DNA of 64,000 nt, from assembly GCF_026278245.1 (NCBI RefSeq), contig NZ_CP111079.1, positions 1,056,501-1,120,500 of the forward strand, written 5' to 3'. The notes beneath the pieces were generated by a model. That model searched no databases. It saw only the letters and a list, made by a program, of their open reading frames with translations, and was not told where the DNA came from. This document shows positions 1 through 64,000 of the stretch, piece after piece. Position 1 is the stretch's first letter. Each line of letters starts with the position of its first letter. This DNA is from Pontibacter kalidii (lineage in GTDB: Bacteria; Bacteroidota; Bacteroidia; Cytophagales; Hymenobacteraceae). The position numbers and the translations under genes are program-made.

Positions 1-365
1 GTAGTCTCAACAAATGGGGATGGTCCCTGGCGGTCGGTATAGTGGATCTGATCATCGGTATCATTCTGGTTTCTACGCCTGCCATATCCATGGTAGTCCT
101 GCCGCTTTATGTTGGCTTTGGCGTCCTGTTCCGTGCCACCCTGGCAATTGGGTGGGCCTTTGAACTGAAACGGAGGGAGGTACCCAACTGGGGGTGGTTT
201 TTGGCTGTGGGTTTACTCGGGGTGCTGTTTGCCCTTGTCATGCTGTGGAACCCATTGTTTGGCGGTCTTACCATCGTCATCTACACCGGCGTGGCCTTGA
301 TTTCCATTGGTGTTTTTCAGGTTTTCCTGTCGCTCAGGCTAAAAAAGTATAAAGATATGTGGTAA
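1..365 (+). CDS. DUF308 (HdeD-like) membrane protein, 5' end outside the window
   Basis: The frame is open from base 3 to the stop at 363-365, so the start lies before the window. What remains (about 120 residues) is strongly hydrophobic, with repeated membrane segments opened by the W-G-W-S-L and W-G-W-F-L-A-V-G motifs typical of the DUF308/HdeD repeat. A short basic tail (LRLKKYKDMW) follows the last segment. HdeD of E. coli is linked to acid resistance, but most DUF308 proteins have no known role. A GTG at 42 could serve as an internal start but would cut a repeat, so I prefer a truncated longer gene. A terminator-like hairpin follows. Confidence 0.75.
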   Translation, partial: SLNKWGWSLAVGIVDLIIGIILVSTPAISMVVLPLYVGFGVLFRATLAIGWAFELKRREVPNWGWFLAVGLLGVLFALVMLWNPLFGGLTIVIYTGVALISIGVFQVFLSLRLKKYKDMW

Positions 366-376
366 GGGAAGGGTGG

Positions 377-409
377 AAGCCCGCAAATGTTACCGGCACC
401 TGCGGGCTT
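377..409 (+). terminator. Hairpin after the DUF308 gene
   Basis: A 9-bp stem (AAGCCCGCA at 377-385, TGCGGGCTT at 401-409) starts 12 bases after the stop codon and is followed by a moderately T-rich stretch that itself contains a TATACTT heptamer. It fits an intrinsic terminator, although the T-run is weak. Confidence 0.55.
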
Positions 410-735
410 ATACTTTTCGCAGGCACCCCTCCTGGTACTTCTGATGCGTTCGGAGGTTCTATGTTGAGGTTCCGCCAAGCGCGCTGAAAGTATGAACAAG
501 CCTCTCTCACCCAACTTTCTGCTGATTTTCCCGCGTATCCCATTGCCTGAGATACCCTCCTCTCGCGCAGCCAGCATGACCATCCAGGGGCCTGCTGAAG
601 TATAAATTTTAGGTGACAGCGGTAGTGGCCGCACCGCTGTAAGAAGTATATTTTTGAGGGCGCTGGGAGAGCCAGGAGCGGAATCAGATTGGTAAACTTC
701 TATATTTATCGCTATCTTAAGTAAAATTTGCGCCT
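410..735. other. Spacer before ppc, no gene seen
   Basis: Short open frames on the minus strand lack a plausible start and have no recognisable protein character. The stretch holds AAGTATA words at about 597 and 645. An AT-rich region directly before the ppc start, ending TAAAATTTGC, resembles a -7 element only six bases from the ATG. Confidence 0.5.
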
Positions 736-3330
736 ATGACACCCTCTGAAACCAAGCGAATAAATACTGCCTCCGAGGTTTTTAGCAACCTGGTTGGCAC
801 ACGCTATGAAATGTATAACAGCCTGTTCTCGTCCCTGCCTTTCCACCGGGTCGAGAAAACAGGCGTGCTGCTCTCGTTGCTGGTGCTGCATTGCGAAGAA
901 GGCTACCAGCGCCAGCTCAGCCCGCAGCAGATCATCCACAGCTTCTTTGAGCAGTATACCCATTACCGCACCGAGCAGGAGCAGAACGACCTCTTGTTCC
1001 GCTTTGTGCAGTACGCGGAGCGCCAGGTAGTGTTGTTTGATGCCCTGGAGGAAGCCGCTTTCCGCGATACCCACGACATGCACGGCATGGGCACCCTAAA
1101 GCAGCTCAGTGCAGCGGTGCTGCACCAGAAGGCGCAGGAGCAGCTTACCCAAAAACTGCAGGACTTTGCCGTGCGGACGGTGCTGACCGCGCACCCCACG
1201 CAGTTCTACCCGAGCAATGTGCTGGGTATCATCAACGACCTCTCGCAGGCGCTGGCAACAGACAATACTTCCCTGGCGCACTCTTACCTGCGGCAACTGG
1301 GCAAAACACCCTTCTTCAAAAAAGAGAAGCCCACTCCCTACGAGGAGGCCATTAGCCTGATCTGGTTTCTGGAAAACGTCTTTTACCGTGCTGCCGGTAA
1401 CATCATCTCCTACCTAAGCTCCCAGTTTCCGGATGCGGTCCGCGCAGGCTCTAAAATGCTGCGGATGGGTTTCTGGCCGGGTGGAGACCGGGACGGAAAC
1501 CCCTTTGTGAAGGCCGATACGACGCTGCAGGTAGCCGATGCCCTGCGGGGTGCCATCATCAGGGCATATTACGCAGATGTGCGCCAGCTCCGGCGGCGTT
1601 TAACGTTCCGGGGAGTGGAGGATTTGGTAAAAGACCTGGAGGCCAGGCTGTACAATAACCTGTTTGTTCCCGATTACAAGCTGGACATCAAACAGGAGGA
1701 CATTCTAAGCTCGTTGCAGGAAATCAGGAGGCTGCTGCTGGAGGAGCACAACAGTTTATTTCTGAGTCTGGTGGAGGAGTTGATCACCAAGGTGGAGCTC
1801 TTCGGCCTGTTTTTCGCCTCCCTGGACATCCGCCAGGACTCCTCCGTGCACGCCGCCCTTTACGAGGAGTTGTCGGTGCGTACTACTCTCCTGCCGAAGG
1901 ACTATGCGCAACTGCCGGAGGAGGAGAAGCTGGCCGCGTTGCAAGGTATAGGCGGAAGTATGATTTCCCCTGATCTGCTGGAAGATGATGAACTGCTGCA
2001 GGATACGCTGCGTACGGTTTCAGCCATACAGACAATTCAGGAGCGCAACGGCGAGGAGGGATGCCACCGCTACATTATCAGCCACTGCACCAGCGCTCTG
2101 AATGTGGTGGAGGTCTATACGTTGTTCGGGCTGGGAGGCTGCCAGCCGGAGGAGATCAGCGTCGACATCGTGCCTCTTTTCGAGACAATAACGGACCTGC
2201 GCCAAGCAGCCGGTGTGATGCGGCAGCTCTACGAAGATGAAGTATACAGAAGCCACCTGGCCCGGCGAGGCGATACCCAGACCATTATGCTCGGCTTTTC
2301 CGATGGCACGAAAGACGGCGGCTACCTTATGGCCAACTGGAGCATCTATAAAGCGAAGGAGGCCCTCACACAGGTGAGCCGGCAGTATGGCGTGGAGGTG
2401 ATCTTCTTCGATGGCAGGGGAGGACCGCCAGCGCGCGGGGGAGGCAAAACGCAGCAGTTTTACGCTTCCATGGGCAACAACATTGCCAACAAGGAAATCC
2501 AACTCACCATTCAGGGGCAAACGGTAAGCTCTAACTTCGGCTCCGTAGATGCCGCCCAGTTCAACCTGGAGCAGCTTCTGTACGCCGGCATCAGCAACAC
2601 ACTGTTCAGCCGCAGCGGGTCTGACTTAACCCAGGAAGATGATCAGTTGCTGCAGGAGCTCGCCGAGGTGAGTTACGGGGCCTATTCCGAGCTCAAGAAC
2701 CACCCAGAATTCCTGGAGTACCTGAACTTCGTGAGCCCGTTACGCTATTACGGAGAGGCCAACATCGGCAGCCGTCCCTCCAAGCGCAAGGCCGGAAAGC
2801 TGAACCTGGACGACCTGCGTGCCGTGCCCTATGTAGGTGCCTGGAGTCAGCTGAAACAGAACCTGCCGGGGTACTATGGCGTGGGGAAGGCCCTGGAGGC
2901 GCTCCACCGGAAAGGGGACTGGGAACGGTTGCAGCGCCTCTACAAGAGCTCGCTATACTTCAAGACCCTGTTGGATAACTGCGAGATGGCGATGAAGAAG
3001 TGCTTTTTCCCGGTGACGGCATACCTGGCCGACCATACGAAGTATGGCCCGCTGTGGAGGCAGATCTATGAGGAGTTTGAGCGCACCAAAAAGTATGTGC
3101 TCCTGCTGGCCGGCGCCGAGACATTGATGGCAGACAAGCCACTGGATGAGCTTTCCATCCACTTGCGGCAGCGCATAGAGTTGCCCCTGATCACGATTCA
3201 GCAGTATGGCTTGGCCAGGATACGGAGTCTGGAAGAGCAGGACCCGCAGCACCAGGGAAAAAAGGTATACGAGAAGCTGGTGGTACGCTGCTCTTTTGGG
3301 ATCATTAATGCGGAGCGGAACTCAGCCTGA
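736..3330 (+). CDS. ppc: Phosphoenolpyruvate carboxylase
   Basis: Cytosolic enzyme that adds bicarbonate to PEP to give oxaloacetate, refilling the TCA cycle (citrate synthase lies near 50 kb). The 864-residue length is normal for the family. Family motifs are present: TAHPTQ with the catalytic His at about 153, GGDRDGNPF at about 249-257, SDGTKDGG in the middle third, and the glycine-rich loop FDGRGGPPARGGG from about 558. The C-terminus ends ERNSA instead of the usual QNTG tail, the one clear departure. The ATG at 736 is the first in-frame start and is followed by a conserved-looking helical N-terminus. It appears to be a single-gene transcript; the STAS gene downstream is convergent. Confidence 0.95.
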   Translation: MTPSETKRINTASEVFSNLVGTRYEMYNSLFSSLPFHRVEKTGVLLSLLVLHCEEGYQRQLSPQQIIHSFFEQYTHYRTEQEQNDLLFRFVQYAERQVVLFDALEEAAFRDTHDMHGMGTLKQLSAAVLHQKAQEQLTQKLQDFAVRTVLTAHPTQFYPSNVLGIINDLSQALATDNTSLAHSYLRQLGKTPFFKKEKPTPYEEAISLIWFLENVFYRAAGNIISYLSSQFPDAVRAGSKMLRMGFWPGGDRDGNPFVKADTTLQVADALRGAIIRAYYADVRQLRRRLTFRGVEDLVKDLEARLYNNLFVPDYKLDIKQEDILSSLQEIRRLLLEEHNSLFLSLVEELITKVELFGLFFASLDIRQDSSVHAALYEELSVRTTLLPKDYAQLPEEEKLAALQGIGGSMISPDLLEDDELLQDTLRTVSAIQTIQERNGEEGCHRYIISHCTSALNVVEVYTLFGLGGCQPEEISVDIVPLFETITDLRQAAGVMRQLYEDEVYRSHLARRGDTQTIMLGFSDGTKDGGYLMANWSIYKAKEALTQVSRQYGVEVIFFDGRGGPPARGGGKTQQFYASMGNNIANKEIQLTIQGQTVSSNFGSVDAAQFNLEQLLYAGISNTLFSRSGSDLTQEDDQLLQELAEVSYGAYSELKNHPEFLEYLNFVSPLRYYGEANIGSRPSKRKAGKLNLDDLRAVPYVGAWSQLKQNLPGYYGVGKALEALHRKGDWERLQRLYKSSLYFKTLLDNCEMAMKKCFFPVTAYLADHTKYGPLWRQIYEEFERTKKYVLLLAGAETLMADKPLDELSIHLRQRIELPLITIQQYGLARIRSLEEQDPQHQGKKVYEKLVVRCSFGIINAERNSA

Positions 3331-3411
3331 GGTGGCTTACCCCTTCGTGTAAAATAAGCTGAAGTTCTCATCCTGTCTCACCGTCTGCACAAAGAAGCGC
3401 TCATAAATGAG

Positions 3412-3816
3412 CTAAAGGACAGCCCTGCCGGCGGCCTCTTTGGCCTTACAGTGTAGGTAGGCGTCCTGAAAATCCTTCTTGATGTGCAGTACGGCGTCCA
3501 GGCCAGAGTCCTGTATTTCTCTGGCCTGGTCCGGGTGTACCTGGTAGAGCACCAGGTTGATGCCTGCCTTTTCGGCCTCGGACGTTTTGCTGAGTAAAGT
3601 CTTCAGTGCGGTCGGGTGAAGGGAGGTGACATACTGGCAATCCAGGAGGATATGCTTTGTACGGCGGAGGATCTCCTCGCGACATTTTACTTCCAACTGC
3701 CCTAGCACACTGCTGCCACACGCGCCATGAAGACTCATTACCACCAGGTCTCCCATTCGCCGTACCACCAGCTCCTCTCTCATCAAACGTTCTCTCTTTG
3801 CTGTAACATAGGCCAA
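3412..3816 (-). CDS. STAS-domain protein (anti-sigma factor antagonist-like)
   Basis: A 134-residue protein made of one STAS domain (about residues 14-122): a beta strand GDLVVMSLHG, then the LLDCQYVTSLHPTALKTLL segment that matches the phosphorylation loop of SpoIIAA-type proteins. The usual D-S-S-G is replaced by H-P-T-A, so Thr69 sits where the phosphoserine normally is. Such proteins bind anti-sigma kinases in partner-switching pathways, but no kinase or PP2C gene is adjacent, so its partner is unknown. Met12 is an alternative start. The frame stays open for 24 more codons past the TAG stop (see findings). Confidence 0.75.
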   Translation of the reverse strand: MAYVTAKRERLMREELVVRRMGDLVVMSLHGACGSSVLGQLEVKCREEILRRTKHILLDCQYVTSLHPTALKTLLSKTSEAEKAGINLVLYQVHPDQAREIQDSGLDAVLHIKKDFQDAYLHCKAKEAAGRAVL

Positions 3817-4066
3817 ATGTACAAATTCCGATATGTCCGGCTATGTGGCTAACACTGATTTTGCACTGCGCTAATTACTTAAAAAGCAGGTGTAACTTTC
3901 TGTGTATGAGAAGAGAAAGTATGGCAAATACGGCTTTAATCTTAGTGAGAATATAGTTTGAACTATACCTTCCTGCGTAAAAATATAGGTATATTGTGCA
4001 CTCAGAACTAAACATAGCCAGCGCTTAGAACCCGACTCCTCTCAAATTAATTCTCCACACTTAATA

Positions 4067-4735
4067 ATGACTGAAAACAGCACCATCAGAACAATCATCA
4101 CCGACGACCATAGGATAATAAGAGAAGGGCTGCGCTCTTTATTGGAGCGCGACGGTGAGATAGAAGTGGTAGGGGAGGCTGGCAATGGCCAGGAACTCCT
4201 GCAGTTACTGAAGCACACAGCAGCAGATGTGGTGCTGATGGATGTGTGCATGCCTGTAATGGACGGCTTTGAGGCATTGCAGCACCTAAAGAAGCTATAC
4301 CCTGACCTAGGGGTGATCGTGCTGACCATGCTGGACAGCCCCGCCACCCTGCACCGGCTGATGGAAAGCGGCGCCATCGGTTACCTCCTAAAAGACACAG
4401 GCGCCGACGAGCTTTGCACGGCTATAAAATTGGCATCCAAAGGCACCCCCTTCATCAGCTCGGGTATGTCTATGAAAATCGTTCAGAAAGCGATGCAGCC
4501 TGCAGAGGCGGGCGGCACACCGGCGGATAGCAGGATGCTGTCGAAGCGGGAGCGGGAAGTGCTGGCGCTAATCGCTGAGGGGTACACCAACGTTGAGATC
4601 GCAGAGAAGCTCTTCACCAGCAAGCGCACCATCGAAACACACCGCCAGAACATCCTGGAGAAGACGCAGGCCAAGAACACGCCTAACCTGATCAAGTACG
4701 CCATCCAGCATAACCTTATCGACCTGGACTCTTAA
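4067..4735 (+). CDS. NarL/FixJ-family response regulator
   Basis: DNA-binding two-component regulator of 222 residues. An N-terminal receiver domain (about 5-125) has the acidic pocket D13/D14, phospho-acceptor Asp59 in LMDVCMPVMDG, a Thr at the end of beta-4 (VIVLTM) and Lys in LLKDTG. A linker leads to a LuxR-type helix-turn-helix (about 157-218) with the hallmark LSKREREVLALIAEGYTN and IAEKLFTSKRTIETHR. No histidine kinase is adjacent, so it is an orphan regulator here. The start follows an A/T-rich leader. Its targets cannot be told from the window. Confidence 0.93.
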   Translation: MTENSTIRTIITDDHRIIREGLRSLLERDGEIEVVGEAGNGQELLQLLKHTAADVVLMDVCMPVMDGFEALQHLKKLYPDLGVIVLTMLDSPATLHRLMESGAIGYLLKDTGADELCTAIKLASKGTPFISSGMSMKIVQKAMQPAEAGGTPADSRMLSKREREVLALIAEGYTNVEIAEKLFTSKRTIETHRQNILEKTQAKNTPNLIKYAIQHNLIDLDS

Positions 4736-5112
4736 TGGCCTGGGCACAGGTTCTGAAAGTATAAAGGAGCCTTCTTACGGGTTCTTTATATTTTCCTTGT
4801 ACCCGGCAAATAATAGTAAGACCTTGGCCTGCGCGCACTGTAGGAGCAGCATAACACATGGCGTCAGCAGCTATACTACGATTGAGGAGAAGACTGGTAT
4901 ACAGTATTTAACTCCTGGTCTGCATGAAGCCAATCCTGTTGCTGCGTTAAATACGTAGTATTTGCGGCAAGGCGGTAAATGCCAGCGATAAAGACTTAAA
5001 TAGCGAATCAAGTTCAGACATGGGTATGTTAGGTGCGTATAGCGGAGCACATGCCTGCTTAGGAACGGTGAAAGGGCGCTATCTTTAGCGTACTAACCAA
5101 GCATTGAAAACA
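4736..5112 (+). other. Gene-free spacer, possible small RNA region
   Basis: No convincing reading frame in either strand. It begins with an AAGTATA word (about 4756) soon after the regulator stop and ends at a strong intrinsic terminator (5113-5161) that has no coding gene directly upstream. This leaves room for a non-coding transcript or a long 3' untranslated region of the response-regulator mRNA. Confidence 0.35.
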
Positions 5113-5161
5113 GGGAGTGGCTATACCTATTTGGGTGCTGAGGGTAGCCCTCCCTTTTTTA
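5113..5161 (+). terminator. Intrinsic terminator without an obvious gene upstream
   Basis: The 5' arm GGGAGTGGCTA (5113-5123) pairs with TAGCCCTCCC (5145-5154), with one bulged or mismatched position, and is followed at once by seven T residues (5155-5161). This is one of the best terminators on the + strand in this part of the window, yet the nearest + strand gene ends at 4735. Confidence 0.6.
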
Positions 5162-5213
5162 TGCCTCCCTTTCCGGTAGCTCAACCTAAGGGTAGGTATA
5201 AACTCGATATGTT

Positions 5214-5486
5214 ATGGCGGCAAAAAGATATCCACGGAAAGTGGCAGTGCTAAAAGCTAGGGCGGTCAGCAGCAGCATTTACCTGCACCGGAAGGCAGGT
5301 GCGGCTGCCGTAGACAGCGGCTGCATGCGGGGCAACGACAGCTATGGCAAAAATGGAAGCGCCTCGGTAGGCATCATCCCAGAGCCAGAAGAGAAGCCAG
5401 TGAGGGAGCAGTCTTACAGCGACTTCATGAACTTTAACTACGGGGCACAGTCGCAGCGGCACTGCGGCCACCCAGCAGAGCGCTGA
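5214..5486 (+). CDS. Hypothetical small protein (doubtful)
   Basis: A 90-codon open frame starting ATGGCGGCAAAAAG. The first 30 residues are basic, the middle is Gly/Ser-rich, and the end reads SYSDFMNFNYGAQSQRH. I recognise no family and see no promoter or ribosome-binding feature. A 73-codon frame overlaps on the minus strand, so coding is uncertain. It is listed because the surrounding kilobase has no other candidate. Confidence 0.25.
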   Translation: MAAKRYPRKVAVLKARAVSSSIYLHRKAGAAAVDSGCMRGNDSYGKNGSASVGIIPEPEEKPVREQSYSDFMNFNYGAQSQRHCGHPAER

Positions 5487-5593
5487 TGCCTACACAAATA
5501 GGCTACCTACCTCAAGGCTTTTCATACTTGCAGGCCTGACTTACTAAGGGCTCTGAGTAGCTCTCATAGACTTCTGTATAAAATTGACACTTG

Positions 5594-5624
5594 TACAGCG
5601 CCAGTAACATTTACTGGCGCTGTA
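5594..5624. terminator. Perfect 14-bp hairpin with a 3-base loop
   Basis: TACAGCGCCAGTAA (5594-5607) is the exact reverse complement of TTACTGGCGCTGTA (5611-5624), separated only by CAT. There is no good T-run on either side, so it could be a factor-assisted terminator, an RNA-processing site or a protein-binding palindrome. It sits about 100 bases before the operon that starts at 5729. Confidence 0.45.
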
Positions 5625-5728
5625 TGCTTTAAAGGCCTGTACTTTCTACTACTCGCTGCAACAAATTTGAGCCAGCATATAGTATTTAGGCGTAGAAGTA
5701 TATCAGCAAAATAAACATATGATGTGTT

Positions 5729-6064
5729 ATGGAAGATAAAGTTGAACTGACCTCGATGGTTCATGTGCTGGCACGGCTACGGAAAGAGGGGTATACGGAG
5801 GATTTCAGGGTGACGGAAGACGGCAAGCTATGCACCCTGGACGGCAAGCAGGAGTTCGTGCCGGATCAGGTGCAGATCGTGAATTTTTATCGCTTTGAGG
5901 GGGAGAGCTATCCCGGAGACATGGCCATACTTTATGTGCTGGAGACTGCCAGCGGCGCAAAGGGTACCCTGTCGGATGCGTATGGCACCTATGGCGACGA
6001 GATAGTGGAAAACTACATGAGGCAGGTAAAGGACCTGGGCAAGAACCTCGATAAACACAAATAA
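5729..6064 (+). CDS. Conserved Bacteroidota hypothetical protein, about 110 residues
   Basis: A 111-residue soluble protein with the pattern LRKEGYTEDF, then FYRFEGESYPGDMAILYVLE, then GTLSDAYGTYGDE. I know this pattern from small Bacteroidota proteins often mislabelled phosphoribosylpyrophosphate synthetase; it has no PRPP-synthetase domain and its function is unknown. It is acidic, with a basic C-terminal end. It precedes the cyanophycinase gene by 74 bases on the same strand and may be the first gene of that operon. Confidence 0.7.
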   Translation: MEDKVELTSMVHVLARLRKEGYTEDFRVTEDGKLCTLDGKQEFVPDQVQIVNFYRFEGESYPGDMAILYVLETASGAKGTLSDAYGTYGDEIVENYMRQVKDLGKNLDKHK

Positions 6065-6138
6065 AGACATCAACTATACCTAATAGATTAAACTTTCTTT
6101 GCTACACCCCGCGAGAAGTATAGATAGGTACAAACACT

Positions 6139-7035
6139 ATGGCTAAACACAAGGTATCTGATCATCATAAAAATAAAAAGGAAGCGCCGGTGCCAAAAGG
6201 CAGGCTACTGGCAGTAGGTGGCAGTGAGGACAAGGGTAAACAGGAAAAACTGAAGCCCGAGCAGGCAAACAACACAGACTTTGAGAGCGAGGAGATCCTG
6301 AAGTTCCTGGTACAGGAGCTGAAAGGCAGCAACCCCACCATTGCCGTCATCCCGACAGCCTCCGATATCCCGCAGGAGGTAGGCCGCGAATATACCAGAA
6401 TATTTAAGGAGCTGGGGATAAATAACGTGGAGGTGCTGGACATTCGCAACCGGGAAGACGCGCGGGACCCGCATCACTGTGAGGTGATCGAGAAAGCCTC
6501 CGCTATTTACTTTACCGGCGGCGACCAACTCCGGCTCACCTCTATTCTGGGGGGCACCAGGGTGCTGCAACTGATGAAGGAGCGCTTCACCTACGATGAC
6601 ATCCTCATCGCCGGCACCTCTGCCGGGGCCATGGCCCTGTCCACGCCCATGATCTACGAGGCTGATACCAAGGGAGGTTTCCTGAAGGGCGATGTGCGGA
6701 TCACCACCGGCCTGGAATTCCTCAAGAACGTGGCCATAGACACGCACTTTATTGAGCGGGGGCGCCTGGTGCGCATGGCGCAGTGCATTGTTACCAACCC
6801 CGGCTGTATCGGCATCGGCTTGGAAGAGGACACGGCTGCCTACATTACGGAGGGGCGCGAGTTGGAGGTGGTGGGCAGCGGCCTGATCACGATTGTGGAT
6901 GGCATGAGGCTGGCTAAAACCAACATTTACGAAATCGGTACGGGCGAGCCCTTCTCGGCGCACAACCTGTGCGTGCACCTGTTGTCGCCGGGCGAGCAGT
7001 ATACCATCCCAACGTTCGATCAGCTGCACCTGTAG
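6139..7035 (+). CDS. cphB: Cyanophycinase (peptidase S51)
   Basis: Serine exopeptidase that cuts the storage polymer cyanophycin (multi-L-arginyl-poly-L-aspartate) to beta-Asp-Arg dipeptides. The 298 residues carry the S51 features: GRLLAVGGSEDKG near the N-terminus, IPTASDIPQE at about 71-80, YFTGGDQ with Gln130, and the nucleophile elbow AGTSAGA with Ser161, followed by DTHFIERGR at 201-209. The first 20 residues are lysine-rich and lack a signal peptide, so this is probably a cytosolic form. Neighbours fit arginine/aspartate recovery: a deiminase-like gene follows and an isoaspartyl peptidase lies at 10.0-10.9 kb. No cyanophycin synthetase is in the window. Confidence 0.92.
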   Translation: MAKHKVSDHHKNKKEAPVPKGRLLAVGGSEDKGKQEKLKPEQANNTDFESEEILKFLVQELKGSNPTIAVIPTASDIPQEVGREYTRIFKELGINNVEVLDIRNREDARDPHHCEVIEKASAIYFTGGDQLRLTSILGGTRVLQLMKERFTYDDILIAGTSAGAMALSTPMIYEADTKGGFLKGDVRITTGLEFLKNVAIDTHFIERGRLVRMAQCIVTNPGCIGIGLEEDTAAYITEGRELEVVGSGLITIVDGMRLAKTNIYEIGTGEPFSAHNLCVHLLSPGEQYTIPTFDQLHL

Positions 7036-7046
7036 CCCCCTCCAAC

Positions 7047-7436
7047 ATGGCCGCCACTATCCCTAAACCTGAAGCTAGCTTAGTTGCTACGTTGCAGGGG
7101 GCATTTTGGCTGGTCACGGGCGTCTGGCCCTTCGTGCACTTAGAGAGCTTTGTGTGGGTAACCGGGCCCAAGCAGGATTACTGGCTCCTGTATACTGTGG
7201 GCTTGCTGATAAGCGTAATAGGGGCCACGCTACTGGCTGCCGGCATCCGGAAGCAGGTAACCGCCGAGATAAAGTGGCTGGGGGTGGGCGCCGCCGCGGG
7301 GCTGATCGGCATAGACGTATACTACGCCCTGAACGATGTGATACGGGACGTATACCTGCTGGATGCCGTGGCCGAAGCGACCCTGATCATACTTTGGCTG
7401 TGGGCCGGTGGCAAAGGCCTGAAAAGTATAGAATAG
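7047..7436 (+). CDS. Small integral membrane protein in the cyanophycinase operon
   Basis: About 129 residues with four predicted membrane helices (segments around FWLVTGVWPF, WLLYTVGLLISVIGATLLAAGI, WLGVGAAAGLIGIDVYYA and ATLIILWLWAGG). A TTG/GTG-initiated longer frame overlaps the cyanophycinase stop. I prefer the ATG at 7047, which lies 11 bases after that stop and starts MAATIPKPEA. The protein family is not one I can name. Tight spacing on both sides (11 and 16 bases) argues for co-transcription with the degradation genes, but a transport role is speculation. Confidence 0.7.
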   Translation: MAATIPKPEASLVATLQGAFWLVTGVWPFVHLESFVWVTGPKQDYWLLYTVGLLISVIGATLLAAGIRKQVTAEIKWLGVGAAAGLIGIDVYYALNDVIRDVYLLDAVAEATLIILWLWAGGKGLKSIE

Positions 7437-7452
7437 CTACGAAAACACATTT

Positions 7453-8660
7453 ATGCAGCAGCCAGACAACACCCCGCTTCGGGCAAGGCATTACCCGCTT
7501 GTGCAGGAGCTGGAAAAAGAGGAGGAGCAGGTGCTGAGCGTCGGCGCCATGCGCCGGCGCAGCATCGCCGCCAGCCTGCTGCAGGAATACCAGACACTGC
7601 CCCTGGAGCCCCGCCTGGTGCCCAGCGCCGACGGTGCCCTGAAAGCCATCTGACCATACCTGCCTACGCCCTCGCCGGCGACAACAACCCTTACTGGAGC
7701 GTATACGCCGTCCTGATGCTGAAGCTTCCCGCTTATACCACCATCTACATCCTCACCCACGAATCTATTGAGTACCCCCTGCAGGAGTGGCTGCAGCCGC
7801 ACTCCAACCGCAGGGCCGGCGACGAGCTGGCCAGCTATTACGCCGCGGAGCGGTTTGGCTGGCAGCGGGTAAAGGTGCCCGTGTACTTTGAGGGGGGCAA
7901 CGTGCTGGTGGGCGATGATTTCTTTCTGCTGGGTGCCAACTATGCGGTGGACACCTGCCTTCACCTTAGTGAACAGTTGCTCTCGGACAAAGGCCTGAAG
8001 CTGAAGAAAGCCATCACCGAACTATACCAGCAGTACCTCGATAAAGACAGGATCCTATACCTTGTCGGCTCCACGCTGCAGCTGCCAGCCGAGCAAAAAA
8101 GGCGGTTTACCCGCAACGGTGAGGAATGGGAGGAGCTGCTGTACATGAGGAACAAGGAAGGCTCGGTGCAGCCTGTCTTCCACATCGACATGTTCCTGAC
8201 GCTGGCCGGCCGCAACGAGAATGGCAAGTATCGGGTGCTGGTGGGGGACCCGCGCATGGCCTCGGACCTGCTGCATAATAAGTATGCAGCCCTTGCCACA
8301 CCGGAGGCCTTCGATGAGATAGCGGCTTTGTTAACGCGTCTGAAGTTTGAGGTGATCCGGAACCCGCTGCCGCTCGTGTACGTGGATGACGAGCAGAGGA
8401 GGGTACGGAAGTGGTACTATGCCACCTACAACAATGCGCTGGTGGAGGTCAGAAGCGCGCAGGAGCGAACCGTGTGGCTGCCCAGCTATGGACACGGCAA
8501 TTGGCCGGAGCTGCAACGCACAGACGAGGAGAACAAGGCCATCTGGGAGCAGCTCGGCTTCAGAGTCATCCTCCTCGGCGACTTCCATCCCTTTGCCGCG
8601 TTTGCCGGCTCGGTGCACTGCATCAAGAAGTACGTGGAGAGAGAAGAGGCAAAGGGGTAG
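7453..8660 (+). pseudogene. Arginine/agmatine deiminase-like enzyme (guanidino-modifying superfamily), apparently frameshifted
   Basis: The 3' part (ATG at 7716, 314 codons) carries the GME/PAD-fold motifs: YFEGGN (residues 57-62, substrate Glu), FHID (H156, D158) and the C-terminal GSVHC nucleophile Cys302. The frame is open upstream of 7716 and reads HLTIPAYALAGDNNPYW, while the preceding 66 codons from ATG 7453 (helical, QELEKEEEQVLSVGA) sit in another frame and end with TGA at 7651-7653, exactly where the homologous-looking stretch starts. Joining the frames with a -1 shift near 7650 gives one protein of about 400 residues. This may be a true mutation or an assembly error. In the operon it would convert arginine or a related guanidine after cyanophycin cleavage (inference). 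Confidence 0.7.
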
Positions 8661-8664
8661 CGGG

Positions 8665-9995
8665 TTATACTTGCAGCAGGGGAAGGTGCCGGGCACCGGG
8701 AAACAACTGGTTCATCTCCTTTAAGAAAGTATTCAGCCGTTCCCTGTCCATTTTGTTATGGAGCGAAAGGTCAGCGTCATTTACGACGGCAGCAGCATGG
8801 GTGTAGATGACGTCTAACCTCTGCGCGTCTGGCTTCTGGTGCAACAAGCCCTGCAGGCATCTGAGCAGCCGCAGGTCTATCTGCACATCTGCTTTCCCGT
8901 AGGTGCGGATGGGGCTCAGGTAACGGTGCATCAGCTCGTCCAACGTAAGGGTATAATCGATCACGCGCACCTTCTTCTCCTCGTCGAGCAGGCAGTTGAG
9001 GTCCTCATTTTTCATGCGGCGGATAAACAGCAAAGTCATAAAGTCAATAGCTTTCATGGCCGTGCCTGGGTCATTAATGCCCGGACTAAGGGCCTTCACC
9101 GCTATTTCGGAGAGCTGCTTCAGGCCCTGCTCAAAATCCTTCATCACAACCTCCTCCACACTCATCACAAAGCACTTCTGCAGCTTCCCTCCAGCTCCGG
9201 GGTTCTGGGGTCACTGGTGAGCTGCATCAACGGGGTGCCCTCCACGGTAAATGTGCCCACCTCTACCAGTATCTTCACTTGCAGCTGGTGCTGCCTTGCC
9301 AGCTGCCGCAACCCTTCCAGGTCTACCTGCCGGAGGTAGCCGTTGGTGTTGTTGTATAAGGTATACTTAAAGTCGTTGTTGCTGGACTTGTCCGGTGCAT
9401 GGGTGTTGCTCACTACCTGCTTCTCCACCTCCAGGGCCTGCGCCGCTTTCTGGAACACGCTGTTTACAATATTGTCGAGCTGAATGGCCTGGGAGATAGA
9501 GTGAATAAAGTACACAAACAACACCAAGCAGATGATGCCAAAGGCCAGCCCCAGCAGTACCGCGATGGCCGGCGTATGCGCACTTTCCTTATCCGTCTTA
9601 TAACTCAGCAGCAGGAGCAGCACGTAGATGATGGTGCCGATGTAGAAACCCAGCACCACCTGGTGCGACCGGACGGTGGTAAGGCCGGGAATAACCCTCG
9701 GGGAAAGGTTACTCGTTGCCTGGCTCAGCACGATCATCACCATCGAAAAGCTGAAGACGGTAAGGGAAATGATGCCAGCCGCCACCGTGCTGAGTATAAG
9801 CCGGGCATTTTCCTCGTCGCGCACCAGCTCGAATGGCAGCCGCTCTTCCAGCGCCGTGCTGATAGGCAGCGTCTCGAAGTACAGCATCCCGATGGCCAGC
9901 ATGAAGAAGCCCACGGAGATGATAGACGGCAGAAAGGCGATGCTGCTGGTGAGAGATGCCTGCTCTCTGTAAGATGAAGTGGTGAACTTGGTCAT
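8665..9995 (-). pseudogene. DUF2254 membrane protein, split by an apparent single-base frameshift
   Basis: The upstream part (9995 to 9165, 276 codons) has four membrane helices and a soluble linker ending PLMQLTSDPRTPELEG. The downstream part (from about 9196 to 8665) has the signature ALSPGINDPGTAMKAIDFM and is in another frame. Both belong to the DUF2254 family, which is normally one protein of about 430-450 residues. In the second frame the text GKLQKCFVMSVEEVVMKDFEQG directly continues LEG, placing the indel in the G-rich stretch at about 9187-9196. Function of DUF2254 is unknown. It lies 36 bases downstream of the isoaspartyl peptidase gene on the same strand. Confidence 0.75.
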
Positions 9996-10031
9996 TGTAC
10001 GCTTCCTTGGTCGCTACAGACGAGGATGCTG

Positions 10032-10949
10032 TTAAAGCTTCTCACTATTCCATAGGGCTATCTTTGGTTTTTCGCCGCCTATACTATAGCCGCGCTTCAT
10101 CAGGTTGGTGTTGAAGGCAAAGGCAACCTCCGCCTGCTGGTTCAGTGCTATCAGCCCTATGTCTCCTTTCAGGAACTCCCTGTGCATAGTAATGGCTTGA
10201 TCTGCGGCTTGCTGCAGGCGCTCGTCGGCATATTTTATCTGGGCGTATACTTCGTGTGCAATAGCACCGCGCATGATCACCTCGCCCTCTCCGGTGCAGC
10301 TCACAGCGCAGTAAGGGTTGTTGGCATAGGTGCCGCCGCCAATCACCGGGCTGTCGGAGATGCGGCCCTTCAGGCGGTTGGCAAGGCCGCCGGTGGAGGT
10401 GCCCGCTGCCAGGTTACCGTCCTGGTCCAGGGCCACGGCCCCCACGGTATCGTGGCCTTTTCGCTGCTGCTCGTCCAGAACGCTTTTATGCCAGGCCTTC
10501 AGTTTCTCCTCCGTTACAAAATAGGATGGTTTCTCCAGTTCCAGGCCCTGCGCCAGCGCGAACTCTTCTGCACCGGTGCCCGCCAGGAAACTGTGCTTGC
10601 AGTTGCGCATGATTTCTTTGGCCAGCCTGATGGGATTTTTAACGTAGCGCACGTTGCCCGCAGAACCCGAATTGAGGTTCCGGCCGTCCATAATGGCGGC
10701 ATCAAAATCCGTTTCCCCGTGTATGTTCAGGCTGCCGCCCCTGCCGGCGTTAAACAGCGGGTTGTTTTCCATACGTTCGATGGCGGCTGCTACGGCATCC
10801 AGGGCGCTACCGCCTTTCTCCAGCACGGTGCTCCCGGCCTGCAGCGCCTCCTCCAGCCCCTCCCGGTATAATTTCTCTTGCTCCTTGGTTACCTCTTCAC
10901 GCTTCACGGTTTCCGCACCGGCATGTAGGGCGATAGCATACTTTCTCAT
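10032..10949 (-). CDS. Isoaspartyl peptidase / plant-type L-asparaginase (Ntn hydrolase)
   Basis: 305-residue precursor of the IaaA family. Autocleavage is expected before Thr168 in GHDTVGAVALD, producing alpha and beta subunits; the catalytic Thr is followed by the typical G-N-L-A-A-G-T-S-T-G-G region and the IGGGTYANN loop. It hydrolyses beta-aspartyl dipeptides, including the beta-Asp-Arg released by cyanophycinase, and some members also act on asparagine. The alpha part shows AGRGGSLN and LNSGSAGNVRYVKNPI, as expected. No signal peptide, so probably cytosolic. The gene converges on the cyanophycinase operon and is likely co-transcribed with the DUF2254 gene. Confidence 0.92.
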   Translation of the reverse strand: MRKYAIALHAGAETVKREEVTKEQEKLYREGLEEALQAGSTVLEKGGSALDAVAAAIERMENNPLFNAGRGGSLNIHGETDFDAAIMDGRNLNSGSAGNVRYVKNPIRLAKEIMRNCKHSFLAGTGAEEFALAQGLELEKPSYFVTEEKLKAWHKSVLDEQQRKGHDTVGAVALDQDGNLAAGTSTGGLANRLKGRISDSPVIGGGTYANNPYCAVSCTGEGEVIMRGAIAHEVYAQIKYADERLQQAADQAITMHREFLKGDIGLIALNQQAEVAFAFNTNLMKRGYSIGGEKPKIALWNSEKL

Positions 10950-11196
10950 CCTGTAAAATTAAAGGTATTGGGTTTGGGCGGGTGCTGAGGATTGTACGGC
11001 AGGGAAGGGAAGCGGTTGGGGTGAGGTTGCCAAATAGTTATACTTTTGTGCCATGCCACTGCCGGCTTTTAAGCGGGGATAATGAGTATACTTGTGCTAG
11101 AATCCGAAACGGTAGTTTTATACTTTCCCGGAGGCTACAGCAGGAGCAGTTTCCGGGAGATCGGTGCAATTCCGGTGGGGCTTGAGCTCATACTTC
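10950..11196. other. Spacer rich in TATACTT words
   Basis: No gene seen. The stretch holds three TATACTT heptamers within about 80 bases (11039-11125) and no convincing open frame. Confidence 0.5.
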
Positions 11197-11332
11197 TCAG
11201 GTAGGGGATGCCTGCTTTTTGAAGTACACCTTAAACGTGGTGCCCTTGCCGGGCTCGCTCTTAATTGCAAGAAGAGCAGGCGCTGACTGTCAGGAGGATG
11301 TCCAAGATCTGTATTGCATCTATTATTTTCAT
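11197..11332 (-). pseudogene. Remnant of a histidine-kinase C-terminus
   Basis: Read on the minus strand, the end of this stretch translates as AIKSEPGKGTTFKVYFKK followed by ASPT and a stop at 11197-11199. SEPGKGTTFKVYF is the G2-box ending of HATPase_c domains. An ATG at 11330-11332 opens a different frame (MKIIDAIQILDILL...) that stops before joining it. The body of a kinase is absent, so this looks like the scar of a large internal deletion. Too short to be functional. Confidence 0.5.
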
Positions 11333-11429
11333 AAACAAAAAGATGCTTTAACTTCTTTACCCTTAAATGAAAGTATAAGTAGAAGAGGTTAGTTTAGCTG
11401 CGGGCAAAAGCAGGGCTTTAGCTATGGTT

Positions 11430-11437
11430 TATTTTTG
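11430..11437 (+). promoter_or_regulatory. -7 element candidate for msrA
   Basis: TATTTTTG matches the Bacteroidota -7 consensus TAnnTTTG and lies 31 bases before the msrA start. No clear TTTG is found at the usual -33 distance, so it is only a partial match. Confidence 0.4.
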
Positions 11438-11468
11438 CCGGCAATAGGAGTATATAAAATCAGGATAT

Positions 11469-12002
11469 ATGGAAACAGCAACGTTTGGCAATGGGTGCTT
11501 TTGGTGCACAGAGGCTATCTTTCAGGAGTTAAAAGGCGTGGAGAAAGTGCTATCCGGCTATGCCGGCGGCCATGTTGACAACCCAACCTACAAGCAGGTA
11601 TGCGCAGGCACCACCGGCCACGCCGAGGTGCTCCAGGTAACGTATGACCCGGAGCAGGTCAGCTATCAGGAGCTGCTGGAGGTGTTCTGGAGCACCCACG
11701 ACCCCACCACCCTCAACCGCCAGGGCAACGACATCGGGACGCAGTACCGCTCTGTGATCTTCTACCACAACTCGGAGCAAAAGGAACTGGCCGAAAGGTA
11801 CAAGCAGGAACTGGATGCCTCCGGGGCCTTCGATGCCCCTATTGTAACGGAGATTGAGCCCTTGGGTAAGTTCTACCCGGCCGAGGACTACCACCTGAAT
11901 TATTTCAACACCCACGGGCACGAGCCTTACTGCAGCTTTGTCATCCGGCCAAAGGTGGATAAGTTCAGGAAGGTATTCGGTGCCAAGCTGAAGTCGGCGT
12001 AG
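11469..12002 (+). CDS. msrA: Peptide methionine sulfoxide reductase MsrA
   Basis: Repairs methionine-S-sulfoxide in proteins, using thioredoxin. The 177 residues match the MsrA fold: GCFWC motif with catalytic Cys10, GYAGGHVDNPTYKQVCAGTTGHAE at 30-53 (substrate pocket), HDPTTLNRQGNDIGTQYRS, and FYPAEDYHLNYF near the C-terminus. Cytosolic form: the start is followed at once by the catalytic motif with no signal peptide. No MsrB domain is fused. Monocistronic, with its own -7-like element upstream and a hairpin about 70 bases downstream. Confidence 0.96.
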   Translation: METATFGNGCFWCTEAIFQELKGVEKVLSGYAGGHVDNPTYKQVCAGTTGHAEVLQVTYDPEQVSYQELLEVFWSTHDPTTLNRQGNDIGTQYRSVIFYHNSEQKELAERYKQELDASGAFDAPIVTEIEPLGKFYPAEDYHLNYFNTHGHEPYCSFVIRPKVDKFRKVFGAKLKSA

Positions 12003-12071
12003 GGTGGCTAGGAACCAGGGAGTTGGAATTCTGGGAACGACGGCTTAACTTAAGCCCCCTTAAACGAGCAA

Positions 12072-12102
12072 AAGCCCTGTAGTGGGGGAGACTACAGGGC
12101 TT
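12072..12102. terminator. Hairpin between msrA and a convergent small gene
   Basis: AAGCCCTGTAGT (12072-12083) pairs with ACTACAGGGCTT (12091-12102) around a G-rich loop. On the minus strand it is followed by TTTTGC, so it may end transcription from both sides. Confidence 0.6.
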
Positions 12103-12179
12103 GCCTAATCTAAACACAAACAACCAACAAAATCTATTAAATTAAAGGGAATCAGGGGTTACACAAATAAGAATGCCTT

Positions 12180-12446
12180 TTAGTATCGTACGAATGGTGT
12201 TACGCTTACCGAGTCGAAGTTGTCCGCAAGCCCTACAAAGTAATCTCCGATGAAGATTCCCGAGCCGCTGCTAACTGCGCTGGAGCCGGCATGAAAGGTA
12301 ATCATGTTGCCATCTATGGTTGCAAAGCCAGCAGGCTCCTCGTGTAGCAAGGCAGCCTTTGGGCCTGTACTGCTTGGTAATAGCGCAGCCTTTACCAGGC
12401 AGGGCTCAACCAGTCGTTTGGGTGAAGGGTTTAATGTCGAGTTCAT
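12180..12446 (-). CDS. Hypothetical small protein
   Basis: An 88-codon frame with no recognised family. The N-terminal half is Pro/Leu/Ala-rich and basic; the C-terminal half (DGNMITFHAGSSAVSSGSG, then IFIGDYFVGLADNFDSV) alternates polar and hydrophobic residues like beta strands. No signal peptide or membrane segment. The start ATG at 12444-12446 is preceded by AT-rich DNA, and a hairpin lies downstream at 12072-12102. Could be a real short protein or a decayed one. Confidence 0.4.
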   Translation of the reverse strand: MNSTLNPSPKRLVEPCLVKAALLPSSTGPKAALLHEEPAGFATIDGNMITFHAGSSAVSSGSGIFIGDYFVGLADNFDSVSVTPFVRY

Positions 12447-12756
12447 GTGACGATGGGGTTTTGGGTTCTAACACGCTACAAGTATAAGCATGCCCCCTCT
12501 CCAGAAACAGGAATATTAATCGGCAAGAGTAACATGAATATTTTGGTTTATTTATGCGATGTTTCCTATAATTATCAATGCGTTCAGGTCTGTTTATTCC
12601 TGAGTTTGTGCTTGGGTTATAATGTTTTCTTGTTGTAAGTATTTGAAATAAAGCATATTGATAAGCAGGTGTACTTGTAGGAACGGTGCTGGATGAACGC
12701 CATAGCTATTGAAGAAGTAGCAAGAAAATTGGTAAATTGCTTCAAAAAGTAACGTT
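12447..12756. other. AT-rich spacer, no gene supported
   Basis: A 63-codon + strand frame starts at 12447 but reads as irregular Cys/Tyr-rich sequence without family features. One AAGTATA word is at about 12480. Nothing else is seen. Confidence 0.45.
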
Positions 12757-13842
12757 CTACTGGCTGCTTTTTGAGCTAAAGGCCTGATTAAAATAATAGC
12801 TGCAAGTATAAAGTGCGAGAACCGTAAGGCTCAGCAGGCCTCCGGGAAAGAGTACCAGCCACCAGGCAGAGGTATTGCTTCGGATACTGGAGATAGTGCG
12901 TCCCCAGCTAACCAGCGTGGTAGGCACCCCGATATTCAGGAAAGAGAGCGAGGACTCCAGCGCCAGCAACCCACCCAATCCGAACGTAAAGGCTACCAGA
13001 ACCGGGCCGGCCAGGTTTGGCAGCGCATGCCGCCAGATAAGCCGCGCCGGCCGGTTGCCTATACTTTGGGCCGCCTCGAAGTACGGCAGTTGCCTGATAC
13101 GCAGCATTTCGGCGCGTGACAAGCGGGCAATGGCGGGCCAAAGTGTAAAAACCAGCAGCAGTGAGAGCAGGGGCAGGGAAGGGGGGATAAAAGAAGCCAG
13201 CACCAGGATAAGCACAAAGCGCGGGATGCTCGTGAGCGCCTCGGTCAGCCGCATCACTCCTTTGTCTACTGGTATGGCTACCGCTTTTCGCCAGTAGGGG
13301 AACCAGCGCTGTAAACCTTCTGAGAGGAGCCATAAAAGTATGAGCAGGCCCAGCAGCAGGCCGAAAGAGAGTAGTACGTGCCTGTATCCCGACTCCCAGC
13401 TATACAATTTCAACGGTAAGTACAGGCCATAGTACAGCAGCAGAGGCGTGCTCAGGACCCAGCGCAGTATCCTGTGCAATGGCTGTTGCAGGCCCCTGTT
13501 GCCGAAATATCCTGCCGTAGTTCCGAGCACCATACCCACTAGGGCAGCGCATAGCATAACAGGTAAGCTAATCAGGAAGGCGGTGCGGGCGCCAAAGAGC
13601 ACGTTCGCCAGTAGATCACGGCCCAGGCCATCGGTGCCAAGTGGGTGGCCCGACTCCATAGCCGTTGCGGTGAAGGGCGCCAGGAAGGGGTGCTGCAGGT
13701 CGAGGTAATTTGGAGCGTACGGCAAATGCAGCAAAGGAAGCACCAGCGCCAGCAACAGCAGCAGCGCCAGGTACAGCAGGGCGATTCTGAACCCCCATTT
13801 GCCCTTCCAAAGGCTTTTTATACTTTGCCAGATGCGCCTCAT
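12757..13842 (-). CDS. Peptide-type ABC transporter permease (OppC/DppC family)
   Basis: Inner-membrane permease of 361 residues. It has the OppC-type N-terminus (one helix, then HPLGTDGLGRDLLANVLFGAR before the core), several further helices, and the cytoplasmic EAA loop EAAQSIGNRPARLIWRHALPN that contacts the ATPase. An extra hydrophobic insertion sits between the first core helices (about 125-185). The start codon overlaps the end of the upstream permease gene by 4 bases (ATGA at 13839-13842), so translation is probably coupled. No ATPase gene follows, so the nucleotide-binding subunits must be encoded elsewhere. Confidence 0.9.
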   Translation of the reverse strand: MRRIWQSIKSLWKGKWGFRIALLYLALLLLLALVLPLLHLPYAPNYLDLQHPFLAPFTATAMESGHPLGTDGLGRDLLANVLFGARTAFLISLPVMLCAALVGMVLGTTAGYFGNRGLQQPLHRILRWVLSTPLLLYYGLYLPLKLYSWESGYRHVLLSFGLLLGLLILLWLLSEGLQRWFPYWRKAVAIPVDKGVMRLTEALTSIPRFVLILVLASFIPPSLPLLSLLLVFTLWPAIARLSRAEMLRIRQLPYFEAAQSIGNRPARLIWRHALPNLAGPVLVAFTFGLGGLLALESSLSFLNIGVPTTLVSWGRTISSIRSNTSAWWLVLFPGGLLSLTVLALYTCSYYFNQAFSSKSSQ

Positions 13843-14975
13843 GCCAGCTTCTGCTTTATGCGTGGGTCGGCCCAGACATAGGCCGTGTCGGCTAGCGCGT
13901 AGGAAATCATGCGCACCACCAGCACCACCAGTATGATCGCTACCAGCACCGGGTAGTCCCGCGCCATCACCGATTCAATCAGCAAACGGCCTATACCGGG
14001 TATGGCATAAATGGTTTCCACAAGTATGGAGCCGCTCACCAGCGCTGGAATAAAGTCTGATACGATGGTGATGAGTGGCAGCAAGGCGTTGCGCAGCGCG
14101 TGCCGGCGGATGACCAGGTGTTCCGGCAACCCTTTTGCCCTGGCCGTGCGCGTAAAGTTGGCCTGCAGCGACGCCTGCAGCGAGTTATAGACCTGGTTGG
14201 TAATGTAGGGCAGGTTCACGAGTACCAGCGCCAGGAGCGGCAGTGCCATGAACTGCATCTGCTGCCCCAGTTCTTGCCAAAAGTCAAGGTTGTCAGGTGC
14301 ATAATACCCCATTCCATACACCGGGAAAAGCTGCAGGAAATCGGGGTTAGCGAGTAGCACCAGCAGCAGCAGGGCCAGCACCAGCATCGGTATACTATCT
14401 ACAACAAATAGGGATGGCAGCAACAGGCGCCGCAGGCGCTGCATCCGTTTCCGGGCTATCAGTATACTTAGCTCAAGGGCCAGGGCGAGGGTAACCGCCA
14501 TGCCTGTTAACAGTAGCCAGAATGTGTTGCCGATACTGTTCCGGATCATTTCCAGCACAGGCTGACCCGTGCGGTACGAGGTGCTGAAATCACCAGTGAG
14601 TATACCTGAGAGCCAGTGATGATACTGGTTGGAAGTGCCGTTCCAGTTAAACTGTGGCAGCAGGTAGGAGTAAGATAGCTCGAGTTGCTCTTGTGTGGCT
14701 TCCGGCTGCAGGTTTGGCGGCGCTTGGGGCTGTTCGTAAGAGGAGAGGCTGAAGTAGAAAAGAGGTAGGTGCTGCCCGGTTCTTTGCTGATACTCCCGGA
14801 AGGCCGCTTCCCGGCTGCTTTGGCTGCTTTGATTGTAGAAGCTGGCCTCCGGGTTCAGGAAGCGCTCCTCCCCGAACGAGCCCGGAAGCATCCTGCTCAG
14901 TAGAAATACCAGCGTTCCCAGCAGCCAGATGGTGGGGATAGCCAGCAGAATTCTCCTGAGCAGGTACACAAGCAT
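13839..14975 (-). CDS. Peptide-type ABC transporter permease (OppB/DppB family)
   Basis: 378 residues with the OppB-type start MLVYLLRRILLAIPTIWLLG, a long periplasmic loop (about 30-125, longer than usual), and the core helices with EAA-type loop FTRTARAKGLPEHLVIRRHAL and the family end-motif ETIYAIPGIGRLLIESVMARDYP. It pairs with the OppC-type product to form the membrane channel. It lies 5 bases after the substrate-binding lipoprotein gene, in one operon. Confidence 0.92.
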   Translation of the reverse strand: MLVYLLRRILLAIPTIWLLGTLVFLLSRMLPGSFGEERFLNPEASFYNQSSQSSREAAFREYQQRTGQHLPLFYFSLSSYEQPQAPPNLQPEATQEQLELSYSYLLPQFNWNGTSNQYHHWLSGILTGDFSTSYRTGQPVLEMIRNSIGNTFWLLLTGMAVTLALALELSILIARKRMQRLRRLLLPSLFVVDSIPMLVLALLLLVLLANPDFLQLFPVYGMGYYAPDNLDFWQELGQQMQFMALPLLALVLVNLPYITNQVYNSLQASLQANFTRTARAKGLPEHLVIRRHALRNALLPLITIVSDFIPALVSGSILVETIYAIPGIGRLLIESVMARDYPVLVAIILVVLVVRMISYALADTAYVWADPRIKQKLA

Positions 14976-14980
14976 AGCGC

Positions 14981-16711
14981 TTACTCGTCCTCTTTTAAGG
15001 TGAAGGCACTAACGTCGTAGTTAGGTTTTAGGCCTGAGATCTTTGTATTTGTGAAACGCTGGTGAATGGCGATGCGCTCCTTTGTGTAGTACATCGAAAT
15101 GAAGGCGGCCTCCTCGTGCATGATTTCCTGCAGGCGTTTCAGCAGGCTTGCCTGTTCCTGGCGGGAGGTAACGGTGCCGCTGATTCTGTCTAGAATCTCG
15201 TCGCTTTCCGGTGTGCCGAAGCCGGTGTAGTTCAGCCCGCCTTCCTTGGCATAGTCGGAGTGAAGCAGCGGCTTAAAGTTGAAGGCAAAAGGGTTGCCGC
15301 CCAGCGAGCGAAAGTATAGATCGAAGTCGTGTTGCTTGGACTTACTCGCCAGCAGACTGCTCTCCACCCCCTGCACGTGTACCGGTATCCCAATCTGCGC
15401 GGCATTCTGCTGGAGTATAACAGCTGCATTTTCATAGCTGGTGTTCCCTGCACGGAAGATCACCTCAATTGTGAGCTGCTCTTTCTTTCCGTTGATGTTC
15501 TTGTACCAGCCTCCTTTTTCCTTTTTCCATCCGGATGCTTTTAACAGATCCGTCACTTTGGCGGGATCAGAAGTATAATGTTTCAGGCTTGTGTTATAGA
15601 AGTCGGCAACAGACGGTGGAATGGGGCCAACCGTAGGTGTGGCGTAGTCCTGCTGCGATACTCTGATCACGCTTTCGATACCCAGGAGATGGGCAATAGC
15701 TTGCCGCGTGCGCTTGTCAGCGAACTTTGGCCGGCGGGTATTGATGCCCGCATACGTAAACTCGTACGCATCCGGTGTGTGCAGGGCATAGTCTTTCAGA
15801 AAGGGCTCCTGCCGCTGTAGCTGCTCAAACTCAGCCACCGGTATACCCTCCAGCACATCCAGCTGCCGGTTCTTAAGGGCAAGAACGGCTGTTGTCATGT
15901 CCGGAATAACCTGAAAGCTGACGCGCTGTGGAATGGCTGTCAGATGTTGTGTGTTAGATGTGTTGTTCCCCCACCAGTCTTTTTTGCGCGTCAGCGTCAG
16001 GTATTGTCCGTTTTCCCAGTTCTCCAAGGTATAGCCGCCACTGCCTTGCAGCAGTGCTGGGTCCCGCCCAAAATCAGGCGAGTTAAACTTGACTGCGAAT
16101 GCTTTTAGTTTCTCATCGTTTTCCAGTTCGGAGGGATTTCCGCTCAGGGTAGCCACTTCTATGTGCCGCAGCAGGTTCTCAGGATCGTACAGATAGGCCG
16201 GCAGTATAAAGAAATCGCCGGTGAGCAACTCCATCTCAGGCGCATACCCGCTGCACACAAACGTGAAGCGGCGCGGGTTATCTGCATCTATCCTGATATC
16301 CTGAATGAACTCCAACTGCGGTTTAAGACTCTCGTTGTTCAACAGCGGAGCTTTTGCCACCTTCAGCGTGAAAGCCACATCCTCAGCTGTTACAGGGCTG
16401 CCATTCGTCCATTCCGCCGCCTCCCTTATTTCATAGGTGAAAAGCGTGGTGGAGTCCTGTCGCTCAACCGAGGGCATGTCCTTAGCCAGGTATGGCTTAA
16501 TTTCATTGGTCCCCAGGTCGGCGCTCAGCAAACTCTGAAACAGCAGGTTGATAATCTGTAGTGCACCGGCGTGGCTGTAGCTCACAGGGCTCAGCGTTTC
16601 CGGTTCAGTTGATAACCTAACCCGCACCTCTTCAGGTGCGCGCTCTGGCTGGCTACAGTATGTAAAAAGTAATAAGAGAAAGCAGGTTAATGCTGTGTTG
16701 ATTTTCCTCAT
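14981..16711 (-). CDS. Oligopeptide-type ABC substrate-binding lipoprotein (SBP_bac_5)
   Basis: Extracytoplasmic solute-binding protein of 576 residues. It has a signal peptide and a lipobox-like LFTYC with Cys19 (Tyr at -1 is unusual). The family-5 signature follows: LSTEPETLSPVSY, then WTNGSPVTAEDVAFTLKVAK, and later HYTSDPAKVTDLLKASGW. Substrates in this family are peptides, less often nickel, heme or opines. First gene of the importer operon; a putative 52-residue exported peptide is encoded 53 bases upstream on the same strand. Confidence 0.92.
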   Translation of the reverse strand: MRKINTALTCFLLLLFTYCSQPERAPEEVRVRLSTEPETLSPVSYSHAGALQIINLLFQSLLSADLGTNEIKPYLAKDMPSVERQDSTTLFTYEIREAAEWTNGSPVTAEDVAFTLKVAKAPLLNNESLKPQLEFIQDIRIDADNPRRFTFVCSGYAPEMELLTGDFFILPAYLYDPENLLRHIEVATLSGNPSELENDEKLKAFAVKFNSPDFGRDPALLQGSGGYTLENWENGQYLTLTRKKDWWGNNTSNTQHLTAIPQRVSFQVIPDMTTAVLALKNRQLDVLEGIPVAEFEQLQRQEPFLKDYALHTPDAYEFTYAGINTRRPKFADKRTRQAIAHLLGIESVIRVSQQDYATPTVGPIPPSVADFYNTSLKHYTSDPAKVTDLLKASGWKKEKGGWYKNINGKKEQLTIEVIFRAGNTSYENAAVILQQNAAQIGIPVHVQGVESSLLASKSKQHDFDLYFRSLGGNPFAFNFKPLLHSDYAKEGGLNYTGFGTPESDEILDRISGTVTSRQEQASLLKRLQEIMHEEAAFISMYYTKERIAIHQRFTNTKISGLKPNYDVSAFTLKEDE

Positions 16712-16764
16712 GTACTTACCCTTTGGCTAAAGATTGTAAGGGCAAGTTAGGGAAAAGAAAGGGA

Positions 16765-16923
16765 TTAATCTTCTTCCCAGGTCGCAGTGCCTCCAAATGC
16801 TGAGATTTGCTGGTCGCTTTCAGCCGTTGAAGTAGTTTTAGTTTGCTGGTTGGTCTGAGCTGTATTTCCTGTGTTTCCTAAAGTCAGCAAATTAAGAATT
16901 AGGGAGATGATTATAGATACCAT
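16765..16923 (-). CDS. Small putative exported peptide (52 residues)
   Basis: ATG at 16921-16923, stop TAA at 16765-16767. Residues 2-15 are a continuous hydrophobic run (VSIIISLILNLLTL) and could act as a signal sequence, although basic residues are missing before it; a plausible cut is after NTA (residue 22). The remainder is a Gln/Thr/Ser-rich, acidic peptide ending ISAFGGTATWEED. The frame closes just upstream of the ATG, so this is the only start. It lies 53 bases before the peptide-importer operon on the same strand and is divergent from two helical-repeat proteins. No family recognised; coding is inferred from the start context and the signal-like N-terminus. Confidence 0.5.
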   Translation of the reverse strand: MVSIIISLILNLLTLGNTGNTAQTNQQTKTTSTAESDQQISAFGGTATWEED

Positions 16924-17285
16924 TTTTAAAAGGGTTTATGTTCTTTGATGATTACAGGGCAAAGTTGAGTATAAGATGTTGGGGATTAAAGGAATGTTCA
17001 TGTATAAAAGTAACTAGGAAATCTTTTTGTTGTATTATATTTTATTCTATTTGGTAAGTTTCAGTTGATTAGATTGAGCTATTTAACTATTTTTAAAATG
17101 CCTACTGATCCTGTTAAGGTAACTAAATGCATCTTACTGTATGGCATGTACATTTTACAATGTTAATAAAAAAGGTATGTATATACAGTCAATAAACCCT
17201 TATTAATGTAACTTGAACAATATTTTTGACCACTATAAATTTTATTATTTGATCTGCCTTGGGGAAGGGCTTGAGAAGCTTTAAA
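16924..17285. other. Very AT-rich divergent control region
   Basis: This 360-base stretch between the small peptide gene and the helical-repeat gene is visibly poorer in G+C than the rest of the window and must contain promoters for both directions. No gene is supported. A TTG at 17259 extends the downstream frame, but I do not think it is the start. Confidence 0.5.
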
Positions 17286-18758
17286 ATGGATGAGTTAAAA
17301 TCGTTAGCAAAAATTGCTGTTGAAAGTAACAATTCTAAACAGATGTTACCCAACTTTAATAAAAGCAGCAAAGAGGGGATGTTTTATAATAATCTTATGC
17401 AAGATAATTATATAGATGATGCTGTAGCATCAATGGATCTGTATGGCTCAAGCCCCAATGATGTAAAATACAAAATGCTAAAAGTTAGGCTCAAGAAAAA
17501 GCTGTATAACTCACTATTCTTCTATGATAAGCATAAATTAAAGAAAGCCCATCAGAAGGAACAGGAATGTCTTCATTTACTTCACCACGCACACTTATTA
17601 CTCAGGTTAAAAGAACCTGTATTAGTCTTAAGTATAGCAGCTAAAGTCAAGAAAATTGCTATTCAATATGAATACATCAATTTTGTTATTGCAGCTTTAG
17701 AATTAGAGATGGATTGCTACTCAAAAACTGGTAGCATTAACAGCTTCTTGCAGGCAAAACAAGAGCTTGAAAAATTTTTAAATATAAAAAAGTACGAACG
17801 GGAGGCTGTTACCTTTCTTCAGCTCCTAAAAGTAAAGTATAGTAAATCTATTAAACATAGGAGGGCTTATCTATCAAGTATCACAGACGACGTTGATAAT
17901 ATGTACAGGCTCTGGAAGGCTGCAAAATCATTTGAGGCGTTCAATGCCTATTACAAGGCCAGCATTATTTTCCACGAAATGGTGGGAGATTTTTCTGCCA
18001 TAATCGATTTAACAGTGTCTTCTGAAGATAAACTGGCCTCAGGAGAAGTGAATAGCTTAAGGTTTGATTCGAATTATAATAAATTCATACTTGTTTACGC
18101 TCACTTTCGGGCGAAACAGCTACTAGAGGGATTGCAATATGCCTCAAAGTTCCACAGCGATTTTGAAGAGAACACTCCTAATTGGTTTGCTTATACAGAA
18201 AATTATTTCCTGATAGCTCTGCATGCAAAAGAATATGAGCTAGCTGGTCACCTCCTACATAAAGTATTTTCAAATCCCCACCTTAAGAGACGGCCAGCGT
18301 TTGCCAGGGAGAGATGGACGCTTTTTCAAGCATACTATAATTTGGTTGGGGAGTTTTTCAACCATGAAGATACAGTTAATCCTTTCTTTTTATCTCTTCC
18401 TGTATATAGCAAGGATAAACAAGGTTACAATGTAGCCATTCTAATACTTCAATTTATTTATTTTCTTCAAAAGAAGGAAACAGAAGCTCTACTGTATAGA
18501 ATTGAGAGTCTTAAAAAATATATTTTAACCCATCTTAGAGACACCTTTAGCCTCCGTAGCAAGACTTTTCTCAAATTGCTGATACTAATCGTAACTGAGG
18601 ATTATGATGTGGTTGCCTGTAAGAAGAAGGGTCAGAAGTTGTATCAGAAGCTTATTGAGACGCCCATCCCAGGAGATGCCTATGCTGAAATTGAGATTGT
18701 GCCTTATGAACATCTTTGGGAGCACATACTCGATAGATTGGAAATTCATTATAAGTAA
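17286..18758 (+). CDS. Helical-repeat (TPR-like) protein, tandem paralogue 1
   Basis: 490 residues from the ATG at 17286, chosen because MDELKSLAKIA aligns with the start of the next gene (MKELQRLVRLI). Almost entirely alpha-helical in character, with paired helices of about 35-40 residues as in TPR-type solenoids. A basic segment YKMLKVRLKKKLYNSLFF lies at about 58-75, and the C-terminus has the motif PGDAYAEIEIVPYEHLWEHIL shared with the paralogue. No signal peptide, membrane helix or catalytic motif. Composition is AT-rich (about 30-40% GC), unlike neighbours. No named family recognised; a sensor or scaffold role is possible. Confidence 0.75.
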   Translation: MDELKSLAKIAVESNNSKQMLPNFNKSSKEGMFYNNLMQDNYIDDAVASMDLYGSSPNDVKYKMLKVRLKKKLYNSLFFYDKHKLKKAHQKEQECLHLLHHAHLLLRLKEPVLVLSIAAKVKKIAIQYEYINFVIAALELEMDCYSKTGSINSFLQAKQELEKFLNIKKYEREAVTFLQLLKVKYSKSIKHRRAYLSSITDDVDNMYRLWKAAKSFEAFNAYYKASIIFHEMVGDFSAIIDLTVSSEDKLASGEVNSLRFDSNYNKFILVYAHFRAKQLLEGLQYASKFHSDFEENTPNWFAYTENYFLIALHAKEYELAGHLLHKVFSNPHLKRRPAFARERWTLFQAYYNLVGEFFNHEDTVNPFFLSLPVYSKDKQGYNVAILILQFIYFLQKKETEALLYRIESLKKYILTHLRDTFSLRSKTFLKLLILIVTEDYDVVACKKKGQKLYQKLIETPIPGDAYAEIEIVPYEHLWEHILDRLEIHYK

Positions 18759-18772
18759 GGAGAGGTGTTGAA

Positions 18773-20266
18773 ATGAAAGAATTGCAGAGGTTAGTAAGGC
18801 TGATAGATAAATATAGTCCAAAGCTTGCCCCGCTGATACACATTCAGGATGATTCTAAACTGGAAACGAAGCTTTTCAATTTCCTCAGAGAAAGTGTAGT
18901 CCTTTCAGATGAGGCTGTTGCCAAGGAACTATACGGGGATGAAAAGCTGACTGGAAGTTTTAGGACTTTGAAATCACGATTTCGTAAGAAGCTTTATAAT
19001 CATTTACATTTCTTAGAGATATCTCATGGTGAACAAAGGAGTTCCAATATAGTAAATTATAAATGTCTTTCACTGCTAACAGAGGCCTATGCTTTAATGG
19101 TAAATTCTGAGTTAAAGCTAGCATTAAAGTTATTTGATCAAGTAATAGAAGTTGCCGAAGAACATGAGGTTAACGAGATGCTAATCAAAGCGCTTGAGGG
19201 TAAAAAAAGAATATTCTTATATACGTCAGAGGCAAAAATGTTTCACCTTTGTGATGCAGACCTAAAACGATGCTATGATATTCAGTGTTTTGAACGGGAG
19301 GCGCTGGCGATATATGATCATACTATGATAGCCCTTAGAGGGCATACTAATCCCAGACGTGGTGTTGTAGAGAGCTTACCAGATAGTCTAGAGAAAATGT
19401 GGCTGCTTTATGAAAAGTCTAACTCATCCCTTATCTTTTATCATCGCCACATACTACAAATTGCTTACCTAGAGCAGTCAGGGAGATACTCAGAGATAGT
19501 GCAAGCTATTGCTCATGCAGGGGAGTTGGTATCCGCTAATCAGGTTAACAACAGTTGGTATAATACAAAGTATAACGCCTATACCGAAGTATACGCCTTA
19601 TTGCAAAGCCGTCAGTATGAAAGAGGGCTTGAATTAGCTGCTAAAAATGTCAAGCTCTTTGAAAAGTACGCGTCTAACTGGTTTGCCTTCATGGAGAACT
19701 ATGTCTTACTGGCTATACATAGTAGACAATACCAATTGGCTGAAAACCTGCTCAAAGACGTTATTGAAAATGAGCATATAAGAAAGTTGAGTGATGCTAG
19801 TGTTGAACGTTGGGAGCTGTACAGGCGGTACTTTGTATTTCTTGTGGAGCACGTGGTGGGGGAGCGCCAGCAGGCCTTGTCATCTGAGATTACCGCCAAG
19901 CTTCTCATACTTCCTAATGATAAAGCTGGCTTTAACCTGGCGTTACTGGTGCTGGATGTGCTGGAGAGGCTCTCGGAGGGGGATCTGGACGAGCTGGAGG
20001 TGCAGGCCGAGCGGGTGCGCAAATACACGCAGAAGTACCTGCGGGGGGAGAAAGCCGAGCGCCCGCGCCTGTTCATGCGCCTGCTGCTGCTGGCCCTGAC
20101 CAGGCAGAACGCCCGGGAGGCCAGGGAGCAGGGGCAGCAGCTACTGGAGAGGCTGCAGGCCGAACCCCTGCCCGGTGACGCCTTCACGGAGGTGGAGATC
20201 GTGCCCTACGAACACCTGTGGGAGCACGCGCTGCAGTTGCTGGAGCGGCAGCAGGGGCAGCTGTAA
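18773..20266 (+). CDS. Helical-repeat (TPR-like) protein, tandem paralogue 2, mosaic composition
   Basis: 497 residues, 14 bases after paralogue 1 and co-directional. It shares the layout: N-terminal helical block with FRTLKSRFRKKLYNHLHFLE (basic segment), a solenoid-like middle including NWFAFMENYVLLAIHSRQY (compare NWFAYTENYFLIALHAKEY in paralogue 1), and the ending PGDAFTEVEIVPYEHLWEHAL. The first two thirds are AT-rich, but from about 19840 the codons become strongly GC-rich (60-70%), as if the 3' end came from another copy by recombination. No catalytic motif is visible and the function is unknown. Confidence 0.78.
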   Translation: MKELQRLVRLIDKYSPKLAPLIHIQDDSKLETKLFNFLRESVVLSDEAVAKELYGDEKLTGSFRTLKSRFRKKLYNHLHFLEISHGEQRSSNIVNYKCLSLLTEAYALMVNSELKLALKLFDQVIEVAEEHEVNEMLIKALEGKKRIFLYTSEAKMFHLCDADLKRCYDIQCFEREALAIYDHTMIALRGHTNPRRGVVESLPDSLEKMWLLYEKSNSSLIFYHRHILQIAYLEQSGRYSEIVQAIAHAGELVSANQVNNSWYNTKYNAYTEVYALLQSRQYERGLELAAKNVKLFEKYASNWFAFMENYVLLAIHSRQYQLAENLLKDVIENEHIRKLSDASVERWELYRRYFVFLVEHVVGERQQALSSEITAKLLILPNDKAGFNLALLVLDVLERLSEGDLDELEVQAERVRKYTQKYLRGEKAERPRLFMRLLLLALTRQNAREAREQGQQLLERLQAEPLPGDAFTEVEIVPYEHLWEHALQLLERQQGQL

Positions 20267-20332
20267 GCCAGTGCTGTCAACCTTGCTGGCAGGGGACTGT
20301 ACTGGCTAAGGTTATTTTTAGTACTTTTCGGG

Positions 20333-21667
20333 ATGGAAAAGAATAATCCCACCGTTACCCGGGCCTGGTGCTTCTACGACTGGGCGAATTCCGTTTACTC
20401 GCTTGTCATTACCTCCACCATTTTTCCCATCTACTTTAGTGCGGTGGCCAGGAGGCCGGACGGAACATCCGTGGTTAATTTTCTGGGTTTCGAGTTGGAT
20501 AGTTCGGTGCTGTTCACCTACGCTATATCGGCGGCTTTTCTTATCATTGCCTTTCTCAGCCCTTTCCTTACGGCTATTGCCGATTACAGCGGCCGCAAGA
20601 AAATGTTCCTGCAGCTGTTTTGCTACCTGGGCTCGCTTTCCTGCGCGGGTCTATACTTTTTCACTGCCGAGACATTCACCCTCTCAGTTATACTTTTCGT
20701 ACTGGCCACCATTGGCTTTAGCGGCAGCATTGTGTTCTATAATGCATACTTGCCCGAGATTGCCACTGAAGACCAGTACGACCGCCTGAGTGCGCGCGGC
20801 TTTTCGATGGGGTATATCGGCAGCGTGATCCTGCTGATCTTTAACCTGGCCATGATCATGCAGCCGCAATGGTTTGGTATTGCGGCTGAAAATAGCTCGT
20901 TGCCGCCGCGCATTGCCTTTCTGAGCACGGGTATCTGGTGGCTGGGATTCGCACAGTATACTTTCTACCACCTGCCAGGGAACGTTTATCAGCGCAAGCC
21001 AAAGGGAAGCTGGATACTGAACGGCTTTAAGGAGCTGAAAAAGGTGTTGGACCAGGTAAAAGGCCTGCCGCTGCTCAAACGCTTCCTGCTCGCGTATTTT
21101 TTCTACAACATGGGCGTGCAGACGGTGATGTACCTGGCGGCTATTTTCGGGGAGGTGGAGCTGCGGCTGCCGAGTGATGTGCTCATCATCACCATCCTGA
21201 TTATACAACTGGTGGCCATTGCCGGGGCCCACGCCTTTGCCAGGCTGTCGGAGAAGTATGGAAACGTGCGGGCGCTGATTGTGGCGGTAATCATCTGGAT
21301 CGGCATTTGCATCGGCGCATACTTTACGCACGGGCAACTCCAGTTCTATGCGCTGGCGGCTGTGGTAGGTTCTGTGATGGGTGGCATACAGTCGCTGTCG
21401 CGCTCTACCTACTCTAAGCTGATACCGGCTAGCACCAAAGACCACGCTTCCTACTTTAGCTTTTACGATGTAACCGAGAAGGTTTCCATTGTGCTGGGCA
21501 CGTTGGCATACGGCCTGATCACGCAGCTGACCGGCTCCATGCGCAACAGCATCCTGGCGCTGATTACCTTCTTTGCGCTGGGGTTACTCTTCCTGTTCCT
21601 GATGCGTAGTAAAAGGCTTGTGGAGGCGCAGCCGGAAAGCGCCCACGCCATCAGCGGCAATCAGTAG
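20333..21667 (+). CDS. MFS transporter, UMF1 (Atg22-like) family
   Basis: 444-residue membrane protein with about 12 helices. The N-terminal signature AWCFYDWANSVYSLVITSTIFP and the loop ADYSGRKKMFL are typical of the UMF1/Atg22-like branch of the major facilitator superfamily; GGIQSLSRSTYSKLIP in the second half is also characteristic. Substrates of bacterial members are unknown; yeast Atg22 exports amino acids from the vacuole. Monocistronic, with the downstream spacer unusually dense in TATACTT words. Confidence 0.9.
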   Translation: MEKNNPTVTRAWCFYDWANSVYSLVITSTIFPIYFSAVARRPDGTSVVNFLGFELDSSVLFTYAISAAFLIIAFLSPFLTAIADYSGRKKMFLQLFCYLGSLSCAGLYFFTAETFTLSVILFVLATIGFSGSIVFYNAYLPEIATEDQYDRLSARGFSMGYIGSVILLIFNLAMIMQPQWFGIAAENSSLPPRIAFLSTGIWWLGFAQYTFYHLPGNVYQRKPKGSWILNGFKELKKVLDQVKGLPLLKRFLLAYFFYNMGVQTVMYLAAIFGEVELRLPSDVLIITILIIQLVAIAGAHAFARLSEKYGNVRALIVAVIIWIGICIGAYFTHGQLQFYALAAVVGSVMGGIQSLSRSTYSKLIPASTKDHASYFSFYDVTEKVSIVLGTLAYGLITQLTGSMRNSILALITFFALGLLFLFLMRSKRLVEAQPESAHAISGNQ

Positions 21668-21959
21668 TTATACTTATTCTTTAGTAGCCAGACAAAGGAA
21701 CTTTAGACAAAGGACAAAAGACTTTAAAGTATAAACCGTCATAGTTCAGGTAGTGGCTTGAAACTGTTTCTCTGTTTATACTTCTATTCCTTAGCTATAC
21801 TTGCCGTTTATACTTGAGATGGACTTGTACTTAAGCCATACTTATACTTGCTCCACCAAACAGAAAGTCCGCTGAAGTATAAACCCCAGCGGACTTTTTG
21901 CTTCTAAAGAGCGGGTATGCTTCAACCCCCAAACTCTCTAACTCTCTAACTCTACAGGC
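21668..21959. repeat. Spacer with the densest AAGTATA/TATACTT cluster
   Basis: Seven exact heptamers in both orientations between 21668 and 21890, mixed with near-matches. A GACAAAGG-type low-complexity stretch (21690-21727) and a CTCTAACTC run (21935-21957) are also present. The AAGTATAAACC / AAGTCCGC...GCGGACTTTTTG segment (about 21868-21900) forms a small hairpin on either strand. No gene is seen. Confidence 0.7.
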
Positions 21960-23621
21960 CTATTTCTTAAAAACCAGCTTGCCGTTTAGGTAGGTGCGCA
22001 GCACCTGCGTGTCGCGCATTTGCGTTGGCTCCACCGTCATCAGGTCGCGGTCTACCAGTATAAAATCGGCAAACTTGCCGGGCTCTATACTTCCTTTCTC
22101 GTGTTCCTCAAAGTTAGACTTGGCTGCCCAGATCGTCATGCCGCGCAGGGCTTCCTCACGGCTTAGGGCGTTCTCCATCTGAAAGCCTCCTTCCGGCCAG
22201 CTTTTGGCATCCTGCCTGGCTACGGCCGAGTGGAAAGTATAAAACGGGTTTATACTTTCAACCGGGAAGTCAGTGCCCAGTGCCAGGTATCCGTTTTGCT
22301 GCATCAGCTCCTTAAATGGATAAGCATGTTTGATGCGCTCCTTGCCCAGCCTGTCGCCGGCCCAGTACATATCCGAGGTGGCGTGCGTGGGCTGCACCGA
22401 TGGGATGATGTTATACTGGCCAAACTTGGCCATGTCGGCAGGATTGATGATCTGCGAGTGCTCAATGCGCCAGCGTTTATCGTTCTCTCCACCCAGCACT
22501 TCACCATAGATATCCAGCAGCAAACGGTTGGCAGAGTCGCCGATGGCATGTGTGTTCATCTGGAAACCATGTTCGTACAACTTCGCAGCGATGTCACGGA
22601 ACTCCTGCTCCGAGGCCAGCAAAAAGCCATAATGGTTATGCTTATCGGCGTAAGGCTTCAGTAGGCTGGCACCCCTCGAACCCAGCGCACCGTCAGAGTA
22701 GATCTTGAAGGAGCGCACGTTCAGCCGGTCGGTTTTGTAAGGGCCGTTCTTAAAGTAATGATCCTGGTTTTCCTGGGATGGATTCAGCATGGCGTACACG
22801 CGCATCTGCAGCTCGCCTTTTCGGTGCATGTCGTCCATCAGGTCCACCGTTGCTTTGTCCAGGCCAGCATCATCCACCGTGGTTAGGCCCATGGCAAAGG
22901 TGTTGGCCTCCGCGATCTTCAGGGCCTCTCGGCTTTCTTCTTCTGTTGGAGCAGGAATCTTGCTGGCTACCCGGTCGATGGCGTTATCCACCAGGATGCC
23001 GGTCATCTTGCCGTTTTCAACCTCCACCAGGCCGCCTACCATTTTAGTTTGTGGCGTAACGCCAGCCAAATCCAGTGCTTTCTGGTTCGCCAGGGCCGCG
23101 TGTCCGTCGATGCGGGTAAGCAGCACAGGGGTGTCCGGGAAGAGCAGGTCCAGCGTGTCCTTGGTCGGGAACTCCTTCACAGGCCAGTCGTTCTGGTCCC
23201 AGCCGCGGCCGATGATCCACTCTGCAGCAGGAAACTTCTCGCGCTGCTCGGTCACCTTCTGCACCACTTCCTCGAACGACTCCGTGTCCACCAGGTCAGC
23301 CGATTGCAGCGACAGGCCATAGTTGTAAAAGTGGGCGTGGGCGTCGATAAAGCCCGGGTAAATGGTTTTGCCCTCGGCATCAAGCTCTTCGCTGGCATTA
23401 TACATGCCTCGGATTTCCTCAGAGGTGCCGACAGCCAGGATCTTGCCGTCTTTCACCGCAAAGGCTTCGGCTTTATCGAAGCTCTCGTTCACCGTATACA
23501 CATTGCCGTTGTATACGACCAGGTCGGCTGCTTCGGAGCCTGTCTGGGTGCTGGTGCAACTGCCCAACAGGGCGCCACCCAGTAGCAGGGCGGCAGAAAG
23601 GGTGCGTAGGTGTTTTGTCAT
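21960..23621 (-). CDS. Amidohydrolase family lipoprotein (YtcJ-like, Amidohydro_3)
   Basis: Exported metal-dependent hydrolase of 553 residues. Signal peptide with lipobox LLGSC (Cys22) and a Ser/Thr linker. The amidohydrolase core begins ADLVVYNGNVYTVNESF, with metal ligands in GFIDAHAHF and the later His/Asp positions in THAIGDSANR and ALGTDFPVE; it ends with the beta-sandwich KFADFILVDRDLMTV. The substrate of YtcJ-type enzymes is usually unknown; cyclic amides or formamides are suggested for relatives. Eight bases downstream of the AMP nucleosidase gene, in one operon. It contains an 11-bp AAGTATA-bearing inverted repeat at 22233-22259. Confidence 0.9.
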   Translation of the reverse strand: MTKHLRTLSAALLLGGALLGSCTSTQTGSEAADLVVYNGNVYTVNESFDKAEAFAVKDGKILAVGTSEEIRGMYNASEELDAEGKTIYPGFIDAHAHFYNYGLSLQSADLVDTESFEEVVQKVTEQREKFPAAEWIIGRGWDQNDWPVKEFPTKDTLDLLFPDTPVLLTRIDGHAALANQKALDLAGVTPQTKMVGGLVEVENGKMTGILVDNAIDRVASKIPAPTEEESREALKIAEANTFAMGLTTVDDAGLDKATVDLMDDMHRKGELQMRVYAMLNPSQENQDHYFKNGPYKTDRLNVRSFKIYSDGALGSRGASLLKPYADKHNHYGFLLASEQEFRDIAAKLYEHGFQMNTHAIGDSANRLLLDIYGEVLGGENDKRWRIEHSQIINPADMAKFGQYNIIPSVQPTHATSDMYWAGDRLGKERIKHAYPFKELMQQNGYLALGTDFPVESINPFYTFHSAVARQDAKSWPEGGFQMENALSREEALRGMTIWAAKSNFEEHEKGSIEPGKFADFILVDRDLMTVEPTQMRDTQVLRTYLNGKLVFKK

Positions 23622-23629
23622 AGTATAGT

Positions 23630-24403
23630 TTATTCGAACCGCATGTGTTTAACAGATTCCCCGGAGTTAATGAGTTCCAGGAGCGAGTCTATCCCGATGC
23701 TCAGGTGCTTCTCCACATAGTTGGTGGTAACCAGTTTATCGCTTTCGGATGTCTTCACCCCCTCCGGAATCATCGGGTTATCCGAAACGAGCAATAGCGC
23801 ACCGTGCGGAATCTCATTGATAAAGCCAACGGTAAAGATCGTGGCTGTTTCCATGTCGATGCCCATGGCGCGGATCTGGCGCAAGTAATCCTTAAAGTCA
23901 TCGTCGTGCTCCCACACACGGCGGTTGGTGGTATACACGGTACCGGTCCAGTAATCCATCTCGTGCTTCTTGATCATAGAAGATACCGCGCGCTGCAGGC
24001 GGAAAGAAGGCAGGGCGGGTATTTCCGGTGGAAGGTAATCATCAGATGTACCCTCGCCGCGGATGGCCGCGATCGGGAGTATCAGGTCACCGATCTGCGT
24101 CTTTCTTTTCAGCCCACCGCACTTGCCCAGGAACAGGGCAGCTTTGGGCTTAATGGCAGACAGAAGGTCCATTACGGTGGCGGCCATGGCACTGCCCATC
24201 CCGAAGTTGATGATGGTGATGTTGTTGGCGGTGGCCGTTTGCATCGGCTTGTCCTGACCTTTTATTTCTGCGCCGAAGCGATCGGCGAACATGCGTACGT
24301 AGTTTATAAAGTTGGTGAGTAGAATGTACTCCCCAAACTCGTCGAGCGGCACACCGGTGTAGCGGGGGAGCCAGTCACTTACAATTTCCTCTTTAGACTT
24401 CAT
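23630..24403 (-). CDS. AMP nucleosidase (PNP/UDP phosphorylase fold)
   Basis: 257-residue cytosolic enzyme of the short Bacteroidota type, predicted to split AMP into adenine and ribose-5-phosphate. Phosphorylase-superfamily features are clear: INFGMGSAMAATVMDLL, GKCGGLKRKTQIGDLILP and, near the C-terminus, GIDMETATIFTVGF followed by LLVSDNPM. The E. coli Amn has an extra N-terminal domain that is missing here. First gene of a two-gene operon with the amidohydrolase. Confidence 0.88.
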   Translation of the reverse strand: MKSKEEIVSDWLPRYTGVPLDEFGEYILLTNFINYVRMFADRFGAEIKGQDKPMQTATANNITIINFGMGSAMAATVMDLLSAIKPKAALFLGKCGGLKRKTQIGDLILPIAAIRGEGTSDDYLPPEIPALPSFRLQRAVSSMIKKHEMDYWTGTVYTTNRRVWEHDDDFKDYLRQIRAMGIDMETATIFTVGFINEIPHGALLLVSDNPMIPEGVKTSESDKLVTTNYVEKHLSIGIDSLLELINSGESVKHMRFE

Positions 24404-24494
24404 AGGTTTTGTTGATTAGTTAGGTACAAAAAAACCGCCTTGGCAGCTGGGGCTACTGGGGCGGATAGCGTGGGAAAAATGGCTAAATTGCAGC

Positions 24495-24944
24495 ATGGAT
24501 GCCCTCAATTTACCTCCTTTTGATTACAAAGTTACGAAATCAGGCGCTAATTACCTGATTTTTGATATACTTCGCCGCAAAAACGTGGTGCTGACGCCGG
24601 AGGAGTGGGTGCGCCAACATTTCGTGCATTATCTCATCCATTCGCTGGGCTACCCCAAGAGTCTGATCAGCATTGAGCGCGGCACTACTTATAACAAATT
24701 GCAGAAGCGCACGGACCTGTGTATTTACAACCAGGAAGGTAAACCGCACCTGCTGCTCGAATGCAAAGCCGCCCATGTTCCTATTACGCAGGAAGTGGTT
24801 AAGCAGGTATCCACCTACAACCAAACAATCCAGGCCAAGTATGTCGTTATTTCCAATGGCTTGCAGCACTACTGCTGGCAAGTAGATTTCGAGACCCGCA
24901 GGTATGAGCCGCTGGCAGAGGTGCCGGGTTATAATTTTGAATGA
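24495..24944 (+). CDS. Type I restriction R-subunit N-terminal-like protein (HSDR_N)
   Basis: 149 residues forming a stand-alone nuclease-like domain. The PD-(D/E)XK-type core is visible in RTDLCIYNQEGKPHLLLECKA (Asp, then E-x-K), followed by helices ITQEVVKQVSTYNQTIQAKYVVISNG. Such stand-alone proteins are widespread in Bacteroidota and are not part of a full restriction system; no HsdS or HsdM gene is near. Role unknown, possibly DNA processing. The sequence TAAATTGCAGC lies immediately before the ATG. Confidence 0.85.
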   Translation: MDALNLPPFDYKVTKSGANYLIFDILRRKNVVLTPEEWVRQHFVHYLIHSLGYPKSLISIERGTTYNKLQKRTDLCIYNQEGKPHLLLECKAAHVPITQEVVKQVSTYNQTIQAKYVVISNGLQHYCWQVDFETRRYEPLAEVPGYNFE

Positions 24945-25189
24945 GTGATTGAGTGGATGAGTGAATAGGGGTACTGAAGTGCCCTACCCTCGCTCGCCTC
25001 TGGCGAGTGTGCGTCATGGGATGGTCTCTGGCCACTTTATACCTTTATAAAGTATGAATGCAGAAATGCTCTATCTGAAGTCACCAGGGATGGCAAGTGG
25101 GGGTAAAATTTACCTCGAATTTTAAAGAGTTTTCTCCCGCTGATCAGAAAAACAAAAGGGAAAAAACATTCGCTCATCTACTCAATCAC
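24945..25189. repeat. Spacer bounded by inverted GAGTGATTGAGT-type arrays
   Basis: A low-complexity run GAGTGATTGAGTGGATGAGT (from 24944) is mirrored by CTCATCTACTCAATCACTC (about 25173-25191) on the other side of about 200 bases without a gene. The arms could pair. Confidence 0.6.
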
Positions 25190-27079
25190 TCATTCAAAAC
25201 TCCCTTCCTCCTTCCAGAAGTATAGCTTGTTGTCCACCATGCCATTCCTGAAATACTGCACCTGTGCCTTTAGCTGTTGGCCGGCTTGTGGGGCAGGGGA
25301 GGCTGTGGGAGCGAGGTCGGGGAAAGTATAAAACCTGAGCTCATCCTGCTGGTTCAATTCACTCACTGCCTCCGGCTCCACCAGCAGGTAAGCCGAGCCG
25401 TTGAAAAGGATAGCTTGCCCCGTACTTGCCGTGTCCAGCAGCGAGTGGCCGAAAGGCAGCAGCTTATTGGTTGGCAGGTTCAGGTAATCGATCACCGTGG
25501 CCGGAATATCGGCATGTTGCGCAACTTTAGCAGGGTTTATACTTTTAAGGCCTTTGCCCGGATGGAACAGCAGCAGCGGCACCCGGAAATGGCCCAGCTC
25601 GTTCTGATAAGCCGGGTTTATACTTTTCTGGGTGTGGTCGGCAGTAAGTATGAACAGTGTGTTTTCGTACCAGGGCTGCTTCGAGGCCGACTTAAAGAAC
25701 TGCCGCAGCGCATGGTCCGCATAGCCAATCGATTCGTGAATCTCCAACTCCCCCTTCGGGAACCGTCCTTTATACTTGTCGGGGATGGTGTAGGGTTGGT
25801 GGGAGCTCAGGGTGAAGAGCGTAGCCATAAACGGCTGCTGAAAAGTTGTCAGCTCCCAGGCAACGTACTGTAGGTAGGGCTCGTCGAAAATGCCCCACTG
25901 CCCGTCGAAATGCTGCTTGCGCAGCTCGCGCGGGTACTCATCCAACCCATAGTATGCCTGCACCCCTACGCGGGCGGCAAAGTTGTTGAAGCCCATCGAG
26001 CCATTGGCCGCTCCATGGAACATAGCCGTTTGGTAGCTGGCCTCCTGCAGCAGCGTACCCAATCCATAGAGCCTGTTGGCTTGATAAGGGGAGGTAATAA
26101 AGGGCTCCGGCATCAGGGAAGGCACTCCGGCAAGTATGGAGGGAAGCGACTCGATGGATTTACGCCCGTTGGCAAAGGCGTGCCGGAACATGACTCCCTC
26201 ACTTGCCAGCGAGTCCAGAAACGGGGTGTAGCCCTGGCCATTGTTCAGTGCCCCCACATACTCTGCGGCAAAGCTCTCTAGTATGATGATCACCACATTC
26301 TCTTTCAGAGGCGCCCCATCCGGCTGGGTATACTTTTGCGGGTTGAACGCAAGCGCCGCCAGCAACGCCTCGTCTGATTGAAAGTAGTGCTTCTCCTCCA
26401 GCGTGGTTTTGCCTATCCCTTTTATAAAGGTGAAGGGGCTGTTGAGGGTGAGGTGGCCCAGCGCTGCCGGCTCCAGTATAAAGGCATGGCTGGGGCGGAG
26501 TGGCTTCAGCTGCAGGCCTCCCCGGATGCCCAGCACCACGAGTCCCGCCACCAGCAGCAGGCGCAAACTGCGCAGCCATACCTTAGGTGCCGTCTCCGGC
26601 AGGGCAGGGGCCTTGGGGAAAGCTTTGGCCAAACCGATCACCAAAAGTATAAATCCCAGGGCCAGGTACCAGTAATAACCCAATAGCTGCACCAACTGGC
26701 TGGCAATATCGCTGGTAATGGAGAGCAGCTCATTGCTGGTGCGGCGGCCTATAAACTTAAAGAACTCCACATCCACGATGGCCAGGGCAATAAACGGGGC
26801 GTTGCCAAGTATAAATATCCACTTGAGCACAAGCTGGTAAGTAGGGTGCAGCGTGTTGCCTACTGGCAGCAGCGAGAGCAGGATAAATAAGCCGTTTATC
26901 GCAAGTATAGCCGCCAGGTCGAAGCGCAGGCCGTGCGCAAAGGCAAACAGCAGTTCTCCCGCGCCAGCCTCGGCAAAGGCCGGGTAGTTAAACACAAAGA
27001 AAAGCAGACGCAGCAGCGTGTAGAGCACCAGCAAAAGCCCCAGTCGACGCAGCATCAGTATAAAGGCGGTATCGAACAT
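25190..27079 (-). CDS. LTA-synthase-family sulfatase-fold membrane enzyme
   Basis: 629 residues: five N-terminal membrane helices (to about residue 190), then an extracytoplasmic alkaline-phosphatase/sulfatase domain. Metal and active-site segments are visible: VVIIILESFAAEYVG, FANGRKSIESLPSILAG (Ser/Thr nucleophile region), TLFTLSSHQPY, and LTADHTQK with ELGHFRVPLLLFHPG. The family transfers phosphoglycerol or phosphoethanolamine to lipids or glycans in the envelope; the donor here is unknown. The gene is unusually rich in AAGTATA/TATACTT words (about nine). Confidence 0.9.
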   Translation of the reverse strand: MFDTAFILMLRRLGLLLVLYTLLRLLFFVFNYPAFAEAGAGELLFAFAHGLRFDLAAILAINGLFILLSLLPVGNTLHPTYQLVLKWIFILGNAPFIALAIVDVEFFKFIGRRTSNELLSITSDIASQLVQLLGYYWYLALGFILLVIGLAKAFPKAPALPETAPKVWLRSLRLLLVAGLVVLGIRGGLQLKPLRPSHAFILEPAALGHLTLNSPFTFIKGIGKTTLEEKHYFQSDEALLAALAFNPQKYTQPDGAPLKENVVIIILESFAAEYVGALNNGQGYTPFLDSLASEGVMFRHAFANGRKSIESLPSILAGVPSLMPEPFITSPYQANRLYGLGTLLQEASYQTAMFHGAANGSMGFNNFAARVGVQAYYGLDEYPRELRKQHFDGQWGIFDEPYLQYVAWELTTFQQPFMATLFTLSSHQPYTIPDKYKGRFPKGELEIHESIGYADHALRQFFKSASKQPWYENTLFILTADHTQKSINPAYQNELGHFRVPLLLFHPGKGLKSINPAKVAQHADIPATVIDYLNLPTNKLLPFGHSLLDTASTGQAILFNGSAYLLVEPEAVSELNQQDELRFYTFPDLAPTASPAPQAGQQLKAQVQYFRNGMVDNKLYFWKEEGSFE

Positions 27080-27142
27080 CTCAGTTCTCTAAAAGGGAAA
27101 GTATACGTATGCCCGGTACGACAGTGAACCACGGCATTTGTC

Positions 27143-27188
27143 GGGCAAAAATAAGGGCGCCTTTCTGACAATGTCAAAAAGGCGCCCC
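27143..27188 (-). terminator. Terminator of the alanine dehydrogenase gene
   Basis: On the minus strand, GGGGCGCC followed by TTTTTGACA pairs with TGTCAGAAAGGCGCCC (whole hairpin 27155-27188), with TTATTTTTG after it (27154 downward). It starts about 20 bases after the ald stop codon. Confidence 0.8.
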
Positions 27189-27209
27189 GGTTTATGCTAT
27201 TTTCTGTAA

Positions 27210-28322
27210 CTACAGGACCTCTTCAACCGGGGTATACTCCAGGTTAAATGCCTCTGCAACGCCACGGTATACCACTTTGCCATTGACAATGTTCAGGCCT
27301 TTTTTCAGCTCCTCGCTGTCGGCGCAGGCTTTTTTCCAGCCCTTGTTCGCTACCTGAATAGCGTATGGCAACGTTGCGTTGTTCAACGCAAGCGTAGAAG
27401 TATAAGGCACGGCACCCGGCATGTTCGCCACGCAGTAATGCACCACATCATCAATGATGAAGGTAGGGTTTTCGTGCGTAGTTGGTTTGGCCGTCTCGAT
27501 GCAACCGCCCTGGTCAACGGCAACGTCTACCAGTACAGTACCCGGACGCATTTCCTTCAGCATCTCCCGCTTAATAAGGTGTGGCGCTTTGGCGCCTGGG
27601 ATCAGCACAGCTCCGATGATCAGGTCGTGCGTTGGCAGCAGCTCGCGGATGTTATACTCATTCGACATGAACGTGTTCACGTTGGCCGGCATGATGTCGT
27701 CCAGGTAACGCAGTCTTGCCAGGTTAGTGTCCAGAATAGTTACATCGGCGCCCATACCGGCAGCCATTTTAGCAGCGTTTGTACCTACCACGCCACCACC
27801 CAGGATCAGCACTTTGGCAGGGCGCACGCCTGGTACGCCACCTAAAAGTATACCGCGGCCTTTCAGGGGCTTCTCCAGGTACTTGGCACCTTCCTGAATC
27901 GACATACGGCCGGCAACCTCCGACATAGGAATCAGCAGGGGTAGGCTTCTGTCGGCACGCTCAACGGTTTCGTAGGCAAGGCAAACGGCATTGCGCGCAA
28001 TCATGGCACGTGTCAGGGGCTCATGCGAGGCAAAGTGGAAGTAAGTAAAGAGTAACTGGTTGTCCTTGATCAGGTTATACTCAGACTCGATCGGCTCTTT
28101 AACCTTAATGATCATTTCAGCGATGGCGTATACATCCTCTATCGTTGGAAGGATCGTGGCGCCAGCCTTCGTATAATCTTCGTCGGAGAACCCGCTGCCT
28201 TCTCCGGCTGAGGCCTGTACATAAACCGTATGGCCATTACGCACCAGTTCGTTCACACCTGCAGGAATCGTTCCCACGCGGTTTTCATTATTCTTGATCT
28301 CCTTAGGAACACCAATTATCAT
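27210..28322 (-). CDS. ald: Alanine dehydrogenase
   Basis: NAD-dependent enzyme converting alanine to pyruvate and ammonia. 370 residues, the usual length. Substrate-site residues are at the expected places: Arg15 in NRVGTIP, Lys75 in KVKEP and His96 in FTYFHFASHEP; the nucleotide-binding Rossmann segment KVLILGGGVVGTNAAKMAAG is near residue 170, and the later D-V-A-V-D-Q-G-G-C motif includes the catalytic Asp. Monocistronic, with its own -7-like element upstream and a strong terminator downstream. Confidence 0.96.
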   Translation of the reverse strand: MIIGVPKEIKNNENRVGTIPAGVNELVRNGHTVYVQASAGEGSGFSDEDYTKAGATILPTIEDVYAIAEMIIKVKEPIESEYNLIKDNQLLFTYFHFASHEPLTRAMIARNAVCLAYETVERADRSLPLLIPMSEVAGRMSIQEGAKYLEKPLKGRGILLGGVPGVRPAKVLILGGGVVGTNAAKMAAGMGADVTILDTNLARLRYLDDIMPANVNTFMSNEYNIRELLPTHDLIIGAVLIPGAKAPHLIKREMLKEMRPGTVLVDVAVDQGGCIETAKPTTHENPTFIIDDVVHYCVANMPGAVPYTSTLALNNATLPYAIQVANKGWKKACADSEELKKGLNIVNGKVVYRGVAEAFNLEYTPVEEVL

Positions 28323-28366
28323 GTCGCGATCAGTTTAAAAAGTAACAAGTTTTTAGTTTAGCTGCG

Positions 28367-28374
28367 CAAAGATA
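28367..28374 (-). promoter_or_regulatory. -7 element of the ald promoter
   Basis: TATCTTTG on the minus strand matches the Bacteroidota -7 consensus TAnnTTTG and lies 44 bases before the ald start. The -33 region is only a weak match. Confidence 0.5.
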
Positions 28375-28503
28375 CCATTAGTTTACAGAAATAAAATACT
28401 TCTGCGCCTACGCAGTGTAAAGGCATGATTCAGAGCCTGTAAAAGTATAAAAAAGGTACAATGGCGGCGGCTTCGGGAGAGCAAAACGGGGAGGTATAAA
28501 ATG

Positions 28504-28530
28504 AAAAAAGGCAGCGATAAAATCACTGCC
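28504..28530 (-). terminator. Terminator of the DUF1573 gene
   Basis: Minus-strand GGCAGTGA...TCGCTGCC stem (28510-28530) followed by six T residues, 30 bases after the stop codon. Confidence 0.75.
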
Positions 28531-28559
28531 ATTAGTACAAAATAAAACTATGAAAAAAA

Positions 28560-29345
28560 CTATCTGAAAGGTGTCGGCTCTGCGCCTTCCCTTAACATAT
28601 CTTTAGATGCCTTGCCCTCTACTACTTTTGCCTTCAGCGTTAGCCTGAGGTTTGGCATAATTAAATCATTCGAAAGAACGGTTACTACCTCGTTTTGCTC
28701 CCCTAACATCGTCGCATTATACCTTAGTTCCAAAGTTGCCACCTCGCCAGGTTTTATTTCCGATTTGGAGGTGCGGTAGATCACGCAGTTGCAGGCACTT
28801 TTTACGCCCTGTATCACAAGTGGCTGACGGCCAGTATTTCTGATCAGGAATTTGGCTACAGCTTTTTGTCCTTTTTCAAGTTTTCCGAAGCTGTAGTTAG
28901 TGCTTCCGACTGCCAAACGCGGCGAAAGGGCCTTTCGTTCCGGTGTAAGCTCAGAATTTGACTCTTTTGGGCCAACCTCACCTTTTATGTACAAAACATG
29001 CTGCGGCCGTTCCGAATTGTTGGAGAGTACCGTGATGCTTTTATGGAACGGGCCCGGCCGGCCCGCTGAGTTGTATACAGCTGTAATCGTGCCAGTATCG
29101 CCCGGCATGATCGGTTTTTTTGTCCAGGTGGGGGTGGTGCAGCCGCAGGAGGCCTGTACACTTGGTATAACCACCGGCTCGTTTCCCTCGTTTCTCACTT
29201 TAAAAACGTGTGTGGCCTGCGTGCCCTCCGCTATGGTGCCGAAGTCATGGATTTCGGTTTCAAAAATCAGTTTCCCTTGTGCCTTAGCTGTATAGCACAC
29301 AAATATAAAACACAACAGCGTTAATAGAAATAGCTTACTTCTCAT
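28560..29345 (-). CDS. Secreted protein with two DUF1573 domains
   Basis: I place the start at the ATG 29343-29345, because MRSKLFLLTLLCFIFVCYTAKAQ is then an ordinary signal peptide; a longer frame adds ten residues before it. Two tandem DUF1573 (Ig-like) domains follow: the first with HDFGTIAEGTQATHVFKVRN and the cysteine pair in ASCGCTTP, the second with YSFGKLEKGQKAVAKFLIRN and SACNCVIY. These domains are common in Bacteroidota periplasmic or outer-surface proteins and probably mediate protein contacts. Role unknown. Confidence 0.88.
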   Translation of the reverse strand: MRSKLFLLTLLCFIFVCYTAKAQGKLIFETEIHDFGTIAEGTQATHVFKVRNEGNEPVVIPSVQASCGCTTPTWTKKPIMPGDTGTITAVYNSAGRPGPFHKSITVLSNNSERPQHVLYIKGEVGPKESNSELTPERKALSPRLAVGSTNYSFGKLEKGQKAVAKFLIRNTGRQPLVIQGVKSACNCVIYRTSKSEIKPGEVATLELRYNATMLGEQNEVVTVLSNDLIMPNLRLTLKAKVVEGKASKDMLREGAEPTPFR

Positions 29346-29469
29346 AAAACAAGGGAACCAGGATTTTGCACCCAAATTCGGTTAATTTTCGTGCAAAACA
29401 AATATACATATTTCTTTTTTCAAACATATAGTTTCACCCGCGTGGAGGGTGCCCTGAAGCAGGCCCAAA

Positions 29470-29500
29470 TTTGATTTTAGGGGAATCTTACGTACTTTTG
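29470..29500 (+). promoter_or_regulatory. Bacteroidota-type promoter of the 2-oxoacid dehydrogenase gene
   Basis: TTTG at 29470-29473 and TACTTTTG at 29493-29500 are separated by exactly 19 bases, matching TTTG-N19-TAnnTTTG. The ATG lies 35 bases downstream. Confidence 0.75.
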
Positions 29501-29535
29501 ATAGGAAAAAACGCAATTGGTTTAATCGAGACGAC

Positions 29536-31944
29536 ATGCAAACTGCTGAAGCATCTATAACTCAGAGATTAACTTCCGAAGAAATATTAAATGACTACCG
29601 CATTGCCTGGGAGAGCCGGCAGGCTAGCCTTACAGGGCGCAAGGAAGTGTTCATGGGTAAAGCCAAGTTCGGCATTTTCGGGGATGGTAAAGAGGTGGCG
29701 CAGCTGGCTATGGCGAAGTTCTTCCGGAACGGCGATTTCCGCTCCGGCTATTACCGCGACCAGACCTTTATGTTTGCCATTGGGGAGCTGACGCTGCAGC
29801 AGTACTTTGCCCAGCTATATGCCCACACCGATATAGAGGCTGAACCTTCGACCGCCGGCCGCGCCATGAACGGCCACTTTGGCACCCGCTCTCTGAATGA
29901 GGACGGCCAGTGGAAGAACCTGATGAAGCAAAAGAACTCTAGCTCCGATATTTCCCCGACTGCCGCTCAGATGCCGCGCCTCCTGGGCCTGGCCTACGCC
30001 TCCAAACTGTACCGCCAGAACCCGGCCCTGCAGGGGATGAGCAACTTTTCGGTGAACGGAAACGAGGTGGCCTTCGGGACGATCGGCAACGCCTCCACTT
30101 CCGAGGGGATGTTCTTTGAGGCCATTAATGCAGGCGGTGTGCTGCAGGTGCCTATGCTGGTGTCCGTTTGGGATGATGCATACGGCATATCGGTTCCTGC
30201 CGAATACCAGACCACTAAAGGCAGCATTTCTGAAATACTGGCCGGTTTCCAGCGCAACGCCGAAGGGGAGCAGGGCTATGAGCTATTTAAAGTAAAAGGC
30301 TGGGATTACGCCGCCCTTTGCGAAACGTATGAGGCGGCCGTGCGCGTGTGCCGCGAGCAGCATGTGCCGGTGCTGGTGCATGTAGAGGAACTCACGCAGC
30401 CGCAGGGGCATTCCACCTCGGGCTCGCACGAACGCTACAAGTCTAAGGAGCGCCTGGAGTGGGAAGCCGAATATGACTGCCTGAAGAAAATGCGGGAGTG
30501 GATACTGGAAAGCGAGATTGCCACCGTAGAGCAGCTCGAACAGCTGGAGGCAGCGGCAAAAGATGCCGTAAAAGTGGCCCGCAGCAATGCCTGGAGTGCG
30601 TTCGCCGACGATATCAAGGTAGACCATGAGGAGGCGCTGCGCCTACTGGATGGCCTGGCTGAGGCAAGTGAGCACATCACGGAAATTGCCACCATCACCG
30701 AGGAGCTGCGCAAAACCCTGAACCCGATCCGCAGTGATGCCGTTAGGGCCGTGCGCAAAGCCCTGCGCTATGTGCGAGACGAGAACAACCCAGCCAAGCG
30801 CGAGCTGGTGGGCTGGCTGGAGCAGACGCTGGGTGAGAATTCCGACCGCTACAACTCCTATTTATACAGCCAGTCTGAGGAAGCGGCGTTATTGGTAGAG
30901 GAAGTAAAGCCGGAGTTTGACGAGAACTCCCCGGTAGTGGACGGCCGCGAGGTGCTGCAGGCCTGCTTTGATGCTATACTTTCCCGTGACCCGCGCGTGT
31001 TCGCTATAGGCGAGGACGTAGGCTTTATCGGCGACGTGAACCAAGCCTTTGCCGGCCTGCAGGAAAAGTACGGCGAGCTGCGCGTAACAGATACCGGCAT
31101 ACGTGAGTGTACGATCATCGGGCAGGGGATAGGCGCCGCCCTGCGTGGCCTGCGCCCGATCACCGAAATCCAGTACCTGGATTATCTGCTGTATGCCATA
31201 CAGATCCTGTCGGATGACGTGGCTCCGCTGCAATACCGCACCAAGGGAGGCCAAAAGGCACCGCTGATCGTGCGCACGCGTGGCCACCGCCTGGAAGGGA
31301 TCTGGCACTCCGGGTCGCCTATCGGTATGATCCTGCACAGCATCCGGGGCATGCACGTGCTGGTGCCGCGCAACATGACGCAGGCGGCGGGTTTCTACAA
31401 TACGCTATTAAAAACCGATGAGCCGGCGCTGGTTATTGAGTGCCTGAACGGGTATCGCCTGAAGGAGCGTATTCCGAACAACATCGGAGAGTTTACCGTG
31501 CCGCTTGGCAAGCCGGAGGTACTGAAGGAGGGTACCGACATCACCATCGTGACATATGGTTCCATGTGCCGCATTGTAATGGAGGCTGCCCGCCAACTGG
31601 AGGAATTCGGGATTTCGGCTGAGGTTGTGGACGTGCAGACGCTGCTGCCTTTCGACGTGGACCACATGATCGCCGACTCCATCCGCAAAACAAGCCGCGT
31701 GCTGTTCGCGGACGAAGACGTGCCGGGCGGAGCATCGGCCTACATGATGCAGCAGGTGGTGGACGAGCAGGGCGCCTGGCGTTGGCTCGATTCCAAGCCG
31801 CAGTGCCTGTCGGCCCAGGCCCACCGCCCGCCGTACGGCTCAGACGGTGACTACTTCTCTAAGCCGAACACAGAAGATGTATTCGAAACGGTTTACGAGA
31901 TCCTGCACGAGGCGGACCCGAAAGCCTTCCCAAGCATTTACTAA
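29536..31944 (+). CDS. Branched-chain 2-oxoacid dehydrogenase E1, alpha and beta fused
   Basis: 802 residues. The N-terminal half (to about 400) is an E1-alpha thiamine-diphosphate domain with FGTIGNASTSEGMFFEAINAGG as the ThDP/Mg motif region and SGSHERYKSKERLEWE as the phosphorylation-loop region. The C-terminal half is E1-beta, with FAIGEDVGFIGDVNQAFAGL, RVTDTGIRECTIIGQGIGAALRGLRPI and ALVIECLNGYRLKERIP. It decarboxylates branched-chain keto acids from Val, Leu and Ile and passes the acyl group to E2; such fusions are common in Bacteroidota. E2 and E3 are not adjacent. It has a consensus promoter and a strong terminator, so it is its own transcription unit. Confidence 0.93.
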   Translation: MQTAEASITQRLTSEEILNDYRIAWESRQASLTGRKEVFMGKAKFGIFGDGKEVAQLAMAKFFRNGDFRSGYYRDQTFMFAIGELTLQQYFAQLYAHTDIEAEPSTAGRAMNGHFGTRSLNEDGQWKNLMKQKNSSSDISPTAAQMPRLLGLAYASKLYRQNPALQGMSNFSVNGNEVAFGTIGNASTSEGMFFEAINAGGVLQVPMLVSVWDDAYGISVPAEYQTTKGSISEILAGFQRNAEGEQGYELFKVKGWDYAALCETYEAAVRVCREQHVPVLVHVEELTQPQGHSTSGSHERYKSKERLEWEAEYDCLKKMREWILESEIATVEQLEQLEAAAKDAVKVARSNAWSAFADDIKVDHEEALRLLDGLAEASEHITEIATITEELRKTLNPIRSDAVRAVRKALRYVRDENNPAKRELVGWLEQTLGENSDRYNSYLYSQSEEAALLVEEVKPEFDENSPVVDGREVLQACFDAILSRDPRVFAIGEDVGFIGDVNQAFAGLQEKYGELRVTDTGIRECTIIGQGIGAALRGLRPITEIQYLDYLLYAIQILSDDVAPLQYRTKGGQKAPLIVRTRGHRLEGIWHSGSPIGMILHSIRGMHVLVPRNMTQAAGFYNTLLKTDEPALVIECLNGYRLKERIPNNIGEFTVPLGKPEVLKEGTDITIVTYGSMCRIVMEAARQLEEFGISAEVVDVQTLLPFDVDHMIADSIRKTSRVLFADEDVPGGASAYMMQQVVDEQGAWRWLDSKPQCLSAQAHRPPYGSDGDYFSKPNTEDVFETVYEILHEADPKAFPSIY

Positions 31945-31973
31945 GTAGCAAGTATAATCATACTTTAATAAGA

Positions 31974-32013
31974 CAAATCCCCGGTAGCTCCTGCTAACCG
32001 GGGATTTGCTTTT
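31974..32013 (+). terminator. Terminator of the E1 gene
   Basis: CAAATCCCCGGT (31974-31985) pairs with ACCGGGGATTTG (31997-32008), extended by TAGC/GCTA, followed by CTTTT. Confidence 0.85.
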
Positions 32014-32041
32014 AATGCATATTTTGGCTTAAACGTCACGA

Positions 32042-32542
32042 TTATTCCTTTTTCTTCTTACTAATAAAACTGATTTCCCCGTCTCCTTCAATGTAAGCTG
32101 ATTTGATGTCCTTTACATCTTCTATACCTTTTATCCGCAGATGGTCCACCAGTTCTTCCTCGGTGAGGAGTTCACGGCGCATGTTTCGCCGAAGCAGTTT
32201 GCCATCCTTTATAATCTGCAGCGCGGGCGCTGATACAAGCTTTTCTATAAAAGGTATGTGATAGCTGAGGAGGTTGATTGTATAGTTCCATGCCATGAGG
32301 GTAGCAATCACAATGAAGCCATCCGCAATAGAGGAGTAGCCTCCCAAAGAGTGTGTAGCAGCCTCTGCAATCAAAACCACAAAGAGCAGGTCCATCGTCG
32401 CCAATTCTCCTCCGGTTCTACGTGGCAAAAGGCGCATCAGGAGCAAAATTCCCAGGTATAGCACCGAGCCCCTTATGATAAGTTCTGAAACAGGGGATTC
32501 TATGTAAAACAGCTTTGTAAAATCTATCTTCAGCAGTTCCAT
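32042..32542 (-). CDS. DUF421 (YetF-like) membrane protein
   Basis: 166 residues with three N-terminal membrane helices (IIRGSVLYLGILLLMRLL, DLLFVVLIAEAATHSLGG, IADGFIVIATLMAWNYTINLL) and a soluble C-terminal domain with the family pattern IIKDGKLLRRNMRRELLTEEEL. In the spore former Bacillus related proteins affect spore traits, but the biochemical role is unknown. The last residues are lysine-rich (ISKKKKE). Single gene, flanked by unrelated units. Confidence 0.88.
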   Translation of the reverse strand: MELLKIDFTKLFYIESPVSELIIRGSVLYLGILLLMRLLPRRTGGELATMDLLFVVLIAEAATHSLGGYSSIADGFIVIATLMAWNYTINLLSYHIPFIEKLVSAPALQIIKDGKLLRRNMRRELLTEEELVDHLRIKGIEDVKDIKSAYIEGDGEISFISKKKKE

Positions 32543-32720
32543 GTCTTCTAGATGGTGTCAGGTTGAACAACATCTACAGTAGTCTCTCCAGTATGGTTGC
32601 GAAAGAACGTATGGCTGCTGGTGGTTGGGCTATAGTGCTTTTATGTAAACGAACTATTAAAGGGCGGCGCAGCCGTTGGGGTGAGGCGTGGCTGAGTCAC
32701 GGGTTAGCAAGTATAAATCT

Positions 32721-33095
32721 TTAAATTGTTACCTTTCTTAGGTTAGTTACAGTCATTGTAACTCCCATTGCAAGTCCGCTTAAAGACAGTGCTGAACCAA
32801 CAGCGATTAACTGCATGGCGCTATTGTTGAGGACTTCAAAGTCATTGAACTCCGATAAGACAGCAAGAAAAGCATAAAAACCAACCAAGGCCGCAAGTAC
32901 ACCTATGCCTGTTCCGATAATTCTGTTTTGAATGACCGCTTGCACGATAAGACCAATCAAAAGCCCGAAGGCGACATAGCTAAAATTCTGAATGGCAAAT
33001 AAATCCATCAGTAGCCAAAAAGAGGCCAATCCAATGAAATAGATATAGGGCAATACTTTCCAGAGGTCTTTCCTTAGTTTCAATGAATTATTCAT
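32721..33095 (-). CDS. Hypothetical four-helix membrane protein
   Basis: 124 residues, four hydrophobic segments (IYFIGLASFWLLMDLFAI, YVAFGLLIGLIVQAVI, GTGIGVLAALVGFYAFLAVL, LIAVGSALSLSGLAMGVTM) after a basic cytoplasmic start MNNSLKLRKDLWK. No family recognised. The residue pattern and AT-rich leader make it a credible gene; function unknown. Confidence 0.65.
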   Translation of the reverse strand: MNNSLKLRKDLWKVLPYIYFIGLASFWLLMDLFAIQNFSYVAFGLLIGLIVQAVIQNRIIGTGIGVLAALVGFYAFLAVLSEFNDFEVLNNSAMQLIAVGSALSLSGLAMGVTMTVTNLRKVTI

Positions 33096-33371
33096 GTTTT
33101 GGATTTTATGCGTGAATTCACTCCTGTTTCTTGCTTACGGAAGTAGTCTCTCGGCGATTTGACTGATTAACCACAAGGTTAATAAAATACAGAGTTTATA
33201 CTTTGCAGTTATAACAAGCCTAAAAGCAGGCATTCTCTGTAATCAATCTTCTAGGAAAGCAAGTTTTTCAGCTGTAAAGCATAAGCTTGGTAGCCAAATT
33301 TATGTCTAGCGATCATTATTAGTTTTTTCTAATTTATACTTAAGCCATACTTTCCTGATTCACTGATCTGT

Positions 33372-34163
33372 TCACCTGAACCTAGCGCTCGTACCGCCAT
33401 CTACCACTACAGAGTGCCCTGTTAGATAATCAGCCTCTCCGGAAGCAAGCCAAAGTATAAGGGAAGCTACCTCAGCAGGGTTTCCAATACGGTTCCGGGG
33501 AATAACCTGCTCATACTTCTCGCGTACCTCCGGCAACTTGCTTTCATCTCCGCCGCACTGGCTTAGCAAGGCTTTCCGGAGTAAGGGCGTGTCAAAAGCA
33601 CCTGGTACAATGGCGTTTACCGTAATATGGGAGGTTGCCAGCTCAAGGGCTGCGGATTTGGATAGGGCCAGCACACCAGCCTTGGTGGCGGCATACAAGG
33701 AGCCATACTCTACACCGCCGAGCCCGTTTACAGAGGATATATTAAGAATGCTGCATTTGGAGGAAGAATTGGATAGCATCAGCCGGATCTGGTGTTTCAT
33801 GCACAGCCACAAACCCTTCAGATTAACTCCAAACGTGTAATCATATTCCTCCTCCGTGAACTCCTGTATCGGTTTGCCTATACCGGTTTCTGCAGCGGCG
33901 CTGTTAATGGCAATATCAATGATTTTGGACTGCGCTGTTAGCTGCTCAAAGGCCTTATTAATGGCTATAGGACTGTTCAGGTCAACGGAAAGCAAAGTTA
34001 ACCGTTCGTAGGACTCAAACTCGCTTTTTATACTTTCCGGACTCCTCGACATGATGATCACGTGCGCCCCGGCAGCATGAAACGCCTTTGCAGTAGCCAG
34101 TCCTATACCTGAGCTGCCCCCGGTTATCAAAACCTCTTTTCCGGTGTAATCAAAAGAAACCAT
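33372..34163 (-). CDS. Short-chain dehydrogenase/reductase (classical SDR)
   Basis: 263-residue NAD(P)-dependent oxidoreductase. Cofactor motif TGGSSGIG at 14-21, the NSAAA motif at about 88, catalytic Ser in ILNISSVNG and the YxxxK pair in YAATKAG, then VNAIVPGAFDTPLL. C-terminal LTGHSVVVDGG is the standard end of the family. It resembles 3-oxoacyl-ACP reductase/FabG-type or sugar-alcohol dehydrogenases; the substrate cannot be told. Monocistronic. Confidence 0.92.
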   Translation of the reverse strand: MVSFDYTGKEVLITGGSSGIGLATAKAFHAAGAHVIIMSRSPESIKSEFESYERLTLLSVDLNSPIAINKAFEQLTAQSKIIDIAINSAAAETGIGKPIQEFTEEEYDYTFGVNLKGLWLCMKHQIRLMLSNSSSKCSILNISSVNGLGGVEYGSLYAATKAGVLALSKSAALELATSHITVNAIVPGAFDTPLLRKALLSQCGGDESKLPEVREKYEQVIPRNRIGNPAEVASLILWLASGEADYLTGHSVVVDGGTSARFR

Positions 34164-34367
34164 GGCTTTCGATGCTTTTATAACTTCTCAGTGGAAGCTG
34201 TATGTAATTGCAGTAGTAATTCCGAAGGAGGGGTGCACTTAATCCGCTATACTCAAGAAGGGTTCTATACTTGCTGCACCGGCTTACCTATCATTGTTTT
34301 TCAATAAGCAACGAAGATCTCTTTTATTACAATTTGCAGACAGCTTGTGGAGTAGCTGCCGTTGAAG

Positions 34368-34910
34368 TTACTGCCCCTGGTACAGGATCACATCATCGGT
34401 ATAAATCACGTTGCTCTGGTGCAGGGCGCGGTCGTAGATGTATACTTCAAAGCGCACGGTGTCGCGGAAAGGGTAGCTCTCGGTGGTGAAACTGGTGATG
34501 GTGTAGCGGATCTCGCCCTCCAGGGCTTCGGCCTTGTCGTCGCTGGAGAGCCTGGGGAAGCGGCCGTTGAAGTTGACGAAGGTTGGCTCATAGGTATTGC
34601 CCCGCTTCACCTGCATATTCACGATAAAGTTGTCGAAGTATGGGGAGCCCGGCTCAAACGGGGGCTCAAAGTCTGGCCCGGTTTGGGAGCCACCTTCGCC
34701 ACGGCTCAGTCCCAGGTCGCCGTCTCCATCCTGGTAGTCCACTGCAATGACCAGCGAATCAAAAACGATTTGATTCTTGGTATAAGTATACTGTTCTACC
34801 CTGTCAAACGTAATGGCAGGTATGTCGCTGTAGTTGGGCTCTTCGCGGCAACTGCTCAGGGCAATTACCAGTACCAGCAGCAGGGGGCTATACTTTAGCA
34901 TGTATTTCAT
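34368..34910 (-). CDS. Hypothetical lipoprotein
   Basis: 180 residues with a lipoprotein signal peptide ending in the lipobox ALSSC (Cys21). The mature part is acidic and beta-rich, with DYQDGDGDLGLSRGEGG resembling a calcium-binding loop, and DTVRFEVYIYDRALHQSN near the end. I know this arrangement from Bacteroidota lipoproteins without assigned function. Expected in the outer or inner membrane. Confidence 0.78.
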   Translation of the reverse strand: MKYMLKYSPLLLVLVIALSSCREEPNYSDIPAITFDRVEQYTYTKNQIVFDSLVIAVDYQDGDGDLGLSRGEGGSQTGPDFEPPFEPGSPYFDNFIVNMQVKRGNTYEPTFVNFNGRFPRLSSDDKAEALEGEIRYTITSFTTESYPFRDTVRFEVYIYDRALHQSNVIYTDDVILYQGQ

Positions 34911-34979
34911 GTGGAGTATCAGAAAATGAAGCTAAATTTACTAAATCAAACGCAGGAAATATAGCAATTGTTGTATTCA

Positions 34980-35978
34980 ATGGATTTTAAAACCCAGCAC
35001 GCCAGCATACTGTGTCAGCAGGAGCCTTTCGACTTTAATTCTACGGCTTTGGCGCTGTTCCGTTTCCAGGCACAGCATAATCCCGTCTATGCCGATTATC
35101 TGCAGCACCTGCACGTTAACCCGGCGCAGGTACAGGCGCTGGAGCAGATTCCTTTTCTGCCGATAGAGTTCTTCAAAGAGCAGCAGGTGGTGACAGGAGA
35201 ATTTAAACCCGAGGCTGTTTTCTACAGCAGCGGCACCACCAAGCAGGCCCGCAGCCGCCACCTCGTTTCCAGCCTTAGGCTTTACCACCAGGTGTCGGAG
35301 CGCATTTTTGAGCGTTTTTATGGTCCGCTGCAAGACTACGTGGTGCTGGCACAGCTGCCTTCTTATCTGGAGCAGGGCGGCTCCTCGCTCGTAGCCATGG
35401 TGGATCACTTTGTGAAGCAGACAGGGCAGCAGGAGGAAGGCTTTTACCTGCGCAACCATGCCCAGCTGCTGCAGGCGCTGCGGCAGGCCAGGGGCCGTGG
35501 TAAAAAAGTGCTGCTTATCGGCGTGTCTTACGCGCTGCTGGACCTGGGCGGGGAACTACGGGGACAGGAGGACTTTACCGGTGTAACCGTGATGGAAACG
35601 GGAGGTATGAAAGGGCGCCGCCGGGAGATGATACGCGAGGAGCTGCACGCGCAGCTGAAGCAGGAACTCGGCGTGCCAGCCATTCACTCCGAGTATGGCA
35701 TGACGGAGCTGCTCTCGCAGGGCTACTCCCAGGGCGAGGGCATTTTCTGGCCCGGCTATACTATGCGCATCCTGCTCCGCGACCTGAACGACCCTTTCGA
35801 TATGAGCAACAGCGCCCGCAGCAGCGGCGGCATTAACGTCATCGACCTGGCTAACGTGGATTCCTGCGCCTTTATCGAGACCAAAGACATCGGGCGCCTG
35901 CACCCGGATGGCAGCTTTGAGGTGCTGGGCCGCTTCGATAACTCCGATATCCGGGGCTGTAACCTGCTGGTGAGCTAA
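34980..35978 (+). CDS. LuxE-like acyl-protein synthetase
   Basis: 332 residues from ATG 34980; a TTG four codons earlier also opens the frame but MDFKTQHASIL is the better start. Adenylate-forming enzyme of the LuxE/PaaK-like type: FYSSGTTKQARSRH is the ATP-binding S-S-G-T-T motif, MTELLSQGY the conserved E-containing motif, and GRLHPDGSFEVLGRFDNSDIRG the C-terminal hinge. LuxE activates fatty acids; Bacteroidota members lie in many contexts and none of the lux genes is present. Followed 34 bases later by the M90 peptidase gene on the same strand. Confidence 0.88.
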   Translation: MDFKTQHASILCQQEPFDFNSTALALFRFQAQHNPVYADYLQHLHVNPAQVQALEQIPFLPIEFFKEQQVVTGEFKPEAVFYSSGTTKQARSRHLVSSLRLYHQVSERIFERFYGPLQDYVVLAQLPSYLEQGGSSLVAMVDHFVKQTGQQEEGFYLRNHAQLLQALRQARGRGKKVLLIGVSYALLDLGGELRGQEDFTGVTVMETGGMKGRRREMIREELHAQLKQELGVPAIHSEYGMTELLSQGYSQGEGIFWPGYTMRILLRDLNDPFDMSNSARSSGGINVIDLANVDSCAFIETKDIGRLHPDGSFEVLGRFDNSDIRGCNLLVS

Positions 35979-36012
35979 CATCTCCAAAGTATAAACACCG
36001 TTTAACAAGCCC

Positions 36013-36927
36013 ATGGGATACCTTGCCTTTATACTTTTTGTAGCCTTTATCAGCTTTGTGTTTTACCGCTGGGCCACCCGGCACAAGCGCCGCCGCATGC
36101 AAGTGCTGGCCTCGGAGTTTCCGGCGGAGTGGCGCAAGGTCCTGCAGGACCGCGTAGGCTTTTACCATACTTTGAAAACGGAGGAGGAAAGGCAGCGCTT
36201 CGAGAAAATGCTGCAACTGTTCCTGTCCGAAAAGCGCATCACAGGCATCGATGTGGAGATTGATGACACGACCAAAGTACTGGTCGCTTCCAGCGCCATC
36301 ATCCCCATCTTCGGCTTCCGCGATTGGGAGTACCGCAACCTGGGCGAGGTGCTGGTGTTTCCGGGAAGTATACAGAAGTATAAAGATGAGAAAAGCGAGG
36401 CCGTAAGCGAAGTGCTGGGGCGCGTGAACCCGTTTCAGAACGACCATTACGTTACCCTCTCCAAACCTGCCCTGGAACAAGGCTTTAACGACATGGCTGA
36501 CCGCAAGAACGTGGGCATACACGAGTTCGCCCATATGCTGGACCAGGCCGATGGTGAGATAGACGGAACGCCCGCCGCATACTTGCCCGAAGAACTGGTG
36601 CAGCCCTGGCAGGAACTGATGTACCGCAAGATCCGGAAAATAGAGCAGGGAAAGTCAGATATTGATAGCTACGGTGCCACCAGCGAGGCGGAGTTCTTTG
36701 CCGTGGTTACGGAATACTTTTTCGAAAAGCCGGACCAACTGGCCGAGAAACACCCCAGGCTTTACGAACTGCTCACGCAAATTTTTGACCAGAACCCCAA
36801 GCGCCGCTTCAGCCTTAACTTCCGGGAACTGCTGAACCCCTACGGCAAGCGCCTGGGCCGCAACGAGCCTTGCCCCTGTGGCAGCGGCAAGAAGTATAAA
36901 CACTGCTGTATGTTGAAACGGAAGTAG
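36013..36927 (+). CDS. M90 (MtfA-like) zinc peptidase with SEC-C tail
   Basis: 304 residues. An N-terminal membrane anchor (LAFILFVAFISFVFYRW) is followed by the MtfA-type domain with the zinc motif HEFAH at 170-174 and the downstream region YGATSEAEFFAVVTEYFFEKP, where the third ligand is expected. The C-terminus carries a SEC-C zinc motif, GRNEPCPCGSGKKYKHCC. E. coli MtfA regulates glucose PTS by binding Mlc; that pathway is not expected here, so the target is unknown. The added SEC-C tail and membrane anchor distinguish it from the E. coli protein. Confidence 0.9.
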   Translation: MGYLAFILFVAFISFVFYRWATRHKRRRMQVLASEFPAEWRKVLQDRVGFYHTLKTEEERQRFEKMLQLFLSEKRITGIDVEIDDTTKVLVASSAIIPIFGFRDWEYRNLGEVLVFPGSIQKYKDEKSEAVSEVLGRVNPFQNDHYVTLSKPALEQGFNDMADRKNVGIHEFAHMLDQADGEIDGTPAAYLPEELVQPWQELMYRKIRKIEQGKSDIDSYGATSEAEFFAVVTEYFFEKPDQLAEKHPRLYELLTQIFDQNPKRRFSLNFRELLNPYGKRLGRNEPCPCGSGKKYKHCCMLKRK

Positions 36928-38004
36928 TTGAAGAGGTCTTATAGTGCAGGTCCTCAATCTTGTATCCTGCCATGGAACTGGGGCTCTGACTTAACTGGCT
37001 TGAAAAGCCACACTTTATACATACTTATACTTGTCTGAATCAGGATTTTCAGGATTTAAAAGAGGGCCCCTACCCCCGGGATGAGCAGGATTTTATACTG
37101 CTTCTATACTTTTATATTTCCCAAATTTCTTTCCTTCCGCTGGCGCGGGCTTACAGCCCGTGTCTTTTTATTCGTTGGGATTTCAACCCGACTGGCCCAC
37201 AGAGCCATACTTGCTTTGGCCATACGCTTCCGCTCTTTCGGATTTGCAACCCGGAAGTATAATAGCCGCGGATTTGTAATCCGCACGAGCCAACGTTAAG
37301 CTTTGCTTATACTTGCTGGCTTATACTTTCTTAGCCGCTGCTTCCTGCATTTTGACACAAGCTATACTTTGTAGCTGCTGCTGATCCTCCAGACTTACGA
37401 GTCTATAGTTTCAGTTCATACTTTGGCTCCCTCCAGGCCGGCAGGCCTCGTCCTGGGGGTAGGGGCCCTCGATAAGGGCATCGCGCTGTGTGCCTGAAGC
37501 TGCTCCTCGCTGCCGCTCCGGGCTGCTGAGCAAGCTCAGCACCGCAACATGCACAAGGCGCTCAACCCAAGGACTGGGATCAGATTCGATAGCCTTGGCT
37601 ATTTGTCATCTCGACCTTTGGGAGAGATCTCTTTAGGATTCCCGATAGATCTCTCGCTCTGCTCGAGATGACAATTAAGTATAGCGGCAATTATAACTCC
37701 CTCCCCTGTTTTTAGGGGAGGGCTGGGGTGGGGTGAAATTCCCCTCCTTGAGGAGCCAGGGGTGGGTTTATACTTATAGGGACACGCGACCTGACCGCGC
37801 AACGGCAGAGGCTATAAAGCTTATACTTCAGCAGGAGCAATCACACCGCTCCCCTCCAGTTTTAGGGTAGAGGCCCTCAAGAAAAGGAGAGGACTGGTGT
37901 GGGGTGATGAGGGGCAGGGGAAAGACTCTGACGAGCCAGGGTGCCGAAGCTTGTACTTCAAGTAAGAAGGCTTCCCCCAAGTATACAGCTTCACGGGCAA
38001 GTAT
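36928..38004. repeat. Repeat-filled spacer A (copy A of the composite repeat)
   Basis: About 1.1 kb without a gene. It contains, in order: TATACTT words, a CCCCTACCCCC module (about 37062), palindromes CGGGCTTACAGCCCG (37146-37160), CGGATTTGCAACCCGG (37239-37254) and GCGGATTTGTAATCCGC (37268-37284), the composite core (about 37428-37580) and a GGGGAGGGCTGGGGTGGGGT module (about 37700-37770). Short frames through these repeats are not credible genes. Confidence 0.8.
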
Positions 38005-38034
38005 AAAAAAGCCCCGGCAACATGTTGCCGGGGC
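38005..38034 (-). terminator. Terminator of the NtrC-like gene
   Basis: A perfect palindrome GCCCCGGCAACATGTTGCCG...GGGC (38011-38034) followed on the minus strand by six T residues, then a TATACTT word. Confidence 0.85.
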
Positions 38035-38065
38035 CTCTTCAACTAATCATTCTACTTCTTTAGCG

Positions 38066-39232
38066 CTACGCCACTACAGGCCTGGCATAAGCCTCCGCAT
38101 CTTCCGCAGTAATTTCCGTTCCGCTCATGATCACGAGGCGCTCCACCACGTTACGCAACTCGCGCACATTGCCGCGCCAGTCAAGCCCCTTCAGGTACTC
38201 CAGCGCCTCGGGTGTAATGGTTTTGGGCTTGTTGCCGTAATCGTTTGCTATATCGTTGAGGAACTTCTGCACCAGATCCGGAATATCATCCCGGCGATCG
38301 TTCAGCGGCGGCACATGGATAAGTATAACACCCAGGCGGTGGTACAAGTCCTCGCGAAAGTTCTTTTGCTCGATCTCCTCCAGCAGGTTCTTATTCGTGG
38401 CCGCCACTACGCGTACATCCACCTGAATATCCTTGTCGCCGCCCACGCGGGTGATTTTGTGTTCCTGCAGCGCGCGCAGCACCTTGGCCTGCGCCGACAG
38501 GCTCATATCGCCCACCTCATCCAGGAACAGGGTGCCACCGTTGGCCTGTTCAAACTTCCCGATGCGCTGTTTCACCGCCGAGGTAAACGAGCCCTTCTCA
38601 TGGCCGAACAGCTCACTCTCGATCAGCTCGCTCGGGATGGCGGCGCAGTTTACCTCCACCAGCGGTCCGCCGGAGCGGTTGCTGTGCTCATGGATGGCGC
38701 GCGCCACCAGCTCCTTGCCCGATCCGTTCGGGCCGGTTATCAGCACGCGGGCATCAGTCGGAGCTACTTTCTCAATGGCCTGCTTCACGCGGCCGAGGGC
38801 AGGGGAGGAGCCTACCATCTCGTATGTTTTGGAGATTTTCTTCTTCAGTATCTTCGTCTCCGTCACCAGGTTCGATTTATCCAGGGCGTTGCGCACGGTA
38901 ACCAGCAGGCGGTTGAGGTCCGGTGGCTTCTGCAGAAAATCGTAGGCGCCTTTTTTGGTGGCTTCCACGGCAGTGTCAATGGTGCCATGGGCGGATATCA
39001 TGATAAAGGGAGTGTCGGGCGTGATCTCCATTGCTTTCTCCAACACCTCGATGCCATCCATGCCGGGCATTTTAATGTCGCAGAGCACCACGTCATACTT
39101 GGATTTGCCAAGCAGTTGCAGGCCTCTCTCGCCGTCCTCGGCCTCATCCACGTTATAGTTCTCGAACTCTAGGATCTCCTTCAGGGTGCTCCGGATGGCC
39201 CTTTCGTCGTCGATGATCAGAATTTTGGGCAT
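38066..39232 (-). CDS. NtrC-like response regulator with AAA+ domain, without HTH
   Basis: 388 residues: receiver domain (phospho-acceptor Asp52 in LCDIKMPGMDG), then a sigma-54-activator type AAA+ domain with Walker A GPNGSGKE (167-174), Walker B TLFLDEV (234-240) and the arginine-finger region. The sigma-54-contacting loop GAFTGA is replaced by GSFTSA (214-219). The protein stops at ITAEDAEAYARPVVA, with no Fis-type DNA-binding domain. It may therefore act without classical DNA binding, or pair with another regulator. No histidine kinase is adjacent. A strong terminator follows. Confidence 0.9.
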   Translation of the reverse strand: MPKILIIDDERAIRSTLKEILEFENYNVDEAEDGERGLQLLGKSKYDVVLCDIKMPGMDGIEVLEKAMEITPDTPFIMISAHGTIDTAVEATKKGAYDFLQKPPDLNRLLVTVRNALDKSNLVTETKILKKKISKTYEMVGSSPALGRVKQAIEKVAPTDARVLITGPNGSGKELVARAIHEHSNRSGGPLVEVNCAAIPSELIESELFGHEKGSFTSAVKQRIGKFEQANGGTLFLDEVGDMSLSAQAKVLRALQEHKITRVGGDKDIQVDVRVVAATNKNLLEEIEQKNFREDLYHRLGVILIHVPPLNDRRDDIPDLVQKFLNDIANDYGNKPKTITPEALEYLKGLDWRGNVRELRNVVERLVIMSGTEITAEDAEAYARPVVA

Positions 39233-39410
39233 AGTTTTATGTTGGTTGTCTCGTTAAGTATAGCTAATTCGCGGCCCCTTGTCAAGGCGGTTGCTGCACT
39301 TTTACGCTAGTAGAGGCTAACTCGGTGAGCTATTGTGCGATTTATTATCGGCCAGGAGCTGTGACATGGGATACCCGCAGGTCCGGCTTTCGCAAAGTAT
39401 ACGCCAGCAC

Positions 39411-39881
39411 TTATGCCCTGGCGGCTTTTAGACCGGCGCCCAGCACAAGCGCATCTTCCAGCATACCTAGCACAGGATCGGCAATAACGGTTTTATCGCG
39501 CAGCATTTTGCGCAGGTAAAAACTGGCATAGGTAGCTGCCACTGCAGCGGCCGCACCTACCAGGGCCCCTTTGGCCAGACTGTTGCGGTTGCCTTGAAAA
39601 ACCGCGGCCCCTACCATTGCCCCGGATCCCGCCCGCATCAGCAAGGAAGATAAAACAATACGGTCGGGCGCTACGGGTAATTTATCGCCGAGCAGTTCTG
39701 TGGCAGCCAGGCCAGTTAGCGTGTAAGCCACACATTTATTTTGCAGGAATTCGAAAGGAGTGCCGTTTAACCTGCCATCATGCTTTTCCTGCAGGGCCCT
39801 GCTCAGGAGCGCCGGGGCTGATAAGCTTCTCATACCCGCCAAAGCACCCATGGCCAATGCTTTATAGAATACCGTTTTCAT
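39411..39881 (-). CDS. DUF4126 family membrane protein
   Basis: 156 residues. The start MGALAGMRSLSAPALLSRAL matches the GMRS-type opening of DUF4126 proteins, followed by hydrophobic segments (VAYTLTGLAATELLGDKL, SGAMVGAAVFQG, GALVGAAAAVAATYASFYLR) and an Ala-rich C-terminus. Function unknown. Single gene. Confidence 0.82.
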   Translation of the reverse strand: MKTVFYKALAMGALAGMRSLSAPALLSRALQEKHDGRLNGTPFEFLQNKCVAYTLTGLAATELLGDKLPVAPDRIVLSSLLMRAGSGAMVGAAVFQGNRNSLAKGALVGAAAAVAATYASFYLRKMLRDKTVIADPVLGMLEDALVLGAGLKAARA

Positions 39882-40183
39882 GCAGAGGTCTTTTTTGTTT
39901 CCCTACATGTACGGGGCAGCGGGGAAGCAGGCTATGTTGTGGCTCTCAGATTTTCAGAAGTATCGTTCACTCTTACCAAAAGGGTTACACGGGCCGTACA
40001 TTGGGGTATAATTAATTTTAAACAAGCCTAGGGTAAACACAGTTTGATGCAATAGGCGTATAGGTATAGCTATAACGGAAGGAATATGAATTATTCATCT
40101 CAGTCTATATTAAAAATACTTAATTTCGCTATTCGTTACCTACACGTAGTGAGTACGCGTTTAATTCTGAATCAGAACTTTTA
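39882..40183. other. Spacer before the Mla-type operon
   Basis: No gene seen. It must contain divergent start signals for the DUF4126 gene and the lipid-transport operon; no clear TTTG/TAnnTTTG pair is found. Confidence 0.45.
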
Positions 40184-40999
40184 ATGGGTTTAAAGGATAA
40201 TAAGGTAGATACGGAAAGAAAGCGGAGGTATTTTGTGTCGCGCAGGGTAGACCGGATCTTCCTGGAGCTTTACAAAGTTTACGCCTTCCACGTCCGCTTT
40301 TTCAAAGAAGTCTTTGTGCCGCCTTACGAGTTTAGGGAAGTGGTGCGGCAGTGTTACGAGGTGGGAGTAAGATCGCTTCCGCTCATCTCGCTCACAGGTT
40401 TTATCATCGGTATCGTATTCACCAACCAGTCGCGGCCCTCGTTATCGGAGTTCGGGGCTACTTCGTGGCTGCCTTCGCTGGTATCCATCGCCATTGTGCG
40501 GGCGCTGGCACCGCTGGTAACGGCCATTATTGCCGCCGGCCGGGTGGGTTCGGCCATTGGAGCAGAGCTCGGGTCGATGCGCGTAACCGAGCAGATCGAC
40601 GCCATGGAGGTATCCGCCACCAACCCGTTTAACTACCTGGTGGTGACGCGCGTGTTGGCTACCACCCTCATGGTGCCGGCTCTGATGATTTACACTGTTT
40701 TTGTTTCCCTGATGGGGGCCTACCTCAACGTAAACCAGAACGAGCTCACCAGCTTTACGACCTACATCACGCAGGTGTTTGAGGCAATTACGTTCCTTGA
40801 TATCTTCTCCTCCATCATCAAGACCTTTATTTTCGGGTTCACGATCGGCATGGTGGGCTGCTACAAGGGATATTACTCCTCCAAGGGAACGGAGGGAGTG
40901 GGTAAAGCGGCCAACTCGTCGGTGGTAACGGCCATGTTCTTGGTATTTATTGAAGAACTGTTGTCCCTGCAGATCATCAACCTGTTCAGGGCTATGTAA
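40184..40999 (+). CDS. Mla-type ABC permease (MlaE family)
   Basis: 271-residue inner-membrane permease of the phospholipid/MCE transport type. After a basic cytoplasmic start, the MlaE core has GFIIGIVFTNQSRPSLSEFG, AIVRALAPLVTAIIAAGRVGSAIGAELGSMRVTEQIDAMEV (the conserved E-L-G-S-M-R motif) and TNPFNYLVVTRVLAT. Works with the ATPase and MCE protein encoded next to move lipids between membranes. First gene of the operon; 9 bases separate it from the ATPase gene. Confidence 0.93.
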   Translation: MGLKDNKVDTERKRRYFVSRRVDRIFLELYKVYAFHVRFFKEVFVPPYEFREVVRQCYEVGVRSLPLISLTGFIIGIVFTNQSRPSLSEFGATSWLPSLVSIAIVRALAPLVTAIIAAGRVGSAIGAELGSMRVTEQIDAMEVSATNPFNYLVVTRVLATTLMVPALMIYTVFVSLMGAYLNVNQNELTSFTTYITQVFEAITFLDIFSSIIKTFIFGFTIGMVGCYKGYYSSKGTEGVGKAANSSVVTAMFLVFIEELLSLQIINLFRAM

Positions 41000-41008
41000 G
41001 CAGAACGT

Positions 41009-41782
41009 ATGAAGAAGATAAATCCTAACATAAACCGGGAGAACAAGGTAATCGAGATCAGCGGGCTGAGGAAAGCTTTCGATGATTTTGAAGTGCTGAA
41101 AGGCGTGGACCTGGACCTCTACCAGGGCGAGAACCTGGTGGTGCTGGGGCGCTCGGGCACCGGTAAGTCCGTGCTGATCAAGATCATCTCCGGGTTGCTG
41201 AACCCCGACGAGGGGATGGTAAGGGTGCTGGGCCAGGAGGTGAACACCTTAAAGCCCAAAGACCTGGATCAGCTGCGCCTCAAGGTCGGCTTCTCGTTCC
41301 AGAACAGTGCCTTGTATGACAGCATGACGGTGTATGAGAATCTGGAGTTTCCGCTCATACGCCATGCAAAAGACATGGGCAAGAGCGAGCGCGACAAGCG
41401 GATACAGTTCATACTCGACGGTGTGGGCCTGCTGCAGACCATCAACCAGATGCCCTCAGAGCTTTCCGGCGGTCAGCGCAAGCGCATCGGCATCGCGCGC
41501 ACACTTATACTCAAGCCGGAGATAATGCTTTACGATGAGCCTACAGCCGGCCTGGACCCTATTACCTGCATAGAGATCAATGCGCTGATTAACGACGTGC
41601 AGGAGAGGTTCAATACCTCGGCCATCATTATTACCCACGACCTGACCTGCGCCCGATCCGTTGGCGACCGCATGGTGATGCTGCTAGAGGGGCAGTTCCA
41701 GCGGCAGGGTACGTTCGAGGAGGTGTTTAACACGGATGATGAGCGGGTTAAGATGTTTTACGATTACAACTTTGTATACTAA
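41009..41782 (+). CDS. Mla-type ABC ATPase (MlaF family)
   Basis: 257 residues. Walker A GRSGTGKS (47-54), Q-loop in GFSFQNSALYDSMTVYEN, signature LSGGQRKRIG, Walker B IMLYDEPTAGLDP and the H-loop in IIITHDLT. The ATPase partner of the MlaE-type permease for envelope lipid transport. Followed after 3 bases by the MCE gene, so translation is probably coupled. Confidence 0.95.
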   Translation: MKKINPNINRENKVIEISGLRKAFDDFEVLKGVDLDLYQGENLVVLGRSGTGKSVLIKIISGLLNPDEGMVRVLGQEVNTLKPKDLDQLRLKVGFSFQNSALYDSMTVYENLEFPLIRHAKDMGKSERDKRIQFILDGVGLLQTINQMPSELSGGQRKRIGIARTLILKPEIMLYDEPTAGLDPITCIEINALINDVQERFNTSAIIITHDLTCARSVGDRMVMLLEGQFQRQGTFEEVFNTDDERVKMFYDYNFVY

Positions 41783-41785
41783 CGT

Positions 41786-42832
41786 ATGAATTCGGCAGAA
41801 AATAAGCGATCCATCATGGTCGGGATCTTTGTCCTGATTGCCATCGTGATCTTTGTGATAGGTATCCTGACGCTGGGCGGCCAGCAGAAAAGGTTTATCG
41901 AGAGCATCTCAGTAAGTACTTTCTTTGATGATGTGGAGGGCCTGAAGGTGGGCAACAATGTCTGGTTCTCGGGCGTGAAGATCGGTACGGTAAAGGAGAT
42001 CAGGTTGTATGGCGAGTCGCAGGTGCAGGTGCTGATGAACCTCGAGCAGTCGGCGCAGAAGTACATCCGCCAGAACTCAAAGGCCCGTATCAGCTCCGAG
42101 AGTCTCATTGGCAACAAGATCATCGAGATCTTTGGCGGCACACCGGCCGCGGGGCCGGTACAGGACGGCGATGTGCTGGCATCCGAAGCGAACCTGAACA
42201 CCGACGACATCATGAAGACGCTGCAGGAGAATAACAAGAACCTGGCAAATATTACCAGCAACTTCAGTGTGATCAGCGACAAGCTGGTGCGGGGCGAGGG
42301 CACTGTGGGCACGCTCCTTAACGACACTACGCTGGCAGAAGATTTTAAGAGTATGGTGGCCAGCCTGGAGAATACCTCCCAGAATGCCGTGCGCGCCTCC
42401 CGCGACCTGAGCCGCTTCACCAGCAAACTAAACACCCAAGGCAGCCTTGCAAACGAGCTACTGACGGATACCACTGTTTTTGGCAGGCTGGAGAGCGCAA
42501 TGGCGGAGCTGGAAAAGGCCACGCAGTCGGCCACGCAGATGGCGCAGAACCTGGAGCAGGCCAGTGGCAAGTTTAACAACGATAACAGCGCCGTGGGGGT
42601 GCTGCTCAACGACCCGAAATTCGCCCGCCAATTGCAGAGTACGATGCAGAACCTGGAGACCAGCACCGAGAAACTGGATGCCAATATGGAGGCTCTGCAG
42701 AGCAATTTCCTGCTCAGAGGCTATTTCCGGAAGAAGGATAAAGAGCAGCGCAAAGCAGAAGAGGAGGCGCAGGAACAGCAAGCTGAGCAGGAGCAGCAGC
42801 AGCAAACCGAGCAGCAGCCTGTTAAAGAATAG
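41786..42832 (+). CDS. MCE-domain (MlaD family) lipid transport protein
   Basis: 348 residues. One N-terminal membrane helix (SIMVGIFVLIAIVIFVIGILTL), then an MCE domain (about 38-115, with VEGLKVGNNVWFSGVKIGTV and ISSESLIGNKIIEI), then a long helical region (about 140-300) likely to form a coiled-coil needle or tunnel, and a Gln/Glu-rich tail. It would form the periplasmic lipid channel of the system. Last gene of the operon, with a hairpin terminator directly after. Confidence 0.92.
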   Translation: MNSAENKRSIMVGIFVLIAIVIFVIGILTLGGQQKRFIESISVSTFFDDVEGLKVGNNVWFSGVKIGTVKEIRLYGESQVQVLMNLEQSAQKYIRQNSKARISSESLIGNKIIEIFGGTPAAGPVQDGDVLASEANLNTDDIMKTLQENNKNLANITSNFSVISDKLVRGEGTVGTLLNDTTLAEDFKSMVASLENTSQNAVRASRDLSRFTSKLNTQGSLANELLTDTTVFGRLESAMAELEKATQSATQMAQNLEQASGKFNNDNSAVGVLLNDPKFARQLQSTMQNLETSTEKLDANMEALQSNFLLRGYFRKKDKEQRKAEEEAQEQQAEQEQQQQTEQQPVKE

Positions 42833-42841
42833 AAATAGCAC

Positions 42842-42873
42842 GTATAAAAGCCGGCATTTGCTGGCTTTTATAC
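42842..42873 (+). terminator. Terminator of the Mla-type operon, built on TATAC arms
   Basis: GTATAAAAGCC (42842-42852) pairs with GGCTTTTATAC (42863-42873), about 10 bases after the stop codon. The outer stem contains the TATACTT word at its 3' end. Confidence 0.75.
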
Positions 42874-42901
42874 TTAAATACCAGAATAGACGAAACACTA
42901 T

Positions 42902-42958
42902 TCAACTCTCTAACTCTCTAACTCTCTAACTCCCAAACTCTCTAACTCCCAAACTCCC
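42902..42958. repeat. CTCTAACTC / CCCAAACTC low-complexity array
   Basis: Imperfect tandem units of CTCTAACT and CCCAAACT run up to the start codon of the next gene. Related arrays occur at 21935-21957 and 57583-57630. Confidence 0.7.
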
Positions 42959-42959
42959 T

Positions 42960-43694
42960 ATGTCTCCCTACGAAGCTCAGGCCATGTATGAACTACAGCG
43001 GTGGCAGCACGAAATGCTGCGCGACCCAAGTATGTTTAATGCGCTTGCCCGCAGGGCGCAGGTGAAGCTCAACAGTTTCATACCGGAGAAGGTGCACCGG
43101 GCCATCACCACGGCCATGAAACAGATGATCCGGGGGGTACTGTTTGGGGCTGGGTACGTTTCGCAAAAACCCCTGGAGCAGGTGCCGCTGGAGGTGCGGG
43201 AGGGGCAGGTGCGGGGGCAGATAAAGTATTACCAGCAGGCCGCCGCGGCCGAGGGTGGCGTGACAGGGGCAGGCGGTATTCTGCTCGGTCTGGTAGATTT
43301 TCCGCTGTTGCTAGGGCTGAAGCTGAAGCTGCTCTATGATGTTGCCGCGCTGTATGGCTATGATATAAAGGACTACCGCGAACGTGTATACCTGCTGCAC
43401 GTTTTTGAGTTGGCCTTTAGCTCGCAGGAGCACCGCCGGAATGTTTACCTGTACCTGGCCGACTGGGAATCGCAGAAGCTGCTGCTGCCCGAGGATATCA
43501 ATGCCTTTGATTGGCGCAGCCTGCAGCAGGAGTACCGCGACTACATCGACCTGGCAAAAATGGCGCAGATGATTCCCATTATCGGGGCGCCGATCGGAGC
43601 AGTGGTAAACTACCGCCTTATTAGCAGGCTGGGCGAGACGGCCATGAATGCTTACCGCCTGCGCTGGAAGGAACAGGGGCTGTTGCAGCATTAG
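42960..43694 (+). CDS. EcsC family protein
   Basis: 244 residues with the EcsC pattern: VHRAITTAMKQMIRGVLFGAGYVS near 45-70, then AAAAEGGVTGAGGILLGLVDFPLLLGLKLKLLYDVAALYGYD, and a C-terminal MIPIIGAPIGAVVNYRLISRLGETAMNAYR. EcsC of Bacillus lies in an ABC transporter operon and affects secretion; its biochemical role is unknown. The start codon directly follows the CTCTAACTC array. Convergent with the large T9SS protein; a hairpin separates them. Confidence 0.88.
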   Translation: MSPYEAQAMYELQRWQHEMLRDPSMFNALARRAQVKLNSFIPEKVHRAITTAMKQMIRGVLFGAGYVSQKPLEQVPLEVREGQVRGQIKYYQQAAAAEGGVTGAGGILLGLVDFPLLLGLKLKLLYDVAALYGYDIKDYRERVYLLHVFELAFSSQEHRRNVYLYLADWESQKLLLPEDINAFDWRSLQQEYRDYIDLAKMAQMIPIIGAPIGAVVNYRLISRLGETAMNAYRLRWKEQGLLQH

Positions 43695-43711
43695 GGGTAA
43701 TACTTATAGCA

Positions 43712-43740
43712 GAAGGGCCGGCAATCAATGCCGGCCCTTC
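43712..43740. terminator. Bidirectional terminator between EcsC and the T9SS cargo gene
   Basis: GAAGGGCCGGCA (43712-43723) pairs exactly with TGCCGGCCCTTC (43729-43740); T-rich on the + side (CTGATTTTAT). It stands between two convergent genes. Confidence 0.8.
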
Positions 43741-43764
43741 CTGATTTTATACTTGCTGCACCAG

Positions 43765-46700
43765 TTAGTGCACATAAAGCTTAAACGTGAGCAAGCCACG
43801 ATCCGTGTGCAGGTGGACCAGGTAAATGCCACTTTGAGATTTGCGCAGCTGTACCTGTAGCAGATCCGGCCGCGGCGTAGTTATACGTTGCTCCAGTACC
43901 AGTTGGCCCAGGCTGCTGTATACCTGCAGTTGCTGCACCTCAAAATCGGCCCGGTGCAGGTCTAGCTTAAAGCTGCCGCTGCTGGGGTTAGGGGAGATAA
44001 CGACAGACTCAGGCAGGGTAAGATCTTCCACCACAAAATTAGCAGTGCTATAGGCTTTCCCGCCGTATCCTGTTATTTGTACCTTGCCGGTGGTGGCGCC
44101 GCGCGGTACCTTTACCTTATACCTGTCACCGGTGGCTTCCAGTACCAGCGCTTCCTGTCCGTTGAACGCGATCTTGTCCTGCAGCCCCATTATACCGAAG
44201 TGCTGACCGCTGATCTCCACCACCGTGCCCACGCTTCCCTGTGCCGGCTGCATGGCCGTGAACCTTGGCCCCGGAATCACCTCAAACTGAGCGAATGCTG
44301 GGCCACCAGGTGTCTCCACGATGAGAATGTTAGATTCGGCCTGCTCCGGCACCCGCACCACCAAGTGTTGCGGGCTTGCCTCCAGAACCTGGGCCTTCAC
44401 TAACCCAAAAAGCACGTTGATCCGGGCCTTATCCGCTGTAAAGTTCTCGCCTGCGATGGTGAAGGTGCTCCCCACTATCCCGCGCTCTTCGCTCAGGCTG
44501 CTGATAACGGGCCTGTACCAGACAGTATAGGAGGAGGTGCTTTCTACATTACCCCCTTTGGTAAGGATGGTGAAGGCGCTTGTCGCGGCTCCGGCAGGTA
44601 CCTTTACTGACACCAGGTTGCCAGTGTGGTGGACGATCTCGCAGTTGAGGTTGCCCAGTTTTACAGTTTCAATCAGCTCCGGTTGCAGGTGCTGCCCGTG
44701 CAGGTTTACGATATTGCCTACCATACCCTCTGCCGGGCTGAAGGAGCTGAGCACCGGCGGCTGGTATACTTCAAAGGTTTCTGTTGCCGTAACGCCTCCA
44801 TCCGGAGTAATGACTTTCAGGGCACCCGTAGCCGCGCCTTCCGGCACCCGCACGCGCAGCTCAGAGTTGGTAGCACTGACAACGGACGCGGCTTTCCCGC
44901 TCAGGTATACTTTGTTGTCCGCCGCGATGCCTGCGAATCGATCCCCACGAATCGTTACTTCCGTACCATACTTGCCCGCAGCAGGTTCAAAAGCCGCGAT
45001 GGCTGGTGTTGCCAGCACATCCTCCAGGTTTACCCGCACCGCCTCGTCCACCACCGGCGGCATGTCGTAGATGCGGTTGACGGTGACGTTGGTGCGCACA
45101 GGGGAGTTATAATCGAAGAAGATGTCGGCAAAGTTCTCCACGGTGGTTTTCTCCGGCAGGTCGGCCTTCGGCTTGATGCTGAACTGGATGTAGCCGTGGC
45201 TGCCTGGCTCGTTGGCGTTGCTGTCGGGCAGCATGATGTTGTCGAAGGTCCAGGTGAGCACGGGCAGGCCCTTGCCGCTTACTTCCAGGCGGTGGGTATG
45301 CGAGGCGGCCCCGACCTGCAGCGTGCTCAGGTCCAGATGCTCAGAGAGCGTGTCTACTACCACCACCCGGTAGGCCACGTCGGTGCCGGTGTTCTGGAAG
45401 CGGATCTTATACTTGAGCGCGGTGTTGGTGGGGGTATAGTTTTCTTCCGTTCTGCCCACCGGCGTCACCAGCTTGTCGTTCGGGTCGAAAGAGTCCGTAA
45501 TCAGCACGCACTCTTCTGACACCTCAGCTTCCTCGTCATCTGTCGGCATCAGGTTCACCAGGCCGGAGCTCACGGTGGTTCCGGCGTTGGCATCGGTACA
45601 GGCCTCCACCGTTACGCTGGCTAGTTTGTTGTCGCCGTTGCCTTCCGGCTGGTCTGCCTCCAAGCGCCAGGTATAGCCCATGGTGGGCACCCAGAGCACC
45701 ATGCTATCGCCGGCAGCCAGGCGGAACTGCTCTTTGGAGGCCAGCCTGCCATCGGCAAACTTGCGGAACAGCTCGTGCTGCTCCATGTCGGCCGTGCCAG
45801 AGTTCCTGATCACGAAACGAATCCTGCCCGACTCTGCGTCGCAGCGGCCCGTGATGGTAACAGTAGGAACCGGTTTGGCTGTCGCGTTATTTGAAGGCGT
45901 GATCCAGGTACGAGTGCAGACAGTGCGGCCGCGCACCGACTCGTCTCCGCAGGTTACGATGTCTTGTATGGTGATAGCGCCTTGCTGCCCTGCCGCCAGA
46001 TCGCCCACGGCAAATTCATAGGTCCCATTGGGCAGGCGGGTATACGCTTTATCTGCGGAGAGCAGTTCCACCTCGGCCGGCAGTTGCACGTATACTTTGG
46101 CATCGGGTGCCGTGGCAAAACCGGAGTTTACATACCGCACAGTGGTGGTACTTTCGAAACAGCGCCGGCGGCGGGTAGAGGAAACGCTGACAGAGAGGTG
46201 GGGGGAGAGGGTGACTTGGTTGGCGAAGTTTACTGTAGCCACGGCATCTTCTGTTGCTGATAAGTCTACAGTATAGTTTCCTGTATCTGGGGGGCAGACT
46301 TGTCGAATATGTTTGCCATACTGCTCTGTTGTAATCTGGCTTACAGTATATGTTCCAGGCCTAACCTCTATATTGAACTGTCCATAGCTGTTGGTTCGCC
46401 CATAATAGGGGCCCGGCGTAGCCATTACCAGGACATTTTCTATGCCTGTGTCTCCTTCATCCTGTACACAATTCAAATTGCCGTCGGCGTAGATAGTGCC
46501 GGTTATGCGGCTGGGCGTTGAAGGTGCGTCATCGTTCTGGTACACCAGGATGTTGTCAAAATGGCTAAAACCCTTTAAGGCAAACCAAATAGTACTCCCG
46601 TCTTTGCTTACCTTCAAGTCATAATAGCCTGGATTTCCTTCAAGCCTGTATCTATTATGAATCAAGGCTATTAACTCTCCGGATTGGCTGTATTTCTTTA

Positions 46701-48258
46701 TTACTACCTTGTCATTTACCCTGCCCGCTACATAAATAAAACCCAGCCCATCAATTGTTATTAAAGCAGAACCTGATTGATAATTTGTGCTAGGTGTAAA
46801 AGCTTCAAACTGTGCCACCAGAGCACCTGTTTGGTCATGCTTCTTTACCTGATGGTCCCGAACGAAATAGAAAAAGCCAAAGGTATCGAATCTAATATTC
46901 ATTCCGGGATAGATAGCGTCTTGCAGGTCGAAGACGAAATCACTAATTAGATCTCCCGAAGGACTATACTTGAGGCAGCGCTTTTCTTTTATAAGGTACA
47001 TGTTATCAGCGTGGTCGAACAGGATAGTGCTCGGGTAAAAGCGCCCACCCTCTGGAAGCGAGGACTGCTTCAATAAGCTGGTAACATACTTTCCCTGGGG
47101 CGAAAATTTATGGACTACTCCTTTTTCATCGTCTGCTAAGACATAAACGGCTCCCTGGCTGTCAAATGCAAAATCCCTGACCTTGTAGATGAAATAATCT
47201 AATTCACCGGTTCCCCCGAAGGTACGAATGTGGTTACCGTTGCTGTCAAAGAAGCTGATCTTGCCCTCTTCATGGGTGTAATAGTTTCCCGCACCATCGA
47301 ACCGCATTGGATAATTAAGGGAAACACTACTCTTGTTGTCAGCCCCTGCGTTACCGAATGTAAGTACAAAATCGAAATCAGGTGAAAGTTTATGAATTTT
47401 GCCTTTCAGGCTCCATGAGGTAAACTCCATCACCCAAAGGTTGTTGTCAGGATCAGTAGCCAATCGCGTTTGTAAGCCGGAGAGTTTACCTTCTTCCGTT
47501 CCTTCGTCCAGATAGGTTGCCAGCGTGTCGCCATTGTAGCTATGCTTGGTGATGTATTGCCCATCGGGTATGGGTGCTGCCGTCAGGTAGAAATTGTTTG
47601 CAGCATCGAAGGCCACATCCTCTATAAACCCCCCAGAAATGAGCAGTTCTGGTGTGCCATCTTGTTTGACGCGCTTCATCCAGTGCACGCCCACAATGTT
47701 TAAGCTATTATTAGCATCGATCTTAACCTGGTAGGGTTCCATGTAATGACCTGGGGATGTTTCCAGGCTGTCGTATACTTGCAGTACGTTCCCCTGGCTA
47801 TCGAACTTCTGGACACGGTAATTGTCCGGATCCGCCACGTAGATGTTGCCCTCGTTATCGATATCTAGGCCCCGAGGTAACTTGAATTGCCCTGGCGCAT
47901 TACCTTCGCTGCCAAAGCACATCACCAGCTCGCCTTCTGTGGTATACTTGCATACTTTACCTCCCCTCCTGGACACAAAGAAATGCCCCTGTTTATCTGT
48001 AGCAATACCAAAGCCGGCAAAGGTATCATCATCCAGGAAAAGCTCCTTCAGGAGTTCGCCTTCCGGGCTAAATACCTTTACGTTGGAATGGTCTAAGACA
48101 TATAGCTTTCGGTCTGGGCCAATATCAAAATCCAAGGGGTTCTGTAAAGTAAGCCCCTTTAGCTTGGTTCTGGTATATTCTTGTTGCAGGTTTGCCTGAG
48201 CCCGGCTGGAAGGGGTAAAAATAAAAGTGAGCAGAATCAGGAGTAAAGCTGTTCTCAT
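43765..48258 (-). CDS. Giant secreted T9SS cargo: beta-propeller, Ig-like, TIG domains and sorting tail
   Basis: 1497 residues. Signal peptide (about 1-20), then NHL/beta-propeller repeats to about 590 (units such as FKLPRGLDIDNEGNIYVADPDNYRVQKF), a Cna-B-like domain (ITGTIYADGNLNCVQDEGDTGIENV), repeats rich in threonine, a DUF7619-type domain (YKIRFQNTGTDVAYRVVVVDTLSEHLD), four IPT/TIG-like domains (about 1100-1420, each opening with P-x-I/V-S-x-x-P-x-x-G), and a C-terminal T9SS type A sorting domain (PNPSSGSFKLDL ... GIYLVHLHTDRG). It is expected to be exported and anchored or released by the type IX system. Its ligand is unknown. Confidence 0.88.
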   Translation of the reverse strand: MRTALLLILLTFIFTPSSRAQANLQQEYTRTKLKGLTLQNPLDFDIGPDRKLYVLDHSNVKVFSPEGELLKELFLDDDTFAGFGIATDKQGHFFVSRRGGKVCKYTTEGELVMCFGSEGNAPGQFKLPRGLDIDNEGNIYVADPDNYRVQKFDSQGNVLQVYDSLETSPGHYMEPYQVKIDANNSLNIVGVHWMKRVKQDGTPELLISGGFIEDVAFDAANNFYLTAAPIPDGQYITKHSYNGDTLATYLDEGTEEGKLSGLQTRLATDPDNNLWVMEFTSWSLKGKIHKLSPDFDFVLTFGNAGADNKSSVSLNYPMRFDGAGNYYTHEEGKISFFDSNGNHIRTFGGTGELDYFIYKVRDFAFDSQGAVYVLADDEKGVVHKFSPQGKYVTSLLKQSSLPEGGRFYPSTILFDHADNMYLIKEKRCLKYSPSGDLISDFVFDLQDAIYPGMNIRFDTFGFFYFVRDHQVKKHDQTGALVAQFEAFTPSTNYQSGSALITIDGLGFIYVAGRVNDKVVIKKYSQSGELIALIHNRYRLEGNPGYYDLKVSKDGSTIWFALKGFSHFDNILVYQNDDAPSTPSRITGTIYADGNLNCVQDEGDTGIENVLVMATPGPYYGRTNSYGQFNIEVRPGTYTVSQITTEQYGKHIRQVCPPDTGNYTVDLSATEDAVATVNFANQVTLSPHLSVSVSSTRRRRCFESTTTVRYVNSGFATAPDAKVYVQLPAEVELLSADKAYTRLPNGTYEFAVGDLAAGQQGAITIQDIVTCGDESVRGRTVCTRTWITPSNNATAKPVPTVTITGRCDAESGRIRFVIRNSGTADMEQHELFRKFADGRLASKEQFRLAAGDSMVLWVPTMGYTWRLEADQPEGNGDNKLASVTVEACTDANAGTTVSSGLVNLMPTDDEEAEVSEECVLITDSFDPNDKLVTPVGRTEENYTPTNTALKYKIRFQNTGTDVAYRVVVVDTLSEHLDLSTLQVGAASHTHRLEVSGKGLPVLTWTFDNIMLPDSNANEPGSHGYIQFSIKPKADLPEKTTVENFADIFFDYNSPVRTNVTVNRIYDMPPVVDEAVRVNLEDVLATPAIAAFEPAAGKYGTEVTIRGDRFAGIAADNKVYLSGKAASVVSATNSELRVRVPEGAATGALKVITPDGGVTATETFEVYQPPVLSSFSPAEGMVGNIVNLHGQHLQPELIETVKLGNLNCEIVHHTGNLVSVKVPAGAATSAFTILTKGGNVESTSSYTVWYRPVISSLSEERGIVGSTFTIAGENFTADKARINVLFGLVKAQVLEASPQHLVVRVPEQAESNILIVETPGGPAFAQFEVIPGPRFTAMQPAQGSVGTVVEISGQHFGIMGLQDKIAFNGQEALVLEATGDRYKVKVPRGATTGKVQITGYGGKAYSTANFVVEDLTLPESVVISPNPSSGSFKLDLHRADFEVQQLQVYSSLGQLVLEQRITTPRPDLLQVQLRKSQSGIYLVHLHTDRGLLTFKLYVH

Positions 48259-48474
48259 AGGCTAAAAGTGAATCGTCAATCAAGTAAGTATAGAGTGTTC
48301 AGTTACAGGGCCTAAAGGTATACATTTTGACTTGAATATATAGCTCTTACAGGAGCTGTTATCGAAGCTAAAGGATACTTAAAAGCAGAAGCTGAAAGTA
48401 TAGCGGCAAACAAAAACAGCGGCCCTTACACTTTGAAAGTATAAAGGCCGCTGCCAAAGTATAAATCCTGCGTT

Positions 48475-48924
48475 TTACCGGTTATCCTCCGCGTACCACT
48501 CGGCAAAGGAGTTCTGTGTTTCCCAGAGCTTCAGGTGGTGCAGGTTTACGTACTCCGGCAGATGCTTCTGCAGCCGGTGCTGGAAATCGATCAGCATGTT
48601 CTCGCAAGTAGGCTGGTAGGGGGTAAGTACCAGCTTATGCTCATACTTGCGCAACGGCTCGAGCAGGTCCTGTGGCGAGCCCTGCGGCAGCACCAGCGCA
48701 TGGTCGAAGGGTTGCACGATGTGCTCCTGGACCAGTTGCTTCAGGTCGCCGAAGTCCATCACCATGCCGTTTTTGGGGTGTTCTTCCTCCACGAGCGGCG
48801 TACCGATTATGGTTACCTCCAGTTTGTAGGAGTGGCCGTGGATATGGCGGCAGGGGCCGTCGTAGTTAAGCAGTGCGTGTGCCGTCTCAAAGGTGAAAAG
48901 CCTGGTGAGCCTGATCTTCGTCAT
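48475..48924 (-). CDS. queD: 6-carboxytetrahydropterin synthase QueD / PTPS family
   Basis: 149 residues from the ATG 48922-48924; a longer frame adds an unlikely 36-residue Pro/His-rich leader. Zinc ligands His16 (FETAHAL) and His29, His31 (RHIHGHSY), Cys25 as the expected catalytic residue, and MDFGDLKQLV and FDHALVL follow the family layout; the C-terminal Glu lies in LWETQNSFAEW. Members make 6-carboxy-5,6,7,8-tetrahydropterin for queuosine or act as pyruvoyl-tetrahydropterin synthase. No other que gene is in the window, so the exact branch is not certain. Confidence 0.88.
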   Translation of the reverse strand: MTKIRLTRLFTFETAHALLNYDGPCRHIHGHSYKLEVTIIGTPLVEEEHPKNGMVMDFGDLKQLVQEHIVQPFDHALVLPQGSPQDLLEPLRKYEHKLVLTPYQPTCENMLIDFQHRLQKHLPEYVNLHHLKLWETQNSFAEWYAEDNR

Positions 48925-49030
48925 CAAGTATAAAGCGTAAGGATAAAAGTATAAGTGATTATACGCGCAAGGTAGGCCGGCAGTAGGACGTATAAAATGA
49001 CACAGGTCATTGTGCGGGTGGGGCAGGGGC

Positions 49031-49063
49031 AAAAGAAAAAGGCCAGCCCATAGGCTAGCCTTT
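49031..49063 (-). terminator. Terminator of the citrate synthase gene
   Basis: Minus-strand AAGGCTAGCC pairs with GGCTGGCCTT (49040-49062), followed by a T-rich run (49031-49040). It begins about 20 bases after the gltA stop. Confidence 0.8.
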
Positions 49064-49085
49064 CCTGCATTATATTTTAAAGAGA

Positions 49086-50372
49086 CTAACGCTTCTCCAC
49101 CGGAACGTAGTCGCGTTTGGTCTCGCCGGTGTAGATCTGGCGAGGACGGCCGATAGGCTCTTTGTTCTCACGCATCTCTTTCCACTGCGCGATCCAGCCT
49201 GGCAGACGGCCCAGGGCGAACATCACCGTAAACATATCGGTTGGGATACCGATGGCGCGGTAGATGATGCCGGAGTAGAAGTCTACGTTCGGGTAGAGTT
49301 TGCGCTCCACGAAGTATGAGTCATTCAGGGCAGCTTCTTCCAGCTCCTTGGCGATGTCGAGGATCGGATCGTTAATGCCAAGAGCGGTGAGTACTTCGTC
49401 TGCAGCCTTCTTAATGATTCTGGCGCGAGGGTCGAAGTTCTTGTACACGCGGTGGCCAAAGCCCATCAGGCGGAACGGATCGTCCTTGTCTTTTGCTTTC
49501 GCGATGAATTTCTTGGAATCACCACCGTCTGCCTTGATCTGCTCCAGCATCTCGATAACGGCCTGGTTGGCACCACCGTGCAGCGGGCCCCACAACGCGC
49601 CGATACCGGCAGAAACAGAGGAGTACAGGCTGGCGTTGGCAGAGCCTACCAAACGCACCGTAGAGGTAGAGCAGTTCTGCTCGTGATCGGCGTGCAGGAT
49701 CAGCAGCTTGTTCAGGGCGTCTACTACCACCGGGTTTAGCTCATACTCCTCGGTTGGGTAGGCGAACATCATGTGCAGGAAGTTCGAGCAGTAGTCCAGC
49801 TTGTTTTTTGGGTAGTTCACCGGATGCCCGATAGAGTTTTTGTAAGACCAGGCAGCAATAGTTGGTAGCTTGGCCATCAGACGGATGATAGAAAGGTCTA
49901 CCTCATCTTTCGTCTGGTTCGGGTTAAGCGATTCAGGGTAGAAAGCCGTTAGCGAGCTGATTAGGGCAGAAAGGATCCCCATCGGGTGCGCCGCAGAAGG
50001 GAAACCGTCCAGGATCTTGCGCATGTCCTCGTTCACCAGCGTGTGCAGTCTTATCTTGTTGCTGAAATCGTCCAGCTCCTGTGCTGTTGGCAACGAACCA
50101 TAGATCAGCAGGTAAGCCACCTCGATAAAGTTCGACTTCTCTGCCAGTTGCTCAATAGGATAGCCCCTGTAGTGCAGAATACCCTGCTCACCATCCAGGA
50201 AAGTGATGGCGCTGGTAGTGGCCCCCGTGTTCTTATAGCCTGAGTCCAGGGTGACATAGCCGGACTGAGCACGCAGAGAAGAAATGTCTATCGCTTTTTC
50301 GTTCTCAGTACCCTCAACAACAGGCATCTGGTAAGATTTACCATCTAAAATTATTTCAGCAAATTCTGACAT
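49086..50372 (-). CDS. gltA: Citrate synthase
   Basis: 428-residue type II (NADH-regulated-type length) citrate synthase that condenses oxaloacetate and acetyl-CoA. The active-site His motifs are clear: HADHEQNCSTSTVRLVGS and, further on, GFGHRVYKNFDPRA, plus SAGIGALWGPLHGGANQAV. The N-terminal domain (about 1-60) is the beta-rich extension of hexameric enzymes. Monocistronic, with its own terminator. Almost no AAGTATA word falls in the gene, as in other highly conserved genes here. Confidence 0.96.
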   Translation of the reverse strand: MSEFAEIILDGKSYQMPVVEGTENEKAIDISSLRAQSGYVTLDSGYKNTGATTSAITFLDGEQGILHYRGYPIEQLAEKSNFIEVAYLLIYGSLPTAQELDDFSNKIRLHTLVNEDMRKILDGFPSAAHPMGILSALISSLTAFYPESLNPNQTKDEVDLSIIRLMAKLPTIAAWSYKNSIGHPVNYPKNKLDYCSNFLHMMFAYPTEEYELNPVVVDALNKLLILHADHEQNCSTSTVRLVGSANASLYSSVSAGIGALWGPLHGGANQAVIEMLEQIKADGGDSKKFIAKAKDKDDPFRLMGFGHRVYKNFDPRARIIKKAADEVLTALGINDPILDIAKELEEAALNDSYFVERKLYPNVDFYSGIIYRAIGIPTDMFTVMFALGRLPGWIAQWKEMRENKEPIGRPRQIYTGETKRDYVPVEKR

Positions 50373-50745
50373 GTGTATTAGTTTTTTTGCGTAGTTGTGT
50401 CTCTTAATGAAGCGAAATTAGGTAAAATAGTTCTAAAAAGAAACGTGCTGCTTGCATAATATCTTACTTCTACAATGTATTAGCAAGCCACCTTATCTTC
50501 CCCACCTCTTAAAGCGGAAATCCCGTAAAATGTTTCACTTTTTCCGAAATCATTTAACAAAATGGTCATGTGGGTAGATGAAATTAAAAGGGTTTATACT
50601 TGTACGAAGGAAAGCCCCTGAAGCATGTAAACTCCATTTGTTTGGTGAGAAAGACGCGCTCTTTTCAAAGGACAGGTCATGTTCTTTTGCCGGTTTGCCC
50701 GTCTCGCACCTATATGAACCAATAGCTTTGAACCCGTAAATTGGC
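50373..50745. other. Spacer upstream of the DUF4268 gene
   Basis: Holds the upstream control region of gltA (weak -7-like TAATTTCG on the minus strand), a TATACTT word near 50595 and an AT-rich stretch. No gene is supported. Confidence 0.5.
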
Positions 50746-50753
50746 TATTTTTG
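50746..50753 (+). promoter_or_regulatory. -7 element directly before the DUF4268 start
   Basis: TATTTTTG matches TAnnTTTG, with TTTG 15 bases upstream at 50727-50730. It ends only 4 bases before the ATG at 50758, which would make the mRNA nearly leaderless. Confidence 0.45.
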
Positions 50754-50757
50754 CAGT

Positions 50758-51213
50758 ATGTATACCCGCGAACAGGCATCTCAGATCAGGCAGCAGTTCT
50801 GGACCACTTTTGGCCAGTACCTTTCGCCGCAGCTCTCCGCCGATGGCTGGAAAGTGAACTGGCTAAACTATAAAACCGGTGTGAAGGATGTATACTTCCG
50901 GATGAACGCCGACAACAAGCGCGGGTACATTGCCATCGAGCTGGCGCATCCCGATACGGAGATGCAGGAACTAGTGTACGATCAGTTTCTGGAGCACAGA
51001 ACCATGCTGCAGGAGGCGCTGGGCGAGGAGTGGGAGTGGCTGCTGCATACCTCCGACGAGTCGGGGCGGGTGGTGAGCAGGATCTATAAGGAGATCGCCC
51101 CGGTAAACGTGTTCAACAAAGACGACTGGCCGGCCCTGATCTCTTTCCTGAAGCCCCGTATTATTGCATTGGATGAGTTCTGGAGCAACGCAAAGTATAG
51201 CTTCGGAGGATAG
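50758..51213 (+). CDS. DUF4268 domain protein
   Basis: 151 residues matching the stand-alone DUF4268 type: MYTREQASQIRQQFWTTFGQYLSP, then VKDVYFRMNADNKRGYIAIELAHP, and WEWLLHTSDESGRVVSRIYKE. Related domains occur at the end of nuclease-like proteins, and a PD-(D/E)XK relation has been suggested for the family, but the function here is unknown. Convergent with the next gene with 8 bases between stops. Confidence 0.85.
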   Translation: MYTREQASQIRQQFWTTFGQYLSPQLSADGWKVNWLNYKTGVKDVYFRMNADNKRGYIAIELAHPDTEMQELVYDQFLEHRTMLQEALGEEWEWLLHTSDESGRVVSRIYKEIAPVNVFNKDDWPALISFLKPRIIALDEFWSNAKYSFGG

Positions 51214-51221
51214 GAGGCTGG

Positions 51222-51536
51222 TTACCAGGTCGTGTCATCATCGGGGTTGGTGAATCCGAGGCCCGGGCGGAAGCGGGTGCCTCTGCCATGCAGGTGGTCC
51301 CACATATCGGCCTCCAGCTTCAGCTTATCCAGTTGTATAAACTCCTCCCAACGCTCCCTGTCATCGGCATCGAACTCGTTTAGCAGCTCCTGCAGGTGCA
51401 TGTTGCTACTTTCCTGCTGCTGTGCCACCAGGTGCGGGTTGGTGCGCAGCATGAGTTCTATCTTAATGCGGAAGTAGGTGTTCAGCTCCTTGTAGCGCGC
51501 CTCGTCCCAGTTCTCCAGGTTCGGGTTTTCCATCAT
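51222..51536 (-). CDS. Hypothetical protein, helical and acidic
   Basis: 104 residues from the ATG at 51534-51536 (MMENPNLENWDEARYKELN). A longer frame reaches 51659, but its extra 41 residues are basic and irregular and hold an AAGTATA-like word, so the shorter start is better. The protein is helical and charged, with WDEARYKELNTYFRIKIELMLRTNPHLV and LQELLNEFDADDRERWEEFIQL; no family recognised. Confidence 0.65.
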   Translation of the reverse strand: MMENPNLENWDEARYKELNTYFRIKIELMLRTNPHLVAQQQESSNMHLQELLNEFDADDRERWEEFIQLDKLKLEADMWDHLHGRGTRFRPGLGFTNPDDDTTW

Positions 51537-52440
51537 ACTTATGTTAAAAGCCTCTCGTTTAGTATACCCCGAATGGGGCGGCAAGTTATGTAGATTTCTT
51601 GACTCGCTTCTCCGGATATCTTTGTCCGCAACTTTTCTGATGCGGACTTCCAAGCCCACGTAAGCCGTATTTTATATTTGCCAATTTTCCTGGCGCAACT
51701 CTTCAGACTTGTATCCTAGTGATGGCGTCGGGTCTGTGACTCGGCTGGCTTAAAAAGCCCCGCTCTTTCGGATTTGCAATCCGAAAGTATGAAGCAGCGG
51801 ATTTGTAATCCGCGAGAGCCATCCTTATACTTCGGCCATACTTTTATACTTACTTGGCGCAAGCGTCCGCTTGTGCCTCGATTAGAGCTACTGCTTTCCG
51901 CAACCTGAGCCAAGCTATCCTTACTAGCTGCAACTTATCTCTCCGCTGGCGCTAGTTTGCAACTCGTGTCCTACTTTGAGGTCGAGTTTGCAACCCGACT
52001 GGCTCGCAGATCCATGCTTCATACTTGGGCTGTACTTTCCTAGCCGATGTTTCCGGCAACTGGACACAAGCTATACCTGCTAGCTCCAGTTCATCCACGG
52101 CTTTACAACCTACTCGTTTCATTTCATACTTTGGCTCCCTCCAGGCCAGGAGGCCTCGTCCTTTGGCATCGCGCTGTCTATTGAAGCTGCTCCTCGCTGT
52201 CGCTCCGGGCTGCTGAGCAAGCTCAGCACCGCAACAATAGAAGGCGCTCAACCCAAGGACTGGGTATCAGTTCGATAGCTGCTGCTGACAGGGCTTGAAC
52301 CAAGTCCCCCTTTGAAGGGGGCAGGGGGATGACCCTGAATAGCCCATGCTATGAAGCTTATACTTCTGAAATGGCAGCCACAGAAACTCCCCTCCTTGGA
52401 GGGGCCAAGGGTGGGTTTATACTTGTAGGGAGAGGTAAAA
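51537..52440. repeat. Repeat-filled spacer B (copy B of the composite repeat)
   Basis: Nearly 0.9 kb without a credible gene. Contains CTTTCGGATTTGCAATCCGA...AAG (51765-51787), GCGGATTTGTAATCCGC (about 51796), a GCGCAAGCGTCCGCTTGTGC palindrome (about 51858), the composite core (about 52128-52270) and the CCCCTCCTTGGAGGGGCC module (about 52386). Order matches copies A and C. Confidence 0.8.
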
Positions 52441-52479
52441 CTCCAGCTTCGATTGATATAGCCTGAGTCGCAAGCAAAG

Positions 52480-53679
52480 CTAGGCAGCCCTGCCACGCTT
52501 ACTCGAAAACAACACATGCACCGCCAGCGCCAAAACCGAAAACACCAGCCCTACCAGCACCACCCCGTTCCATTGCCATAGCTGCCATGCCTGGCTGGCA
52601 AGTATGGTACCGGTGGCGCCACCCATAAAGTAAGTGAACATGTACACTGTGTTGAGGCGGTTCCGTGCCTCGGGGTGCAGCGAGAAGATAAGCGTTTGGT
52701 TGGAAATATGGGAGCCCTGCAGGCCGAGGTCCAGGAGAATGACGCCTACCACCAGGCCCATGATGCTGTAACTGAAAAAACCGAACACGATGTAGGAAAC
52801 GAGGATCATGGCCAGGGTGGCGAGCTGGATGTTGCGCGTGTCGAACCTGTCGCTAAGCCTGCCCATAACCGAGGCCATGATGGCTCCTCCGGCGCCAACC
52901 AGCCCGAAAGCGCCTGCCACATCACTGCCGGCAAAAAAAGGCGGGCCCTCCAGCAGAAAAACAAGCGTAGTCCAGAAGCCGCCGAAGCAGGCAAACGAAA
53001 GGGCCCCGCGTATCGAAGCCAGGCGCAGTACCGGCTCGGTCCGGAACAGGTGCACCAGCGACTTCATCAGGCTTTTATAGCTCCCTTTAAACTGCGGGTG
53101 TATCTCCGGGAGCAGGAAGTATAGGGCCACCCACAACAGCAGCATGAGCCCGGCGGCGATCAGGAACATGGCCCGCCAACCCAGGTGCTCGCCCACAAAG
53201 CCACTGAGCGTACGCGAGAAAAGTATACCTACCAGCAGGCCGCTCATCACCGTGCCTACCGCCTTGCCGCGCTCCTCCGGCCTGGCCAGGTGCGCCGCCA
53301 TAGGCACAAAAAGCTGGGGCACCACACATGTGGCTCCAATCAGCAGGCTGGCTGCCATCAAAGTATAAATGTTGGGGGAGAAGGCCGCCAGCAGCAGCGA
53401 AAGTATGATGAGCACAAAGTCAACCAGGATCAGGCGCTTGCGCCGCAGCATGTCGCCGAGTGGGATGATGAACAGCAGCCCGATGGCATAACCCACCTGC
53501 GCCAGCATCGCCACCATGCCTGCGCTGGACTCTGACACCTGAAAAGTATCCGCAATCTTTACCAGCAGGGGCTGGTTGTAGTAGTTGTTTGCCACCACCA
53601 TGCCTGAGGCAATGGTCATGAGCCAGAGGGTGGAGCGGGTAAGTTGCGGATCAGCGGCTGGGGTATGGGAAGGCGTCAT
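52480..53679 (-). CDS. MFS transporter
   Basis: 399 residues with 12 hydrophobic helices. The start TLWLMTIASGMVVANNYYNQPLL and the A-motif-like loop GDMLRRKRLILVD between helices 2 and 3 place it among major facilitator efflux proteins; GRLSDRFDTRNI is the second such loop. It resembles sugar or drug efflux permeases, but the substrate is not clear. The last residues are basic (SSKRGRAA). Monocistronic. Confidence 0.9.
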   Translation of the reverse strand: MTPSHTPAADPQLTRSTLWLMTIASGMVVANNYYNQPLLVKIADTFQVSESSAGMVAMLAQVGYAIGLLFIIPLGDMLRRKRLILVDFVLIILSLLLAAFSPNIYTLMAASLLIGATCVVPQLFVPMAAHLARPEERGKAVGTVMSGLLVGILFSRTLSGFVGEHLGWRAMFLIAAGLMLLLWVALYFLLPEIHPQFKGSYKSLMKSLVHLFRTEPVLRLASIRGALSFACFGGFWTTLVFLLEGPPFFAGSDVAGAFGLVGAGGAIMASVMGRLSDRFDTRNIQLATLAMILVSYIVFGFFSYSIMGLVVGVILLDLGLQGSHISNQTLIFSLHPEARNRLNTVYMFTYFMGGATGTILASQAWQLWQWNGVVLVGLVFSVLALAVHVLFSSKRGRAA

Positions 53680-53915
53680 GATAAGGTAAACGGATCATAC
53701 TTTGCTATCTGCTACAACAGAAGCAACAAAGGTAAGGAGTAGCGGTTCCTAAAGCTTGTTTTTGTTTGCAGTGTCGCTGACTTACTTTCTGTACAAGTAT
53801 GAAATCAATGGATAGCATCGGTCACAGCCCGCACCGGCAGCATAGCTACGCATCGTAAGGTAAGCACGCTTAGAGGCAGAAGCGTGGGGAAAGTGGGTTC
53901 TTAAAAGGCTGGCTG

Positions 53916-54341
53916 CTAAAAGTCATCCTGCCGGCTCGCACCGGGCGGGTTGAACAGGCCCCACTCATCCCATACATAATTCCATGGGTCGAAACCGGAA
54001 ACCCAGTCCACGAAAAGCAGCCTGTACTCCTCAATGGCCTTGCGCAGCAGGGGCAGGTAGGTGGTATCCTTAAAGCCATACATCTCCAGGGCGGTGCAGT
54101 TGGTGAGCAGGTCGCGGGCGGCCTTGCGTATCAGCACGGCATTCTCCATCTGTATGTCGTAGAGGTCGGCACCTACGGCCCCTGCTACCTTAACCGTCAG
54201 CAGGGCAGCATCGGTTAGCATGCGTTCCCGCAGGTGCTGCAGCAGCGCGTTGTCCTCCGGCACCAGGTCCACGATATAGGAGGTAAGCTGGTAAATCTCT
54301 TCCCCTTTCCGGAAGATTGGGAGTTGGTCGTGTTTGTGCAT
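53916..54341 (-). CDS. Hypothetical helical protein (four-helix-bundle type)
   Basis: 141 residues, all helical in pattern: IYQLTSYIVDLVPEDNALLQHLRERMLTDAALLTVKVAGAVGADLYDIQMENAVLIRKAARDLL, followed by a tryptophan-rich C-terminus (DWVSGFDPWNYVWDEWGLFNP). The first three helices are reminiscent of the four-helix-bundle family encoded by rRNA introns in other bacteria, but I am not sure. 36 bases downstream of the MaoC-like gene on the same strand. Confidence 0.7.
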   Translation of the reverse strand: MHKHDQLPIFRKGEEIYQLTSYIVDLVPEDNALLQHLRERMLTDAALLTVKVAGAVGADLYDIQMENAVLIRKAARDLLTNCTALEMYGFKDTTYLPLLRKAIEEYRLLFVDWVSGFDPWNYVWDEWGLFNPPGASRQDDF

Positions 54342-54377
54342 GGGGCCTGGTTTAGTAAGGTGCGCTGCAGCAGCAGG

Positions 54378-54845
54378 TTATTCGTTAAAGTGGTACAGGA
54401 ACGTGATGATGCCTGTGAAAGCCGGCTTTTTGCTGTTCTCGATCTCCAGCGTTACCTCGAGGCGGGCCTTGGCAATGCCGCGCAGGTTCTTTACCGACAG
54501 CAGTTTGGCACGCAGGCGCACGCGGCTGTTCACGGTTACGGCCTGGTTAAAGCGGAGAGTCTCGATCTCATAGTTCACCTGCATCTTCAGGTTCCGGATG
54601 GAGGTGATCTGCGACCACAGGTAGGGCAGCAGCGATACGGTGAGGTAGCCATGAGCGATGGTGGCCCCAAAGGGTGTTTCCTGCTTGGCGCGTTCCGCGT
54701 CCAGGTGTATCCATTGGTGGTCCAGGGTAGCATCGGCAAACTTGTTTATCTGCTCCTGCGTGATGGTATGGTAATCCGAAACCCCCATTTCGGTGCCTTC
54801 ATACCTGGTAAGTTCTTCAAGGGTGCTAATTACTAACTGGCTCAT
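54378..54845 (-). CDS. MaoC-like (R)-enoyl-CoA hydratase
   Basis: 155-residue hot-dog-fold protein. The catalytic pair lies in ADATLDHQWIHLD (Asp42 and His47), followed by PFGATIAHGYLTVSLLPYL, the standard hydratase 2 motif. It resembles nodN-like hydratases that act on acyl-CoA in fatty-acid or polyketide metabolism. No fatty-acid genes are adjacent. Probably co-transcribed with the helical protein that follows. Confidence 0.92.
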   Translation of the reverse strand: MSQLVISTLEELTRYEGTEMGVSDYHTITQEQINKFADATLDHQWIHLDAERAKQETPFGATIAHGYLTVSLLPYLWSQITSIRNLKMQVNYEIETLRFNQAVTVNSRVRLRAKLLSVKNLRGIAKARLEVTLEIENSKKPAFTGIITFLYHFNE

Positions 54846-55596
54846 AAGGTAAGGTTGTATGTGTTTGTGTGGCAGCGCTTCTACGTTATACCTGCTCTAT
54901 CCATCAACCCGAATCAAACAGAAGTATACAGCAGGCACGCGCTGGTGCGAGGCCTAATATACGAAACTTCAATACTTAGTTGAATTAATAAATACTGTGA
55001 TCGCCTCCAAAGTATGGTCTGTTTATAGTATGAGACAGCCATTTCCGGCGCTTTTTTTGCTGCATCTACCATATTTATAGCATAAAAAGTATACTTTTTA
55101 TAATCCTGATAGTATAAAATATAAATGTTTTTGAATCTAAAAATCAAAAGCAATGTTTCCAAGATAGCCACCATTGCCTGCAGCAGGTAAACGTACAGGA
55201 TCCTGCCAAGGAAATCCGGAAGCGGTGGAGAGATGGTTCTGCAGCCTAATGTAACACAGGTTACAGGATAAGGTGGCCCGGGATAGCCAACAACCCGGGC
55301 TTAGAAGACAGGGCGCTTTAGAAAAGGCCTTTGCAATGAGCGGATTTATACTTGCAGGCACTCGGAGTCTACGACTTTTGAGACAAAGCGCAGACGAGGA
55401 GCCGGGACAACATCAACAGGAATTCAGATAGATAATCAGGCAGGGGACTGCCGGTTCTAAAATAATAGATCACCTAAAACCCTAATTTCTATGATCAGAT
55501 TAACGGCTTAGCAGTACCCCGGACTCCAGTCGCTGTTTGAGATACTGCTTGAAAAGCTCTTAAAAATGATTCTGACCATGTTAAGGAACACCCGAT
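54846..55596. other. AT-rich spacer before prkA
   Basis: No convincing gene. Notable elements are two overlapping heptamers AAAAGTATACTTTTTA near 55085-55100 and a G+C hairpin GCCCGGG...CCCGGGC (55276-55300). A minus-strand frame (54914-55174) is low complexity and not credible. Control signals for the prkA gene must lie here, but no clean promoter is seen. Confidence 0.5.
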
Positions 55597-57525
55597 ATGA
55601 ACATTTTAGAAAAGATCAAGACAAATTACAGCGCCTCCATGAACGAGATGACAGTAGCTGCCTATCTCGAGGAGTGTAAAAAGGACTCGAAAATGTATGC
55701 CAAGCCCGCCGAGCGGATATTGGACGCCATTGGGGAGCCGGAGATCCTGGACACGCGGCAGGACCCGATGCTAAGCCGCATCTTCTCTAACAAGAAGATC
55801 AAGATCTACCCTGCCTTCAAGGATTTTTACGGCATGGAGAGCACCATCGAGCAGATCGTGTCCTACTTCCGGCATTCGGCCCAGGGGCTGGAGGAGAAGA
55901 AGCAGATCCTGTACCTGATGGGGCCGGTGGGCGGGGGTAAAAGCTCGTTGGCCGAGAAGCTGAAGCACCTGATGCAGCAGCACCCCATTTATGTGCTGAA
56001 GGCTGGCGACGAGGTGAGCCCTGTGTTCGAGAGCCCGCTGGGGCTGTTTGCCGATTATACCGATGAACTGGAAGAGGAGTATAATATTCCCGCGCGCTAC
56101 GTGCCCAGCTGCATGAGCCCCTGGGCCTCCAAGCGCCTGCGCGAGTTCGACGGCGACATCAACCGCTTTAAGGTGATCCGGCTTTTCCCTTCTATCCAGG
56201 AGCAGATCGCCATTTCCAAGACGGAACCGGGCGACGAGAACAACCAGGATATCTCTACGCTGGTGGGTAAGGTGGACATCCGAAAGCTGGCCGAGTACCA
56301 GCAGAGTGACCCGGACGCCTACTCCTATACCGGTGGCCTTTGTCTGGCCAACCAGGGACTGTTGGAATTCGTGGAGATGTTCAAAGCCCCGATCAAGGTC
56401 CTGAACCCGCTGCTGACCGCTACCCAGGAGAAGAACTATAAAGGCACCGAACCAATCGGCGCGATCCCCTTCGACGGCATCATCCTGGCGCACTCCAATG
56501 AGTCGGAGTGGGCCAAGTTCCTGAACGATAAAAAGAACGAGGCCTTTCTGGACCGTATCTACAAAGTACAGGTGCCTTACTGCCTGCGCGTGAGCGAGGA
56601 GATCAAGATCTATGAGAAGTTGATTAGGGAAAGTTCGCTGCGCGAAGCGCCTTGTGCCCCGAAAACCATCGAGCTGCTGGCCGAGTTTTCGGTGATGTCG
56701 CGGCTGAAGGAGCCGGAGAATTCCAGCATTTACTCTAAGATGCGGGTGTACAATGGCGAAACGCTGCGCGAGACAGACCCGAACGCCAAATCCATACAGG
56801 AGTACCGCGATGATGCGGGCATTAACGAGGGCATGCAGGGTATCTCTACCCGCTTTGCCTTCAAAATCCTTTCCAAGGTCTTCAACTTCGACAGCGAGGA
56901 GATTGCCGCCAACCCGGTGCACCTGCTGTATGTGCTGGAGCAGGAGGTGATCAAGATGATGCTGCCGCCTGAAGCGGAGACAAAGTACCTGCACCTGATC
57001 AAGTCGGTGCTGGCCAGCAAGTATGCCGAGTTTATCTCCGATGAAATACAGAAGGCGTACATCGAGTCGTACAGTTCCTATGGCCAGAATATCTTTGAGA
57101 AGTATGTGATCTTTGCCGACCACTGGATTCAGAACAACGATTACCGCGATCCGGACTCCGGCGAGATCTTCGACAGAAGTATACTTAACGAGGAGCTGGA
57201 GAAGATCGAGAAGCCTGCCGGCATTGCTAATCCGAAGGATTTCCGCTCTGAGGTAACGAACTTCTTCCTGCGCTTCAAAGCCAACCACGGCGGCAAAAGC
57301 CCTCGTTGGGATTCCTATGAGAAGATCAAAAACGTGATCGAGAAGAAGATCTTCACCAATACCGAAGACCTGCTGCCGGTGGTGTCCTTCACGGTGAAAA
57401 CCAACGAGGAGGACGAGAAGAAGCACCGCGACTTTACCCGCCGCATGCGCGACCGCGGCTACACCGACAAGCAGATCCGTATCCTGGTAGACTGGTTCAT
57501 GCGCGTACGCAAAACGATGGCCTAA
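55597..57525 (+). CDS. prkA: PrkA family serine protein kinase
   Basis: 642 residues, close to the family length of 640. The N-terminal AAA-like domain has Walker A GPVGGGKSS (109-117) and Walker B-like VPFDGIILAHSNE in the region 285-300. The C-terminal PrkA domain includes the EIFDRSILNEELEKIEKPAGI stretch and the end VDWFMRVRKTMA. PrkA/YeaG is a stress-related kinase, genetically linked with YeaH and SpoVR, which follow here. First gene of that set, separated by 109 bases of repeat from YeaH. Confidence 0.95.
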   Translation: MNILEKIKTNYSASMNEMTVAAYLEECKKDSKMYAKPAERILDAIGEPEILDTRQDPMLSRIFSNKKIKIYPAFKDFYGMESTIEQIVSYFRHSAQGLEEKKQILYLMGPVGGGKSSLAEKLKHLMQQHPIYVLKAGDEVSPVFESPLGLFADYTDELEEEYNIPARYVPSCMSPWASKRLREFDGDINRFKVIRLFPSIQEQIAISKTEPGDENNQDISTLVGKVDIRKLAEYQQSDPDAYSYTGGLCLANQGLLEFVEMFKAPIKVLNPLLTATQEKNYKGTEPIGAIPFDGIILAHSNESEWAKFLNDKKNEAFLDRIYKVQVPYCLRVSEEIKIYEKLIRESSLREAPCAPKTIELLAEFSVMSRLKEPENSSIYSKMRVYNGETLRETDPNAKSIQEYRDDAGINEGMQGISTRFAFKILSKVFNFDSEEIAANPVHLLYVLEQEVIKMMLPPEAETKYLHLIKSVLASKYAEFISDEIQKAYIESYSSYGQNIFEKYVIFADHWIQNNDYRDPDSGEIFDRSILNEELEKIEKPAGIANPKDFRSEVTNFFLRFKANHGGKSPRWDSYEKIKNVIEKKIFTNTEDLLPVVSFTVKTNEEDEKKHRDFTRRMRDRGYTDKQIRILVDWFMRVRKTMA

Positions 57526-57528
57526 ATA

Positions 57529-57634
57529 AGTTAGAGAGTTTGGGAATTTAGGAGTGAAGAGTTAAAGCTTAACACTTCTAATATTCTCATTCTCTAACTC
57601 CCAAACTCTTTAACTCTCTAACTCCCAAACTTCC
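57529..57634. repeat. Inverted CTCTAACTCCCAAACTC array between prkA and yeaH
   Basis: GTTAGAGAGTTTGGGAATTT (from 57530) is the inverted partner of CTCTAACTCCCAAACTC units that fill about 57590-57630, and the last ends just before the yeaH start. A hairpin could form in the intergenic RNA. Confidence 0.7.
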
Positions 57635-58897
57635 ATGTCCCACATCATCGACAGACGCAAGAATGATAAAGGAAAATCTACCGGTAACCGGCAGAAGTTC
57701 CTGAAGCGGGTGGAGCACCAGATAAAGCGGGCTATTCCGGACATCATCAGTCAGGAGAGCATCAAGGATACGAAGTCCGGTGGTAGCGTGAAAGTGCCCG
57801 TGCGCGGCCTGGAAGAACCTCATTTCCGGCACGACCCCAAAACCGGCAAGAAGTACATTGTGCAGCCCGGCAATGACAGGTTCAGCGAAGGCGACCGTGT
57901 GCCCAAACCCCAGAGCGGCGAGGGCAGCGGCAGGGGCAAGGGCTCCAACAGCCCGCAGGTAACAGAGGATGAATTTACGGTGGTGCTCTCCAGGGAGGAG
58001 TTCCTGAAATACTTCTTTGATGACCTGGCACTGCCCAACATGGTGAAGAAGCTGATGGAGAGCACCGAAAGCTTCTCGTTTCGCCGCGCCGGCTATACCC
58101 GCGATAGCGTTCCCTCCCGGCTCAACATCAAGACAAGTTACCAGCAGTCGCTGGGGCGGCAACTGGCCCTGAAAGGCGTGTTTGACAAAAAGCTGAAGGG
58201 GTTGGAGGAGCAACTGGAGAAGACAAAGAAAAAGGAGGAGCGGGAGGCGCTGGAACTGGAGATGGAGAAAGTCAGAAGGCAGGCCAACACCATTCCGTTC
58301 TTCGAGGACATCGACCTGCGGTATAACAACTTTGAGCGGGTGCCCATACCGGTTACCTCCGCGGTGATGTTCTGCATCATGGACGTGTCGGCCTCTATGG
58401 GCCAGCACGAGAAGGACATCGCCAAGCGCTTCTTCACGCTCCTGTACATCTTCCTGACGCGGCAGTACAAGAACGTGGAACTGGTGTTTATCCGCCACCA
58501 CACCGAAGCCAAGGAGGTGAGCGAGGAGGAGTTCTTTAACTCGCGCGAGAGCGGTGGTACGGTGGTGGCCCCATCGCTGAAGCTGATGGACAAGATCATG
58601 CGCGAGCGGTATGATGAGAGCTGGAACATATACTGCTGCCAGGCTTCCGATGGCGATGTGTGGTCGAAGCAGGATGCGCTGGAGTGCAAAAACCTGGTGC
58701 TGGAGACCATTCTTCCGAACATTCAATACATGGCTTACCTCGAGATCAACAGCAAAGAAAGGGAAAGCGACCTGTGGCAGGCCTACAAGCGCATCAGCAA
58801 CGACGATGACTTTGCCATCCGGCATGTGTACGAGCCCTACGAGATATGGCCTGTGTTCCAGGGGCTGTTTAGGAAGCGGAGTGAGGTAGTTTCTTGA
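57635..58897 (+). CDS. YeaH/YhbH family protein (DUF444, vWA-like)
   Basis: 420 residues. Starts MSHIIDRRKNDKGKSTGNRQKFLKRVEHQIK, the conserved YeaH N-terminus. The middle is charged (a coiled-coil region LEEQLEKTKKKEEREALELEMEKVRRQ at about 190-215), and the C-terminal half is a von Willebrand A-like fold with MIDAS-type D-x-S-x-S at Asp250 (IMDVSASMGQHEKD) and TEAKEVSEEEFF. YeaH acts with the PrkA kinase in stress responses of E. coli. Placed between prkA and spoVR, as in many bacteria. Confidence 0.94.
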   Translation: MSHIIDRRKNDKGKSTGNRQKFLKRVEHQIKRAIPDIISQESIKDTKSGGSVKVPVRGLEEPHFRHDPKTGKKYIVQPGNDRFSEGDRVPKPQSGEGSGRGKGSNSPQVTEDEFTVVLSREEFLKYFFDDLALPNMVKKLMESTESFSFRRAGYTRDSVPSRLNIKTSYQQSLGRQLALKGVFDKKLKGLEEQLEKTKKKEEREALELEMEKVRRQANTIPFFEDIDLRYNNFERVPIPVTSAVMFCIMDVSASMGQHEKDIAKRFFTLLYIFLTRQYKNVELVFIRHHTEAKEVSEEEFFNSRESGGTVVAPSLKLMDKIMRERYDESWNIYCCQASDGDVWSKQDALECKNLVLETILPNIQYMAYLEINSKERESDLWQAYKRISNDDDFAIRHVYEPYEIWPVFQGLFRKRSEVVS

Positions 58898-59176
58898 CTG
58901 TAAGACAAAGGACTTTGTGACGAAGGCCTGAACACTCGCTTGTGCGAGCTTTTAGCTCGTACTGCAGTACCAAACTACCGCTCTTTCGGATTTGCAATCC
59001 GAAAGGCAGTAAGGTCGTTTCTTGCCTGTTAGACAACTGAATTTATGACAAAAGAACGCTTGCATTGTCTGATTAAAATCCTTTGTCCTTTGTCAAATAA
59101 TCCTTTGTCTAATAAAACCCTGCAGACGTCGTGATACTTAATACATGCTACCTGATACGCAAAAAACACCCAGAAA
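58898..59176. repeat. Spacer with palindrome and inverted GACAAAGG arrays
   Basis: Contains a perfect 23-base palindrome around GGATTTGCAATCC (58983-59005). A GACAAAGGACTTTGTGACGAAGG stretch (from 58902) and an oppositely oriented CCTTTGTCCTTTGTCAAATAATCCTTTGTC (from about 59082) flank it. No gene is seen. Confidence 0.7.
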
Positions 59177-60691
59177 ATGACAGATAAAGATAACTATAAG
59201 GCCATGTTCTGTAACCCTAACTGGGATTACGAGACGCTGGAGGCGGCGGATGAGGTGATCAGCAGGATAGGGAAGGAGTACCTCAGGCTGAAGACCTACC
59301 CGAACCAGATCGAGGTGGTGACCTCGGAGCAGATGCTGGATGCCTACGCCCTCACCGGTTTGCCCACATCGTACCCGCACTGGAAGTTCGGGAAGGATTT
59401 CGTGCTGAACCAGAACAACTACACCAAGGGCCGCATGGGCCTTTCGTATGAGCTGGTGATTAACTCCAACCCCTGCATCAGCTATAACATGGAGAACAAC
59501 TCCACCTGTATGATGCTGCTGGTGATCGCCCACGCCTGCCAGGGCCACAATGCCTTCTTCGCCAATAACTACATGTTCCTGGACTGGACCTCGGCAGACT
59601 CCATAGTGGACTATATGGCCTTTGCACGGGAGTACATCCTGAAGTGCGAAGAGGAGTATGGCGAGGAGGAGGTGGAGCGGGTGCTGGACGCCGCCCATGC
59701 CCTGATGCACCACGGGGTAGACAAGTATAAAAAGCCGTCTAAAGTATCGGCAAAAGAGGAAACCGAGCGCCTGAAAAAGCTCACCCTTATCAAAAGGGAA
59801 AACTATAACGAACTCTGGCGCACGCTGCCCTCCATGCCCGATGTACAGGAAACCAGCAACAGCGACGATCACAGGTTTCCGAAGGAGCCGGAGGAGAACA
59901 TTTTATACTTTATAGAGAAGTATGCGCCGGCGCTGCCGCCCTGGAAACGCGAGATCATCCGGATTGTTCGGAAGGTGGCGCAGTACTTTTACCCGCAGGG
60001 TGCCACTAAGGTGATGAACGAGGGCTTTGCCACCTTCACGCATTACCACATCATCAACAAAATGTTTGACGAGGGCTATGTGAACGACGGCTTTATGCTG
60101 GAGTTTCTCAAGAGCCACAGCAGTGTGCTGTACCAGCCGGAGTATAAAAGCAAGTTCTACTCGGGTCTGAACCCCTACACGCTGGGTTTCAATATTTTTA
60201 TGGACATCAAGCGCATCTGCCAGGAACCGACCGCCGAAGATAAACAGTGGTTCCCCGACCTGATCGGCAAGGATTGGCTGCAGCAGGTGCATTACGTGAT
60301 GGAGAACTTCCGCGACGACAGTTTCATACTGCAGTACCTCTCCCCGAAGGTGATCCGCGACATGCGGTTGTTTACCATCGTGGACTGTGAGTATGAGGAC
60401 GAGTATGAGATCGGGGCTATCCACAACGAGCGCGGCTACCGTAAGGTGCGGGAACACCTGAGCAACCAGTACGACCGCGCCACACTGGTACCCAACATAC
60501 AGGTTACCAAAGTAGATCTACACAGAACCAGCAAACTGCACCTGACGCACTACATCCAGAAAGACCGCCGCCTGGACGCCAATAGCGCCAAGGACACCTT
60601 AGACCACATCCGCTACCTGTGGGGCTTTCCGGTGGAACTGCACTCCAAAAATAAGTTGGGGATTAACGAGACTACTTTTGAGGTGAAGTGA
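59177..60691 (+). CDS. SpoVR family protein
   Basis: 504 residues, the usual length. Family text is well conserved: NPNWDYETLEAADEVISRIGKEYLRLKTYPNQIEVVTSEQMLDAYALTGLP, then NTHALMHHGVDKY-type histidine-rich segments and, near the end, THYIQKDRRLDANSAKDTLDHIRYLWGFPVELHSK. SpoVR (B. subtilis) affects the spore cortex; YcgB in E. coli is its homologue and is stress-induced. Function in non-sporulating bacteria is unknown. Third gene of the PrkA/YeaH/SpoVR set. Confidence 0.95.
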   Translation: MTDKDNYKAMFCNPNWDYETLEAADEVISRIGKEYLRLKTYPNQIEVVTSEQMLDAYALTGLPTSYPHWKFGKDFVLNQNNYTKGRMGLSYELVINSNPCISYNMENNSTCMMLLVIAHACQGHNAFFANNYMFLDWTSADSIVDYMAFAREYILKCEEEYGEEEVERVLDAAHALMHHGVDKYKKPSKVSAKEETERLKKLTLIKRENYNELWRTLPSMPDVQETSNSDDHRFPKEPEENILYFIEKYAPALPPWKREIIRIVRKVAQYFYPQGATKVMNEGFATFTHYHIINKMFDEGYVNDGFMLEFLKSHSSVLYQPEYKSKFYSGLNPYTLGFNIFMDIKRICQEPTAEDKQWFPDLIGKDWLQQVHYVMENFRDDSFILQYLSPKVIRDMRLFTIVDCEYEDEYEIGAIHNERGYRKVREHLSNQYDRATLVPNIQVTKVDLHRTSKLHLTHYIQKDRRLDANSAKDTLDHIRYLWGFPVELHSKNKLGINETTFEVK

Positions 60692-61034
60692 CCTCCCCCT
60701 GCCCCCTCCTCATAACAGGAGGGGGTAAAGATTTATGAATGCCTGTGCTGTTCCGGCCAACTATATTCAGAACCTGATCTGCGGCGGACTTATTTGCATA
60801 CGTGTCAGAGAAGCCGGCAAATCCACCCCGAGCCTCCGAGGGAGGCAAACTTACGTTCATACCTGTACTGTTACGGTTACCTGTTCTTTGTAGGAAGCTT
60901 CCCTATAAACGGGATCTGTGGCACCCAAATTCATATTTATCCAAGCAGCCTCGGGCATCACTGCAGACATTTTTTTGCAACCATCTATACTTTCAGGGGT
61001 TATCTATACTTTAGCAGACCATCAAACCTAACGC
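60692..61034. other. Spacer after spoVR with GC hairpin and TATACTT pair
   Basis: A hairpin CCCCCTCCT (60702-60710) / AGGAGGGGG (60717-60725) lies directly after the spoVR stop and may end transcription. Two TATACTT words (about 60985 and 61005) precede the aldo/keto reductase start. No gene is seen in between. Confidence 0.6.
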
Positions 61035-61931
61035 ATGAAGTATAAACAGCTCGAAAAATCAGACCTGAACATAAGTGAAATCAGCTTTGGCTGCATGTCG
61101 CTGCTGGGAGATGAGAAGACAAATGTACAGTTGCTGCACCAGGCACTGGACAAGGGCATAAATTACTTTGATACCGCCGATCTGTACGACAAAGGGCAGA
61201 ACGAGGAAACGGTGGGCAAGGCTTTTAAGGGAATGCGCGAGCGGGTGATCATCGGCACGAAGGTAGGCAACCAGTGGCGCCCCGATGGTAGCGGCTGGGA
61301 CTGGAATCCGACCAAGGCTTACATCCTGCAGGCGGTGGAGGAGAGCCTGCGCCGGCTGCAAACCGACTACATCGACCTCTACCAGCTGCACGGCGGCACC
61401 ATCGATGATTCCATAGACGAAACCATCGAGGCTTTTGAGCAGCTGAAGCAACAGGGCAAGATCCGGCAGTACGGCATCTCGTCCATCCGCCCAAATGTGA
61501 TTCGGGAGTATGTGCGCCGCTCCAATATTACCAGCGTGATGCTGCAGTATAGTTTGCTGGACCGCCGGCCCGAAGAGGAGGTACTGGAGTTGCTGCAGCA
61601 AAACAACATCGGCGTGTTGGCACGCGGTAGCCTGGCGCAGGGCCTGTTGGCTGGAAAACCGTCCAAACCATACCTAACTTATACTTTAAAGGAGGTGCAG
61701 CAGGCCGCCGACGCGGTGGAGGCCGTGGCGGGAAACGCTCGAAAGGCCTCTGAAACGGCCATACAGTTTGTGTTGCATCACCCGGCTACAACCTCTACCG
61801 TTCTGGGCATCCGGACAAAGGAGCAGTTAGAAGATGCATTACTGGCTGCCAATGCAGAGCCGCTGCACCAGGCGGAAGTGCAGCAGCTACAGGCGGTGCT
61901 GCCGGTCAGCAAGTATGAGCAGCACCGATAA
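61035..61931 (+). CDS. Aldo/keto reductase
   Basis: 298-residue NADPH-dependent oxidoreductase of the AKR superfamily. Catalytic tetrad positions Asp46, Tyr51 (FDTADLYDKG), Lys76 (IIGTKVG) and His119 (LYQLHG) are in the proper order. It ends with the cofactor-binding VLGIRTKEQLEDAL. Substrate unknown; such enzymes often act on sugar aldehydes or xenobiotics. The first codons, ATGAAGTATAAACAG, contain the AAGTATA word. Monocistronic. Confidence 0.94.
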   Translation: MKYKQLEKSDLNISEISFGCMSLLGDEKTNVQLLHQALDKGINYFDTADLYDKGQNEETVGKAFKGMRERVIIGTKVGNQWRPDGSGWDWNPTKAYILQAVEESLRRLQTDYIDLYQLHGGTIDDSIDETIEAFEQLKQQGKIRQYGISSIRPNVIREYVRRSNITSVMLQYSLLDRRPEEEVLELLQQNNIGVLARGSLAQGLLAGKPSKPYLTYTLKEVQQAADAVEAVAGNARKASETAIQFVLHHPATTSTVLGIRTKEQLEDALLAANAEPLHQAEVQQLQAVLPVSKYEQHR

Positions 61932-62950
61932 CCTCTCTACCGCTGGCGCGGGCTTGTAGCCCGTGCCTTTTATGCTTGCTGCTATACTTTATGCTTCTCT
62001 GGCGCAAGTGTTCGCTTGTGCCTCTCTTTGCCTCTGCTAGCTGCAACTGGAATCAAGCTATCCTTCCTAACTGCAGTTCATCCTAGGCTTTACAACCAGC
62101 TTGTTTCATTTCTGGCTTTGGCTCCCTCCAGCCCGGGAGGGCTCGTCTTCCCGCATCGCGCTGTGTTCCCTTCCTTCGCTACCCTTCGGTCGAAATGCCC
62201 TTGCAGGGCACCGGAATCTCACAAGGCGCTCTTTCTCGAGGGCCCCTACCCCCACGGAAAGACTGGGATCAGATTCGATAGCCACGGCTTTAGCGACAGA
62301 GCAAGTATAAGTGGAAGTGATTTTATACTTTGTCTCTTTTATCCTTAGTCACATAGTCTTTCGTCCGAAATTCCAGATAGATCTCTCACAGCTACGCTGG
62401 CTCTCTTCGGCTCCCGCCTCAAGAGTACTCAAGATGACAGGGAAAGGAGCAAGTATAGCTCCCTCCCCTGTTCTTAGAGGAGGGCTGGGGAGGGGTGAAT
62501 TCCCCTCCTCGGAGGGGTTAGGGGTGGGTTAATACTTTGTAGTCCTGCTGTTCCGGATTTGCAATCCGGGACGCTGTTACCTGCGGATTTGCAATCCGCT
62601 TTTCTGTCCGTAGCTACTGCCTTTGCTATGGCAGATTACAAATCCACGGCTATTATACTTCCGGATTGCAAATCCGAAAGAGCAGGATTCCCTTCCGGGG
62701 TGGGTTTATACTTGTGTAGGGACAGGTCGGGACCTGTCCGCGCGATACCAGCAGAAACGGAGCTCATACTTGAGCCACAGTAATCACAGGCTCCCTTCCT
62801 GGGGGTAGGGGCGCTCGAAAAAGACAAGTCTCAGATCCCGGACTTGTTTCGGGAGATGGGCAGGGGTGGTTGGACCCGGTGCTGCAGAAACACGGACACG
62901 GATGTCCGCATCAAACATTAAAGTATAAATTATAGGTTGGGCAGCGATCG
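61932..62950. repeat. Repeat-filled spacer C (copy C of the composite repeat)
   Basis: About 1 kb without a credible gene. It contains the GCGCGGGCTTGTAGCCCGTG palindrome (61946-61965), a GCGCAAGTGTTCGCTTGTGC palindrome (about 62002), the composite core (about 62119-62283), a GAGGGCTGGGGAGGGGTGAA module (about 62478), palindromes CCGGATTTGCAATCCGG (62553-62569) and GCGGATTTGCAATCCGC (62583-62599), and several TATACTT words. Confidence 0.8.
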
Positions 62951-62956
62951 GTGGCT

Positions 62957-62997
62957 ACAAAAAAACAGCAGCAGCAAAACTCATTTGCTGCTGCTGT
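62957..62997 (-). terminator. Terminator of the lysine-rich miniprotein gene
   Basis: Minus-strand ACAGCAGCAGCAAA stem (62965-62978 with 62984-62997) followed by seven T residues. Confidence 0.85.
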
Positions 62998-63045
62998 TCT
63001 GTTTATACCGATGCTATACTTTAGCTGTATCGCTCTTGCGGTTCC

Positions 63046-63153
63046 TTAGTCGTAACTGTTCTTTTTCTTTTCCAGCTTAGCGGCCTTCTTTTCCTTTTCA
63101 GTTTTGGCCGGCTTCTTTTTTACGTCTTTTTTAGCGTCTTTAGACTTTGCCAT
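63046..63153 (-). CDS. Lysine-rich miniprotein, 35 residues
   Basis: ATG at 63151-63153, stop TAA at 63046-63048. The peptide (MAKSKDAKKDVKKKPAKTEK, then EKKAAKLEKKKNSYD) is about 45% lysine, with regular K/A/E spacing, and no signal peptide. A perfect terminator lies downstream at 62957-62997, which supports a transcribed gene. I recall similar tiny lysine-rich proteins in Bacteroidota but do not know a named family. A nucleic-acid-binding role is a guess. Confidence 0.7.
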   Translation of the reverse strand: MAKSKDAKKDVKKKPAKTEKEKKAAKLEKKKNSYD

Positions 63154-63240
63154 GGTTTGTAGGATTTTATGGTTTAGCTAAAGGTACGCTATTTTTTGCT
63201 TTATGGCCGTGGCAACCGCATTATCTGAAAATATTTATGC

Positions 63241-63576
63241 TCATCCGGCTATGTAGGAATAATGCACCTCCAGTTCACCGGCCTCGAGGCCCATAGCAAT
63301 GCCCTGCAACAGGATACGGTAGTTGGGGTGCGCCGCATCGCTCAGGTCTTTTTCTATGTCATGGATGGTGGTTTGGAAAGGATCTTCACGGAAAAAGCGG
63401 AACCACAGTTTTTTATCGGTTTCATCATCTTCTTCCTCTTCGGCATCGTCGTCATGCATTACCTGTAGCTCAATCTCCCGAAGCCGTGCAACCAGGTTAT
63501 CCAGGTCAAATTGGTTATCGAGGTATGCGTTAAAAACCTCGCTGGCGATGGCGGTGTAGTTTGGTTGTTTGGTCAT
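63241..63576 (-). CDS. Hypothetical acidic protein
   Basis: 111 residues. The centre is strongly acidic (VMHDDDAEEEEDDETDKK), flanked by helical segments (NAYLDNQFDLDNLVARLREIEL and DPFQTTIHDIEKDLSDAAHP). No family recognised and no signal peptide. Starts with ATG 63574-63576; 34 bases separate it from the NUDIX gene upstream on the same strand. Confidence 0.7.
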   Translation of the reverse strand: MTKQPNYTAIASEVFNAYLDNQFDLDNLVARLREIELQVMHDDDAEEEEDDETDKKLWFRFFREDPFQTTIHDIEKDLSDAAHPNYRILLQGIAMGLEAGELEVHYSYIAG

Positions 63577-63610
63577 AGGGGTATTGACTTTAACGTTTGT
63601 ACGTGATTTG

Positions 63611-64000
63611 TTACCAAATGCGCTTTTGCTCCTTCAGCCAGTCAAAGATAAGCTGATCCACCGGAGAAATAAGCGCCCTGTCGGCATAAGATAGCCACAC
63701 CACCTCTTCAATTTCAGCAGAGGCCGCGATGGTGCCAGTATACCTGCCCTCGAAGCAGGTCATCTTTACCTGCACCCCCTCCGGGTGACTGTCGGCTTGG
63801 GCCTGGAAAATGCCGGTAAACGTCATACTTTCTTCCACCAGGTTTACACTTAACTCTTCCTGTATCTCGCGTTGTAGCGCCTGAAAGTCTGTTTCGCCTG
63901 CCTCGCGCTTGCCGCCCGGTATGTAGTACTTGCTTCTGCCCTTGCTGCGGGTGCTGAGTATCCTGCCGTCCCGGATCTCGATCCAGGCCAGCTTGTCGAT
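63611..64000 (-). CDS. NUDIX hydrolase, 5' end outside the window
   Basis: The frame is open from base 64000 to the stop at 63611-63613 (129 codons visible), so the start is beyond the window. An internal ATG at 63836 is downstream of the catalytic motif and cannot be the start. The NUDIX box is complete on the minus strand at about 63908-63839: G-G-K-R-E-A-G-E, then R-E-I-Q-E-E-L. Family members hydrolyse nucleoside diphosphates linked to another group; the substrate is unknown. Confidence 0.88.
   Translation of the reverse strand: MDKLAWIEIRDGRILSTRSKGRSKYYIPGGKREAGETDFQALQREIQEELSVNLVEESMTFTGIFQAQADSHPEGVQVKMTCFEGRYTGTIAASAEIEEVVWLSYADRALISPVDQLIFDWLKEQKRIW

Follow-up and report, generated by a model that had tools for sequence, protein, structure and literature searches.

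Proven uptake words are, to our knowledge, known only in the Pasteurellaceae and Neisseriaceae, where they are read by the type IV pilus; those of the Pasteurellaceae (USS) carry flanking AT tracts. Two other short words are relevant here, Chi, which is strand-biased and few-fold enriched, and HIP1, which is a palindrome. According to PMC3630211, the DUS of the Neisseriaceae form dialects of thousands of copies per genome, which share a constant core, differ at one or a few bases outside it and track phylogeny; S. muelleri contains two dialects in near equal numbers, and no examined genome of the genus Neisseria is without DUS. PMC2346458 and PMC1939737 describe USS as genome-wide, both genic and intergenic, with mismatched forms also over-represented.

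Within the Bacteroidota, transformation of Riemerella requires ComEC, DprA and a periplasmic helix-hairpin-helix protein, according to PMC8459023, and a DUF5689-family surface protein is described as being among the essentials. A preference for its own DNA is reported for R. columbina. The relevant passage of PMC7965970 lists putative Riemerella uptake k-mers that are A-rich, one of them present 301 times against 56 expected, and whose function, according to the authors, needs testing. In the literature searched, with subscription journals mostly outside its scope, there was no uptake or dialect word for Pontibacter and no proven one for the Bacteroidota.

Here we describe a word, AAGTATA/TATACTT, that is dispersed over a 64-kb window of Pontibacter kalidii (the whole stretch of DNA that was analysed, 64,000 nucleotides). 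The PEP carboxylase of this genome shares 92% identity with the Pontibacter flavimaris enzyme, which places it in Pontibacter. The window lies at 1.06–1.12 Mb of a 4.98-Mb contig, and the assembly has one additional contig of 73.8 kb, presumed from its size alone to be a plasmid. The word is probably a DNA-uptake-sequence-like self tag of Pontibacter that is maintained by natural transformation.

Abundance and location of the word

The window contains 130 exact copies of the word in genes and spacers and in both orientations, close to the 125 or so counted by eye in an earlier, sequence-only reading. That reading expected 6–7 copies, and its claim of strong over-representation holds: 100 dinucleotide shuffles gave a mean of 5.11 and a largest count of 12, and an order-2 Markov model predicts 9.7. 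The Markov check that it proposed gives a divided answer. Models of orders 0 to 3 reveal an excess, whereas the order-5 model predicts 116 copies and thus no excess, because the excess already resides in the component 6-mers; this model was rejected as a null since the shorter parts of the word are already over-represented. The variant AAGTATG/CATACTT, also said to be frequent, occurs 55 times against 9.5 expected (order 2).

The excess extends beyond the window. The 5.05-Mb genome contains 3210 copies of AAGTATAAA (1653 forward and 1557 reverse) compared with 46 of the reversed word (23 and 23). Within a sample of 404 kb, the window included, AAGTATA is 14-fold enriched (757 copies against 54 expected), AAGTATG 5-fold and AACTATA 3-fold. 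The intergenic logo reads (A)AAGTATAA(A), with nothing clear outside positions 0 to 9; the logos lack dyad symmetry and hold little information past 8–9 bases, and AAGTATA is not self-complementary.

Several local claims of the sequence-only reading are borne out by counting (Table 1). The cluster of seven that it placed at 21668–21890 contains seven copies, and random placement would put seven copies in 230 bp with P ~0.001. The LTA-synthase-like gene, thought to hold about nine copies, does so exactly, and citrate synthase and the three Mla genes, described as nearly empty, are free of the word.

Table 1. Features of the window and their coordinates
Feature	Position	Strand	Basis
Dispersed AAGTATA/TATACTT, 130 copies	1..64000		Counts
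Seven-copy cluster in the spacer of two convergent genes	21669..21881		Counts and Pfam
Atg22-like/MFS transporter gene, one flank of the cluster	20333-21667	+	Pfam
Amidohydrolase gene, other flank of the cluster	21960-23621	-	Pfam
Sulfatase-domain (LTA-synthase-like) gene, nine copies	25190..27079	-	Pfam and count
MlaE, ABC ATPase and MlaD genes, 0 copies	40184..42832	+	Pfam and count
Citrate synthase gene, 0 copies	49086..50372	-	Pfam and count
10-base palindrome formed by two overlapping opposite copies	55087..55096		Count
10-base palindrome formed by two overlapping opposite copies	57177..57186		Count

Two other features of the window were observed. A short tandem array of AACTCTCT / AACTCTCTAACTCCCA units occupies 42904–42960, just downstream of the mlaD-like gene. 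The region 16001–20000 has a low GC content (~40%) and two open frames of ~500 aa, of which one has a sub-threshold match to a phage tail domain (PF05709) and the other has no Pfam match; the word is still present there.

In 1.6 Mb from word-carrying genomes (78 stretches), the density of the word per kb is 1.58 for genes and 3.17, 5.08 and 6.65 for divergent, co-directional and convergent spacers, respectively, compared with 0.09 in genes and 0.11 between genes for the reversed control word. Genic copies are found in every frame and both orientations, and their density drops with protein conservation (rho -0.50 across 72 gene clusters), which fits the word-free citrate synthase and Mla genes.

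With replication direction inferred only from the GC skew of the samples, 461 copies lie on the G-rich strand and 390 on the other (54%, p 0.016), compared with 80:73 for control words. This slight bias is one point in favour of a Chi-like role, in which a cytoplasmic helicase-nuclease would stop degrading DNA or load RecA at the word, and selection for recombination or self-protection would keep its density. The word is also a dispersed, non-palindromic 7–9-mer with species-level variants, and Chi words vary between genera. The strong leading-strand bias on which the sequence-only reading made this role depend is not seen, however, and the enrichment, 14-fold for the 7-mer and ~70-fold over the reversed word for the 9-mer, is far above the few-fold enrichment of Chi. 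The word is, moreover, denser in spacers than in genes, and a Chi-like role is unlikely.

Rarity in acquired DNA was sampled at one presumed plasmid and one defence island. On the presumed plasmid, of which 53.8 of 73.8 kb were read, the density is 0.35 word per kb compared with 1.91 for the chromosome, with 19 copies observed and 12 expected. A 20-kb defence island of another genome (G028, L095) shows no excess, with 5 words against 3.7 expected; it encodes MmeI-type restriction enzyme, SIR2-like, Schlafen-like and CoiA-nuclease-like proteins.

Dialects and the fate of sites across Pontibacter

Three dialects, AAGTATAA (AAG), AGGTATAG (AGG) and AACTATAG (AAC), are found among 50 Pontibacter genomes, 39 of which carry a word. 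The AGG dialect is present in 12 of the 50 (2823–5222 copies each) and the AAC dialect in five (6288–8208 copies each), and AAG occurs alone in 16 of the 37 genomes in which AAGTATAAA was counted whole (1270–4337 copies each). Two genomes are mixed, G026 and G032, with ~2000 copies of AAGTATAAA each together with 2617 and 2002 copies of AACTATAG, respectively. G095, G108, G119 and G149 (the last also as L010) were placed in AAG from sequence stretches, which in G095 amount to 3.8 kb only; this genome also has 907 copies of AACTATAG.

Eleven genomes (G002, G007, G023, G024, G025, G027, G033, G036, G060, G142 and G152) contain none of the three words at such levels, AAG absence in G060, G142 and G152 being judged from 13–40 kb only. 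Some of them retain a modest excess, for example G007 with 572 copies of AAGTATAAA against 92. No convincing replacement word was found in the 9–44 kb searched in each. In 40 kb of G060 (L204, L269), CCGTAGCC occurs 18 times against 1.1 and TATATA is in excess.

Whole-genome counts outside Pontibacter, made for AAGTATAAA and AGGTATAG only, gave no AAGTATAAA excess in 22 genomes of the order and at most about three times the control for AGGTATAG in 100 genomes of the family's other genera. Among 52 non-Pontibacter Bacteroidota loci of at least 15 kb, the top 7-mers of the eight listed loci score 8.0–17.8, which overlaps the 7.1–29.5 of the weaker Pontibacter word loci; samples of 22 kb separate the groups poorly. 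At the top non-Pontibacter locus (L027, Chitinophaga solisilvae), TTACGAA / ATTACGA-type words overlap and resemble local repeats.

ComEC was chosen as the tree marker because PEPC, found in only 29 of the 50 genomes, had to be dropped; an outgroup search with a transporter gene returned nothing and was uninformative. On the ComEC tree, genomes cluster by dialect. Those with AAC and those with mixed dialects make up one clade. A second contains all 12 AGG genomes plus the AAG genome G006, which may branch within or next to them; when seven genes of 20 genomes were used for the tree, the three AGG genomes included formed a clade that excluded G006. Word-less genomes occupy at least two separate places on both trees, the deep branches of which are weakly supported. 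AAG is spread over the trees and is therefore taken as the likely ancestral dialect.

Two further explanations were considered. The word could be bound by an abundant protein that organises the nucleoid or chromosome, at thousands of places per genome and with a specificity that has drifted, as its chromosomal location, near strand neutrality, enrichment in spacers and low level on the presumed plasmid would allow; 11 of 50 congeners without the word at such levels, and two genomes that hold two dialects side by side, make this improbable, as do the missing dyad symmetry, the little information past 8–9 bases and the greater richness of convergent than divergent spacers. It is less probable still that the word is a methylation-linked mark, modified by a DNA methyltransferase and read in modified form by an uptake or nuclease system: genomes usually avoid restriction sites rather than enrich them, even if a short, AT-rich word with a purine at position 8 and species-level variants would suit such an enzyme and Campylobacter jejuni is cited, in a passage of PMC7965970, as taking up methylated DNA only.

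Retention of sites was compared in 14 same-dialect pairs, in both directions (28, hence not independent), with words of the same composition as controls. In close pairs, 201/311 aligned AAG sites (control 0.46), 289/411 AGG sites (control 0.36) and 132/212 AAC sites (control 0.44) were retained. Retention was no better than control in three of the 28 directions (G014 to G000, 0.56 vs 0.55; G001 to G020, 0.20 vs 0.19; G030 to G131, 0.61 vs 0.59), which counts against the uptake reading.

One-base differences occur at all seven word positions in close pairs, and gaps are few (13/311 AAG, 16/411 AGG and 22/212 AAC aligned sites); sites therefore change by substitution, not insertion. Distant AAG genomes, at 74% identity, keep 245/603 sites. 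A bias of mutation or repair in one direction, as in very-short-patch repair, or the insertion of a small element would likewise yield a genome-wide, strand-neutral excess, and in distant comparisons a gap is found at 10–16% of aligned sites. Such an origin is nevertheless very improbable given the differences at every position, the scarcity of gaps in close pairs and the sites shared by AAG species at 74% identity; in addition, none of the one-mismatch variants of the word is far under expectation in the 404-kb sample (lowest 0.7). Among the roles that the sequence-only reading offered without choosing, an uptake-like one fits best, with Chi-like action, insertion and single-base mutation bias disfavoured.

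Comparison across dialects, in pooled pairs that are not independent, shows what becomes of homologous sites. At AAG sites, AGG genomes have AGGTATA 191 times and AAGTATA 65 times (1460 aligned), and AAC genomes have AACTATA 26 times and AAGTATA four times (378 aligned); at AGG sites, AAG genomes have AAGTATA 194 times and AGGTATA 120 times (1772 aligned). A number of homologous sites have therefore been rewritten in place at dialect change. The AAC sites speak against the uptake reading: 57 are unchanged and 26 switched in AAG genomes (571 aligned), and 88 are unchanged and five switched in AGG genomes (675 aligned), perhaps because many may sit in constrained codons. A further point against that reading is that no relics of the word were seen in seven of the 11 word-less genomes, where AAG sites are exact in 2.2% of 1086 cases compared with 13.2% of 6036 for controls; an old loss followed by full decay would therefore look the same as original absence.

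Competence genes and their link to the word

The comEC, comEA-like (double helix-hairpin-helix) and dprA genes are each present in all 50 Pontibacter genomes; the copies in G000 were named by NCBIfam, and ComEC and ComEA by domain models only. In G021 (L257, L220, L278), stops or frame changes disrupt all three and most neighbours are intact, three of them being flagged too with one stop each. In G009 (L215, L276, L277), where the joint decay is less clean, comEC and dprA are disrupted, and a single internal stop leaves 304 aa of the comEA-like gene open; six neighbours are flagged, some of them probably as over-extended starts or tandem paralogues. From their reading frames, G021 and, less cleanly, G009 appear to be natural losses of transformation, and the joint decay suggests that the three genes act in a single pathway that the cell can do without, which would apply to transformation.

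Word content does not follow the state of these genes throughout, and four observations argue against the uptake reading. G018 has the most words (8208) and yet a shortened ComEC frame of 561 aa; G009 retains 5041 words despite its broken comEC and dprA; the gain ratio of G009 is not different from that of its relative G015; and all 11 word-less genomes have comEC, comEA-like and dprA genes without internal stops, so loss of the word is not explained by loss of transformation.

The competence genes are themselves dense in the word, ranking 2 (comEA-like), 4 (comEC) and 15 (dprA) among 72 gene clusters (permutation p 0.003), and 5 (comEA-like), 7 (dprA) and 31 (comEC) after correction for conservation (p 0.03), in stretches that were partly picked around competence genes and with comparison clusters that are largely their neighbours. 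Lineage-specific gains in G021 number five words against 319 control gains, compared with 87 against 2181 in 11 relatives (p 0.036, uncorrected), and intact genomes can be as low or nearly as low (G013 0/83, G022 4/213, G108 7/351). In G021, retention is low for words (0.50 vs 0.56–0.78) and for control words alike (0.34 vs 0.42–0.57).

No full-length type IV pilus or type II secretion ATPase (PF00437) was found in the 50 genomes, the control genomes being detected. Matches to PF00437 span ~40–65 of its 370 positions, and the three genomes out of 50 that pass the cut-off do so through ~60 residues inside frames of 646–648 aa. The type IV pilus route was rejected on this ATPase test; the known DUS/USS route thus seems to be missing, which counts against the uptake reading, and a putative reader must differ from neisserial ComP. 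DUF5689 was likewise rejected as reader, being present in 22 of the 50 genomes and not tracking the word. A ~430-aa form of it adjoins SusD-like outer-membrane genes in G030 and G011 (L126 60–2592, L121 967–3582), the two genomes examined for this, whereas the gene next to it in G010 lacks a Pfam hit.

By eye, no gene near comEC (40 genomes) or near the comEA-like gene (20 genomes) splits word from word-less genomes. Two proteins are encoded near the comEA-like gene or on the same locus (L254). A 1329-aa helicase-like protein (14795–18784) near that gene carries 3.2 words per kb over 23 genomes and has below-cut-off similarity to anti-phage ProA and Hhe, and a 281-aa protein (19009–19854) reaches 5.9 words per kb, the highest value among the 72 gene clusters.

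A proposed uptake system and its relation to known words

An uptake-like role fits best with the dialects, their in-place switching, the conserved sites, the near strand neutrality and the spacer excess, as well as with the apparent rarity of the word in the sampled island and presumed plasmid and the dense competence genes. We infer that transformation occurs in Pontibacter, that the word acts on uptake or recombination and that a reader exists. Natural transformation would proceed via the ComEA-like helix-hairpin-helix protein, the ComEC channel and DprA/RecA, and the putative reader would prefer DNA that carries the local dialect, AAGTATAAA, AGGTATAG or AACTATAG. Recombination would then bring in alleles bearing the word more often than word-free ones, and copies would build up through biased conversion wherever protein coding allows. 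A shift in reader specificity would lead to existing sites being rewritten in place, creating a new dialect, and loss of specificity would let the word decay.

The match to neisserial DUS dialects, together with the competence genes shared with Riemerella, leads us to propose an uptake word with a putative pilus-independent reader; the word is kept out of the pilus-read DUS/USS family because the pilus feature was searched for and not found. Chances are about even that the Bacteroidota possess a pilus-independent uptake system with a reader of an 8–9 base word, the specificity of which would have changed at least twice within the genus (AGG and AAC), with thousands of sites rewritten each time, many in place, and a barrier raised between sister lineages.

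If this is true, sequence-specific uptake, or some other upkeep of a watermark, arose independently in a genus where no pilus ATPase is recognisable. The 50 related genomes comprise three dialects, two genomes that look transitional, 11 that lack the word and one or two in which competence genes have decayed; comparing them can test how such words spread and change, and offers a way into the mechanism of DNA uptake in Bacteroidota.

The Pontibacter word resembles Chi and HIP1 in being short and over-represented genome-wide; it differs from Chi in being near strand-neutral and far more enriched, and from HIP1 in not being a palindrome. In comparison with USS, no AT tracts flank the word past positions 0, 8 and 9 and no pilus ATPase was found; the two share a genic and intergenic distribution and the enrichment of variants, here AAGTATG and AACTATA. 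The differences from the DUS of the Neisseriaceae are the phylum, a core of 7–9 bases rather than the 10-mers counted there, conservation of TATA rather than CTG, and the 11 of 50 congeners without the word; in addition, no full-length pilus ATPase was found in Pontibacter. Both words have thousands of copies in dialects that follow phylogeny, and S. muelleri has its counterpart in G026 and G032. DUF5689, the family of one of the essential Riemerella surface proteins, does not track the word in Pontibacter; as in Riemerella, ComEC, DprA and a helix-hairpin-helix protein are all present.
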